Positions 1-64,000 of a DNA stretch of 64,000 nucleotides are shown here, in pieces; the stretch's first letter is position 1; each line of letters opens with the position of its first letter. The notes beneath the pieces are model-generated. The model was not told the origin of the DNA. It ran no database searches and saw nothing but the letters and a program-made list of their open reading frames with translations. The stretch covers positions 1 to 64,000 of the forward strand of contig JNEU01001110.1 of the NCBI GenBank assembly GCA_000697475.1, in the 5' to 3' direction. The DNA is from Lichtheimia corymbifera B2541. Taxonomy: Eukaryota > Mucoromycota > Mucoromycetes > Mucorales > Lichtheimiaceae. The translations under genes were made by a program, and so were the position numbers.

Positions 1-2045
1 GATACATATAGTTTATTCTTTTATTACTGCTACCAAAATAAAGATCACAAAGAAACTATATAACCAAACGGATCAGGTATCTTAAAGAGCCAACGGGTAT
101 CATTGCGTCATTGTACGTTGGTTGCTGCCATCAGAAACATTCCCATCCTTGATCCCAAATCCGTTGCTGCATGATTTGCCTCGAGTATCCGCATTCATCC
201 ACGGCGCGTTCCATCTTGTCATTTCGATCCAATCCACCATCCTCTGCCATATGTATCCACGTGATAGGATTCATCCTTCCTGTTGACGACGTGCAAAGCA
301 GCTCATCCATCCATCATAACCATTGTAGATCCCAATAAGAAAGAGCCCATCCTAGTCATCCTTTGTTGGTCATTTTCCATCGCAGCTCAACCAGGTGAAG
401 ATTGCTTGTATTGCGGTGTACTTGATAGCTGATATGGTATCATCCATAGGAACCCGTATGCATCAAAACAAGTTGCTACATGCAAATAAAGCTGCTGCTA
501 TACAATGGTTATTTGATGTTCGCGTAAAAAAAGGCTTTACGGCAGGGTTGCTGCAAGTAACTTGAGACAATGGAGTAAAAGACATTGATAATGGCAACTG
601 CTGCTACATTTGGTCACCGTAGAAAAGTGTGCAAGAACGTGTGTAGTAGAGTGACAAGGCTGTGAACGCTGTTTGTGACAATGGAGTAAAGACATCGCTA
701 ATAGCAATTGCTGGAATGAATGCTTTACGTTTGGTTGACGTTAAAGGAGTGTGTTGTGTCAAAAGACGCGCGTGTTGTAGTACTAGTGGGGTGCACACGC
801 CATGGACTTGCCATTCAGTCATAGACAATCAGATAAAGACAGTCGTAGCAAGGACATGATGGGTTGGAGCAGGACAATGGTTTGCAGGTCGTAGCTGTAC
901 TTGAATGGGGCAACAGTTGACAATGGGAGCAGAGGCAAGAAGTTGGGAGTGGGAAGAGGTGGAAATTAAATATCAGGCACTGTCAGACATATCCATGCAC
1001 ACTGTAAATTGATCCATGATCTTTGAGATTGCTCACCTTGACCCCAAACTTGCACACAAGGTGCTTCTGGACATGCCGAACAACTTTGTCTTAATAACGA
1101 ACCCTTACTTCATTTACAAATTTTGAATGGGAGGGTATAATGTGGGGTTTACTATGGTGGATGGAAATTCCGTACCCCGCCCGGATTCTTGAAATGTCAT
1201 CTAATATGCATTATCTTGGGATTGCCTACCTGGAACTTGAAACTTGGTAAGAAGGTTCTCTGAGTCATGCTGATCAACTCCATTCATTTAAAAACCGTAT
1301 ACTTCATTATGATATTTTATGAATCGGACGGTCCAAATATAGGACGATCGGAACGCAAGTAGGGTGCATAGTGCACACCCCCGCGCTTGTCCACCTCCAT
1401 TGTGAAACTTGGTCAGACCAGTGGGCTTCGACATGCTGATCAACTCCATTCATATTAAAGTCGCAGGCTTCATTGTGAGAATTAAAATGGGAGCGCCGGA
1501 CGATGAACAGACGTGAATATATGTAGGTTGGACGACCCCATGACTTGAGATTCCCTTTCTCAAAGACGAAACTTTCACACAAGGTGCTCGCAGGCATGCT
1601 GATCATTTTCATTCTCATAAAGACCTCATGCTTCATTTGAAAATCTTGAATGGTATGGTATAATGTGGGATTCACTATGACCGACGGAAATTCCGCACCA
1701 GCCCAAATTCATGAAATGTCAATTACTATGCATTACCTTGGGATTCCCACCCTCGAACTTGAAACTTGGTAAGAAGGTTCTCTGAGTCATGCTGACCAAT
1801 TCCATTCATTTAAAAATCATATGCTTCACTATGAGAACTTTGAATGGGGATAGAACGGACGAAAAGATATACAGGGTGGACGGCCCCATGACTCGAGATT
1901 CCCTTTCTCAAAGATGAAACTTTTCACACAAGAGATGCTCTAGGACATGCTGATCGATTTCGTTCTCATAAACCCTCCATGCTTCATTATAAACATTTCG
2001 AGAAACAGGTACCTGCATGTTTTACTGTAATGTGAGCGTGATGGA
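1..2045 (+). repeat. Dispersed 2-kb repeat, copy A (cut by window edge)
   Basis: The sequence reappears in reverse at 54417-56451 (copy B) and, more diverged, in the same orientation at 59085-60975 (copy C). Bases 1-550 match copy B at roughly 98% by eye; the rest is nearer 80-85%. It has two parts. Part one (1 to about 1000) is non-coding and contains short internal duplications around 560-730. Part two (about 1040-2045) is six tandem divergent modules; the 'CATGCTGATCA'-like box of each lies near 1072, 1266, 1432, 1595, 1789 and 1946. Matching begins at base 1, so the left boundary may lie outside the window. No terminal inverted repeats, transposase or reverse transcriptase were seen, so a non-autonomous element or a subtelomeric-type repeat are both possible. 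Confidence 0.9.
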
Positions 2046-2977
2046 GCTGTTTGATGTTTACTGATTGTGTCGAGCGCACTAATATAGACAAAGTGAAATA
2101 GGATGTGGTGGTTACACACACATTTTTGACAGGTTGTTGCACATGTATAGGATGACATCCGCCTTTAGGTGGCAAGTGTGCCTTTGTAGCGCACATGTAG
2201 ATATAAACACAGCGAATGATTTGTGATAGCAGGTTGATGTCAATTGTTATGTTCGCTAACTTATCCATGTCAGGGCCTGATTGATTATGCACATGGACCA
2301 CAACAATGACAAGGCTCTTTGTTAGAGAGCCAGAAATTGTGCGTGGCGGCAATCCCATGAATCCATCAGCCCATCGCTATTCCCAACAGAAATCTATGCC
2401 TCTTTTTCCCTCTTTGTGAGCACGGGAATACCTACCCCCGCGCATGTAATAGAAGAAGGATCATGCTGTCGCTCGTTATTGTACGCTCTCATATAGCTCT
2501 CTTTGTTTCATCATACCACTTTTTACTTGCTGACGGCTTCAAAGTCCAAGTTGATGAGCAGCAGGATGGGTGTTCTCCTTTTTAAGTGATCCATGGGCTT
2601 ACACTTGCGATGATTTTCAGAGTTCCATTGTTGTCATTGTGATACTGTATCTGGCTCTTTCGATACATTACAGTGACCCAAGACGTTCTTTTGGTCGTTG
2701 GATGCTGGACAAAGAAATGAAATTGTTCACCATGGATGTGTGGATGCGAGCGTCCTTATAGTGGGCTGACAGCTAATACTCTTTCTAATCCAGTAGATCA
2801 CGGATGAGATATTAACAAGCTCTTATTTACACATGCACAATGCCCATATCAAACAACGAATAAAGAGTGCCCAATTTCTCCATGCCCTCTAGTTTAACAA
2901 AGCTCACATATATATCAAGGATGGGTGATTGTTGTGTATAATGCGTGTGTTGTATTAAGCTTTTCTTCACAAGAAAA
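2046..2977. other. Gap between copy A and RPT3, no gene seen
   Basis: About 930 bp without a recognisable gene. Short open frames here have no family resemblance and no conserved motif. The right end holds the 3' flank of RPT3. Bases just after 2000 still resemble the first bases of the array unit found near 60930, so the repeat may fade out here rather than stop sharply. Confidence 0.5.
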
Positions 2978-4432
<1,455 letters not shown>

Positions 4433-4972
4433 TGGAGACGTGTATAAAGAGGAGAGAAGAACGCGCGTTCACACTGCGGAAAATGAATCCCATTTACGGG
4501 CGACATGAAATCAAATGAATCGCTGGTTACCAAGCAACAGCTCCCTGCTCCCTATCATTGGACTTCCCCTTTGGTATACGTAATTCATAGAGAAAGAGTC
4601 GTTTTATTCTTAAGATAATAAAAGTGGGCATCATCATTCCAACTCTATAACTACTTGTATCTATTTGGTAACCTCTTTTATCTTTAGAATAGGAAGCATT
4701 GCAATGTTACCCCTCTTTGATCAAGCAATCCAATTGACCCCACACTCCTAACACCCCATATATATATTATCTCATCAACATATAATAACATCATGTCGTG
4801 TAACAAGGATTTGCTCGTTGTTGTATTGAGTGATTGTCATGGAACAAACGCACACCACTTGGTATGTGATATCAACATTCTGTGCGTCTTTATGGTGCTG
4901 TGTGAGTAGGTTTGTATGAGCGAGAGTAGAGATGTCAAATGAGGAGAGGCGTGTGTGAGAGTGTGTATGTGT
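4433..4972. other. Intergenic RPT3/SEM1 spacer
   Basis: 540 bp holding the RPT3 promoter and the SEM1 3' flank, both genes being on the minus strand. It is A+T rich in the middle (about 4560-4800). No coding signal or RNA gene was recognised. Confidence 0.6.
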
Positions 4973-5345
4973 TTATGCAGAGCCAGTCTTTTGTAATTCG
5001 GCGCTAGATGGATGATAAAAGTGAACATGAGCCAAAGTGGACATTTGAAAGAAAAACGATGCATGATGATACATACCGTAGTTGCTTTGAGAAATCATCC
5101 TCGATATCATCGTCATCCCAGTTATCCTCCCAAAAGTGTGAGTCGTCCTTATCCTCTTCAGCTTCAGCCCAGTCTACAAATGAACATGGAGATCAGAGAC
5201 CTTGGTCACGATGACGCTATACGGATGACGTACCTTCGGCAGCGAATTCCTCAAACTCGTCGTCTTCTTCAAGAGCACCTAATTGAGGCACGTCCTTTTG
5301 TGGCTGATCGCCGTTTTGTTCTTGAGGTTTGTGAGGAGGTGACAT
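4973..5345 (-). CDS. SEM1: 26S proteasome subunit Sem1/DSS1 (Rpn15)
   Basis: Sem1/DSS1 is a tiny acidic, mostly disordered protein of the 19S lid that also serves in TREX-2 and recombination complexes. Three exons (5345-5234, 5173-5077, 5003-4973) give 79 aa. The protein shows the diagnostic acidic and aromatic blocks: '[10 protein letters not shown]', then 'DWAEAEED', then '[20 protein letters not shown]', then 'RAELQKTG'. Phases match at both introns (1 and 2). The short exons hide it from simple frame searches. It sits about 540 bp from RPT3 on the same strand. Its ATG is 189 bp from the ATG of the divergent alpha-MPP gene, so the two probably share a promoter region. Confidence 0.95.
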
Positions 5346-5485
5346 TTTGTAAAGTGGGAGAGAGAGTTTGAAAGAGAGAGTGAGGGAGAGAGAGAACGCG
5401 TATGCTGGGTCTGTGTGTGTGACGCTCTCTGCTTCTCTGCTCTGGCTAATTTACTCAAGCCCAGCTGGTGCGGAAGTACGGATGG

Positions 5486-5493
5486 TATAAAAA
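5486..5493 (+). promoter_or_regulatory. TATA box of alpha-MPP gene
   Basis: TATAAAAA lies about 42-49 bp before the ATG at 5535, a plausible core promoter spacing for a short leader. It is within the 189-bp divergent region shared with SEM1. Confidence 0.5.
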
Positions 5494-5534
5494 GCTCAGC
5501 TCTTTTCAGTTACGATCGCTTACACTTTTCCTCA

Positions 5535-7328
5535 ATGTCGTCTCGTCTGTTGCATTCAGCCACTAAAAGAGGTCTCAAGTCTCTTGTTCCTCGTAAACCT
5601 CTTTTGAACACGTCGATTCTAAAGCGATCGGAAGCCACACTAAGCAACCCTTCAGAGGTATGTGTGCAAATGCTACTAAAGCAGCAAGCTTTTGTTATTT
5701 CAAGGTGGTAACCATATATATCTTGCATAGTTTCCAACCCATGTTCAAGAGTATTCCAAGAGCTCGCCTGGTTTATGCAAAGTGACGACATTACCAAATG
5801 GTATCCGAGTTGCCTCTGAGAATACCCCTGGTCATTTTGGTGCAGTGGGTGTTTATATGGATGCCGGTAGTCGATATGAAACCGAAAAGACGAGAGGTGT
5901 CAGTCATATTCTGGATCGTTTGGCATTCAAGGTATACTATACTGGTGGGGGAAATGTTATATATATACTCATACATGTTCTTTATGATAGAGTACCGCCA
6001 ATCGTAGTGCTGATCAAGTAGTGGAAGAATTGGAGTCATTGGGTGGCAATATTATGTGTTCTTCATCAAGAGAATGCATGATGTATCAATCGGCTATTTT
6101 CTCTCAAGACTTGGACCGTGTCATGTCCCTTTTCTCTGATGTTATTCTACGACCCAACATTGAACCTTCCGAAGTGGATGAGCAACGTATGACAGCCATG
6201 TATGAAATCGAAGAGATTTGGTCAAAGCCTGAAATGATCCTCCCTGAAATACTGCACACGGTCGCTTATCAAGGCAACACGCTCGGCAATCCGTTACTTT
6301 GTCCTCCTGACAACCTTGCTACCATGTCACCTGATCTCATCAAGGATTATATGAAGGATTGGTATAGACCAGAGCGTATGGTGATTGCAGCTTGTGGTGC
6401 AGAGCATGATCAAGTGGTGCAACTTGCTTACAAGTACTTTGGTGACGTTCCAAAGTCAAAGGAGTTGTTGGATTCGGTTGGGACACACAATGAAGCACTT
6501 CGACTACAAGCAGCCAATGCCGAAAAAGCAGCCAACAAGCCATCGCTTATGAAGTCCTTATTCAAATCATCTTCAGCTGGCAACCAGGCTCAAACACCAT
6601 ATGAACTTGCAACCCAACCAGCACTTTATACGGGTGGATCCACTTTTCTGGATGCCGGTGTGGATGCACCATTGACTCATGTCTATGTCGCCTTTGAAGG
6701 TCTTTCGATTAACGATCCCGACATTTATACGCTTGCAACCCTCCAAATCCTTCTTGGCGGTGGTGGATCTTTCTCAGCAGGTGGTCCCGGCAAGGGCATG
6801 TATTCACGATTGTTTACCCATGTTTTGAATCAGCACTATTGGGTTGAATCATGCCAGGCATTCAATCACTGCTACACTGATTCCGGTTTATTCGGTATTG
6901 CTGGATCATGTCGTCCCGAATATGCCAACGCATTATTGGAAGTTATTTGCCGTGAATTGGATATGGTTTCTCGATCCGATGTGAACGAGTACTTGCGGGT
7001 CAATGATCAAGAATTAAGCCGTGCCAAGAACCAACTCAAGAGCTCCTTGCTAATGAATTTGGAAAGCAGAATGGTACAACTCGAGGATCTTGGTCGACAA
7101 GTGCAAGTCCATGGTAAAAAGACGGGTATCGACGAAATGTTGGAGAACATTGATCGCGTCGACGTATCCGAGTTACAACGTGTGGCGTCAAGAATTGTTC
7201 GTGGAGCAGTTGGCATATCAACCGGTGGCTCTGGAAAGGCATCTGTGGTCATTCAAGGTCAACTGCGTGGTCTTACCGATGTCAACAAGGTCATTGAAAA
7301 GTATGGTCTTGGAAGCGGACAACAATAG
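5535..7328 (+). CDS. MAS2: Mitochondrial processing peptidase alpha subunit
   Basis: Alpha-MPP holds precursor proteins while the beta subunit cleaves their presequences in the mitochondrial matrix. Exons 5535-5657, 5731-5931 and 5991-7328 give about 553 aa. Residues 1-40 are basic and Ser/Thr/Leu-rich with almost no acid, as in a mitochondrial presequence. The M16 region begins at '[16 protein letters not shown]'. The zinc motif is degenerate ('HILDRLAFK' instead of HxxEH), as expected for the non-catalytic alpha subunit. The glycine-rich substrate loop '[19 protein letters not shown]' is at about 364-382 and is diagnostic of alpha rather than beta. A Lys/Ala/Ser-rich insertion at about 285-310 looks variable. 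Exon 2 could instead start at 5761 (acceptor CCAAG), which shortens the protein by 10 residues in frame; I prefer the TAG acceptor before 5731. Confidence 0.95.
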
Positions 7329-7654
7329 AATACCTATCTCTCTCTATCTCTTTATCTCACTTTGTACAATCATCCCATATATACAAAACTCGCACATGCA
7401 CCCTCCTCCCCAATAAAGCATTATTGTAGACTATCCATTTAATACAATTTGTCAATACAATGCACAAGTGTCTATGGTGAATATATGTGGAGTAAATCAG
7501 AGTCGGACCTGCACGACAAAGCGTAGGCAGGCAGCTATCACCGAGTGGACATCCCACATCTCCTCTCTCTCTCACACGTCCACTTTTTCTTTTTGTTCCA
7601 GCCCACACCCCTCACCTCCCCTTCGACTCCATATTCACCAACCCCAAAAGTCCA
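7329..7654. other. Intergenic alpha-MPP/HDAC spacer
   Basis: 326 bp containing the 3' flank of alpha-MPP and the promoter and leader of the deacetylase. It is pyrimidine-rich just before 7655 (about 7550-7620). No other feature was seen. Confidence 0.55.
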
Positions 7655-10557
7655 ATGTCAGATCAAAAGAAACGGGTGTGCTACTTTTACGATGGTATTC
7701 TACAGTTCCTTTATTACTGGATCCGCGTCTCATGCCCCCAGATCGAGGTTGACAAATGAGCGCGCATGCGTTACACTTTACTAAGTAATACGTATTATCC
7801 TCTTTAGCCAATGTCGGCAACTACCACTATGGTCCTGGCCATCCCATGAAGCCCCATCGCATCAGAATGTGTCACGGATTGGTTATGAATTATGGCCTAT
7901 ACAAGAAAATGGAAATCTATGTATGTGTGTCCTCCCCCTCCCCCATGTGCCTTTGTGAGATAACACGATACTCACTGTATCTCCTGCCCCCTTGTTCCAT
8001 AGCGCGCCAAACCTGCCAACAAATGGGAAATGACCCAGTTTCATACGGATGATTATATCGACTTTTTATCACGAGTGACGCCAGAGAATATGGAGCAGTA
8101 CCCAAAGGAACAAGCCAAATGTAAGCGTAATGAAAAAAGTGGGGATCATATATGTCATGTTAACAAATCATCGTGTCGTATAAGTCAATGTGGGCGATGA
8201 TTGTCCAGTCTTTGAAGGTCTTTTTGAATACTGTGGTCTTAGTGCTGGTGGATCCATGGGTGAGTAGTGGATATGTATGTGGGTGGATATGGTTATATTT
8301 ACTGATATGGATTGTGTGTCCCATCAGAGGGTGCTGCAAGGCTCAATCGCGGTCTGTGTGACATCGCCATCAACTGGGCAGGTGGTCTTCATCATGCAAA
8401 GAAAGCTGAGGCATCTGGATTCTGTTACGTCAACGATATTGTGTTGGGCATCCTGGAACTTTTGCGCTATTATGCTCGCGTCTTGTATATCGATATTGAT
8501 GTTCATCATGGTGATGGCGTTGAAGAAGCTTTTTACACCACGGATCGCGTCATGACGGTCAGTTTCCACAAGTATGGTGAATTCTTTCCAGGAACGGGTG
8601 AATTGAAGGTAATAGGCAAGGAAAGGGGAGGCGGGAGAAGGGAGGGGAGGGGAGGAAAGGAGAGGAGTATGGACCATGTGCTTGTGAGATTCATACTTTG
8701 GAAAATTTTAAACTAGGATGTGGGTGCTGGAAGAGGAAAGTACTATAGCGTCAATTTCCCTTTACGAGATGGTATCGATGATGAAAGCTACAAGTCCGTC
8801 TTTGAACCCGTAAGTGTATCCGCTTATGTAAAAAGACATCCCTCGTGTTGACGCATCCTTGATAGACCATTGAAAAGGTGATCGAGTGGTACCAACCTTC
8901 AGCTATTGTTTTGCAATGCGGTGGTGACTCGTTGAGTGGAGACAAGCTTGGTTGCTTCAACCTATCCATGAAAGGACATGCCAATTGCGTAGAGTTTGTC
9001 AAAAAGTTCAACTATCCGACACTCGTCCTTGGAGGAGGCGGTTATACCATGCGAAATGTCGCAAGAGCATGGGCTTATGAAACCGGTGTGGTCGTAGGAG
9101 AGGATATCGGTCCTGGTAAGTGCTGCAGGAACCTAAAGGGGAAGGACCCTGGATTTTAAACTTTTACTCTTTCTTACTTATAACACTAGATATGCCATAC
9201 AATGACTATTACGAGTACTTTGGTCCTGATTACAAGCTGGATGTGCGACCGAGCAACATGGAAAACATGAACAGTGGTGATTATCTCGAAAAGATAAAGT
9301 AAGTATTGTAGGGGAGGGTATCTAGTATAGATGATGTTGCTTATCTTACGATTGCTCCAAAGACAGCAGGTGTTTGAGAACCTCTCAAGGACACGATTTG
9401 CTCCCAGTGTGCAAATGCAAGGTACGTATGAAATGAAATTAATGGTTGAGAGCAAGCACGTTCTTATTTCATGGAGGTTCTTTTTTCTGCAGACGTCCCT
9501 GGGGACCATTATGTGTCTGATGATGAAGATGAAGAGGACCCCGATGATCGATATCCCCGTGAGTATATTTTCCCTTGACAGGGGTTGGGTTGAAAGGAGA
9601 GAGGAATACTTGTTGATCTTTACTGATATGGTTTCAAATCTTAGAATCGTTTTGGGATCGCCGTATTGTACCAGACAATGAATTTTATGACTCTGATGAA
9701 GGTGAAGCTCAAGGCACAACCAAGAATCTCAGCAGCCGGCATTATCAAAACTATGGACGTATGGATGAAGGAGAAGAGGAAGGCAACAAGGTGAATGGAA
9801 ATGCCAATCATGCTCGTGCATCATCTTCGAGTGCTGAAGATAAGATGGATGTCGATGAAGAAGAGCCAAGTACGACTGCTATGGTGACCCAGGAGGAAGA
9901 GCAAGAAATTCACGAGGTGTTGATGACTGAAGCAGTGAAACCTGAGCCCAAAGATGCAAGTATGAATCCAGAGGAGCCAACAAGGGAGGAGTCCACGGAC
10001 GTCGTCATGAAAGAGGAATCAGAACAAGGCAAGTAGCAATCATCCTTTCGAAAAAAAAAGAGGGATTTTTCCTTGGATGGTTTTCTAATCCGACAAATTC
10101 ATCAGGAACAAGCACTGTGCACGAGCAAACTACCACCTCCACCTCCTCAGCACAGACATCCCTACCAAAGCCAGCAACCATCACGGAAAGTGAAGAAGAG
10201 GGTGAAGTGGTATCCGGTCAATCTGCTTCACCAGGCCGCCCATCATCATCATCACCATCATCATCACGACGACCCTCGGAAGCAGTTCAAGCTGCCGTGG
10301 CTTCTGCTGTTGCTTCAGCAAATATCACCCAACCACAAACCATCAGCACCACATCCGACACTTCATCAAAGACCACCACTACCACCACCACCAATGAAAC
10401 CAACAACAATGACGACGAAAACAAAGGTGAAAAGCCATCCACTTTGGAGAATGAACCCGTACAACCTCCCGCAGCAGAAACAATGAGCGAGACTGGACCT
10501 GATAAGAGCGAGAACAATGACACCAATGCCCTTGAAGAGGGTGAAATCGATGAATAA
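7655..10557 (+). CDS. RPD3: Class I histone deacetylase (Rpd3/HDAC1-like)
   Basis: Zinc deacetylase of Rpd3/Sin3-type corepressor complexes, acting on histone tails in the nucleus. Twelve exons: 7655-7694, 7808-7920, 8003-8120, 8185-8259, 8328-8608, 8717-8809, 8866-9115, 9190-9298, 9363-9421, 9493-9558, 9645-10028, 10106-10557; 679 aa. The catalytic domain fills about residues 7-380. It shows '[10 protein letters not shown]', the 'GGLHHAKK' His pair, the zinc-ligand segment '[15 protein letters not shown]', '[11 protein letters not shown]' and the 'GGGGYTMRN' Tyr loop. The tail is long, acidic and Ser/Thr/Pro-rich, ending 'EEGEIDE'. The last intron (10029-10105) uses a GC donor (AAG|GCAAGT). 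If it is retained, a stop at 10034-10036 ends the protein early. Joining at GC-AG keeps the frame, so I chose the long form. Confidence 0.95.
10029..10105 (+). other. GC-AG intron in the HDAC tail
   Basis: The donor is G|GCAAGT, the usual strong consensus for GC introns. A CTAAT branch-like element lies about 20 nt before the TCAG acceptor. Length is 77 nt, like its neighbours. Splicing joins phase 1 to phase 1 and opens a further 150 codons; retention stops translation after two codons. Confidence 0.8.
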
Positions 10558-11956
10558 CGTCATTCGAATCGAATAGTTAGCATATATGAAATGATTTGCA
10601 AGGATACATAAAATTGTTACATGAAACTAGCTGTAAGGGATATGTTGTGCAGTGCATAGCATTGGGAGGAATCTTTTAATATGATGTGCTATTGTGAGGT
10701 CGTCATTGAACGTAAAAGAACGCCACAAAGCCCCATCGTACCACCATGTGGATGAAATGCAATGGTGGGTGGGCGCTTAAAGAATCTCCTCATTGGTCAT
10801 CATGCGTATGGTTATGCACATGAATGAATATCATTTAACTTTCATTTCTTCAAAATAGCAGATCTTGTTTTTGGGATCACGTTACTGCAGTACAAAACGT
10901 GCTGATGGACAATGCGGATTCCTTTTTACTCCATTCATCCATACTCTCTCTGTGTGTATGCACATAGACTAACCTCCTTATTATAACTTTAGAACGCGAA
11001 AACTTGTTCATATGCCAAGGGCGCCACCCCACACACGGTTTGTAAAGGAAGCATGATTCGTGACCAGCAGCTTATGCCTACATACAATTCCCTGACTCCT
11101 CGGTTGGTTACGAAATGACCGTGGGATGATGGAGCAAAGGGAGGAGACTTTTTTTCAAATCGTTTCAGATCGTGTATGTAGTAGGAAAAAGATATAGTGT
11201 GGATGTACGTGTGTATAGAGAAGAAGGGGGAAGATGATGGTGCGTATAGCAAAAAGTGGTGGTTAAGGTTTGGGATGGTGAGGGAGAGATCAGGGAGGCC
11301 CATGGACAAATTAGGAAAGATCTCCGTTCTTAACTCTTCTCTTTTGCTTTCCTTGGCTCTTTTGGCCCCTAGAGCGACGTCTTTGCATTGCAGTCGGCTG
11401 TTTGTGCGTATGTGGGTGTCTCTCTCACACACACCATCACGCTATGTTTCGCCAAACGGAACACGGGATACCGATGATCGGCACAAGAACCCGTGTCTAA
11501 ACAAGGTGGGTCAACGTTTGTATAGCATATGCATTTCGAATATTTTCTGCAAGAGAAAAAACTGTACAACGATGTGCATATCGTAAGCGGGTTATTTCTG
11601 GTGAACTGTCACCTGCATTAGCATAACAAATAAGAAGCACTTGGATAATGTAGGTGCAGGGAGATAAGCTCATTACTGTGCATCTATTTGGGGAAGTAAG
11701 GGAGTCAATGGTAAGAAGGGGGAAAGACGTGGTGGGTGTGGAATAGGCATAAGGGGTGGTTGGGGTAAGATTTATCATGCTTTTACACGGACATAGCAGT
11801 TCCCTTTTTTTCCATCCAAAGGCGGATACAAACATCATTTATAAAGAGCTTCCATTCATGCCACTTGCACTTATTTTCCCCCATCTTAATTTTTCTCCAC
11901 ACACACACACACACACACGCACGCACATTTTCCAATCCTTGTAATTTCATTCACCT
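10558..11956. other. Intergenic region before the Ran1-like kinase
   Basis: About 1.4 kb between the deacetylase stop and the kinase start. Short frames on both strands (for example near 11000-11580) have no recognisable domain and low-complexity composition. The right end is the kinase leader with a CA microsatellite. I see no RNA gene here. Confidence 0.5.
11898..11926 (+). repeat. CA dinucleotide microsatellite
   Basis: An uninterrupted run of CA followed by CGCA variants lies 30-60 bp before the kinase ATG, probably in its 5' leader. Confidence 0.85.
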
Positions 11957-13276
11957 ATGGCACCCACAACCACTAATATTGCACAAGACCCCAAAGTTCT
12001 TTTGAACACATTCATTGATCGTCGTTCTATTCAACTGGTATCTGTGCTTGGCGTAGGTGCCTATGGCGTCGTCTATTTAGGTGTACATGTGCCTACAAGC
12101 CGACGCTATGCCGTCAAGTTGTTGAACAACCCAAAAGCGGCCGAAACCGAGATCACATTACATTCACGCGTGTCCTCGCATAAGGGCGTGTTGACCCTTG
12201 AAAAGGTCGTGCGTGAGAATAACCAAGTTTATCTTGTGCTTGAATATGCAACGGGTGGTGATCTCTTTTCAGCCATCACGCAGCAACAAGGCATTGCCAG
12301 CAACAACTTTGCTATCCGCCACATTTTCACTCAGATCCTTGACGCCGTTCAATATTGCCATCAACAAGGCATTGCTCACCGAGACTTGAAACCCGAAAAC
12401 ATTTTAATGTTTTCCAACCTTCAGGCCAAGCTTGCTGATTTCGGGTTGGCTACGACACAATTGGTTTCAGCCGAATTTGGATGTGGATCAAGCTTTTACT
12501 TTTCACCCGAGTGCCAAGGCCAGCTGGTGAAAAACAAGGAACGCATCAAGGGATACAGCACACGTCAAAACGATGTATGGAGCTTGGGTGTCATCCTTAT
12601 CAATTTGACAGCAGGTCGCAACCCATGGCGTCAAGCAACCATGAAAGATCAAGCTTTTGCCAGCTATGTCAAAAAGCCCCAAACCTTCTTTAAGCGTATT
12701 CTGCCTTGCATTTCGGACGAGTTGAACGACCTCTTGTTGCGCATCTTTTGCCTTGATCCAGCACGCCGCATTTCTTTGCCAGAATTAAGATTACGCATCC
12801 AGTATATCCGATCCTTCACAGCTACAACCGAAAAGAAGAATGCAAGCATTCCTCCACGGGTTATTGCAAAGTTGCCTGTTCAAGTGGATGAGGATAACAC
12901 CAAACCAAGACTTTCATCAGCACCTACAACTATCTCCTTCACCAAGTCCTTGGTACACACCCTCTGTGATTACAGCAATGGTTTCAGTGATGATACATAC
13001 GACAACAGCTTTATTGACGAGGATGATGAGGACGATGATGATGAAGAAGAGACAGCTGTTGTACGACGTGCCTATGTTGTCAAATCACCTTACCCTGCAC
13101 CTACGACTCATTTGCCATCCACACCTCCAGCTGCATGCTTTTCCACATCGCCTTGCTCATCAGCATCTTCCTTTGATTATCCTTCCACACCTCGTGCATC
13201 TCCCGCTGAGCTCAACAAAAAGTCTGCTATTGATGTCGATGCCTTGAACAACCTAGCGTCCTATACTTCCTTCTAG
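11957..13276 (+). CDS. Ran1/Vhs1-like serine/threonine protein kinase
   Basis: Single-exon protein kinase of 439 aa. All catalytic elements are present: glycine loop 'GVGAYGVVYLG' at 32-42, the AVK lysine at 54, 'HRDLKPEN' with catalytic Asp at about 143, and DFG at about 161. The activation loop ends 'FYFSPECQ', in place of the usual APE. That shape, the 'GCGSSFYFSPE' segment and the 'SLGVILINLTAGRNPW' block recall fungal Ran1/Pat1, Ksp1 and Vhs1/Sks1 kinases, which control nutrient responses and the switch to sexual development. The tail after about 285 is Ser/Thr/Pro-rich with an acidic run at about 355-367, probably disordered. No symbol is given because this family has several paralogues in fungi. 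Confidence 0.9.
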   Translation: MAPTTTNIAQDPKVLLNTFIDRRSIQLVSVLGVGAYGVVYLGVHVPTSRRYAVKLLNNPKAAETEITLHSRVSSHKGVLTLEKVVRENNQVYLVLEYATGGDLFSAITQQQGIASNNFAIRHIFTQILDAVQYCHQQGIAHRDLKPENILMFSNLQAKLADFGLATTQLVSAEFGCGSSFYFSPECQGQLVKNKERIKGYSTRQNDVWSLGVILINLTAGRNPWRQATMKDQAFASYVKKPQTFFKRILPCISDELNDLLLRIFCLDPARRISLPELRLRIQYIRSFTATTEKKNASIPPRVIAKLPVQVDEDNTKPRLSSAPTTISFTKSLVHTLCDYSNGFSDDTYDNSFIDEDDEDDDDEEETAVVRRAYVVKSPYPAPTTHLPSTPPAACFSTSPCSSASSFDYPSTPRASPAELNKKSAIDVDALNNLASYTSF

Positions 13277-14215
13277 AGCAGGTTCTCTGGTGGTCCCTTT
13301 AATCGATCTCTTCCTCCCAAATGATACATGCACATATACTACAGAATTCTTAAATTGTATAATAACTTGCCTCCTTTTCTTCCTGTGAACGAGTACTATA
13401 ATAAATGGCTTCTTCCTCCTCTACTACTACTACAATGGCATTATTGCTTACGTTGCTTTTAGGAGCTCACATTTATTACGTTTGGTCAACTAGAGTGGCG
13501 TCCTTATTGTAAGCCGGAGTGACATGTGAAATCTACAGAGGTGAACGCCTCTCTCCTTCTCCTGGTGGGCGCAAGATCCATAAATTGACGATCTGCATCT
13601 TGCATTATTTCATCGATCTTGGGGGGTTGCTGGAGAACAATGGGGAGATAGAAGGCGATATTAGAAAACTTCCATTGATTATTCAATGTATCCAATGACA
13701 CTATCACTGAACCTACAAGGCACATTGCGCGGCCTTTTCAACACAATGGTATCTTCATGCTGCTCTTCAACAAAGGATATCTGTCATTTGACATAATGTC
13801 ATTGGTATTATTAAGCTCCAGGGTAAAAAGGAGAAAGGATAGCTCTGGATATTTTGGGTGTCTGGACCTGTCATTGTTTCAAAAAGGATGTTGTTGGTCA
13901 CTCCTTGAAAGATATGGCAGATCTATAATCTGTAAAGCCAATGACACTACCCAAAGCATGGAGGCCAATGGTTACCATTTCTAGTTGAATACCGAGAACA
14001 ACCTTAAATTAGCTCGGTAAATAAGGGATGATCTAATCTTTAGTCATCCTCTTGAGCCTTGGATGAGCCCATTTTGATCATAATGCAAATCAAAGCATTG
14101 TAATAGGACAGCACCAAGAGGTATCATATCGGGACACTCATTGATTTTGCTACAGTATATACTTGACGATGTTTGTAACATTCGTTTATATATAAAAAGG
14201 TTGTTTTGGAGTATG
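13277..14215. other. Intergenic kinase/dehydrogenase region (convergent)
   Basis: About 940 bp between two convergent genes. Apart from the possible 35-codon frame listed separately, I recognise nothing. A reverse frame at 13504-13725 has no known motif. Confidence 0.5.
13405..13512 (+). CDS. Possible 35-aa membrane microprotein
   Basis: An ATG-to-TAA frame of 35 codons: a Ser/Thr-rich start followed by a strongly hydrophobic stretch (MALLLTLLLGAHIYYVW) and a basic end, the pattern of a single-pass membrane peptide. It sits 128 bp after the kinase stop and could simply be 3' untranslated sequence. There is no family recognition. Confidence is low. Confidence 0.2.
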   Translation: MASSSSTTTTMALLLTLLLGAHIYYVWSTRVASLL

Positions 14216-15612
14216 CTATTGATATTGATTTTGATAACGTTTTAATGCATCAGCCAACCTGATCTTGTATTCATCCACGGCTTCACGGCAAGTCTCTTCA
14301 AAGAGACGGTTAAATTTCTCGGGCTCGATGGCTCCTGGCGCTGTAAATTCAAGCATGATATTATTAGTGACCGGTCATTAGTAGTAGAACATCGGTTAAC
14401 GACATACGTAAATCCACATGTGGTTGTTCAATATTCTTGATGACTCCTTTTGGTAGAACAGCAAGCGTCGCTCCTACACAATCCATGGGTTAGGAGCAAT
14501 GCAAACAGCAGTGGATGAAGAGTACCATTGTATGTCGGATCTTCGATTAGCTGCATAACAGCTTGTGTGACCGTATCAACCGAACAATGAGGAATTTTCT
14601 TGCCAAAGCTGTTAATGATCAACCCAGCATTCATGATATCCACCAGTAAACCGGTATCTACAAAGTTCACGCATAGGCTGTTATTTTGGGTCGTGGGATC
14701 AATGATGACGAAAAGTAGTATTGTACCTGTTGCAAAGGGACAAACTGCACAAGTCAAAATTAGAACCACTGTTAACAAACGTTCCTCCATGGGTGTTTAC
14801 TCAACTGGTATTTACGCGCACATTGCATATTTGCGGCATCAATCGAAGACTGCGTGTCCATCCCACCACAGCGTGCTTTGAGGCATTATATGCGCTCGTT
14901 GTGCTAATCAAAAATTATACGTCCAGGTAAAATTGATGACGAGCTTAATTTACGTACTCAACTGGATCCAGTCCCAAAAGAGATGCAGTGTTGACGATAA
15001 CCCCACCTCCACGGGCAGCCATATGCAAAAGTGCCACTTTGGTTCCTTTGATAACCCCCAGCGTATTGATCTTGAATATTTTTTCCTCTCGCTCGTCTAT
15101 CCTTGCAGCCATTGTTAATATAATTAGCTTCTTCATTGTGGATGTATGATTTACGCAACGGCGTCTTTACCATCAAGAGGTAGAAAAACGGTATCACTGT
15201 CAATCGCAGTGCCAGCATTCAAGTGTGCAATCTATATATATACGCGCTGTACGTGTAAGAGAATCAGCATGCAACTACTTGCATATCACTCATCTACGTC
15301 AACACCACCAAAAGTCGTCTCGGCATGTCGAAATAAAGCGATATTGTCCTTGTACTTTGTGACATCAGTTTGCAGAGATGTGGCAACGATAGATCTAGCA
15401 ACAACGCGTTTGATGAGAAAATGGTAATAATCGCTAATATAGATGACCTACTTTGCGTTTTCATTCAATTCTTCAGCAACGTTCTGGGCTCTTTTTTCTT
15501 GGATATCACCCACGACCACTTTGGCGCCTTTATTAACAAGCGTGCGTGCCACAGCTCCACCGATCACACCACCACCACCGGTGATGACGGCAACTTTTCC
15601 AATTAATGACAT
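14216..15612 (-). CDS. Short-chain dehydrogenase/reductase, HPGD-like
   Basis: NAD(P)-dependent oxidoreductase of the classical SDR family, closest in pattern to 15-hydroxyprostaglandin dehydrogenase-type enzymes; the substrate is unknown. Nine exons: 15612-15452, 15394-15298, 15231-15155, 15101-14958, 14903-14806, 14744-14727, 14657-14526, 14473-14408, 14340-14216; 305 aa. The cofactor loop TGGGGVIGG is at 11-19. The 'INTLGVIKGTKVALLHM' helix is followed by 'GGGVIVNTASLLGL' with catalytic Ser at about 152, then 'YNASKHAVVGWTRSL' with Tyr165 and Lys169. Exon 6 is only 18 nt; it is needed to restore the conserved 'VNTICPFAT' segment after the active site. All phases agree and the total is a multiple of three. 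The canonical NNAG motif reads LNAG. Confidence 0.88.
14727..14744 (-). other. 18-nt microexon of the SDR gene
   Basis: It is flanked by GTGCAG before and GTACAA after. It encodes the end of 'TICPFATG', the conserved stretch after the catalytic YxxxK helix. Neighbouring introns are 61 and 69 nt. Skipping it removes six codons in frame. Confidence 0.75.
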
Positions 15613-15854
15613 TAGGGCGGTTGGTGGAAAAAGAAAAAAGGAACCAGTGGAAAGGTTTTCCAAATGCATGTGTGTTTTTATATAACCATGCAAAAAGTGA
15701 TGCAAGACGCACGTTGCACCACCGCATTTTTTCCCACCCATCATCATGGCCAACAACAACATCATCTTATAATCACAAAGCAATAGCAATTTGGTTCATT
15801 TAACACAAACAATGATATAACTACTAATTTATAAATGGTATGCGTTTGGAGGGG

Positions 15855-18122
15855 TCATTTTAGGAACTGTGTATCAATGCCATAGGCGAAATCGTATTTT
15901 ACAAGCTTGCCCAAATTGGAGCAGCACACGATGCGAGCAAAGTCGTATTGAAGATTGAGTACCCTGATAGAGAAAAGTGAATAAAAAGTGGTATCAACAA
16001 ATAACAAATAAACAAAAAAGCTTACCGGCCTTCAATGGCTTGACCAAGGTTCCTCAAATGGCGGCCTTGACTTAAACTCCATATGCGTAGACTTCCATCG
16101 TAACTGCCACTGATAATACGATCTGCATCGATATTCATTCGTAGGGTACGTACGAGTTCGGTGTGACCTGCCAGCGTGTGTAGGCAAGCACCTGTGCTGG
16201 CATCCCAAATTTTGATGGTTTGGTCACTGGAACCACTGACGATGCGATCTTGATCGAATTCAATGCAAGCGATACCACGGCTGTGAGAGTCAAAAGAGCG
16301 TATACATGCGCCTGTTTCCATGTCCCAAAGTTTGATGGTGCGATCACCTGATGCGGATACGATTTGGTTTCCAGAAAACTGCACAGCGTTGACGGCTGCA
16401 CGATGGCCGGTCAACACACGGAGTGTGGTACCCGTCTCGAGGTCCCAGATGCGCACCGTGTAATCTTTTGAGGAGCTGACAAGTCGGTTGCCATGGAATT
16501 TCAAGTTGAGCACACTTTCGGTATGGCCCAAAAGTGTTCGCATATACTGGTGAGTTGTCATATCCCATTGGATAATGCTTGCATCACTGCTCCCACTGAA
16601 CATATAACGATCGTCAAATTGCAGACATAACACACTGGCTGAATGATGGTGCAAGGTCTTAAGGTGCTTTCCTGTTTGCATATCCCACATCTTGATTGTG
16701 CGATCACGACTTCCACTAGCAAGGATGTGCTCATCAAATTGAATACAGTAAATGGCTTCCAAATGCATATCTGACATATGCTCCTCATTCGGAAAGGCAC
16801 GCGTCTTGTATTTGCCTTCGCGCCAATGTCGATCAATCAAGTATCGATTACGATAGAGTCGACGCCAATTGATATATCGAGTGTCAGTCTTTGGATCATA
16901 ATGATAACGCTCTGAGTCAGCATATCTGGTAGCATCTCTTGGTAAAGGGCGATTTTTGGACATTCGTTCATGGACAATATTGCTGGTAATAGCTGAAGAA
17001 GCATTGGAAAGTGCTGCTGACACCAAGGAATGTGGACGAGGTCGTGATGTTGTAGATATACTACCACGCATCATTTCAGAGGATCGTAATACATGTCGTG
17101 ATAATAAAGGTTGAGAACGAGATGGCGAAGTAGGTGATGCTGGTGAAACAAGGGCGGTATCAGAAGAAGTGGATGGGGATGGAATGCGATCACTGTATCC
17201 AGTTCGTAATCGGTTAAGCATCTCAGTGCGTCGAATGTTGCTACGCGTACGTAAGGGATTGGATGATGATGGTAGACCACTTCCACCACCAAGAAGGACA
17301 CCACCTGCTGCTGCTGTTGTGCGTGTTAAGGGCACGGGTGATAACGTGGGTCGCAATGGGTCATGTTCTTCGGATGTTCGGCTGTAAGATGATGAGCTGC
17401 TAACTGTGCGTTTTCTTCTTGATGACAATGACGACGACGATGATGATGATGATGACGATGAGGGTGGAGGAGGAGATGTGTTGCTGAGATAACGTTCGAT
17501 TGCTTTTTCATCATAATGCCATCCTTCTCTTTGAAAAAAGTGTTTCCACAATGCTTGATCTGAGCTGATTTGTTTCCAATGTCGAGATACACTCGCCATG
17601 CGTGCCAAGCTAATGCTATCAAGAAAACTGAGCACATGGAAGGCCAGTTCATATGGCAATTGCTATACTGGGACATTAATAACAATGCTCATCTCCTTTA
17701 TGCACCACACGCACACACACCCAAACCACATACCGATATATAGTCACGATTCAACATTGGCATAACTTGATTGATCACTTTACGGGCAAGTGCACGAGGT
17801 ATCCGTTGTAAGCAAAGTAGGGCAAAGTCTGGTAATACAACAATTAGCATCCTGCATCATCCACATCCATACACTTCACTTTTCCCCTCACACACCACAC
17901 CCCCCAAATTGCTTTATGCGGGCAAGGTGCATCCGAGTTCCCCTTGAACAAGCCCAGTGACCATACACACATACCTGCACTTTGTTCATCGCTCCAGTCT
18001 TTGGCAAAATCAGGCATTTCTAATCGTAGTTCAACGTAACCCTCGTCAGTAGGTTCGGGAACAGCCAATTCCGATTCTACCAAATAAACCACATTGGATG
18101 AGTGACCTTCTCCAATGACCAT
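15855..18122 (-). CDS. F-box/WD40 repeat protein (SCF substrate receptor)
   Basis: F-box proteins with WD40 propellers (Cdc4, Met30, Pop1 type) bring phosphorylated substrates to the SCF ubiquitin ligase. Four exons: 18122-17975, 17828-17734, 17662-16026, 15963-15855; 662 aa. The F-box starts at about residue 83 ('LPYELAFHVLSFLD ... SRHWKQISSD'). A long Ser-rich linker with an unbroken 11-Ser run and many SP/TP sites covers about 140-330. At least six WD40 blades follow ('GSRDRTIKMWD', 'GSSDASIIQWD', 'SSKDYTVRIWD', 'ASGDRTIKLWD', 'GSSDQTIKIWD', 'GSYDGSLRIWS'). The last exon adds a final strand ending 'YGIDTQFLK'. The N-terminal segment before the F-box ('LQRIPRALARKVINQVMPML') resembles a dimerisation helix, by inference only. 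The substrate cannot be told from sequence. Confidence 0.92.
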
Positions 18123-18376
18123 GGCTACCTTATCCTACCGGTTGAATTGGGTGAATGGCGTGTGAGTTTCCCATTGGGGAGATACATGAGTGTTGTTGTA
18201 GTAGTAGTTGGAGGAGGAGGAGGCAGTAATATAATAAGGAAGAAAAAAGAGGAAAGAGAATAAGGAAAGCGATTCGGTTGAATGGCCGTTTTCAGGCAGC
18301 GCGCATCATCCCGACTTTCGGTTGGCTGCACGTTTTTGTATAACAAATTATTACATACATTAACAACAACAACATG

Positions 18377-20527
18377 TCAAGATTCTTCTGCTAAGGGATG
18401 TGCTAAAGGATGGGAAACACCATAGACAATGGGCTCGTTCACTTCGGTATCATTACGATTGAATAATCCTGCCCAGTACTTGATGTTGCGCGGATCAGGG
18501 AATAATACACCGCCATCATCCACTAGATCAAGGTCCTTTTTTGGATCGTACATGTCATTCGTGAATTCATCTCTATGTGTGTTGAAGTAATCCCAGATGC
18601 TGTATGTCTTGCTTTGTGGATAGTGATGCGTACGTTCGGCTTCACAGTTGAATAAAAAGGTGCCAAACTGACATGAATAAACATGATAGTGCAATTCAAG
18701 TAGCATCTTCTCGTTGAATTCAAATCGAGTCGGCCATTGACACAAGAGCTGGTATACACAATCCAAAAATTGGTGGAATACAGGACTCGTCTCTCGTTGA
18801 TAATAGTTGGATTTGTAAAACTTGTTTTGCATGTCTTTGATGGTGTTCGTTGCTGCATTGCCAGTGTAGGCGAGGTTGACAAAGTACTTGTCGTTGGAAA
18901 GGTGTCCTGATCTATCCGCAAATTTATGGCCGAATGATACCCATTCCTTTTCAATCAACACCTGGAATCCTTCAAATGTGCGATAAAATGGATCAAGGCA
19001 GAGTTCGCTGATCGATACAAGCTGTGCAGTACGATCCCATCCATCGGAGCAGTGAACAAGCACATGGGAATTATAAACATGAACGTTCTTTACAATTGTT
19101 TCAGTCCCTTCCAAAAGCGTGGCAATGTGTTTCAGCCAATTCGATCGTTGTAATCCTGCTCTGTTGACCTCGCCTCCTGTATCAATTCCTTGCATTGCTA
19201 AATAAAAGGGTGGTTTCCCTATTTCAATATAATATGCTCTCATATAGGCCAACCATTTACTTACCATCACACATTTTCGCCAAGCTATCTCGCATGACAT
19301 GAATGTTGTCAATGGCGACATACACCTTTTTGCAATTCTTGTAATTCTCCATGTTCTCTGTTCCTGCACCACGAGCCACATTCCCGACAGCATTGGCCAT
19401 AGGTCGAGCATCGATGATCAAATTGGCAGCGGTTGATCCATATATCGTTTGACCATTAGGACCGGTAGGCACATTGGATGCAAAGATCGCCTCGATAAGC
19501 TTTTCATCTTGAATGGACCGTGCTTGCTTGAACCCCACCATAGGTTGGCTACTCCGTGTAATAGTTGCCTTGCGTCTGATATCAGTTCCCATTCTCGCAC
19601 ACCTTGGATAATATATCACTCACCATGTTATACCAATGAAGATAAGAGAGTACTGGTATCCTTGCTTTACTACGGTATTTTGCTGCGTAGTTGAGTACAT
19701 TGTCACTGATCTTGGTTGGGACTACGAGTGTGCGTGGATAGGTTGGGGAATACTAGACATGATGATGATGATGATGAGTGGTTGTTCTTTTTTTCCCTTT
19801 GCCAATACCAAAAAAATGCTCACAGTATAATCTCGGTTGATCGTGGTGAATCGCCAACTATCATTCTTGGTACCAACGCCCATTCGTTCATATTCATGAA
19901 GCGGATCATATAATCTCCATCCATTGTTTGAAGTGTAATTGGGCTGCGGCTGGTAACTGTACGCATAGAGCTGATCGACTGATGCTGGATAATGTGTCAG
20001 CAGAAATGATAAAGAGTTGGGGAGTTGGGGGAGGGGATTACATACTAACGCATGCGAGTTTCTGGACACTGTCAAAAACATCTTGTGTCTCGCTTTCCTT
20101 GAGGATCGACAAGGTGATCACGAGGAAATCTCTACAGCGGATATACAATGGATGACGCCCCGTTTGAAGCGAGACCGGTCGTCGCTCGACTGTATGAATG
20201 ATAGAATAGGGCATCTATATGGGAGAGAGAGTTTAATGATCATTGTACAACTCATGCATCACATATATGCTTGGCAAAACTTACCCACAGTTCCCCTTCG
20301 GCATGGTTGAATATAAGGTTGTGCACCGTCAAGTGTAAAGTACCAACAAGCGTCTCTGGTCCCTTTTCAACTTGTACATCTTGAACCTAACATCAACCAT
20401 ACGAATGAGTCCCATCTCACTATATTGGATGGCAAGGTTCCACAGTCGACCCTCTCCCCCCACCCACCCACGTCGTGTGAAATGCTACCTGCGTAATCTT
20501 TAATAGATCAATTCGGCTCTGGTGCAT
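18377..20527 (-). CDS. YMR1: Myotubularin-family phosphoinositide 3-phosphatase
   Basis: Removes the 3-phosphate from PI3P and PI(3,5)P2 on endosomal and vacuolar membranes. Seven exons: 20527-20489, 20386-20285, 20214-20050, 19970-19824, 19752-19624, 19568-19265, 19197-18377; 568 aa. An N-terminal PH-GRAM domain (about 14-115, 'GTLHLTVHNLIFNHAEGELW') is followed by the phosphatase domain: 'LYAYSYQPQP', 'YPRTLVVPTKISDNVL', 'ATITRSSQPMVGF', and the active site 'HCSDGWDRT' with Cys at about 345 and Arg at about 351. The motif is intact, so this is an active-type member, not a pseudophosphatase. No FYVE domain is seen, like yeast Ymr1. The symbol follows the yeast single-copy gene. The stop codon lies 254 bp upstream of the F-box/WD40 start, on the same strand. 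Confidence 0.94.
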
Positions 20528-21546
20528 GCTGGTATTTAGTGTTGAAGGCCTATAGGGTGGTTGCGTGTGTGTGCAATATCAAGAACGGAGCACGTTTGGT
20601 TGTAAAAAGAGGTAGTTGTTGCGAGAAGTAAGCAAAGACGACAACGGTTACTGCAACACTGAGCAGAGTAACCAAAAGGAGCACCTCGTTGCTGCAGCTT
20701 CGCTATCAGCGGTCTTTAAACATGCCCGTTTCGTCGTCGTCTTTTTTGGGGGCGGTATCATGCAACAAGTACAAAAAAGCATAAAATTGGACCTTTCCAT
20801 TCAAATAGCTGGGGGGGGGCCCTTGGTACGCTCCATGATGGTGATGCTTGTCTAGGATTAGCTACGACTCTATTGCTTATGCCTCAAGAACTATATTTAC
20901 GTACCAAAAAATAAAGGCGCATAGCATTTGTTAACCTTGATCCACCTTGAACCCATTTATCATACAATGATTGTTGAAGAGGATGCCCATTTCAGACTCA
21001 ACAATGAACATAAATTTTGCGAGCTCATTGTCAACAGGCCGACTAAATAACAATAGCGCGGCCTTCAATCAGCTTTGCAAAGTTGTCATGGCCAGGTGTA
21101 TCTCAAGTGCTATGGGTGGAAGGCATCATCATTTCCGCATACACGTGATACATTCAATGCGTGATCACTATCCTCACTATGCTTAGCAAATGCACTCGCT
21201 ATTATGCCGAGATAAGATTCTTCTGTAGCCTTGACAACCATTATTTGCCATAGCAACGGGATGCTGCTCACTGTGGTTATACGACAGATCGGACTAACTT
21301 TGCAGTTCAAGAACAACAGACCATCATTGTATTATTCAAGGAACAAAAACACTCTTTAATTAGACATGTGTTGCTATGGTAGGTGCCTCCTATGCGGCGT
21401 TGACATATGAGAGAGTATCTGGAAGAAGTGTCTGTGTGTGTGTGTGCCTAAAGCTCCGCTTGAGGAGGGTGGCTTGGTGGAAAAATATTTGCTGTATGTC
21501 GTTGCCTTGACAGCACCTCCTCTTTTTCCGCTTGCTCAAATTCGAC
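20528..21546. other. Divergent promoter region YMR1/RPS21
   Basis: About 1 kb between divergent starts. It includes a short G run (20811-20819) and a GT repeat near 21431-21444. Open frames here are short and unlike any family I know. Confidence 0.5.
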
Positions 21547-21922
21547 ATGGAGAACTCTGAAGGTGTCCTCGTTGACCTTTACATTCCCCGCAAGTGGTTA
21601 GTATTACCGTTATTGTGAGGTCCATCAGTCAACTTATACCGGCATTCTAGCTCTGCCACCAACCGCCTCATCACTGCCAAGGACCACGCCTCCGTCCAAC
21701 TCAACGTTGCCGATGTCAACGCTGAAGGTCGCACCACTGGCAGCTTCGCTACCTATGCTCTTTGCGGTTTCGTTCGTCGCAACGCCGAAGCTGATGACAG
21801 CATCAACCGTTTGGCTACTGAGGACGGCTGTAAGTATTTATGATATAAAAGGATCAAGGATGGTGTATTAACTTGAGAACGCTATTATAGACCTCAAGAA
21901 CGTTTTCTCCTACCAGCACTAG
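21547..21922 (+). CDS. RPS21: 40S ribosomal protein eS21
   Basis: Small-subunit cytosolic ribosomal protein. Exons 21547-21596, 21651-21829 and 21891-21922 give 86 aa, the normal size. The start '[20 protein letters not shown]' and the block '[19 protein letters not shown]' are family hallmarks, and the C-terminus is 'LKNVFSYQH'. Codon use is strongly C-ending (CGC, CTC, AAG, GCC), unlike the neighbours, as expected of a very highly expressed gene. The first intron splits a Cys codon (TG|C). It converges with mS35: the stops are 257 bp apart. Confidence 0.97.
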
Positions 21923-22179
21923 ATCAATGCGCTAAAGCAGTAATAAACTTTGCTATATGGAAAACGAATACAATTGCATTTATGTGGAGGATGGATTGGA
22001 ATGGTGTGTAGCTACTTGATCCGGTAATTAATATGCACGCATGCAAGCTTGTCCTACAGCGTAGTCCCATTGATTTCAAAATGATCACATGGCACACATA
22101 ATATATAGTTTACAAACTTTTTTTATCTTTGGTGAATTGAGGGGAAATGAAATGGCGTAATTTGTACATGTTTAGTTTT

Positions 22180-22991
22180 CTATTCTTGTTGGGTCTGTTG
22201 TTGTTGTTGCTGTTGAGGACGTGCCCATTCCTTGGGGAATTGCAACTTTTTCTTTGGTTGTGGCAAATCAAGAGGAATATCTGCAAAGGTGTCATTGGTG
22301 TTCTATCAAACAAACAAGCATGAATGAATACATCTTTTCCATCCTTCCCATCATTCCTTCCTTTTTACCTTGGATTCCTTTAATAAAGCATCAAGCGTAT
22401 CCCGAACATATTTCTTGTTTTGTTTACGGTGAGGGAACTTTTCGCTCGAGAGTACAAGTTCATCGGTATCGACGTGGTAACGAGGACCTGCCAGCAGCAA
22501 GAACTTGTGTCGTTCAGAGTCGCTCAATTTGAGATCGGTCACCTTGACAGACAAGACCACCTTTCGTTCCACAGGATGACCTTCACCAAGATAGCTGTGA
22601 GATTTGAGCTTGAGGATCTGGTCACTTTTGGGAGGCACAAATGGTTTGGCAAAAGCTATCAAGGTTGGTTGGTTAGGTTGTATATATACACAAAAGGGGG
22701 ACTGTATAGCGTCAATAGCAAAAGAAAATAACCCTCACATTTCAACTTTGGCAATTCGTATTCGGTCTTTCGCAAGTATTGACGCACGGTGCGAATGTTC
22801 TCAAACAAGTCGTGACCCATGGTGGTCTGGTCGTCGAATTGGAACTGCTCCATGTGATCGACATCGTACTTTTTTTCAGGTCGACGGAATCGGCCACCTT
22901 GACGACCGGCCAAAGCAATGGTGGTGGAAGCAAATGTTCGTTTCTGAACGATCGTCAATGGCTGGAAGGAGCGAAAAAGTCGAACGGCCAT
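22180..22991 (-). CDS. RSM24: Mitochondrial small ribosomal subunit protein mS35
   Basis: Component of the mitochondrial 37S/28S ribosomal subunit (mS35; yeast Rsm24, human MRPS35). Exons 22991-22739, 22655-22369 and 22302-22180 give 220 aa. Residues 1-30 are a typical presequence, rich in Arg, Ser and Thr without acids. The core reads 'HDLFENIRTVRQYLRKTEYE', 'PFVPPKSDQILKLKSHSYLG', 'HPVERKVVLSVKVTDLKLSD' and 'HKFLLLAGPRYH'. The last exon adds 'FPKEWARP' and a Gln run before the stop. The blocks fit mS35; the identification rests on recognising these blocks, not on a search. It is convergent with RPS21, so two ribosomal proteins for different compartments are adjacent. Confidence 0.88.
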
Positions 22992-23780
22992 TGTAAAAAG
23001 GGCTGTATATGTGTCAACAAGAGGTATCAAAGAAACGATAGCAAATTGATATGAATGTGACTTTTCATGGTGTGCCCCCCTCCCCTTTCCAATTTCTGAG
23101 ACACTCAGCTTACCAGCACACACTTCTTTTCGACATTTTTATCTCTACCTTGATGTTTCCCAATTACTATAGCAATTAAAAGTACATGTATGCCTTTATC
23201 TCGGCCTATCAATAAAGCCCAATGGAATAAGTCACTCGAGAAAATTGAAGGAGGAAGGGGTTACTACATTGCTTATCATCCAAAAAGGACACCGATTATT
23301 GATGCTATGTATGACACATTCTTGTAACCATACCAGACACTAAGACAGCATCATCAGATAATGCCATGTATACGCGAGTAATGGCTAATCGTACTTGCAT
23401 ATCACGCGATAAGTATGTAAGCGATCGGACATTCGGTTGTCAACGACAAGGAAATCACGGACCTCACTCTGAAAGAATAAGGGTCGGCACTAGTCGCAGT
23501 TTTATATACATCATCCCAGATCAGATCAGGCAAAGACTATAGCCATGTCCATGACATTACACGTGCCTGCTCTTCCGAAATTCAAATATCATGGCTCACT
23601 TTGGTCGATTCACTCAGCAGAGTTTGTATGATATGCGTAAAGATTGATGTGATGATCTTTATATTGGAATGGATGCAGCTTTTAGATACAAATATTAGGA
23701 TGACAGATACAAGATAAGGGGCATCTAAAATATAAGGGTAATAATGATGGAATGATGATAAGGATGCGTAGATGGCTCGA
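22992..23780. other. Intergenic mS35/MFS region
   Basis: About 790 bp containing the mS35 promoter and the MFS transporter 3' flank. No coding or RNA feature was recognised. Confidence 0.5.
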
Positions 23781-25333
23781 TTAAGATGATGATGTAATGT
23801 TTTCAATCTTCTCTTCAGGGGAAGCTGTAGCAGCTGCTGACCGAGCTCGAATGCGAGGACCCCATTTGTAGAATGCGAAAGGAATAGGCACAATGGCCAA
23901 GCTGATAAAAGCAAGAAGAGTACTAAAGAAAGAAAAATGCAAGCATCAGATACCGTGAACATCAATCATATCAGATAGCATTACAAACATACCTTGCCCA
24001 TTGACTTCCAAGGTTGTGGTACATAGGACCAATGAATAGAGGGAATGCTGCACCTCCACCGCTTCGTACAACGGTCTTGGCTGCGAGGGCTGAAGCGCAA
24101 TAATGGCTGAAACAATCGATGATGTAGTTGTTGGCACTGTAATAAACAAGCACCATACCAAAGCCAAAAGGAATACCTGCAATAGCAGGGCCAATCCAAT
24201 GTGCGTGTGAGGTCCAACCAAAGATAAATAAAGAAATTGGGATGAAGGGTGCAGCAAACATCATGCAAGGGAGTCGATCCTCTGGAGTCTTGTTGCTGTT
24301 GACATACATCTTTTCGAATCGCGGTGTCAATAAAAGAGCAAAGGCAACACCGATAAGCACACCGATAAACATCAGGCCAACGATACCACTGTTGAATCCC
24401 CAGATTTCACCAAAGACGATTGGGAAGGATCCAAAGAAACCATAGAGCAATGCATAGATAATTGCAATATACAATGACATGAGCAACAGAATGGGTTCGG
24501 TGACAAGCATCACAAAGGGTCGTACAAGCATGTTCTTGATAGTAGTCATGGTTGATTCCTTTGGAAGGTTTGCAATCTCGGGATCTTCAGGGGTTGATTT
24601 GGCCTTTTCACGTCGACGTGCAAGTACAGGTGCATAGGTTTCTGGTAAACAGCAAATCACAATCCACATGACACCAACAAACATCATATTGACCTATGTA
24701 ACAAACATGTTAATGCTAAGATCACGGGGCGGTGGTGAATTTTATGAATCTTACCCAATAAATCCAACGCCATGAATGCGTACCAACGGAAATCCAACCA
24801 CCCACAATAGGACCCAATACAGGACCAGCATAGGGTGCAGCGGCAAAATAAGCAATGGCAGCACCACGATCTTCATTATCAAACAAATCACTGATGGTAC
24901 CACCGGCCAATGTCAGGACAACGGATGCGAAAAAGCCAGAAAAGAAACGGCAAACCAAGAGCGTCTCAATATTACGGGCAACGGCACAAGGGATGTTAAA
25001 GATGACATAGACACCAAGAGCAAAGATATAAACGGGACGACGACCAAGATGTTCACTGAGTGGACTCCAAAGAAGGGGGCCAATGCCAAAGCCAAAGACC
25101 ATCAATGAGACTTGCAAAGCTGATACGGTAGGTGATATATTGAACTCGGTCATGACACCGGTACGATCGCCAGAGATGACTGAAGAACCAAAAGCGACGG
25201 CAATGACAAGGGCAGATACCAAGAGCGTGTAGATCCAACGGAATGTCTTTGACCAATTGTGCGGGTTGGATGGATCATCATAGAGACTTGCTTCGATTTT
25301 GGTGGCTATACTTGACTCGTCACTTTCTACCAT
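23781..25333 (-). CDS. MFS multidrug transporter, DHA1 (Tpo/Flr type)
   Basis: Proton-coupled antiporter of the drug:H+ antiporter-1 group, expected in the plasma membrane and exporting drugs or polyamines. Exons 25333-24755, 24693-23993 and 23922-23781 give 473 aa. An acidic N-terminus and 'DDPSNPHNWSKTFRW' precede the first helix, as in fungal DHA1 proteins. Motif A reads 'SPLSEHLGRRPVY' after TM2. The central loop 'PETYAPVLARRREKAK' between TM6 and TM7 is also typical. About 12 hydrophobic helices can be counted. A TATA-like element lies about 50 bp before the start. Substrates cannot be predicted from sequence. Confidence 0.9.
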
Positions 25334-25380
25334 GATTGAATGTTGTTGAGATCAGCTTCCTGCTACAAACACACGCGTCC

Positions 25381-25388
25381 TATTTATA
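25381..25388 (-). promoter_or_regulatory. TATA box of the MFS gene
   Basis: It reads TATAAATA on the minus strand, 48-55 bp before the ATG at 25333. Confidence 0.45.
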
Positions 25389-27030
25389 CATGTGTCAGGA
25401 ATAACCATCTTCCATCACAGGAATGATCAAAGGCAATTACCGGGTTAAGAGAGCATACGCTTTGGCTAATCTGTGTTCCGAAATGCAGCAAATCAGATCT
25501 GGAACATGGTGGTGGCCCAAGTGCCTGGATATCTACATATTACAGAAAATCAATATACCTATGTATCCATGATCCCCATGATCCCTCTTCATCCTTACCA
25601 TTCCATCTACATCTTAATATCGAATGTTTGTATAAACCATGCTGCTGCTGCCGCTGCTGGTATACCCCATCTGATACGGGAAAATGATAAAGTGATAGCC
25701 ATCAGCTTTCCCCGTTTGACATGCCGATTGGTAAGGTTTTCTTTTTGGATCACAGCATAAGTTTCAGGCATTGCAGGAAAAGGGAACGTGATAGACATGA
25801 TTCTGCTACAGCATCATTCATCCATGTTGCATGTTCGGACTCCGTTACCAGAAGCTTCCGCAACCCATATAGCGTAAGTGACCGATTCAATCCGATACGA
25901 TGTGCCGACATTGCTCATCTTGATGGCTAAAAGCATACCGCCATGATAAATCATCCGCACCATGATGTAACACCGTGCACCGCTATCGATATGGCATCAC
26001 CCTGGTTTGGTGCCACTGATCACCCTGGCTACGCTTCTTTTGCACCACCCACATAAAAGTAAATCAAGACGCGTCAACGTTGTCGTCGTCATAGAAACAC
26101 CAGACTTCCTTGTCGAGATCGATCCATCCTTCTTTATTGCTTCAAGACAAATGATGCTTCCAGCTACTACAAATGTAAAGGATAAAGGAATAAGCCATGT
26201 ACACATGTAACGATTACCACCAGTATCCAAGTTACCTTTCACATATCCAATCCTATCAACGGGTCTTTTGCACCTTGTCAACTACTAGATCGGATATCAG
26301 AAATGACGTTCCAGTATAGTTATAACCACAACCAGCAGATAGATCTTGCTACCTTGCCACCCACTCACCTTTGAGTAATGCGCTACCGAATCGCTATAAA
26401 AGGAGCGATACGACATGCAGCGGTTCGACGATTGAGGATTGTGTGAGTGAGCATGAGCTTCAAGTTGATTGCTGGAATGACAAGGAGAGATGTGAAACGA
26501 GGGTATGGAGAGCTGAGCTTGTTGACATAATAAATCATGCAGCAGCATGTTCACACACAATGAAAAGAAAGGGGAGTGGAATAAACTCGTGGATCTGTGG
26601 AACGTTCTTGTTCATATCATCGGTTTGTCGTCTCACAAATGAAGATCATCACACAACCAATCATTGGCACATTGGTATAAACAAAATGAAACAGCATCAT
26701 CATCTTCATCAACATCTATCATATCAATCCATCGTTCTGGAACATCTTGGCTGCTGTTGGCACCTTTTCAAACAATAGAACTAAATTGATAGTGCAAGAT
26801 GGAGTGATCCACGGACCTATACAGATTCGGAAAGTGATCCACTTGCACAGCCCTTGTATGTGAGTCCTACGACTACTATTATAACCAAGGAGATGGAAAC
26901 AAGGAGATTATACTCTAGAGATGGTGATATGAGTTTGTTGTTGCTATACTGCTGATGATGATGTTGAGGAACAATGAACCTGCTCTTTAACAATGGTAGC
27001 ACCACCACCTGTGTTAATTAAGTGCGGACA

Positions 27031-27038
27031 TATTTAAG
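27031..27038 (+). promoter_or_regulatory. TATA-like element before the hypothetical gene
   Basis: TATTTAAG is about 165 bp before the chosen ATG at 27203. It would fit a transcript with a leader of about 130 nt, possibly containing an intron (a GTAATC donor-like site lies near 27150). Confidence 0.35.
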
Positions 27039-27202
27039 CACATTCTTTATGTTCTCTCCGCTACGCTCAAATCTCGCGGTTGTCTTCCCGCCAAGACAGG
27101 GCGGCTCGTGTTGCCAATATGCGAATGTTTAGTCTGACCATAAAGAGAGGTAATCCACCCTGTTTTGTTCTTTTTCTTTTCTTTCCTTCATCACCACAAA
27201 CA

Positions 27203-27640
27203 ATGCCTTTCTATCCTAATGATTTGTCCACAACAAAGAGAAAGCGACCTACCACATATTATCATCGAAAAACCTTTCCACCAGCTATACCAGCTGCAAC
27301 AGCATGTGCGGAATACAGCAGCAGCTGCATTACTACAACACGAAAACGCACCTCGATAGCACCATTGATTCGCTTTTCTGCAGCAGACAAATGCCCCTCA
27401 TTTCGATCATCTACTTGTAGCAGCAATTCTTCATCCACCATCAGCCTTACCACTATCGACTTGCAACCACCCGCTACACCACCACCTGCCTATCACGTTA
27501 GCATGCTCACAACAAAGTACGAGAACAATGCTGTTCCTGACCATCTTGGGCTCGATGAGGATGACGATGATATACCTCTGGCTGATGTCAAGCACTGGCT
27601 CCTGCAAGGCAGAAATCCAATTCATGAATCACATGCATAA
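27203..27640 (+). CDS. Hypothetical Ser/Thr-rich protein, 145 aa
   Basis: I do not recognise this protein. The open frame continues upstream, with another ATG at 27119. I chose 27203 ('MPFYPNDLSTTKRKRPTTY') because the upstream codons encode a Phe/Leu run typical of a pyrimidine-rich leader, and because a possible intron lies in between. The sequence has a basic, possibly nuclear-targeting start (TKRKRP), a Ser-rich middle, a Pro patch (PPATPPPAY) and an acidic 'DEDDDDIPLADVKHWLLQG' end. That end looks like a short amphipathic interaction motif behind an acidic run. It lies between the MFS gene (divergent) and the oxidoreductase (convergent). Confidence 0.55.
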   Translation: MPFYPNDLSTTKRKRPTTYYHRKTFPPAIPAATACAEYSSSCITTTRKRTSIAPLIRFSAADKCPSFRSSTCSSNSSSTISLTTIDLQPPATPPPAYHVSMLTTKYENNAVPDHLGLDEDDDDIPLADVKHWLLQGRNPIHESHA

Positions 27641-28150
27641 CGCGTTTTCTTTTTTGTCTTTCTTTGTTTCATCAACGCCCCATTATCCATCGCCTTTCCT
27701 CTCCCTCCCCACCCCTCCTCAACCACGCACATTATCCAGCATCATCATCATCATCATCATCACCGGCTTCCTTGTAAATATATTACTACTTTTATTCTCT
27801 TACTAATGATTTTCTTTGTCTTTTTAAAAAAATAAAGATAAATACATACATACCGTTCTCGGAACCAACGGGTTGACAGCATCGTACAAGAGTTCTTGCC
27901 GGCTTTTGAACTCTATTTCAGAATGAAACATGCCATTTGCAACAACATCCTTTGTTGTCACGTCAGCCATACATACATGCAACCCCCTCTTACATACCTA
28001 TGCTGTGGTGATCATCGATATAAACGGATATAAAGTAAATGGTGGCTATTTTGATGTACGTTTTGTAGAAATGCATATTATATTATCATATACTGTATCA
28101 GGTTGCACAAAATGGGGTGGGTACAAAAGCATATGAATGCAACCATTGTT
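27641..28150. other. Convergent 3' region
   Basis: 510 bp between the hypothetical gene and the oxidoreductase, both ending here. It contains a (CAT)n run near 27740-27765 and poly-A-rich sequence near 27820-27840, compatible with 3' ends. No gene was seen. Confidence 0.5.
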
Positions 28151-29258
28151 TTACATGACAAGGACAATCTTGCCCACAGTGCGGTGAGATTCAAGTTTCA
28201 AGTGAGCCTTTGCAGCATCCTTGAGTGGAAAGATATTTTCCTTCATAATGACACTTTTGACAGAGCCATTTTCGAGGAACGGCCGTAAATCATGTGGAAA
28301 GCGAACCCAGGGCATATTCAGCACAACCGAATAGTTGCGATCACCAAAGAGCTTGTGGTTGGCTACCGCCAATGCCATTTTGACACCGCTCAGTAATCCC
28401 ACCTTTTCTGCACCGACATGCATCGATGGACCGACCGCTGTGGAATACACGCCTTGTTTTTTCAACGTACGCACCAACTTGTAGTAATAATCATCACCAC
28501 CCACACAATCCAAAATGACGTCAAATGTCTCTGTTTCACGTGCTAATGCAGCAATGGCTTCCTCGGATGTATAATCCACGACTCGATCGGCTCCTAGACT
28601 TTTTACGAGGGCTGCGTTTTTGCCACTGCAGACACCTACTGTTTCAGCACCGATGGCCTTGGCAATTTGGATACCATAGGTACCAACACCTACACACATA
28701 CATAGAGTACATAAGTGGATGATGTGTGGAAGATGCTCGTATTTTACCTCCTGAGGCACCCACAACAAGGATCTTTTTAGGACCCGTTTTGGGGAGATTT
28801 CCATCGACAATAATGCCTTGATAAGCAGTGTTGGCTGCAATGCCAGTAGCAGCGGCTTCCTCAAACGAAATGGTGTCAGGCATTTTGACAATGGCATCCT
28901 TGGTAGACGAGACAATTGTATATTCTGCATAGGTGCCTGCCGAGCCAAACGGATACTGCAATGAGCCGTAAACGGCATCACCCACTTGGAAATCGGTGAC
29001 ACTGCTACCAACAGCAGCTACGATACCAGCATAATCGCATCCAAAGATGCAGGGAAAGGATAAAGGAAAGTAGCCTACATTTCCTGCTCTGAATTTGGCC
29101 TCGACAGGATTGATGCCAGTGGCCTTGATACGAACGAGGATATCATCCTTGCGTGTTAAGCTGGGTGTGGGTACTTTAGTATACTCCATACAGCTTTCAG
29201 CAGGACCTGTCCTGATTAATTGTAGTGCGTTCATGCTTTCGGGTATCGTTGTTTCCAT
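28151..29258 (-). CDS. Zinc-independent quinone oxidoreductase-like MDR protein
   Basis: Medium-chain dehydrogenase/reductase, NADPH:quinone oxidoreductase or enone-reductase type. Two exons (29258-28748, 28689-28151) give 349 aa. The N-terminal GroES-like half has 'VRIKATGINPVEAKFRAG' and 'PCIFGCDYAGIVAAVGSSV'. The Rossmann half has 'ILVVGASGGVGTYGIQIAKA' and 'VDYTSEEAI'. The usual catalytic-zinc ligands and the four-Cys structural-zinc lobe of alcohol dehydrogenases are missing, which places it in the zeta-crystallin/RTN4IP1-like branch. The intron splits the cofactor motif (GG|VG). A soluble cytosolic or mitochondrial enzyme is likely; the substrate is unknown. Confidence 0.88.
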
Positions 29259-30095
29259 GTTTGACGCGAGTCCAATAATAATAGTGTTATCGAAAGGAAG
29301 AAAAAAGTAAACTTGGTCTGACCGTCAATAGCAACGCTTTTTAAATTCGATTAAGGCAACACAAGAGCGGAGAAATGAAAAAGTAGGTGGATGATAACTA
29401 ATGGGATAGATTGGCTATTGTTCTCCTGACAGACAATCCACCAAGTTTGACACTTTTATCAGCGATAAATCGAATGCTATATTTGCAAAACTATGGTCGG
29501 CAAAAACCTACATGGCACCTTTACATATGTAGGATCATGCATTAATGTAATAAAAGTTGGTTATCGTAATGCTTTATTTTCCATATACAGCAGGACCACG
29601 TCGTATATGCATGACATGCACGGTGTCAAATAAGATTATGCATTGGCTATCATTCTTATTACTGATTGAAGGCTACATATACACTATCATAGGTAGTTAC
29701 ACAGAGAACAGCAAAGGATCGTCGTCAGTGGCTATGAGGCCAACTTGCGTTTATGCACAGGGTAAAAGTTTCATCATTATTTTCGATATTGAGAGATCCT
29801 CTGGTGTAGTCTATGAACATGTAACTCTCGAAAAAGTGGTCATTGTATAAACTATACGAGATGGCAGGACGGACCTGTCCCCTTTATTCAATGGATGACC
29901 AGCAACCTACAAGATAGAAAAAGCTCTAATGACAAGTGTCATTAGCGACTTTCCAAAGAAGGCATGACGACATCATGGGCTGTGTACAGCATCCGTTATG
30001 GATGTCAACTTTTCAGGTACTTTCACTCCGCAGTAGTAAGAGTGGTGAGGGAGCAGCCGATTCTTTATGCACCCTTTCTTGACTTTGCACCTATT
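29259..30095. other. Divergent promoter region, oxidoreductase/RIC8
   Basis: About 840 bp between divergent starts. No coding feature was recognised. Confidence 0.5.
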
Positions 30096-32127
30096 ATGTC
30101 TCTCAAAGACTACAAGCACCTCCGCGACTCTACTAATGCAAACGACTTAATCGCGTTCCTTGGTTCCATCGAAAGTGGTTCAACAAGTAAGCATCGACTG
30201 CTCTTTCCAGCTTCTTGCTTGATTCCCTCCCTCTCTCCCTCCCCACAAAACAACTAGTCATTGCCCCTTGTGCTCATCCTCGCATCGATTGACTTTAGCA
30301 CTTGTTGGATCGGACAAATCCGAGTTTATGAATGAACTATTGAGTGATCTGGACAAGGTACCAGAGAGTTGGAACGAACAAGGTAGGAAGCATCATCAAT
30401 GGGGGTGCGTATATACATATAACGGTTACTGAGATGGCTATATATCTCTATACTAGTTACAACACGTGCAATCCAGACATTAAAGTTTCTAGGCCGTGAC
30501 ATGAATGATGCCGATCCACTCTTCTCGGCACGGGTAAGGAAGGGATGATAACCATGGCAACAACGACAACACAGTATTCATATACCGGATGTCTTTTTGA
30601 TCTACTACTAGGGCATGAGGATCCTTTTGAAACTGGGTGGTCTTTTGGATGGCTGCAAGGACCGTGATACTACCAGCACTCGCGAAGCACTGAAATGTCT
30701 ATCCAATTGCATTCTTCTCAAAGATGCCACAAAGGCCTGGGTGATACAACACGGTGGTGTCTCCGCTTGTTTCCATCTTTTGGCGTTGCCCGAGCTGAGC
30801 ATGGAATCTCAATTCTTGACATGTCGTATTTTGTTCTTTATGACGGTGAATGGCGAAGAGATCGTTGAGCAACTGATGGCACTTAATATTGCACCCGCTC
30901 TGACGCAGGTATATATAAAATGTGTGATGATGATGAGGAAGATGGATGACTAACCAAAGCACTAAATTAGGTGCTTGTGCCCCATGTCAATAATGTATTG
31001 CATGGTGAAACCATTGACACCACATCATCCCCGATCAATCCAATCTCTGTGATCAGCGAAGCACTCAAACTGCTCTTTAATTTGCTACTGGTGGAGAATC
31101 GACGCGATGAAAGCAAAGAAGATGAGATTGGTCAATACTTTTCCAGCTGTCTACCGCCCATCTTTGATTTGTTGTTCGTATGGAAACTACACAAGCCAAT
31201 GCCTCTTGTTGCTCCTGTGAATTACGCTATCCAGGCCTTGATGCAATATCCTTATTCAGCCATGCGTCTCGTTTGGAAGACTTATGCCAAAGAAACATTC
31301 AAGCCAGGTCCTGGTGAAGGGACTCGAGAAATTGCAGCTACACGTCTCATGGACTTTGTTGAGTATACGTTGAAATACTTGATCCCAACGGGTGACCCTG
31401 ACAACCTCGGATCCATGGCCAAGGAACACAATGCTGATGCTGCTTTGGCACCTCTTCTCTTGGTTATTCATAAACTTGCTGCAAATGATTCGCTTTTTGC
31501 CGACCGATTCAGACTACGTATGCTGCCATCAGAAAGGTAAATTTGTGTGTGTCCTGATTGATGATGATGATGATGGCATTAATCCTTTTTTATAGTGATC
31601 GGGAAAAGCCTGTCAACATAGGTGATAGCATGCCAGCCACTCTTATCCGACTCATGACATCTACCATGCTTTCTCAAACACGTGAAGCTGTTTCCGAGTG
31701 CTTGTTTTCTTTGTGCAATGATGATGGTATGTGGATCTACTTTTTCTTGATGAACCCTATATATTTACCTTTTTGATCAAAAACAGCATCCGAGTTTAGT
31801 CAACAAGTCGGGTATGGAAATGCCATTGGCTTTTTGGTGAATCGTGGTATTGCCGTGGAACCTCCACAAGGAGAGGCTGATGCAAGTAACAAGATTATCA
31901 ACCCTATCACTGGGCAATATGTGGACGCTGAATCCCAAGAGGGACCAAGCTTGGCAGATATGACGGACGAGGAAAAGGAACGAGAAGCAGAACGACTTTT
32001 TGTGCTCTTTGAACGATTGAAGAAAACAGGCGTCATTGATGTGGAGAATCCTGTCGCAAAAGCCATGCGAGAAGGACGTCTACAAGAAATCAATAGCGAT
32101 GATGAAGGTGATTCGGACAATGAGTAA
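30096..32127 (+). CDS. RIC8: Synembryn / RIC8, G-alpha chaperone and exchange factor
   Basis: RIC8 folds nascent G-alpha subunits and acts as a receptor-independent exchange factor; it is needed for G-protein signalling in filamentous fungi and animals. Seven exons: 30096-30186, 30299-30382, 30457-30533, 30612-30908, 30971-31536, 31596-31726, 31787-32127; 528 aa. The sequence is mostly helical armadillo-like repeats ('EALKCLSNCILLKDATKAWV', 'ISEALKLLFNLLLVENRR'). The signature tail is 'INPITGQYVD', then 'MTDEEKEREAERLFVLFERL', then 'TGVIDVENPVAKAMREGRLQ', ending in a Ser/Asp-rich acidic stretch that may be a CK2 site. Phases agree at all six introns. Confidence 0.92.
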
Positions 32128-32317
32128 ACCACCCTCTTTCCCCAATGATACCACAAATAATAGTTATCTTTACAAGAAAATTCCCCCCTCCCCTCCCATT
32201 CTAATGTTATTGTTGCATGAATTTTCCCACATCCTTATGTTATGAACACACGCAAGTTGCGAATATAAAGCTTTTCATTTATACAACGTGTTTTTACGGG
32301 CTATGTACTATATATTT

Positions 32318-32563
32318 TTACAATCCCAAAAAGCGTCGGAGGGCTGATTTATCCTTGTATTGTTGTTGGAATTGCTCCATTTGAGTGGATGAGCGTCGAC
32401 GTTGTTCGGTCAGCTTTGAAAAGGACTCTCTTCGGTTTTGAGGAGTAGCATCAGGGATACCTTGCTGGAACCTGAGCTTGTTGGCATCGTTGCTGGCATT
32501 GGGTGGCCAGTTGGTGCTACTGGTTTGTTCATTTTGTTGTTGTGATTGCTGTTGCTTATCCAT
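32318..32563 (-). CDS. Small Gln-rich conserved-looking protein, 81 aa
   Basis: Single-exon frame of 81 aa. It starts with a Gln-rich stretch and ends with an ordered-looking basic part: 'RRESFSKLTEQRRRSSTQ', then 'YKDKSALRRFLGL'. RRxS sites suggest possible protein kinase A phosphorylation, by motif only. It converges with RIC8 (190 bp between stops). A codon-like composition and an intact frame support a gene, but I cannot name a family. Confidence 0.55.
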   Translation of the reverse strand: MDKQQQSQQQNEQTSSTNWPPNASNDANKLRFQQGIPDATPQNRRESFSKLTEQRRRSSTQMEQFQQQYKDKSALRRFLGL

Positions 32564-32664
32564 TTTGGTGTGTGGGGTGTAGAATAAAGCGAAAGATGAT
32601 AATGGAAATACAAGAGAAAAGACAAGGGTATATTTATAACAGGAAGCAAGCCATGTATGTGATT

Positions 32665-33245
32665 CTATGATTTGGATTGGATGGGTTCTTCCTCTTCAAG
32701 GACGTCATATAAGACATGTATTTGCAAGGAGCAATTGTCGCAACACACCGTGTCAATGCCTTGTTCTAATTCATCCTCGGTAATGGTATACACGCCTGAG
32801 CAACGACACCGTAAGCTGAAACTCTGGTTATCCTCATCGTAGATCATATCATCCAAATCAACTTCTCCATTGGATACAGCTGCTTGTCGGGCTATATATT
32901 TTTTAATACATGGATGTTGGCATGCGTGAGCAAGGGAGTTGTTGCGGTAGTCAAGGGTTGGTTGCTAGGTGACTTTACCTGATAGTTCGGCATCATACTG
33001 CTTTCGCCGTGTTGGATCTCGTAACACTTCCCAAGCTTCCAATATACGTTGTGCTTGCTTATCATTGGGTGAACTGCCATTCCTATCAGGGTGGTGCTGA
33101 TCGAAGGATCAATAAGCATGCCTGATGCGATTGCATTGAATACTACTACTACTCATACCAATAGAATGAGCTGCTGGAAACGAGCCTTGATTTGGTCGTG
33201 CGATGCGTTTTCGGATACGTTCAGGATCTCATAATGCGTTTCCAT
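32665..33245 (-). CDS. DPH4: Diphthamide biosynthesis protein 4 (J-domain, CSL zinc finger)
   Basis: Dph4/Jjj3 is the iron-binding J-protein that supports the first steps of diphthamide formation on elongation factor 2. Three exons: 33245-33159, 33096-32979, 32891-32665; 143 aa. The J-domain has HPD at residues 31-33 and 'EAWEVLRDPTRRKQYDAEL'. The C-terminal half is the CSL (DPH-type) zinc finger: Cys97 and Cys99 in 'RCRCSGVYTI', then Cys119 and Cys122 in 'CCDNCSL'. J-domain plus CSL finger is specific to this family. The frame is open upstream of the ATG, but 'METHYEILNV' is the natural start of a J-domain. Confidence 0.94.
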
Positions 33246-34777
33246 TGTCGGTAATGGCTGAAAGCAAGGAACGTTGAGCAGCAACGAGTGACAAAAAAAG
33301 TCTCTGCCCGTGATGACTTGCACAAGCTTTTTGATGCACCGCACAGACATCTCCAAGTAGGTTGCCAAAAGTGTAAATGTAGAATGCAGGTGCTTACGTT
33401 GAATGTCATCACAATGATGCAATAGAACTGCTCCCCCTCACATATATAATGAACCTTCCCCTTTTTTCCCTTCCTGATAATGACTCCCTATCAAAATACG
33501 TGTCATGTCCGCTTCTATTATCTTGCTTTCAGGTTCCTAAAACATACAATAATAAAGGTACCACCGCACACACACACACATACTCCATCTTCTTGTATAA
33601 GAGAACGTATGGAAAAAGCTTATTGTATATGACATCATGTGACGTCTTGGACACAGACCAACAATTCTCATTTCAAACCATCTATGTTGCTGCTAACGAT
33701 TGTTCTTTTCACTCCTTCTTTCATCTTGTCACCCCATATTGCTACTGACGTTATACATCCTTCACCCACTCCCTATTATGACTATCGCTGCTTGTATAAT
33801 AAGGAGTTTTTCATATCTGTGGAATGGTCTACGTCTTGTCATTTAACATACACACATACACACACAACCTATGTACCTTGACCAACCCTACATGCTACAA
33901 GCTGCTGAATGTCTGCTAATAGCCGTCCCCTTTTGCGGCAAGAACAACAACACTACTCTCCCTTAACGTGTGTTTCCTCTTGTAAATTTTATGCGCTATT
34001 GCGCAAGAACGACCAAAATCCTGTATTCATCCAGTTGTAGCAACCCATATCTTCCGGTAATTATCGGTGTAGCTCAATGAATAGCATCCGTGCACCCCGT
34101 GATCATTTAGTATTACTTTGAATAAACAACGTAGATGTTGTCTCCATCTATCATCTAGTTTATTACGGATTATCACAGAGTGAAAAGAGACATAATAATG
34201 CCTATAGTAGGCATGGATCATCATTGCGGTTGAATCTTGGAATGATACTTTTCTCCCGTATGTGTATGTAAATGGGTTTCTGGCTGCTTGGGGAGGATGA
34301 ACGGAAGGAGCTTTTTGTTGTGGGCCGATCTGTGCGACTCCGCATTTCACGTGTGCCTTGGAAAAGCCATGTGGCATTACACGACCGCCAATTATTGTCC
34401 ATGACGTCGTCGTTACACGATCGAAAGAAAACCATCTCGATAATTCATTTAGCTTGCATCGCATCATCTTGTCCAACCCCAATATAAACAAGCCGCCATT
34501 ATCCACTTTACGTTGTATTGATCAAGCCACATGCGGTAAATGCAAATATATGAAAACATCTCCACCACAAAGTAAGAAAAAAAAAAGGTGCATAGAGCGG
34601 ATTTGCTCAGACCATGTCAAGTCCGCATTACCCCCTGAAAGTCTTTCACTCTATTATCCAGCACTATACTGCATACAGCAAGCAAGACATATTGTTGACG
34701 GCCCCCCTTTCCCCCAATACCCTATCGTTCCGCTACCTTATATCGGTGAACCACGGACTTGAGTTATCGGGTGAAGA

Positions 34778-34813
34778 GGGGGGGGGGGGAGGGGGGGGGG
34801 GGGGGGGGGGGGG
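34778..34813 (+). repeat. Poly-G tract (36 nt, one A)
   Basis: Twelve G, one A, then twenty-three G, with potential for G-quadruplex structure on the plus strand and an i-motif on the other. It lies about 300 bp before the zinc-finger ATG and about 170 bp before its TATA box. The exact length may be a sequencing estimate. Confidence 0.9.
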
Positions 34814-34983
34814 TTGTTGAGCAAAAAGACAAGAAAGAGAGGGGTTGAGATACAGCACAATAGGGGTCTCTTTTTGTAGTGAACGTGCAAAGTACTCACA
34901 ATAGCACATCCACTTTGTCTGTGTGGCACACGGTAATCTGTGCATTGCGTATCACCAAGTTGAATCACCCGTAACACAGCATT

Positions 34984-34990
34984 TATATAA
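34984..34990 (+). promoter_or_regulatory. TATA box of the C2H2 gene
   Basis: TATATAA lies about 130 bp before the ATG. It is followed by a long CT-rich leader (about 35030-35080), a common arrangement in fungal promoters. Confidence 0.45.
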
Positions 34991-35115
34991 ATTAAGCGAC
35001 ATGCAATTGGATCTGCTACCGCTCTTCAGACAAAGTTCTCTTTCTCTTTTTTTTCCTTTCTCGCTCTTGCTTTTCCTTGTTTTGTACACACACGCACACG
35101 CATTCGATACACATC

Positions 35116-35795
<680 letters not shown>

Positions 35796-36671
35796 CGGTG
35801 TTAACAATCACATTTTATTCGTCATGCATTCTTTTTCTTGACACCATGCGCTCCCTTTTCTTATTATAACTCCACATTCATCAAAACTTACCTTGTGTAT
35901 ATACCGATGGCTGGACATGTCCATCTTTTTATCTTTCTCTCTCTCTCCTTTTTACCCACTCTATTATGTCATATATGCCCCCATCATAGTCTCCTCCAGT
36001 AGTTTATATGCCTTTTGTGTGCGCGGCCAGCATTATGCTACACTATATGTAAATAGGGTAATACAACAATCCAGCAAAAGTCTCATTTGTATACAAATAA
36101 ATCGATATTCTATAACCATTGAAAACGCTAATATTATCCACTGGATCGAACCCACGTGCCTGTCAATTGCATATCAGGAGCTTCCTCATGTCATTTACCC
36201 CCAAGGAGCATGCAGCATGTCAATTACTAACATTGTGTATTACCATCAGGCTCTCTACAGTGCTGTCTCCTATTGACAGCCTTGGAGGATTAATCTTATT
36301 CGCTTTGACATGTTGCAACTTTTATCCTAAAATGGGAACCCCATGCTCCATGCGTTGTTGACTTAAGGAGACGTAAAAGGTGAAACATGTGCGTGTGTAT
36401 GTGTGTGCTTATAAGTGGTAAAAGAAAGAAGATGGTTGATCAACTTAATCTGTTGTCTATAAACATGTAACCTTCCTTCATTCCTTCCTTCGTCCCCTTC
36501 CATCCCCCCAACCCCAACATCAACAAGTGCAGACCAAGCATCATCGATCAGCACACTTTGTCTCCTCCTGTTCATTTCAAGTAGACTTTTTGTTTACATC
36601 AAGGTATCCTCCTTTACTTCATATTCACAAATGTATACATACAAAGATGATGTCAATTCAGCTCATCATCG
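35796..36671. other. Convergent intergenic region C2H2/aminopeptidase
   Basis: About 880 bp between convergent stops. A GGTTCGATCC-like string on the minus strand near 36140 does not fold as a tRNA. Nothing else was recognised. Confidence 0.5.
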
Positions 36672-39600
36672 TTATTGGAACTTGGCACTATTCTTGCGCA
36701 CCCAAGCTTCGACTACAGCAGCATCCCGTTGAAGCCATTTGGCGTTCACCTTGGCGGATTCAAGTGCTTGTTGAAGAGGGCGTTCATATTCCTTGGTTTC
36801 CTTGTTGGCAAAGAAGGCTTCAATTTCTTCCAATCTTTCAAATGTAGTGAAACCACCAACGACAGAACGCACTGCAGAACCAAACAAGCTGAGAGATTTG
36901 GCAAACTTGGCATGAAGAGCGTCATAATTCTCCTTGAAGTATTCCCAGAAAAGATCACGAGCATCTGCATTGACACTCAACCTAAGGATGATGATGATGA
37001 TCAGCATACATCATTCATGCTAATGGATTTCTTTTCCACTGGATTCCCACTTTCTCCTTAATACACTTACGATCGGAAGACATAGATGGAATCTTGGCCA
37101 CGTACTTGCTTATCATCCATCGACATGTTGAGGTATCGCTTGATAAGATCAGGGCACTTGGCACCGCCGAGAGCATTCAGTGCAATCATGCGTTGATCCG
37201 TTGGGAGCTTCTCGTCCAAGTAGATCTTTTGAATGGCCTCCCACACCTTGGTTTCTTCTTGCTCATTCTCAGCCGTCAACAAAACAATGCCATAAACAGG
37301 ACCACGCATGTTTGGATGCAATGCGTCATTGCTACCATCAACAAACTTCCAGAAACGCTTCTTGGCTTCAGCAACAGTCTCAACATCATTGGATCGGCCA
37401 GCATTTGTCAATGCAAGAACACGTAGAATCGTTGTCAAGTAGTCCTCATTTTCGGCAAACTCCCAACCAAGTCGGTGAGCCACGGGAGCAAATAAGCTGC
37501 GACGCAATGCCTTGAGCGTGTTAACCACCTCCTCCGGTTGCTTGGCCCATACACCGAGAATGCCACTCAAATGAGCGCTCAATTGTGACCAAACGCTAAT
37601 AGACAAAAAGTGATGAATACATTGGCTGCATACTTTTTTGATCCACTTACAAGTATTCCTTTTCATTGGTGAATGCTTGAGCCAATTCCAAAAAGGCGTC
37701 TGTGGATTGCTCACCGCTCACACACAAGTTTCCAGAATCGGCAAGCAAGCCAACACGGTCGGCAGCGTTGGCAAGCATACCATCGGATCCCTTTTTGATC
37801 TCGTCACCCAATCTGCGGACAACTTCAATAGGATAATTGACACGGTAGACGGCTGTTTGTCCAGCATTCAACTTGAACAATCCACTCTCTGGCACAGTGA
37901 ACTTTTGGGACTTTTCGGTCAAGGTGTATGACTCGATCTTTTCAGGAGTGAGGATACCAAGAGGATTCCACCAGACAGTGCTATATTCCAATTGTCAATA
38001 ACCAACTTTAAATAATAGGGATGATTCACCTACGTGTCTTCCTTTGCTTCCAAATCACCGGTAGAGAGATAGCGAGATTGTGTAACTTCAATAGTGTTGT
38101 TGCCGAGCTCTTCAACCTTGAGCACAGGATACTTGAATAAAAGATAAAAGATGTTAGTCAGGGCATTTGGGACATGCTACTATACTTACGCCAACACGCT
38201 TAGTCCAGAGTTGCATGAATTGCGAAACATCTTGACCGGCTTCCTCACTCAATGCCTTCCACAAGTCTGAAGTAGATGCGTTGCCAAGTTTATGTCTGTG
38301 GAGATAACGACGAACGCCTGCAAGGAAAGTGTCGACACCGAGCCACGAGCTAAGCATGCGGATAACGCTTGCACCCTTGTAATAAGAGATGGCATCAAAG
38401 ATCTGGTGGATCTCTGCAGGGTCGTTGACTGCCACTTCAATGGGATGAGACGAACGCAATGCATCCAAGCTCAAAGCACGGGGCATATCTTCATTCACAA
38501 AGGAGGTCCAAATGTTCCATTGAGGGAAAATGTGATCGACAGCAAGCCAACCAACCCACGTAGCGAAACCTTCATTCAACCAAAGATGCTCCCACCACTC
38601 CATAGTGACCTAGACATCATAACAAAAGTGAGGCCAAGAACGAGAATGCCCTTTGTCATATCCTTACCAAGTTGCCGAACCATTGGTGGGCAAGTTCGTG
38701 ACACACAGTATAAGCGGTGCTCTTTTTGAAAACAATGGAGGATGATTTTTCATCGAAAAGAAGCTAATCCCATTGTGTTAATAAGCCTTGGACGCTAACA
38801 ATGATACCATTCTCATAATACTTACTGCAACGTTTCGGTAAGTGACAAGACCCCAGTTTTCCATTGCACCTAGTAATGAGAATCGTGTTGGCACATGTCT
38901 TGTTTTAGCTACACCATCCATCACTTACCAGCTTCAAAATCAGGAATGGCCACCATGTCAATCTTTGGCAAGGGATAAGGTTCGCCAAAGACATTAGCAA
39001 AGTACTCCAAAGCAGCAGTGGCGACATTCAAAGCATGACGACCTTGTTCTACGGAACCAGGCAAAGCATAGACACGCGTCTTGATGGGATGACCATTGTG
39101 TTCACCCGAGGTGTAAGCTTCAATGTATTCGAATGGACCCACGACAAAAGCGAGAAGATAGGTACTCATAGGAGGGGTGGTGGCATACTTGACTTCCTTG
39201 AGCTTTTGGTTGCTAGCACTTGCACCTTCAGTCTTGCCTTCGGTTTTGCCTTCAGTCTTGCCTTCGGTCTTGCCTTCAGTCTTTCCTGACAACTTTCCAG
39301 ATTCCAAATATGGTTTCTCCGAGGTCACATTCATGTTGGACAATGCAGTCAATTCAGATGGGACAACAAGTGTAACATCAAAAGTGGCCTTGAGAGCAGG
39401 CTATAACGGGGCAAGTAAGGGTCAACGTTTCATCGCTCCTTTTTTTTTCCACGCCACCCACAACAAACAATACTATACCTCATCCCAGCAAGGGAATGCA
39501 CGACGAGCATCAGTAGCTTCAAATTGTGTGGTTGCCAGATACCTATAGAAAGAGAATATAAGTATGCATGCATATACACACATCAGAAACAACACTTACT

Positions 39601-40137
39601 GGGTGTTACCCTGAGCATCCTTGTACGAAGAGCGATAAAAGCCAGCCATTTGGTCATTCAAGATGCCTTCAAACGAAATATCCAATACAGCCTTGGTGTT
39701 GGCAGGCACACCTTCTTCAAAAGTCAATGTTGCCAAATGCTTCTTTTCATCATAGTTGATCTCCTTGGCCTTTTGCCTACCCAATCATAGTGGCATATTA
39801 TAAGTAACCATGCATCCTCATACATCCCATATGCGTCAACAACGTACTTGGTCTCAGTCTTCAAACTAGCAGAGGATAAAGTAGCAGAGTGGATCTTGAT
39901 CTCATGCGTATTCAAGACAATCTTGGTGGTATCTTCCTTGACTTCAAGACTAAAGGCTGGTGTCAATGGTATATGCAAACCAAGACGCGCGTACAATAAG
40001 ACGACTTACTCAATCTTGACTTGACCATAAAAGACAAAGGTATTAAGATCAGGCTTGAGAGTCAAATCGTAATGAACAGGCTTGACATTGGTAGGAAGCA
40101 CTTGGCGTTCTCCGGATGGGGCAGCAGACTTGCACAT
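36672..40137 (-). CDS. AAP1: M1-family aminopeptidase (Aap1/puromycin-sensitive type)
   Basis: Zinc aminopeptidase trimming N-terminal residues from peptides, probably cytosolic since no signal peptide is seen. Twelve exons: 40137-40010, 39949-39848, 39776-39600, 39542-39479, 39400-38929, 38869-38826, 38763-38668, 38609-38190, 38131-38034, 37980-37651, 37595-37071, 36981-36672; 921 aa. The GAMEN exopeptidase motif is at about 315-319, HELAHQW (HExxH) at about 351-357, and the third zinc ligand is Glu at about 374 in 'WLNEGFATW'. A C-terminal ERAP1-like helical domain follows ('KRYLNMSMDDKQVRGQDSIY'). It carries an unusual five-fold KTEG tandem repeat at about 197-216, before the catalytic domain. 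The start 'MCKSAAPSGERQVLPTNVKP' resembles other Aap1 starts. Confidence 0.95.
39226..39292 (-). repeat. Coding minisatellite, five KTEG units
   Basis: A 12-bp unit (AAG-ACY-GAA-GGC on the coding strand) is repeated five times in exon 5 of the aminopeptidase. Third-position differences between units (ACT/ACC, AAG/AAA) show it is not a brand-new expansion. It adds a charged flexible loop between two blocks of the N-terminal beta domain. Confidence 0.85.
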
Positions 40138-40499
40138 TACTGTAGATCACATTCTTTTGTCAGCTTCGCGTTCACGTTGACGTGTTCTTAATAACGAGCC
40201 CTGTTCCCCTTCCTCCCAACACAAGCGTATAGCTCATTGAATAAAATGATAACAACACAGTACCTTTCTTACGTTTAGTATGTGAGTTGAAATAAAAGGA
40301 AGCAAAAGAAGACGTATGTGTGCGGGGGAAACTGTGGTCAACGAGGCATTTGAAAGGTTGCTGAGTTCTAGAATACCCAACTCACTGGATTGACCGTTTC
40401 AGGCAAGTTTTGCTCGATATGCAAGCGGGACTCAAAGCGTGCACTGTGTGTATTTAAGCGGGGCATATATGTCTACTGTATAAGGGAAGAGTGTCTTTT
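40138..40499. other. Intergenic aminopeptidase/NDUFV1 spacer
   Basis: 362 bp with the aminopeptidase promoter and the NDUFV1 3' flank. No further feature was recognised. Confidence 0.5.
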
Positions 40500-42468
40500 C
40501 TAAGCATGCAACTGTTGAGCTTTTTGCTGAGCTTCGAGCGAACGCTGGAATTGTGCCATACGATTCTCCAACTCGGGGCGGAAATGACGAATCAAACCTT
40601 GAACCTAAACAGACAGAACAGAATAAGTACCACTACACTATTGAAAAAGCAATTTTATCCTTACCGGCCATGCAGCAGCATCGCCCAAGGCACAAATAGT
40701 ATGTCCCTCAATTTGCTTTGTAAGCTCCCAGAGCTGATCAATCTCTTCAGGACGTCCTTGACCATCTTCAAAACGATCCATCATCATCTCGAGCCACTTT
40801 GTTCCTTCACGGCAGGGTGTGCATTGACCGCATGATTCATGACGATAAAACTTGGCAAATCGAGAAATGGCACGAACAATATCAGTGGACTTGTCCATGA
40901 CAATGACAGCTATAATGTGTAACCATCAATATCCCATGTCATATTCCGAACTGTGCACAATAGGTAGTACTTACCAGCTATAAGAGACAAGCATAAAACA
41001 CCATACGTTCATTGATGAGTAGACCATTCACATTCCTTTGCGCATTTCTGTTACCTACCAGTACCAAGACCTGATGTGACATCACGAAGGGCATCAAAGT
41101 CCATTCTACACAAAAGCAAAGTAAATATATATATACGACGATAATAAAGAGTTGCTCCACTCACAAGACATCGTCACAAATATGCTTGGGTAAAACTGGA
41201 ACTGAGCAACCACCAGGAACAATACCAAGAAGATTATCCCATCCGCCTCGAACACCACCACAGTGCTTTTCAATCAACTCGCGCAAGGGAATTGACATTT
41301 CTTCCTCCACAGTGCATGGGTTGTTGACGTGACCTGAGATACAGAAAAGCTTGGTACCTTGATTACGGGCACGACCAAAGCTAGCAAACCATTTTCCACC
41401 ACTATCAAGAAAAAAAGGTTAGTTACTGGAGATGAGCATGATCATCTGCAAATGCTTTCATACCGTCTCAAAATAGTGGGAGCAACAGCCACAGTTTCAA
41501 CGTTGGTGACAGTCGAAGGACAACCAAAGAGACCGACATCAGCAGGGAAGGGTGGTTTCAATCTGGGTTTGCCTTGCTTGCCTTCGATGGATTCAATAAG
41601 CGAGGTTTCCTCACCACAAATGTAAGCACCAGCACCGCGGTGAATGTAAACGTCGAAATCATAACCAGAACCACAGGCATTCTTGCCGATTAAACCAGCT
41701 TCATATGCCTCGTTAATAGCTTCTTGAAGATGCGATGCTTCTTGATAGAATTCACCACGGATATAGATATAAGCTACAATAAAAAGTGAGCCAAGCATCC
41801 ATACCTCGCTTTACACACGTACATACCAGCATTGGCCTTCATGGCAACACCAGCAAGTAAACATCCTTCAATGAGCTTATGTGGATCACCTCGCATAATC
41901 TCGCGATCTTTGCATGTACCGGGTTCACCTTCATCAGCGTTGACAACCAAGTAGCGTGGGCTAGATAGGAAGATGAGTTTGACATGTCTTTGTGTCACGT
42001 GTAGCATTATTTACCGTCCATCCAATGGTTTGTTCATAAAGCTCCACTTTAAGCCTGTAGGAAAACCGGCACCACCACGACCACGAAGACCGGATTGCTT
42101 CATTTCATCCAAGATCCATTCATGACCCTTGAGAACAAGTTCTTTGGTCTTGTACCAGTCTCCACGCTTCAAGGCACCTTTCAATCGATAGTCGTGACGG
42201 AGGTACAAGTTGGTGAAAATACGATCCTCATCAGACAAGCTGCCAAATGTCGTCTTGCCAGTGATTGGGTTGGCGTTGGGATCGGGTGTGCTGGTGCTGG
42301 CATAGGTGCGTGCCATGGTGGCAGGAACAGCACGCATGTTGCGAGCAACTGGGGTGGCTGCTGCTGCTGTTGGTGGTGGTGACGATGGTCATGTTAGCGT
42401 GTTTTCTTTTCCTCGTTTCTACGCGCAATTGCTTTCTAACCTCGTCGAACAATGGACTGTCGAAGCAT
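40500..42468 (-). CDS. NDUFV1: NADH:ubiquinone oxidoreductase 51-kDa subunit (complex I)
   Basis: Carries the NADH site, FMN and a 4Fe-4S cluster at the tip of complex I, on the matrix side of the inner mitochondrial membrane. Nine exons: 42468-42441, 42357-42015, 41960-41827, 41773-41464, 41401-41165, 41105-41059, 40977-40975, 40909-40665, 40604-40500; 483 aa. Residues 1-30 form an Arg-rich presequence. The NADH/FMN loop '[13 protein letters not shown]' is at about 102-114, followed by '[16 protein letters not shown]' and '[15 protein letters not shown]'. Cluster ligands are Cys394, 397 and 400 ('[10 protein letters not shown]') and Cys440. Exon 7 is only 3 nt (CTG); including it gives the conserved 'GTAAVIVMD', skipping it gives GTAVIVMD. 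The gene is divergent from a possible microprotein. Confidence 0.95.
40975..40977 (-). other. 3-nt microexon (CTG) in NDUFV1
   Basis: On the minus strand the sequence reads TCTCTTATAG|CTG|GTAAGTAC. A strong acceptor with a pyrimidine tract is followed three bases later by a perfect donor. The introns on either side are 81 and 65 nt. Neither intron alone can be kept, because stops occur in frame. Confidence 0.65.
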
Positions 42469-42795
42469 TATAAAAGAAAAAAAGAGTAGGGGGTGGTGGC
42501 CGATCAGCTATTGACGGAAGAGCGATAATATACCTTTGTTTTGCCTCTCTTGTCACCAAATTGACCTGACGTCAGTTTCGGCGTTTCTAATGCATCCTCT
42601 GCTTTCATGTACCTGGAATTAATAATCATCTTGTAGTAGCTTATCATTGATCTTTTCAAGTAATAAAAAACAAAGTGATTGATGCTAGCTGATAAATGAA
42701 TAGTTGCCTTGGTTCATGCATTATTAAAGGGTCTACTAGATATGATTATTGTTCTCCACACGAATATAAACAAGAACCTTCTCCATCATCAAACA

Positions 42796-42927
42796 ATGAC
42801 ACCAATCTACTATGCCACAACCCCTTTGTTGTTGTTGTTGGGCTCATATCTAATTGGGGCTGTATCTGCATATATGATGTATGGGCATTCGAGTAATATT
42901 GAAAGCAGCAATTACATGGAAATATGA
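42796..42927 (+). CDS. Possible 43-aa single-pass membrane protein
   Basis: ATG-to-stop frame: a short polar start, one clear hydrophobic helix (about residues 8-29, including 'PLLLLLGSYLIGAVSAYMM') and a polar tail. The start context (AAACAATG) is good. It is divergent from NDUFV1, 327 bp between starts, which would suit a small mitochondrial inner-membrane protein. I cannot match it to any named respiratory subunit, so that is only a guess. Confidence 0.3.
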   Translation: MTPIYYATTPLLLLLGSYLIGAVSAYMMYGHSSNIESSNYMEI

Positions 42928-44689
42928 CACACCACCTGAACTTTTATAAAGATGCATTTGATACAAAGTAGATATGTGAATGTCGGATTGGATCATTGAG
43001 CTAAGAACAAGTCATTCTTTGAGAATGTTTGTGCGGGTGAGTTCGTTTCAAAAGTCGTTGGTGCATACCTTCATCGATGCACACACGTAAATGTTTTCGA
43101 CCACTACATATGTACACACCCGTTCGCCCTAGAGGTACCTACCTTGACAAGCGGATGGCTTATAAGGAAGATCACAAGCTTCATCTGACAAATGAAGGTC
43201 TCTTTTTTTGAACGGCTGCATGGTTTGTTTTGGGGTATGACTAGCCAACTCCTCGTTTTATGCTCAAGGGAAAATGGAAAGATGTATCGATTCTGCTCCT
43301 ACGTGTCTTACAAGACCCGACCCAGCTTGACGCAGCTAAAGTGGTTTACAACTACCACATGAGAGAGGCAGGTGGCTTTATTCGAAACAATTTATACGCG
43401 TCTACTCATCATTGGAGATTTGTGAGTAGTATTGAGCGTCAGCAAAGCTGCACCTATGCAAAATATTTGATGCAAAGGCCCATGTGAAAGAGGCTTTAGT
43501 TTCGATAGCAGATAAACAATTATGGGTTTGACACAGCCAACTCATACAACTGGGACCGTGAAAAGAACATTGTAAAAGATGTGGTCATGCAGCTTGCATA
43601 AACAAGGAGTTTGCAATTGTTCCTTCTTTTTGCCCTCGTGATCGATTGAGAATCTCAGCAAATGTATGTATGCATCACGTCTTTAATCCTATGCGTGTGA
43701 ATAGTGTCAGGTCGTTGTTGATGAATGACACTTACAAGCTGCTGCGGCATTCGTTTTTATTTCACATGAAAAAACCACGATGGTGATCATAGCATCCGTT
43801 TTACCCAGTTGACGCAGCGGTGTAAAATTGAGCTATGGATGGATGCAAGGGGGTGGATATCTATTGCTTTGGGCACGGACTCTTTCTTGCATGAAAAAAG
43901 TACTGTACATGGACCTTGATCTCTCTGCTGATCACTATGGCGAGCGAAAAGGTTCACGGGGGTAATATGTGTATTGATGACACTTCAATTTTACCCATGG
44001 CCGACCATTGCACATTATATGTCAGGGCTATCAGCTGCTAACGTCGTCTGATGGAATACGAGACATCGGCTCGGAATCAAATGTTGATGGCATTATAACC
44101 AAATCGGTCTATTATGCCAGATGGGCTCAAAACACGTGTACTCGTCTCTGTTACTCAGCACACATTCGTACAAAAACAATCAACAAGTTGTATGACACAT
44201 GTCGCGATGCTATGCAGGATTGCTTTTCCATGTCCTCAAAAGTGTCAATGGTCCCGAGGTCATGTTTTGGACCCTGATTGACACATTTACTGCGTAGATG
44301 GAAAGAAACTTGTTCTATCAATGCCCTCTTCTTGCTGACGACCTGGTTAGTTGACATGCCAATGGATACACCGGCCAAAATTTAATCCATAATGCATACG
44401 TGTGTAGGCTGCTTGTTCTTCTTCCACCAGTTTCAAGACGCTATATAATTATACAAGTGGGAACGTTTCATGAGCAGGTTACCACGAATTGATTACGAGT
44501 CACTCACTGTCAGGAGAACCTTAATTCCTGATGGCCGGGATGCCTAATGTTGATGCTGTCAACCCAGCACCATTAACTTGCTTGAAAATGTCACGAGGTT
44601 AATGACCGTTCACAGTACAAAGGCACGAAGAAAGGGAGAAAATGTGTGTGGAAGCGAGATGCGAAAAACCTTATCTGTGTTTAGAGTAG

Positions 44690-44712
44690 ATGTATGTATG
44701 TATGTATGTATG
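44690..44712 (+). repeat. TATG tetranucleotide microsatellite
   Basis: About five tandem TATG units in the intergenic region before the WWE-domain gene. Confidence 0.8.
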
Positions 44713-45033
44713 ATCTTTCCACAATAATATGCTCCATTTTTGATTTGTTTGTTGTTGTTGTTGGGGTTTCGGGGGAAAGGCTGCAGCTAAGGAGCGAAGA
44801 ACCGGGCACGAACTTACTCTTCTTTGCTTGACTATTCACGAACAACGGGAGGATATGCTACTTTTTGATTCCTTAGAGTGACCCAGACGATCGTCGCACC
44901 AATGAAATACCTTACAGATGATCAGCTCAATCCACCGACCCTGTCATGGTGATTACAAATGCCAGCTTTTTTAAAGGCGTCAAGACATTCAGGGTCGTTT
45001 TGGATCGCTGATCTCTTTGTCCCCTCCAAAATT

Positions 45034-45858
45034 ATGAGCAATTTGACCACCACAACTACTGGTACTAGTAACCGCCTTACGACTTCTTGTCCCCAAAAGC
45101 ATCAAAAGCCAAGGGTGATTTGGGGATTCATGTTGGAAAATACATACTTCACCGAGTTTGATCTTCCCAACCATCGTATCATTGAAGAGGCTTACCAGCA
45201 ACGTAAAACGCGCCAAACCAGCCATTACATTAATATTCGAGATTCACATTTACCTGTTCAAGCTCGGGTTTACTTTGGTGTTGCACAAGTGCATTTGCGA
45301 ATGCCTGGTACGCGTTATTATGTCAAGCGTCGCATTGTCCCACCTTCTCCACCCAAACATTATCAAAACCAACCACAACCCAATTGGTCTTCTTCTTCCT
45401 CCTCTTCTTCTTCTTCGACACCCATGGTGACGCATCAGCAGCAAACACCCGTTTGGTCGTCTTCTTCTTCTTCATCATCCACCACTGTAACAACGATTAC
45501 CTCCGACAACATGATGGCGATCCCTCATCATCATCATCATCATTACCAAGCACAAAGCTCTTATCTACCCACGCCAAGTACAAGCTTTGCCGTGAATCAG
45601 CAACAACAGCAGCAATGTGGTGATTTTGGATTTTACGATTGGATGACAGCAGCAACCCCACAAAGTATGATGCTCGATCACATGACCATGACCAAACATG
45701 TTCCATGGCAACAAGCCCCTATCGTGGATACATCAAGTTTTGAGCCCCATCTTAATGAAAACGATACACTGGCACCTCAGTTTCCTTGGATGTCTGGTGA
45801 TGATTTTAATACTTTTGGAGACATGTCATTCCTCTCAACACCCTCTGTCCCCTTCTAA
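45034..45858 (+). CDS. WWE-domain-like protein with Ser- and His-rich tail
   Basis: Single-exon protein of 274 aa from the ATG at 45034; an in-frame ATG at 44959 would add 25 residues. Residues about 25-105 resemble a WWE domain: 'VIWGFMLENTYFTEFD', then 'RIIEEAYQQRK' (the conserved I-E-x-A-Y), then 'YINIRDSHLPVQARVYFGVA' and 'MPGTRYYVKRRI' (the R-x-V-R-R end). WWE domains bind (iso-)ADP-ribose or mediate ubiquitin-ligase interactions, usually fused to a RING, HECT or PARP domain. None is visible here. The rest is low complexity: two Ser runs, His runs and Gln runs, with an acidic end. Family assignment is by pattern, with moderate confidence. Confidence 0.7.
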   Translation: MSNLTTTTTGTSNRLTTSCPQKHQKPRVIWGFMLENTYFTEFDLPNHRIIEEAYQQRKTRQTSHYINIRDSHLPVQARVYFGVAQVHLRMPGTRYYVKRRIVPPSPPKHYQNQPQPNWSSSSSSSSSSTPMVTHQQQTPVWSSSSSSSSTTVTTITSDNMMAIPHHHHHHYQAQSSYLPTPSTSFAVNQQQQQQCGDFGFYDWMTAATPQSMMLDHMTMTKHVPWQQAPIVDTSSFEPHLNENDTLAPQFPWMSGDDFNTFGDMSFLSTPSVPF

Positions 45859-46315
45859 GTGTATAGCTACACCGCCATCTCCTTTATATGAGTCCTTCCA
45901 CTTTTTTCCATTGATACGTCGTAGTCTAGTATTTTCCTATTGCAAAGTCATGCCTATACTGCTAAAAGACACCATTTTTCCCAAGCTTCTTTAATAGTAT
46001 TTTTTATCTATTGGCATTCTCTTTAATATTTTGTTGATCAAGACACAATGTTTATGTATAAAGCTTTTTCTTTCCCGATGAATGTACCCGGAACTCGGTT
46101 ATGTGTCACGAGCTGAACTTTGTGGAACGTCAATGCGATGTGCACGGGCCCGAAAACATGTTTCCAAATTAAAGAGATGTACCAAATGCGTATTGTGTAT
46201 ATTTGTGTGCATGTATATGTGCGCGTGTGTTCGTGTGTTATAGGTCTAGAATACGAAATGCGGAGGAAGTGATGGTGATAAGTGGAGAGGGAGGGGGGGA
46301 AAGAAAACTCTATAT
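45859..46315. other. Convergent 3' region WWE/threonine synthase
   Basis: 457 bp between convergent stops, T-rich on the left and with GT repeats near 46197-46240. No gene was seen. Confidence 0.5.
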
Positions 46316-48040
46316 CTAGAATTGGATACCTTCAGTACGCAATTCACGCTCGATCACGTCCATGATAAGTTGTGGATCAGCACGTTCAACAGCGACCACC
46401 TTGCGTTCCTTGTCTAATAAACCAATGAACTCCTTGGGCAAGACATCCTTTTGAAAGTTGAAGCCTTCAACAGGCTTGAGAGCGGTTTCCACAGCATCCG
46501 AAAACTTGGCGGGATGAGCAGTAGCAAGGCAAATCATGACATGGTTGCCCTTGGGGTATGCGGTCAATTGATGTTGCTCACTGAGACGATCGGCAGCAGT
46601 AACACCAACGGATGTATGGGGATCGAGGACGTACTTGGCTTGGTTGGCAGCATCAGCGGGTTCATAGTATTGACGAATGGTCGACAAGGTTTGTTCATCC
46701 GTCACATTGGCTGAATCGAAGATCTTGCGTGCAGATGCAACGGCTTGATCGCTGACACGGAAACTTCCTTGATCCTTGAGTTGTTGCATCCATCCAGCTA
46801 CAGTGCGTCCAGCAGCATCCGATGCAGTGGCATCATCACCTTGTTCAAATTCACGGGCAAGATACCATAACAATCGCTCAAAGTTGGATGACACCAAGAT
46901 ATCCATGGCAGGTGATAACGTTTCCTTGACATTGCCATCAGCACCCGTCTGCTTCTCATAAGCATTGCTCTCAAAGAATCGGTACAAAATGTCGTTTTCA
47001 TTGGTAGCAACAACAAGCTTGTTGGCAGGCAATCCCATACGATATGCAAAGTAACCGGCCAAAATATCACCAAAGTTGCCGGTGGGAACCGAAAAGTTGA
47101 TCTTGATGGCATCAGCTTCAGGTGAGGCAGGATCAATGTTGAGTGAACGCAAGAACAAAAAGTAGGCTTGGAAGTAGTAAACGGTTTGTGCAAGAATACG
47201 AGCCCAGTTGATCGAGTTGACAGCACCAAGATGATGGCGATCATTGAATTCCTTATTGCCAAAGAGAGTCTTGACCATATCCTACCATATCCATCATATT
47301 AGATGAGAAAGGTGATATTCAATGATATAATCCATTCCCTACCTGACAATCATCAAAGGTACCCTGGACAGAGAGATTATGCACATTGTTGTCCAATACA
47401 GTGGTCATCTGAGCTTCTTGGATAGGACTGACACGGCCGTGAGGATGAAGGATGAATACAGAGACATTCTTCTTATTGCGAAGACCATAGATAGCAGCAC
47501 TAATGAAGGACATATATTGATGAGTCTACTTGATCTCTCTCTCTCACTCTCACATACACATGCATGAATTGCTTACCTGCCAGTATCACCCGATGTAGCA
47601 CCTACAACGGTCAAACGATGCACCTTGCCTGATGTATCGGTACGGTTGCGACGCTCCAAAAAGTATTCAAACAAGTTGCCAACAAACTGAAGAGCCACAT
47701 CCTTAAAGGCAAACGTAGGACCATGGAAAAGTTCAAGGACGTAAAGACCATCACGGATCTTTTGCAAAGGGGTAACGTCCTGTTCGCGGAAGGTTGCATA
47801 CGATCGCTCCACCAAAGCCTTCAAATCGGCGCGAGGGATTTCGGACTCGTCGATATACAAGCTCAAGATCTCGACAGCGAGCTCTTGATAAGAAAGTTTG
47901 GCCCAAGCTTGACGCCAGTTGGCAGGGATTTGAGGAATGTGTTGAGGAATGAAAAGACCGCCATCAGGCGAGAGACCAGCCATGACAGCTTCTTCAAAGG
48001 AATAATCCTTGACTTGTCCACGAGTCGATCGGTACTTCAT
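46316..48040 (-). CDS. THR4: Threonine synthase
   Basis: PLP enzyme converting O-phosphohomoserine to threonine, the last step of threonine synthesis. Three exons: 48040-47577, 47499-47343, 47281-46316; 528 aa, typical of the fungal type. The start 'MKYRSTRGQVKDYSFEEAVM' and 'GLSPDGGLFIP' are family marks. The PLP lysine is Lys113 in 'HGPTFAFKDVALQFVGN'. The 'GATSGDTG|SAAIYGLR' phosphate-binding stretch is split by the first intron, and 'ILHPHGRVSPIQEAQMTT' follows. 'SINWARILAQTVYYF' and 'NFGDILAGYFAYRMGLP' complete the fold. No presequence is seen, so it is probably cytosolic. Confidence 0.97.
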
Positions 48041-48239
48041 TGTTGTTGCTGAGAGAGAGAGGGAGAGAGAGAAAAGAGAAAGGTTGGATAGAAGGAGACT
48101 GAAACTTTTTTGGGTCGCTGCTTGATTCTGTCAACAGATCGATAAAGAATGAGTCATTTTGATTCGTCCACAGACCAAGTGTCAAATCAAATGCAATGGT
48201 ATTTCAATGATGGTTGCTTTTATTGATGGTACATGGATC

Positions 48240-49190
48240 CTACCGACCATGAAGTATCCCACCTAAAGTTTGTAATCCTGGCATTCCTGATCCAAGTAAT
48301 GCTGATCCCTATAAAAGATATTAGTACTCAATGCAATAAAACATGTATTGATGACTTACATCTTCAAGAGGACATTTAAAGGTGGTAGATGATTGTATGG
48401 TGGGATGCACTGTAACAAACAATACTTTGGCTGTCAAGTGGATAGTATAATCAATGTTTAAATCCTGGGGCTGTCCACCTGTCAGTCCACATTTTTCAAT
48501 CAAGAGCTTAAGGATGGTTTCATGCGATGGCCCGAATGGATCGTATTCAATAGCAAAAGGAAATGAGAAATTCTCATTGGCATGTGGAGATACGAATTGA
48601 TGATCCAAGTATCCACCTCCTACGTTAATTGGGCCTGATGATGTTGGATAATATGCCTGTTGTAGTAGTGGTAGTAACCATATTAATATGCGTCGATCAT
48701 GGTGGGCATGATGGTGATGATACTTGCCGTCGCATTGATCTGAGATAAATCAATACCAAGTACATTTGGATTTTGAGCATGGATGAGAAGATCAAAGTTG
48801 ATTTTGGCAACGTGTCCATCAAAGCTAAGTCTCGATTGCTGGGTATCTGAGGTGCTGTTGCTCACTCCTGCAAAGTCAAATGATGGCATAGTAAAGGTAG
48901 CAAACAATGCAGCAAAGATGATAATCAGGATAATGATGGCTATAATAATGAACCACACAATCCACCGTGCCCATACGGGAAGACAACATGCACAACAAAG
49001 GTAACGCACACAACGATTTCGTTCTGTTAGAGGCGGCTTGCTGCGATTCTCTGAAGGCGACACTGCATCATCTATTATAATAACATACGCGTAATACAAT
49101 CAATGATGTGATTGAAAAGGATACATAGACATTACGATGCGCGTACATACGTGTTGGATCGTAAGCTTTATTCGCGTAAGCTGCAGTCAT
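48240..49190 (-). CDS. LEA2-type single-pass membrane protein
   Basis: Four exons: 49190-49151, 49071-48728, 48656-48360, 48308-48240; 249 aa. A polar N-terminus with a Cys cluster ('CVRYLCCACCLPVW', possibly palmitoylated) precedes one long Ile-rich membrane helix ('WIVWFIIIAIIILIIIFAAL'). The outer part resembles an LEA-2/WHy beta sandwich: 'VAKINFDLLIHAQNPNVLGI', then 'NVGGGYLDHQFV' and 'FPFAIEYDP'. Such fungal proteins sit in the vacuolar or plasma membrane; the function is not established. Intron 2 has a GC donor (ACG|GCAAGT), and only this junction keeps the LEA2 fold continuous. The tail ends 'LQTLGGILHGR'. Confidence 0.82.
48657..48727 (-). other. GC-AG intron in the LEA2 gene
   Basis: Donor ACG|GCAAGTATC and acceptor CAACAG|GCA, 71 nt. 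It joins phase 0 to phase 0, from 'SQINAT' to 'AYYPTSS'. No usable GT donor lies nearby. Confidence 0.75.
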
Positions 49191-50362
49191 GACAAGGAGG
49201 ATATAGTGGTGGTGGAAAAAGAAAACGGATCAACAACAAATAATGTTGCTGGCTGCGAAGGATTGTCTTTTATATGTAGGGGGAAACCACGCTGTAAACA
49301 AACGGGTATCAAAATCTCGGCGACATACATAAAAACATACGCTTACCATAACGTGCTGACACCTCCCTTCTTGTTACGGCAGTAGCCAGTACAATTCTCT
49401 GCGATGCTGCAGCCCTTTGCCAAGAGACGATCATGTCGTGAAACCTTTTGACAAAAGAAAACCAAAACACGCTACAAAAAGGATCGGCCACCACATGACA
49501 CAACAAGATCTGCGTGTTTTTATTGTACTACGGACGTTGACATCATACACACAATTACCGGTGGTCTTATATGCAGCTGACACGAACATGAACGATTGAC
49601 CTCACGCTGACACGAGTCACTTTTCATTTATCAAAACCATCCATGTAATGACATTGCTCTGACAGCATCGATGATTCAATGATGTGGTATTTTGATTGAT
49701 GGAGGAGCACAGCAATAGAGGGTCACGCTTGAAGTCACTGTGATTACAGGGTACTGCAGCAGAGTATTCTCGTCATTGGATCGAGGATCGCTGTTATTAT
49801 TTGTTGGTGTGTGTGAGTTAACATGATATTGCATGCATATTTTTGCATCTAGCTACAGTCTTGGTTATGAGCATGGCTGACAACGGTTTCCATGACATCA
49901 CGTGTACGTGAAAGAGTGCATAGCACTTTCTGGCACAGGAGCCTTTTTTGACTGCAGCGCATTTCAAGTGCTAAATTGAAGAGGGTGCTGAATCTCAAGT
50001 CATGGTGTATTAAAATAGGAGTATATTGTTGCCATGGATACATGTTGTCTGAATAACGAATATAACTACGCTACAATCTTCCTATTGATAGCTGTTGGTA
50101 GTAGCAGGCATGATTGTTGTTATGCTGGTGCCCTGCATGGGAGCCCATTCATCAGCACTGTGCAAAATAGGGTAGTAATGCGTTGTACCATTGTGTGGCA
50201 CTATGGGCACCTTTTAAGCCAAATAGGGGCGTGATGCCAAGCCTTCCTTGGCTCTTCTTCCAAAAATGCGACTTGACACTTATGCCGACGACACTGTCAC
50301 TACCGACTCAGCCTTGTCAATGGCCACCAACGATTGCTCTTTCCCTCAGCTTCAGATAGTCA
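49191..50362. other. Divergent intergenic region LEA2/Sey1-like
   Basis: About 1.2 kb. Short frames without recognisable domain; no RNA gene or repeat shared with the window ends was found. Confidence 0.45.
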
Positions 50363-52832
50363 ATGACGACCAGCAGTTCATGTGAGCTTGTTAACACACG
50401 TACTTGTCGTTTGAGTGACTCATGTCAAAATGGGCTTTCCTCCCCCCTGTCCAGTGATGAGATACCCGACGATATTATTGACCAGTGGGGCCTTGACGAC
50501 GTCGGTATCGATTATCACGTTGTATCTGCATTTGGAACGCGTGGATGTGGCAAAAGTGAGTACACGTGAAACTACTCTTATCGTTGACAGACTTATTACT
50601 CACCTTGCATGGCTATGGATAAAATAACTAGGCACCTTGTTGAACCGACTTTTTGGAACCACGTTCACTGAGAGAAAAGCTGGCGAATTCGGTCCTGGTA
50701 CCAACGGGATATGGATTAGCAGAGCTCAAGACAAGCCGGTGTTGGTGATGGATACTCAAGGATTGGATGATTATGATTTCGATTGCAAATCCACCTTGTT
50801 TCTGATGGCCAGCAGTTCTGTGCTTATTTTCAATCTTTGGGAACATCAAGTTGGATTGAATGTTGGCGCCAATATGGATTTATTGCGACTGGTGTTTGAA
50901 TTGAAACTGCAAATGGACCTAGCAACTCAGTAAGTCTCTTTTCCAGGCTTTCTTCACAGCACCAATACTGATTGCTACTCTACTCTATCAACAATAGATG
51001 CAAGCCGATGATTTTAATCATTGTTCGTGACCATGAGGATGACGTCCCTTTGACCGCCGTAAGAAAAACATTGGATGAAAGCTTGGAAAAAGTCTGGAGA
51101 GACGTGAACAAGGTAAACTACATCCCATAGTATTCTTTTCAATGATGCTTATTACCATCCTTGTTAGCCAGAGAATCTAAAAGATTCACAGATCCGAGAT
51201 TACTTTGATTTCATGGTTACAGCCCTGCCACATAAAAAGCTACAAGCTGCCGAATTCAATCTTCGCGTCGAAAAACTGAAAGAACGGTAAATTGGTTGGG
51301 GTTAATATGGAGGATGATCGTGTACGCTAACAATCACGAGTTGATTAGTGTGTTTGATGATCCTCATGGTCCAAACTATGCCTTCAAGTCGTCGCAGCAG
51401 CTGGTTCCTGTTGATGGATATCTTTCTTTTGCCATGTCAATGTGGATGCATACATCAATTGCAACATGCCTACATTCCAGTGATACACCTGCACCAAACA
51501 GCAATGACATTAACAGCTTTGCAGCTATTGAGAACCCTGAGATCAACAGCCAACCTCAGCACAGATCATCACAAGAGTCATTTTCGAATCAGACAGCAAC
51601 AGATATTCCACGACTTTCAAAGGACGCTATCATGCCTACACATCATGATTGCACCGAGATATTCAACAAGGTATTTAAAACCGTAAGACAAAATAAGCGG
51701 TGTATCGCTAACTATCGTATTTATGGAATTAAAGAATGAAGCCGACCTGAATGAGAGAATACATCGTTTACGCTCCCGAGTGATACTCGAGGGACGAGTC
51801 ATTGCGAATTTGGATCAACAAGTCGAACGGGTACGGAGGAAAACAAAAGAAGGCTTTGATGACAAAGTGCGTGAATGTTTACATGGATCATGTCGCACGA
51901 GATTGGACGAGCTATTATCAAGGATCGAATTGGATCGACGAGATATATACCAAGCTCAATTGGCCAACCTACATAGAGTATGTGATGACGACAACCTTCA
52001 TACTACTGCTACCACCATATTGACTCAAGAGCTGTCTTTTTACGTTTAGGCTGTGTATGATCGGTTTATGAGTAGGCTCACTCCTTCCACACAGCAAGTT
52101 TTGGAGCAAAATCAAATGATCCCTGACCTTGGAAGGCGCATGAAAGAGATTCTAGATCAAGAGATGTGGACATACGATACAAAGGCAGCTCAAACGTATC
52201 TTGCTGGTATACACGAGGCACGCCGAAAAGATCTATTGAACAAGCTTCACTCGCATATCGACACCTTATGTGCACATCAGCTGACAATCCTGCGTAGCAC
52301 TTGTGCCAAGAAGTTTGAAGAAGACCTAAGGGTAAGTTGCTAACAATAAAAAGAAGCGTTCTATCCAGGCAAAGAATGGCTTTTAACACAATACAAAAAG
52401 ACAAAGTTGAATCAAGGCATGAGTCTGGAGCTTGCTGTGGCGAAATCCAAAGCAAAAGTAGTGGACCGCTTTATGAGCAGTGCAAAAGGTAAGGTCACGT
52501 TGCTAAGTGATAGTGAGGAGACAATAGGAGCTGATGATTATGATGGTTCATACATAGCAACGATCGCCTTGGATGACAACAGCTATCACGAACATTGGAT
52601 TTTCTTGGAAAACGAGTTGGCCAAGATATGTGCCCGAGTACATCAAGACGTCAAGAGTGATGCAAGCATTGATGGTGTACTTGATACATTATTCGAGGTT
52701 GTGGTAAGCCATACATACCGGATAGGATGGTGCTCGAAAAAGAAAAAGTGCTCAATGCAACTTGGCTTCCAGATCGATGTTGCACATGTCCCTGCAAAGC
52801 GGTTTGCCGAGATGGCTTGGAAGTGTCTATAA
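50363..52832 (+). CDS. Divergent Sey1/RHD3-like dynamin-type GTPase
   Basis: Sey1/RHD3/atlastin GTPases fuse endoplasmic-reticulum tubules. Exons 50363-50555, 50632-50929, 50998-51112, 51168-51286, 51349-51670, 51735-51977, 52050-52331, 52401-52832; about 667 aa. The GTPase domain fits the family: 'GIDYHVVSAFGTRGCGKST' (P-loop 58-65), 'GIWISRAQDKPVLVMDTQG' (DxxG at 105-108), 'LIFNLWEHQVGLNVGANMDL', RDH at 174-176 and 'IRDYFDFMVTALPHKKLQ'. Departures: the switch stretch before GIW is shortened, a Ser/Gln-rich insertion covers about 275-325, and the end lacks the usual pair of membrane helices, so it is shorter than usual Sey1. Exon 5 could end at 51682. The final exon is uncertain because a donor at 52704 (GTG|GTAAGC) may be used. 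It could be a soluble paralogue or a decaying copy. Confidence 0.75.
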
Positions 52833-53010
52833 TGAGATGGTACCTGAAACAACCGGTAGAACTACCCCATATGATGTACCAATAAAGGCCATCAACCATG
52901 ATCGGAGGTTTCACTTTTATATCCTATGCTTATTTGGTGCCTGGGAAATGGGCAATTTTGTTTTGCTCCACACTTTTTTCTTTGTTGATCACTTTTGATG
53001 AGCCAAAAAT

Positions 53011-54249
53011 ATGCAGGGGAATCATAGCAACAGCAATGTCACATCACATCACAATGACAGAAGAGTACAAAGATCTATTAACGATGATGGCATCAGCAAT
53101 TCTTCAACAGCAACAACAACCAGCAGCACTACAGATACCCATAGCGACGTTCTTCATTCATCAGATACACTTGGTCGATTACCGATAGAGATCCTTGGTT
53201 TGATCCTTGAACAGCTGACAAAACATGATATCATTGAATGCATGTCAGTGTCAGCATCCTGGCGAAACCGACTTGCATGCTGCTCAGCACCTTGGCGAGA
53301 GATCATCATGATACAAAAGGAGCAAATACATGCTATCAGCCCATGGATAACGACAGTGCATCATTTTGTGAAGGATATGACATTCTCTTGTGAAACCACG
53401 TTGATCTTTACAAAGGTCATGTCTTGGATCACTGATGGCTACTTTCCTCATTTATGCTCGCTCCAGATCTACAGTGAGTAATATAAACATCCTTTCTTAA
53501 TCCGGCCAAGTAGTGAAACTTAATAACATATGCTCTTCTATCGAATGTACATAGAATGTACCGAAGATGACGTTGATCCTTTGGTGGGCGCTCTGCAAAA
53601 GACGGGATATCGTCTACGCAAGCTGCTGTTGGAGTTTATGGTGGACCTTATACCTTATCAAGATGTAATGCGTATGTGTCCCAACCTTACCGAGTTGTGC
53701 TATTATACTGCCCTTGACAACCCAAATCCGGTCGCCTTGACGATACCTGCCAATCCACAGCTGATTCATCTTGAGCTTCATGTGAGAGAGCTCTTTTTAC
53801 CTGATCTGGAGCATGTCCTACAAGCATACCCCCATATCCGTTATCTCTCGGTGCAACGCTGTGACAAGGTGGCTTTACGGACGATCCATGAACGTTGCCC
53901 AAAGCTTGAGTTTTTGAGCTTTAATGCTGCGCCTTATCTTTTACCGTGGATGCGATTGCTTGGAAAGGAAACGGCTACATCCATTGGGCTCTCACGTGAT
54001 ATAAGGTCGTGTAGACGTTTGGGGATCAAAACGGCCGAGCTATTGGCAAGCGAGTTCCTTGATCACTTTCCACATGGCATGGCTAAATGGACACCGACTT
54101 TAAATGTGGGACGGTTACAGGCCTTTCGTCGCGCCTATGGTAGAGATATGCATCCTAAAATAATAGCAGCTGTATTCCCCGGTGACGACGATATAACCAT
54201 AGCAGAGATTAGTGCCCAATTCCTATCAAAAGCATTGCTGTCGTATTAA
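53011..54249 (+). CDS. F-box protein with LRR-like C-terminal part
   Basis: Two exons (53011-53473, 53555-54249) give 385 aa. A Ser/Thr/Asn-rich start is followed by an F-box at about 54-95 ('LGRLPIEILGLILEQL', 'MSVSASWRNRLACCSAPWRE'). The remainder has loosely spaced leucine-rich segments ('CPNLTELCYYTA', 'NPQLIHLELHVREL', 'YPHIRYLSVQRCDKV', 'CPKLEFLSFNAAPY'), as in the large F-box/LRR families of Mucorales. It probably acts as an SCF substrate adaptor; the target is unknown. It starts only 180 bp after the Sey1-like stop and is the last gene before the repeat zone. Confidence 0.85.
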
Positions 54250-54416
54250 AAGATGTTATGAATATTGACTAACCGTCCAGTTTGATCATATACCTTGAAT
54301 GTTGGTTTAATAAGACCAATGGGATAGCACATTTACAGCCCTTACAATAAGCTTGCACGCTTACGCTATCCCATTACAATCTGGTAGTGTTCTTGGCCGT
54401 TCATATCTCTCCCGCT

Positions 54417-56451
54417 CCCATTCAATTATTCATAATGAAGGATGGACGTTTTATGAGAATGAAATTGATAAGCATACCCTGGAGCATCATCTGTGAAAGT
54501 TTCAAGTTTGATATAGGCAATGTCAAGGTCACGGACCATCAACCCTGCTTATCTTCTCATCTGTTCTATTCCCATCCGATATTTTCGCTATGAAGCATGC
54601 AGTTTTTATATGAATAGAGTCGATCAGCATGTCCTAGCGGATCGTCTGACCAAGTTTCAAGTCTTAGATGGGGAATCCCAAGGTAATTCATAGTAGCTGA
54701 CATTTCATGATTTTGGTCGGGTGCGGAATTTCCGTCCAACATAGTAAATCCTATATTATACCCTCCCATTCAAAGTTCTTGAATGAAGTATGAGGTCTTT
54801 ATGAGAACGAAAATGATCAGCATGCCTGCGTGCACCTTGTGTGAAAGTTTCATCTTTGAGAAAGGGAATCTCGAATCATGGGGACGGCCAACCTACATAT
54901 ATTCACGTGCGTTCATCGTCGGACGCCCGCATCAAAATTCTCATAATGAAGCGTATGGTTTTTATTTGAATGGAGTTGATCAGCATGTCGAAGCCCACCG
55001 TCTGACCGAGTTTGACGATGGAGGTGGGCAACCGCAGGGGTGTGCACTATGTACCCTACTTGCGCTCCTTCCGTCCTATATTTGGGCCGTCCGATTCATT
55101 GAATCATCATAATGAAACATGCGGTTTTTAAATGAATGGAGTTGATCAGCATGTGCGAGAGTACCTTCTGACCAAGTTTCAAGTGCGAAATGGGGAATCC
55201 CAAGAAACTACATACTAATTGACTTTTTCATAAATCCGGCGCTTTCCCAATTTTCATCAGTCATAGTCAATCCCACATTATGCTCACCCTTTCGAAATTT
55301 TCAAATGAAGTGTGGGTTCTTTATTAAGACAAAGTTGATCAGCATGCCCTAGAGCACATTGTGTGCAAGTTTCAGGTTTGAGAAAGGTAATCAAGGTCAT
55401 GGATCAATTTTACAGTGTGCATGAATTTGTATGAAAGTGCCTGACCTATTTAATTTCCAGCTCTTCCACTCCCGGCCTCTTGTCTCTTCCTCCATTCTCT
55501 ACTGTTGCCCCATTCAACTACAACTACTACCTGCGGACGATTGTCCTGCTTCACCCCATCATGTCATTGCTACGACTGTCTTGATCCTATTGTCTTTGAC
55601 TGAATGACAACTCCATGGCGAGTGCACCACACTACACCACCCGCGTTTCTTGACACTGCACGTTCTCTTGTGCACTCCTCTACCACAACCAATCGTAACA
55701 GCATTCGTTCCAGCAATTGTCATTAGCAAGGCCTTCACTCCATTGTATCAAACAGCATTCGCAGCCTTGCCACTCTACTACAACACACGTTCTTGCACAC
55801 TTTTCTACGGTGACCAAACGTAGCAGCTATTGCTATTAGCAAGGTCTTTACTCCATTGTCTCAAGTTACTTGCAGCAACCCTGCCGTAAAGCCTTGTTTT
55901 TACGCGAATATTAGATAACCATTGTATAGCAGCAGCTTTATTTGCATGTAGCAACTTGTTTTGATGCATACGGGTTCCTATGGATGATACCATATCAGCT
56001 ATCAAGTACACCGCAATACAAGCAATCTTCACCTGGTTGAGCTGCGATGGAAAATGACCAACAAAGAATGACCAGCAGCCGGATGAGAAAATCATAGGAT
56101 GGGCTCTTTCTTATTGGGACCTACAATGGTTTATGATGGATGGATGAGCTGCTTTGCACGTCGTCAAAAGGAAGGATGAATCCTATCATGTGGATACATA
56201 TGGCAGAGGATGGCGGATTGGATCGAAATGACAAGATGGAACGCGCCGTGGATGAATGCGGATACTCGAGGCAAATCATGCAGCAACGGATTTGGGATCA
56301 AGGATGGGAATGTTTCTGATGGCAGCAACCAACGTACAATGACGCAATGATACCCGTTGGCTCTTTAAGATACCTGATCCGTTTGGTTATATAGTTTCTT
56401 TGTGATCTTTATTTTGGTAGCAGTAATAAAAGAATAAACTATATGTATCAA
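54417..56451 (-). repeat. Dispersed 2-kb repeat, copy B (inverted)
   Basis: The reverse complement runs parallel to copy A from base 1 onward. 55900-56451 is almost identical to A 1-550, apart from a roughly 20-bp insertion near 56060-56090 and a few substitutions. 54417-55880 matches at clearly lower identity. Its module part is at 54417-55400. Its outer end is at about 56451, where the sequence continues CAACTACAATATG. It lies 170 bp after the F-box gene. Confidence 0.9.
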
Positions 56452-59084
56452 CTACAATATGTTTGAAGCTGCGTTCTACCGCTGACTTGTCAAAAGATAT
56501 GAGTCTAGTTTACAGGGAGTGCTTGCTGCTATTGTCCACGATCCAGTAAGGTGCCTTGAAGCAAGTAACGGCAGAGCATATGCAGCCAAGATCAAAAGGA
56601 TGATGCTGTAATCTTCTAATTATATGATCCACGGCTATTGCTTGGCTTGGTCGATAACTCGTATACACCCAGGACTGCAAAGGATACTGCCATATACGGA
56701 CACCAAGGTACAGAAGGGATCAAGGTGGGTCGATTGCTGCGATGGGCGTGTCAACAGATCCCATATGCTTACAATGCTGCTTGCGTCTCTAGATCTACCA
56801 TATACATCCAGTGGTATCCATGGATACGTTGACGAGTGCACCAATAGGGCTTGCCATCGCGATCTTGAATCCACAGAAATTCCAAAGCTTTTAGTCACTC
56901 ATGCCGCAAGCATATAGCAAGATCTTGGTGTCAATCAATAATAAAAGGGCTGAATGCACGCAATGGAGGAAGAAAGGGGGAAATGTTAACGATCTGGCTG
57001 ACTACTGCTTGCTCCTGTTGTATCATACCCCACATACTGTCCTCCACTTTACCTTGTGATCCAAATAAACTTGCATATATTTTATTGATACCATATTAAT
57101 CACACGACCTTTCTCTATCTTTTGCAGTATTACTCGTGTAAAAAGGATGGGATTTAGTGGAGATAGCTATGGACAAAGAAAGGTGAAAATGGCGTGTCAA
57201 TCAACTAAAAACGCGCTTCTTCACACGTCTCTCAAACATATGCCCCACGATATATACATCATATTGATCGTACAGCTTTTCTCTATCGTTTGATATATCA
57301 TTTGTTCAGAAACGATGAAAAAATGCAACCCAAAGACTCGGGTCCGGGAACTATAAACGCGTTTTTAAGCGTGTTCCATCAATATAACCCCACCCAGCGT
57401 TGGTCTCATGTTGACCGCAGCACTTTTATCTTTCATTTGAGGTATTACGTGTTTATAAAAGCTCAAGTTTATTATAATTTGTATTCAAAAAGACTAAAAC
57501 TAAGAGGCAATTGGTTTCCACAAGTCTACAACAACTCGTGTACTCACAGGAATGACCACGAGAAGGTTTGCCTCATCATTCCCGCCTTTAGCCAAGGACA
57601 CCAACCTTGACCAAGGCACAGAGAAAGCAGCACTCAACCAGAACTTAAAAGAATTGCAAAGAGAAAGGTCATACTTAAGCCAACCGCCCTTGAACAGAAC
57701 ATAAAGAACTGCTCAAGAACGATCGCACTTAAGTAAGCCTCCCCTAAACAAACCTTTAAGACCTGGAAGGTGCCACAAACTCTGTTCGCGGAATTCGACA
57801 GCTAGAAGTCTTATAACCCATCTGCTCCCGCTCGCCAGTGCTCTAAAGAAAAGAAAAGGAAAAAAAAGAAATGGGGAAACGCCCTTCTTTTATATCTTTA
57901 AATTCCAATTTGACTCCCGCTCTGACGTTGGACTGGCTACTGTGACCTTTTTGGGACTCTAATTTCATTGGCTGTCAATTCAGCGTGTAGGAATCAGTAG
58001 TAAAGGTATGTTTTATAGGTGTGTAAAGGGTACTTTTTGAAAGAAAAGGTGTAATGTGCATGGTGAAACATAGCAGGGAAGCGGAGACATAGCTTGTCTT
58101 TACTTGATATAGTATATTTCTGCGCACAGACCAGGGGTTCACGACACACATTCCGCAGGTTCATTTGTGTTACTACTCAGCTTGTCCGATTCATGGTACT
58201 TTATTTCCGATCTCAGGGACCATTCAAGTGCATCAGCAAAGGGATAAGAGTGTGCGTGATAGTATTGGATAAAAACAACAAAGGTAAACAATCCCCTCGA
58301 TCAACCACTACAGCGTGTACACAAGTAGAGTTGACGGTACTACATCAAGTACTACTACGACTAACTCTAGTGTATGTTACCAGCCACCACCAAGAGACAA
58401 CTGCGATCCAGTGCTTTTATGATTCCGGTTTACGTTTGTGTTGCGTTGATTGCCGGACCTTCCTCGATCTAATGGAGCCGAGATCAGGCACCTCCACGCT
58501 GTTTGGGACACTGAGTTTGTATGACGGAGCATACCTGTGCCTTCATCCGTCCATTAGCGGACTACGTTAGGATTGCCGTATGCCTCCATCATCAAAAGCT
58601 TTGGTAAATGTTTTAGATTACGATACTGATTTCTTTTCTCACATCATGGTACTGTGGCTACTTGCACCCCACAAGACCAGAATCCTTCCTATGGCATTTT
58701 CTCAAGCGGAATATCTTAAAAGTGCATCGTATTGAAACATGCTTTCACTATTAACGGTCCCACCTTTGTTTCATCCAATGAGGTGTAATCCACAAGCAAC
58801 AACAAGAAAGGAATATGCTAGCTAAATCCAAGTGGAAAATAAACGATGCTTGTAACTTCTTCTTTGCCATGGTCGTCTTCATCGATTAAAGTCGCCGTCA
58901 TTATGAGAATCATCCAAGCCTTAGCTACAAACGAGTGGGATCTTGCATGCTTCCTCCTCAAGTATCCATCATATTGCCAAGAGAAACATAATAAGGGAAC
59001 AGTGTTGTATATTGAATAAAATACGTGCGAATCACATCGAGTCAGCAGGGATCATTGTGCTATTTATTCTTGGTTGCTGCAGTC
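56452..59084. other. Unassigned segment between repeat copies B and C
   Basis: About 2.6 kb flanked by oppositely oriented repeat copies. The longest frames (57290-57610 and 58094-58570, both +) have irregular composition and no motif of transposases, integrases or reverse transcriptases that I can recognise. The stretch around 57600-57850 is purine-rich. It may be the internal part of a decayed element or simple intergenic DNA. Confidence 0.4.
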
Positions 59085-60975
59085 ATAAGCACCCTTCATC
59101 CATGATTGCAAAATAGCTGCTGCATGCATTGACTTGAGTATCCCAATAGCGTACATGGCTGAAAAGCACCTTTCACCAAGATATCATCCATTTGGTCAAT
59201 CCAATCCATCCACCATCATCCTCAGCCGTATCCACGTGTTCGTTCCTGCGGACGACGTGCCAAGTAACCAAAGCAACATTCCAGGATTCCACATTACTGC
59301 ACTTGATTGCATCCATCCATAAAATCCAATATGTTGGTTAAACATAGCCATGTGATTGCTGCTGATGTGCTCCCTTTTCGCATCCAGCTGTTGGTCTATC
59401 GCATTCTTGGTCTTCCGTCGTAGCTCAACCAGATGAAGATTGCTTGTATTGCGGTGTACTTGATATGTGATATGTGATATGTGAGCCCATTCACCGGAAT
59501 TTGTATGTACCAGAGTAAGTTGCTGCAAGTAACTTGAGACAATGGAGTAAAAGACATTGATAATAGCAACTGCTGCTACGTTTGGTCGCGGCAGAGGAGT
59601 GCACAAGAGCGCGTGTGTAGTAGTAGAGTGACAAGGCTGTGAACGCTGTTCGAGACAATGAAGTAAAGACCTTGCTAATAGCAACTGCTAGAATGAGACT
59701 GTTACGATTGGTTGTAGCAGAAGAGTGTACAAGGGAACGTGCAGTGTCAAGGAATGCGGGTGTTGCTGCAGTGGGGAGTACACGCCATGAAACTTGACAT
59801 TCTGTCAAAGACAAAAGGATCAAGGCAGTTGTGGGATTGGCATGATGGGTTGAAGCAGGGCAATCGTTCGCAGGTGGTAGTTGTGCTTGAATGGGGCAAC
59901 AGTTGAGAATGGGATAAGAGGCAAGAAGTTAGGAGTGGGAAGAGCTGGAAATTAAATCTGTCAGGCAGTCAGACATATCCATATACACTGATATCAATGC
60001 ATGATATTGGGATTGCCTGTTTCGATCCTCAAACTTTCACACAATATGCTCTAGGCCATGCTGAACAACTTTGTATTAATAAAGAACCCACACTTCATTT
60101 GAAAGTTTTGAATGGGAGGGTGTAATGTGGGGTTTACTATGACGGAGGGAAATTGGGAAAGCGCCGGATTTATGAAAAAGTCGATTAGTATGTAGTTCCT
60201 TGGGATTCCCCATCTCGCAATTGAAACTTGGTCAGAAGGCACTCTCGCACATGCTGATCAACTCCATTCATTTAAAAACCGCATGGTTCATTATGTACAT
60301 TTTGAATGCCGGCCAGCCCAAAAGTAGGAGAAAGTAGGGTAGACGCTCCTGCTCACCGAGATTGCCCACCTCAAACCTGAAACTTTCACACAACATCCTT
60401 TCGACCATGCCGAGCAATTTCGTTCTCATAAAGTCCCCAGAGTTCATTATGAAAACATTGAATGTAGGAGAGACGACGAATGGATGGTAACATAAATAGG
60501 GTATACGGCCGTGCGCGCCGATATTGCTGGTGGGGACGTCGAAACTTGGTCAGGAGGTGCTCTCGGTCATGCTGATCAACTCCATTCATTTAAAAACCGC
60601 ATGGTTCATTATGTACATTTTGAATGCCGGCCAGCCCAAAAGTAGGAGAAAGTAGGGTAGACGCTCCTGCTCACCGAGATTGCCCACCTCAAACCTGAAA
60701 CTTTCACACAACATCCTTTCGACCATGCCGAGCAATTTCGTTCTCATAAAGTCCCCAGAGTTCATTATGAAAACATTGAATGTAGGAGAGACGACGAATG
60801 GATGGTAACATAAATAGGGTATACGGCCGTGCGCGCCGATATTGCTGGTGGGGACGTCGAAACTTGGTCAGGAGGTGCTCTCGGTCATGCTGATCAACAT
60901 CGTTCTCACAAAGCCTCTACACATCACTATGGAGATTTGGAGAAACAGGCGCCTTTATGTTTTTACATATGCTGT
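59085..60975 (+). repeat. Dispersed 2-kb repeat, copy C
   Basis: Same orientation and order of parts as copy A: 'GTTGCTGCAGTCAT'-type start, the 'CAACCAGATGAAGATTGCTT' stretch near 59427, the 'ACTTGAGACAATGGAGTAAA' block near 59530, then tandem modules from about 60030. It is more diverged than A and B are from each other. Its module part carries an exact 318-bp tandem duplication, and its right end passes into the array at about 60930-60975. Confidence 0.85.
60250..60898 (+). repeat. Exact 318-bp tandem duplication
   Basis: 60250-60567 and 60568-60885 are identical by eye, and the match runs on for about a dozen bases. For example the string GGCCAGCCCA occurs at 60311 and 60629. Each unit spans two of the basic modules, so unequal exchange between modules could have made it. 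A collapsed or duplicated assembly is the alternative. Confidence 0.9.
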
Positions 60976-63900
60976 AAATGTGATGCTATATGGAGAGTGG
61001 TGTTTGTTCATTGTCAAGTAGATTGACCCTGATAGAGCCGAAGACGCAGACGGACTCCTTTGTGCAACACAGCTCATTTGCATGATACTTCACAATGAAC
61101 AAAGACCACTTGTCATATAGCATCGCGCTTACGGCATATGTAAAACATAAAGGTGCCTGTATCTCTAAACTTTACAATGAAACGTGGGGTCCTCAATCGA
61201 ACAAAGTTGCTCGGCTGGGTCAAGCGCACCTTGGGTGCAAGTTTCACGATCGTCGTGGCCATTCTCAGATTTACCCAATGTCACCACCAGCCAAAGTTGA
61301 AAAAAAAAATTCAAGAGGTCGACCCACGATCCACTTTGGCTGGTGGTGACATTGCGAAATCTAGGATCGGCGCGGTTGATCGTGAAACTTGCATCCAAGG
61401 TGCGCTTCACCCCGACGAGCAATATTGTTCGATTGAAGACCCCACATTTCATTGTAGCTTTTTTAGTTATGGATATCTTTATGTTTTTACATATGCTATA
61501 AGCGTAATGCTATATGGTAAGTGGTGTTTGTTCATTGTCAAGTAGCTTGACTCTGATAGAGCAGAAGATACGCAGGGACGTGCTTGTGCAACACAGCTCA
61601 TTTGCATGATACTTCGCAATGAATAACACCACTTGCCACATAGCATCACGGTTCCAGCATATGTAAAAGCATAAATGTGCCTGCAGCTAGAATTGGCAAG
61701 CTTTATCATGAAACATGATTGACGAGGTGCGCTCCACCCAGCCGAGCAACATCGTTCTATGAAAGATCCCATGTTTCATTGTAAAGTTCTGAGATAAATG
61801 CACTTTCTCGTTTTTACATATTGCTGAAAGCATGATGTTATATGACAAGTGGCGTTTGTTCATTGTCAAGTAGCTTGACTCTGATAGAGCAGAAGGTGCG
61901 CAGGGGTGTGCTTGTGCAACACAGCTCATTTGCATGATACTTCACAATGAACAAACACCACTTGCCATATAGCATCATGCTTCCACCATATGCAAAATCG
62001 TAAATGTGCCTGCATCGAGGATCGGCAAGCTTGATCGTGAAACCTCGATTGAAAATGGGCGCTCAACCACGATGAGCAATATTATTCTATGAAAGATTCC
62101 ATGTTTCATTGTAAAGTTTTGAGATAAATGCACTTTTTCGTTTTTACATATGCTGAAACCATGATGCTATATGACAAGTGATGTTTGTTCATTGTGAAAT
62201 ATCATGCAAATGAGCTGTGTTATACAAGCACGTCCCTGCGTATCTTCTGCTCTATCAAGGTCAAACTACGTCACAATGAACAAACACCACTTGTCATATA
62301 GCATCATGCTTTTCAGCATATATAAAAGCAGAAAGTTCATTTATCTCTAAACTTTACAATGAAACATGGGTTCTTTCATAGAACAATATTGCTCGTCGTG
62401 GTTGAGCGCACCTTGTCAATCATGTTTCCCCGATCAAGCTTGCCAATTCTAGATACAGGCAGTTTTACGTTTTTACATATGCTGAAACCGTGATGCTGTC
62501 TGTTAGTGGTGTTATTCATTGCGAAGTATCATGCAAATGAGCTGTGTTGCACAAGCACGTCCCTGCGTATCTTCTGCTCTATCAGAGTCAAGCTACTTGA
62601 CAATGAACAAACACCACTTACCATATAGCATTACGCTTATAGCATATGTAAAAACATAAAGATATCCATAACTAAAAAAGCTACAATGAAATGTGGGGTC
62701 TTCAATCGAACAATATTGCTCGTCGGGGTGAAGCGCACCTTGGATGCAAGTTTCACGATCAACCGCGCCGATCCTAGATTTCGCAATGTCACCACCAGCC
62801 AAAGTGGATCGTGGGTCGACCTCTTGAATTTTTTTTTTCAACTTTGGCTGGTGGTGACATTGCGAAATCTAGAATCGACGAGGTTGATCGTGAAACTTGC
62901 ACCCAAGGTGCGCTACACCCAGGCGAGCAAATTTGCTCTATGAAAGAGCCCACGTTTCATTGTAAAGTTTAGAGATACAGGCACCTTTATGTTTTACATA
63001 TGCCGTAAGCGCGATGCTATATGACAAGTGGTCTTTGTTCATTGTGAAGTATCATGCAAATGAGCTGTGTTGCACAAAGGAGTCCGTCTGCATCTTCGGC
63101 TCTATCAGGGTCAAGCTACTTGACAATGAACAAACACCACTTGTCATATAGCATCACGCTTACATCATATGTAAAACATAAAAGTGCCTGTATCTCTAAA
63201 GTTTACAATGAAACATGGGCTCTTCAATCGAACAAAGTTGCTCGTCCGGGTGAAGCGCACCTTGGGTGCAAGTTTCACAATCAACGTTGACGATTCTAGA
63301 TTTCGCAATGTCACCACCAGCCTCATCGAAAAAAATTCTAGAGGTTGACCTCAAGTTCAACTTTGGCTGGTGGTGACATTGGGTGAATCTGAGAATGGCC
63401 AAGACGATCGTGAAACTTGCACCCAAGGTGCGCTTGACCCAGCCGAGCAACTTTGTTCGATTGAGGACCCCACGTTTCATTGTAAAGTTTAGAGATACAG
63501 GCACCTTTATGTTTTACATATGCCGTAAGCGCGATGCTATATGACAAGTGGTCTTTGTTCATTGTCAAGTAGTTTGACCCTGATAGAGCGGAAGACGCAG
63601 ACGGACTTCTTTGTGCAACACAGCTCATTTGCATGATACTTCACAATGAACAAAGACCGCTTGTCATATAGCATCGCGCTTACGGCATATGTAAAACATA
63701 AAGGTGCCTGTATATCTAAACTTTACAATGAAACGTGGGGTCCTCAATCGAACAAAGTTGCTCGGCTGGGTCAAGCGCACCTTGGGTGCAAGTTTCACGA
63801 TCGTCGTGGCCATTCTCAGATTTACCCAATGTCACCACCAGCCAAAGTTGAAAAAAATTCAAGAGGTCGACCCACGATCCACTTTGGCTGGTGGTGACAT

Positions 63901-64000
63901 TGCGAAATCTAGGATCGACGAGCCTGATCGTGAAACTTGCACCCAAGGTGCGCTTCAGCCCGACGAGCAACTTTGTTCGATTGAAGACCCCACGTTTCAT
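60930..64000. repeat. Array of alternating inverted repeats
   Basis: The array is built from one unit appearing in both orientations in turn. Two kinds of symmetry centre alternate. One is the pair GTCACCACCAGCCAAAG / CTTTGGCTGGTGGTGAC (centres near 61315, 62825, 63345, 63865). The other is a joint with an ATTTGCATGATACTTC-like core flanked by CAATGAACAAA and its complement (near 61075, 61600, 61930, 62210, 62530, 63055, 63630). Segments 61300-61640 and 62510-62850 are perfect inverted copies around a centre near 62075. 61095-61375 recurs directly at 63641-63915. Each unit carries the same 'GAAACTTGCACCCAAGGTGC' core found in copies A-C. The array runs past the window end. Frames inside it are by-products of the repeats. 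Confidence 0.9.

What the first reader, a model, noticed from the sequence alone, without database searches (positions are those of the whole stretch)
1..64000. One ~80-bp module underlies both the dispersed repeats and the terminal array
In copies A, B and C the second half is a run of modules with the order GAAACTT, a variable 25 bases, CATGCTGATCA, about 12 bases, TT-rich stretch, then TTCATTATGAA-like and TTGAATGG. In the array the unit reads GAAACTTGCACCCAAGGTGC, GCCGAGCAAC, TTTGTTCGATTGA, CGTTTCATTGTAAAG in the same order and almost without gaps. I count more than 25 copies in both orientations. The modules fall into two alternating subtypes in copy A. This points to a single modular repeat family that has spread both by tandem growth and by inversion. 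It is not a transposon class I recognise.
Basis: partly seen in the sequence, partly recalled or inferred. Interest (0 to 1): 0.75.

Follow-up and report, generated by a model that had tools for sequence, protein, structure and literature searches.

The report
Palindromic foldback repeat family in fungus
The repeats in this window belong to one non-coding family that occurs hundreds of times in a fungal genome, with inverted arms around a core of long DNA hairpins, much like the foldback elements known from flies, though how it moves is not shown.

Summary
A profile from 16 modules of copies A-C finds 29 modules in the window (18 +, 11 -). The 11 in the array score 26-44 bits; the best in 50 shuffles is 7.2. 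The family is genome-wide (35 Mb, 432 contigs): 508 head, 1199 module and 952 hairpin-centre motifs at up to 1 mismatch, control 0 each. The module is only part of a larger design: a ~1-kb head (H), a ~0.95-kb run of modules (M) and a core of two alternating palindromes. In the fetched loci M faces inward on 29 of the 31 core sides that it borders, giving H>M>core<M<H: foldback architecture. Ten ORFs tested show no Pfam domain above cut-off. The one element read through both flanks (C211) has arms 95.9% alike with unequal outer ends, so shared termini and target-site duplications are not shown. I read it as a foldback-like, non-autonomous repeat whose palindromic core rearranges and grows arrays, closest to Drosophila Tetris. 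Mobility is inferred from dispersal. Alternation of two module subtypes in copy A is only approximate (XYYXYX).

The parts
1..1040 (+). Copy A head (H); the contig starts here
   Evidence: 84.5% identical to copy B over 2,041 aligned positions of 1-1993; genome-wide family
1046..2006 (+). Copy A, six modules, subtypes X Y Y X Y X (M)
   Evidence: HMM hits 65-78 bits; clusters
2003..2141 (+). Copy A tail (T): begins like a diverged half of a hairpin centre; no family match beyond it
54414..55373 (-). Copy B, six modules X Y Y X Y X (M); ends ~165 bp past the stop of an ORF that I read as F-box/LRR (my recognition, no search)
   Evidence: HMM hits; ORF end at 54249
55393..56449 (-). Copy B head (H)
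56450..58980 (+). Spacer between heads B and C, whose outer ends face each other; 12 stretches of 1 kb or more on 11 contigs, this one included. Its last ~250 bp resemble the end of T
   Evidence: between 55900 and 59800, 21 of 28 indels against L066 are not multiples of 3 (recounted)
58981..60010 (+). Copy C head (H)
60031..60943 (+). Copy C, six modules (M), containing a 318-bp tandem duplication
60936..64000 (.). Core array: hairpin units Pm-Pc-Pm' and P2 palindromes in alternation; runs on to about 64422 of the 64774-bp contig
   Evidence: contig end
63412..63796 (.). Example hairpin unit Pm-Pc-Pm', nearly perfect stem
   Evidence: DNA fold -208.2 kcal/mol, mean of 100 shuffles -44.9, z -39
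63791..63937 (.). Example P2 palindrome
   Evidence: DNA fold -46.5 kcal/mol, mean of 200 shuffles -15.7, z -10.7

Best explanation
The window holds three arms and one core of a dispersed, non-coding, foldback-like repeat family. Shown: full elements read arm (H then M) > core < arm (M then H). The core is made of two alternating palindromes, and the short modules are both the tandem repeats of the arms and the stems of the core hairpins. Inferred: copies were first spread by borrowed transposition machinery. Afterwards the palindromic core acts as a hub, where hairpin or cruciform formation, template switching and crossing-over duplicate arms in inverted orientation, swap what lies on either side, and lengthen the core into arrays such as the one at the window end.
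For: Genome-wide dispersal: 508 head, 1199 module and 952 core-centre motif copies, strand-balanced, control 0. Symmetric elements: C211:74353-77815 is a palindrome with arms 95.9% identical over 1.69 kb; L002, L020 (the same C211 locus) and L065 read H>M>core<M<H. Of 82 sides of 41 core runs, 44 have family sequence facing inward (29 M; 8 short pieces of H; 7 the first ~300 bp of U), 6 outward (3 U, 2 short M pieces, 1 T), 18 unannotated, 14 at a locus edge. 13 of the 41 runs have nine core parts, in the order Pc-Pm-P2-Pm-Pc-Pm-P2-Pm-Pc where I read it (L020, L028, L029). Hairpin arms of one unit are more alike (0.907, n=47) than arms in the same locus more than 700 bp apart (0.852, n=281) or sampled pairs from different loci (0.863, n=2908); within-unit identity is higher in 22 of 27 loci, one tie left out, sign test p 0.0015. 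Hub junctions vary: M|M, M|U, U|U, M|T. L043 and L044 are 98.6% identical over 2.46 kb, then one continues as U, the other as a core centre.
Against: No target-site duplication or shared terminus was found. In C211 the right arm ends inside H while the left runs on into U; a deletion could do that too. L002 arms are only 75% identical. Same-locus arms are no closer than different-locus arms, and in 5 of 27 loci within-unit identity is lower. No transposase is linked to the family: 9 MULE and 4 Helitron_like_N matches are at none of the listed repeat positions, but those lists cover only part of the family. L001-L030 were chosen by a core query and favour loci with cores; of 30 loci found with copy A (L031-L060, L031 being copy A itself), 22 have no core run of three or more parts and 15 none at all, within 1.5 kb of the match.
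Confidence: 0.55

Rival explanations
1. A classical non-autonomous foldback TIR transposon still moved by a cellular transposase (Mutator-like or other), with array growth as a side effect, as in Tetris.
For: Long inverted arms with internal tandem repeats, a middle domain, no Pfam domain in the ORFs tested, hundreds of dispersed copies beside ORFs that look like ordinary host genes (my reading, no search). MULE transposase domains exist in this genome.
Against: No common terminus: U-side limits differ between copies. One limit recurs (U33 position 116-119, 8 rows from 7 places), but the sequences outside it still resemble each other in several of these, so it marks the end of the query copy L033, not a shared end. 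C211 arms end at different points. No target-site duplication seen. No MULE at the listed copies.
Confidence: 0.25
2. A complex satellite-like repeat spread by extrachromosomal circles or segmental duplication, with no transposase involved.
For: Head-to-tail joins (L058: M>T>H), varied break points, core runs of 2 to 28 parts, and one block of head-spacer-head copied as a unit to C210, C308 and C152.
Against: Copies lie singly or in small clusters, and a nine-part core recurs in 13 of 41 runs, which suggests unit-wise spread.
Confidence: 0.15
3. A Helentron/Helitron-associated element carrying tandem repeats (HINE-like).
For: HINE elements in oyster carry satellite-like central repeats between flanks (abstract of PMC7492417). 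Four Helitron_like_N matches exist here.
Against: Inverted arms around a palindromic core are not the layout described in that abstract; Helitron matches are not at listed copies. Helitron-type ends were not looked for.
Confidence: 0.03
4. The spacer block with inverted heads on both sides is a centromere core of the kind with inverted flanking repeats.
For: 12 stretches of spacer of 1 kb or more on 11 contigs, non-coding by the tests made, with inverted arms.
Against: The head type that adjoins the spacer occurs at both ends of this 64.8-kb contig, which would put two such cores within 57 kb if the contig start is a spacer break (inference). G+C is ordinary (0.426 against 0.438 for 3000-54250).
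Confidence: 0.04

Closest known systems
Tetris, foldback transposon of Drosophila virilis (PMC4079207; abstract, section 10 and part 1 of section 16 read)
   Same: Long inverted arms built partly of internal tandem repeats, middle domain without coding sequence, rearranged copies, repeats growing into satellite-like arrays, no autonomous partner found.
   Different: Tetris copies show 8-10 bp target duplications; none seen here. Here the arrays grow in a core of two alternating palindromes rather than inside the arms, and module subtypes differ between arms and core.
Galileo and FB elements of Drosophila (as described in the parts of the Tetris paper read; the rest recalled)
   Same: Foldback layout with internal repeats; Galileo recombination is credited with inversions.
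   Different: Galileo belongs to the P superfamily with a transposase; no link to that family was tested here.
HINE (non-autonomous Helentrons) of Crassostrea gigas (PMC7492417, abstract and outline only)
   Same: Dispersed non-autonomous units that carry short satellite-like arrays.
   Different: Here the arms are inverted around a palindromic core; Helentron ends were not looked for.

Membership tests
Foldback TIR transposon | Long inverted arms with internal tandem repeats | tested here: met
   C211/L020, L065, L002
Foldback TIR transposon | Both arms end at the same outer terminus | tested here: not met
   C211, the one element read through both flanks: right arm ends inside H, left runs into U; U limits differ between loci
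Foldback TIR transposon | Target-site duplication of fixed length | tested here: inconclusive
   Outer ends could not be set, so no duplication could be scored; the unique flank of B has no second copy in the genome to serve as an empty site
Foldback TIR transposon | Shares ends with an autonomous transposase-bearing element | tested here: inconclusive
   9 MULE matches, none at listed copies; other cut-and-paste superfamilies not searched
Satellite DNA | Long head-to-tail tandem arrays | tested here: not met
   Core runs of 2 to 28 parts in the fetched loci, with many inverted joins; longer arrays may be lost in contig breaks
Helitron/Helentron non-autonomous element | Helitron-type termini | not tested
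   Only Helitron_like_N was searched
Described structured RNA (Rfam) | Match above gathering score | tested here: not met
   0 matches in the window

The most novel reading that the evidence does not exclude
The palindromic core is itself the engine of spread: a non-coding family that multiplies by hairpin-primed inverted duplication and hub recombination, keeps its two hairpin arms alike by conversion, and acts as a dispersed set of several hundred sites for chromosome inversions in an early-diverging fungus.
Probability: 0.15. Interest if true: 0.75.

Novelty: new variant of a known kind. Interest (0 to 1): 0.5.

Why it matters
If right, a Mucoromycota-like genome carries several hundred foldback-like arms and close to a thousand long-hairpin centres. 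It would be a natural test of how fungi tolerate long palindromes, whether these feed dsRNA into RNA silencing, and whether they cause inversions. It would also add a fungal parallel to the route from foldback element to satellite described for Tetris.

Tried and rejected
Coding origin: no Pfam domain above cut-off in ten ORFs (one match at E 0.2, 12.4 bits against a cut-off of 25); indels in spacer and heads mostly out of frame. Rfam 0 and tRNA/tmRNA 0 in the window. MULE or Helitron host element: no co-location in the partial lists. A sharp outer end of the head at 58981 (35 of 40 hits start at query 22-36) looked like a terminus, but many copies continue outward into U, so it is the join with the spacer. 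A recurrent limit at U33 116-119 was checked and is not a shared end. Empty site for copy B: no second copy of its unique flank. The Y-module 21-mer has 0 exact matches in genome contigs (prokaryotes) and in viral contigs. Papers: six searches on fungal or Mucorales repeats, foldbacks and satellites; rows seen were 15 of 521, 15 of 38, 4 of 4, 12 of 22, 10 of 28 and 10 of 12. None of the rows seen describes this family. Beyond listings I saw the named sections of the Tetris paper, the outline and abstract of the oyster paper and passages of the Lichtheimia corymbifera genome paper PMC4133162, which reports 4.7% repetitive elements for that species. Species of the window not established. Repbase and Dfam were not available.

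Full report
Observation. Blast of the window against itself shows copy A (1-1993) matching copy B (56449-54429) at 84.5% over 2,041 aligned positions, copy C joining the family from about 59,400, and the array as nested inverted repeats from 60936 on. A profile from 16 modules of A-C finds 29 modules, 18 on + and 11 on -; the 11 array modules score 26.1-44.0 bits and the best of 50 shuffles 7.2. Modules cluster into X, Y and an array type; A and B read XYYXYX. Module steps in A-C are 155-193 bp.

What the module is part of. I named the parts H (head, ~1 kb), M (modules, ~0.95 kb), Pm (module form in the array), Pc (219-bp hairpin centre), P2 (147-bp palindrome), U and T (sequences on the far sides of H and M) and S (spacer 56450-58980). 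The window reads A = H>M>T; then B = <M<H, S, C = H>M>, then the array. The stretch 3000-54000 has none of these parts. A Pm-Pc-Pm' unit folds as DNA at -208 kcal/mol against a shuffle mean of -45; P2 at -46.5 against -15.7.

The genome. The window is contig C380 (64,774 bp) of a 34.98-Mb, 432-contig assembly. Threonine synthase hits point to a Mucoromycota-like fungus (best hit 95% identical, unnamed; nearest named Lunasporangiospora and Jimgerdemannia, 71-72%). Motif counts with up to 1 mismatch: head 18-mer 508 (249+259), Y-module 21-mer 1199 (568+631), core-centre 20-mer 952 (484+468); backward-pattern controls 0 in all three. Similarity searches score only 40 candidates and are lower bounds: 235 array matches, 94 matches to copy A.

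Architecture elsewhere. Among the 66 loci annotated (some overlap each other or the window), H>M>core<M<H is seen in L002, L020 and L065; L035 shows M>core<M<H and L051 H>M>core<M. After dropping 11 overlapping loci, 41 core runs of two or more parts have 82 sides: 44 inward, 6 outward, 14 at a locus edge, 18 unannotated. The 44 are 29 M, 8 short H pieces and 7 U, the U being its first ~300 bp, which may itself be an old core. M alone: 29 inward, 2 outward, both of these short pieces. 13 of 41 runs have nine parts; L020, L028 and L029 have the order Pc-Pm-P2-Pm-Pc-Pm-P2-Pm-Pc. L001-L030 came from a core query, so cores are over-represented; of the 30 loci found with copy A, 8 have a core run of three or more parts, 15 none.

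How arms evolve. C211 is a palindrome, 94.6% identical over 3.46 kb in one alignment and 95.9% in its arms. L063 is 99.1% palindromic but lies at a contig end, so an assembly effect is possible. L065 arms are 94-96% alike near the core and 77% further out; L002 arms 75%. Within one hairpin unit the stems agree at 0.907, across P2 0.890, elsewhere in the same locus 0.852, between loci 0.863; 22 of 27 loci show the within-unit excess (sign test p 0.0015). So the pair of stems, not the locus, is what is kept alike. That fits hairpin-based conversion or fresh inverted duplication; the data do not separate the two. L043 and L044 share 98.6% over 2.46 kb and then part, one into U, the other into a core centre: one direct case of a join at the hub.

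The B-spacer-C block. The 2.5-kb spacer occurs as 12 stretches of 1 kb or more on 11 contigs, the window included. C210, C308 and C152 carry it with both heads. Against C210 (L066) the block from 55900 to 59800 has 6-49 substitutions per 300 bp; module bins have 64 and 46 (55000-55600), 35 and 70 (60100-60700), and 110 at 54700, a bin that includes ~80 bp outside the matched range. So modules tend to differ more, but unevenly. Over the whole aligned stretch 37 of 49 indels are not multiples of three; between 55900 and 59800, 21 of 28. The copy-A type of head outer end was otherwise seen only next to the spacer among the 40 candidates scored, so the contig start at copy A is probably a break in another spacer (inference).

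Interpretation. The layout works like a foldback element, and Tetris is the nearest described case. I do not file it as a member: the one element read through both flanks fails the test of equal termini, target duplications could not be scored, and no autonomous partner was found. The steps shown are: shared module, inverted arms around a palindromic core, dispersal in hundreds of copies, varied junctions at the core. Inferred: first spread by transposition, later rearrangement and array growth at the hub. Against it stand the missing termini, the 75% arms of L002, the many arms without a core and the five loci without the within-unit excess.

Novelty. None of the rows seen in six searches of papers describes this family, but long result lists were seen only in part and Repbase and Dfam could not be searched, so a named family is not excluded. 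I rate it a new variant of a known kind: foldback-like, with a core of two alternating palindromes in a recurrent nine-part form.

Noticed in passing
window 34778-34813: A run of 36 bases that is 94% G.
   Followed up: no
window 39225-39287: A 12-bp tandem repeat inside a - strand ORF that I read as an M1-type aminopeptidase (my recognition, no search), giving repeated KTEG.
   Followed up: no
L063 (C226:172000-180984): The last ~4.4 kb of contig C226 is a 99.1% palindrome through a core; it may be real or an assembly effect at a contig end.
   Followed up: partly
L061 1423-1774 (C380:64423-64774): Past the array the contig ends in other sequence with GGTCACC / GGTGACC-like short inverted pieces.
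   Followed up: no
C128:30215-30564: A 118-bp piece of the spacer (query 905-1022) is repeated in tandem there at 95% identity.
   Followed up: no
C84, C391, C73: Three Helitron_like_N matches of near-equal score, each with one TGA and one TAG in frame, suggesting recent duplicate copies of one decayed element.
   Followed up: no
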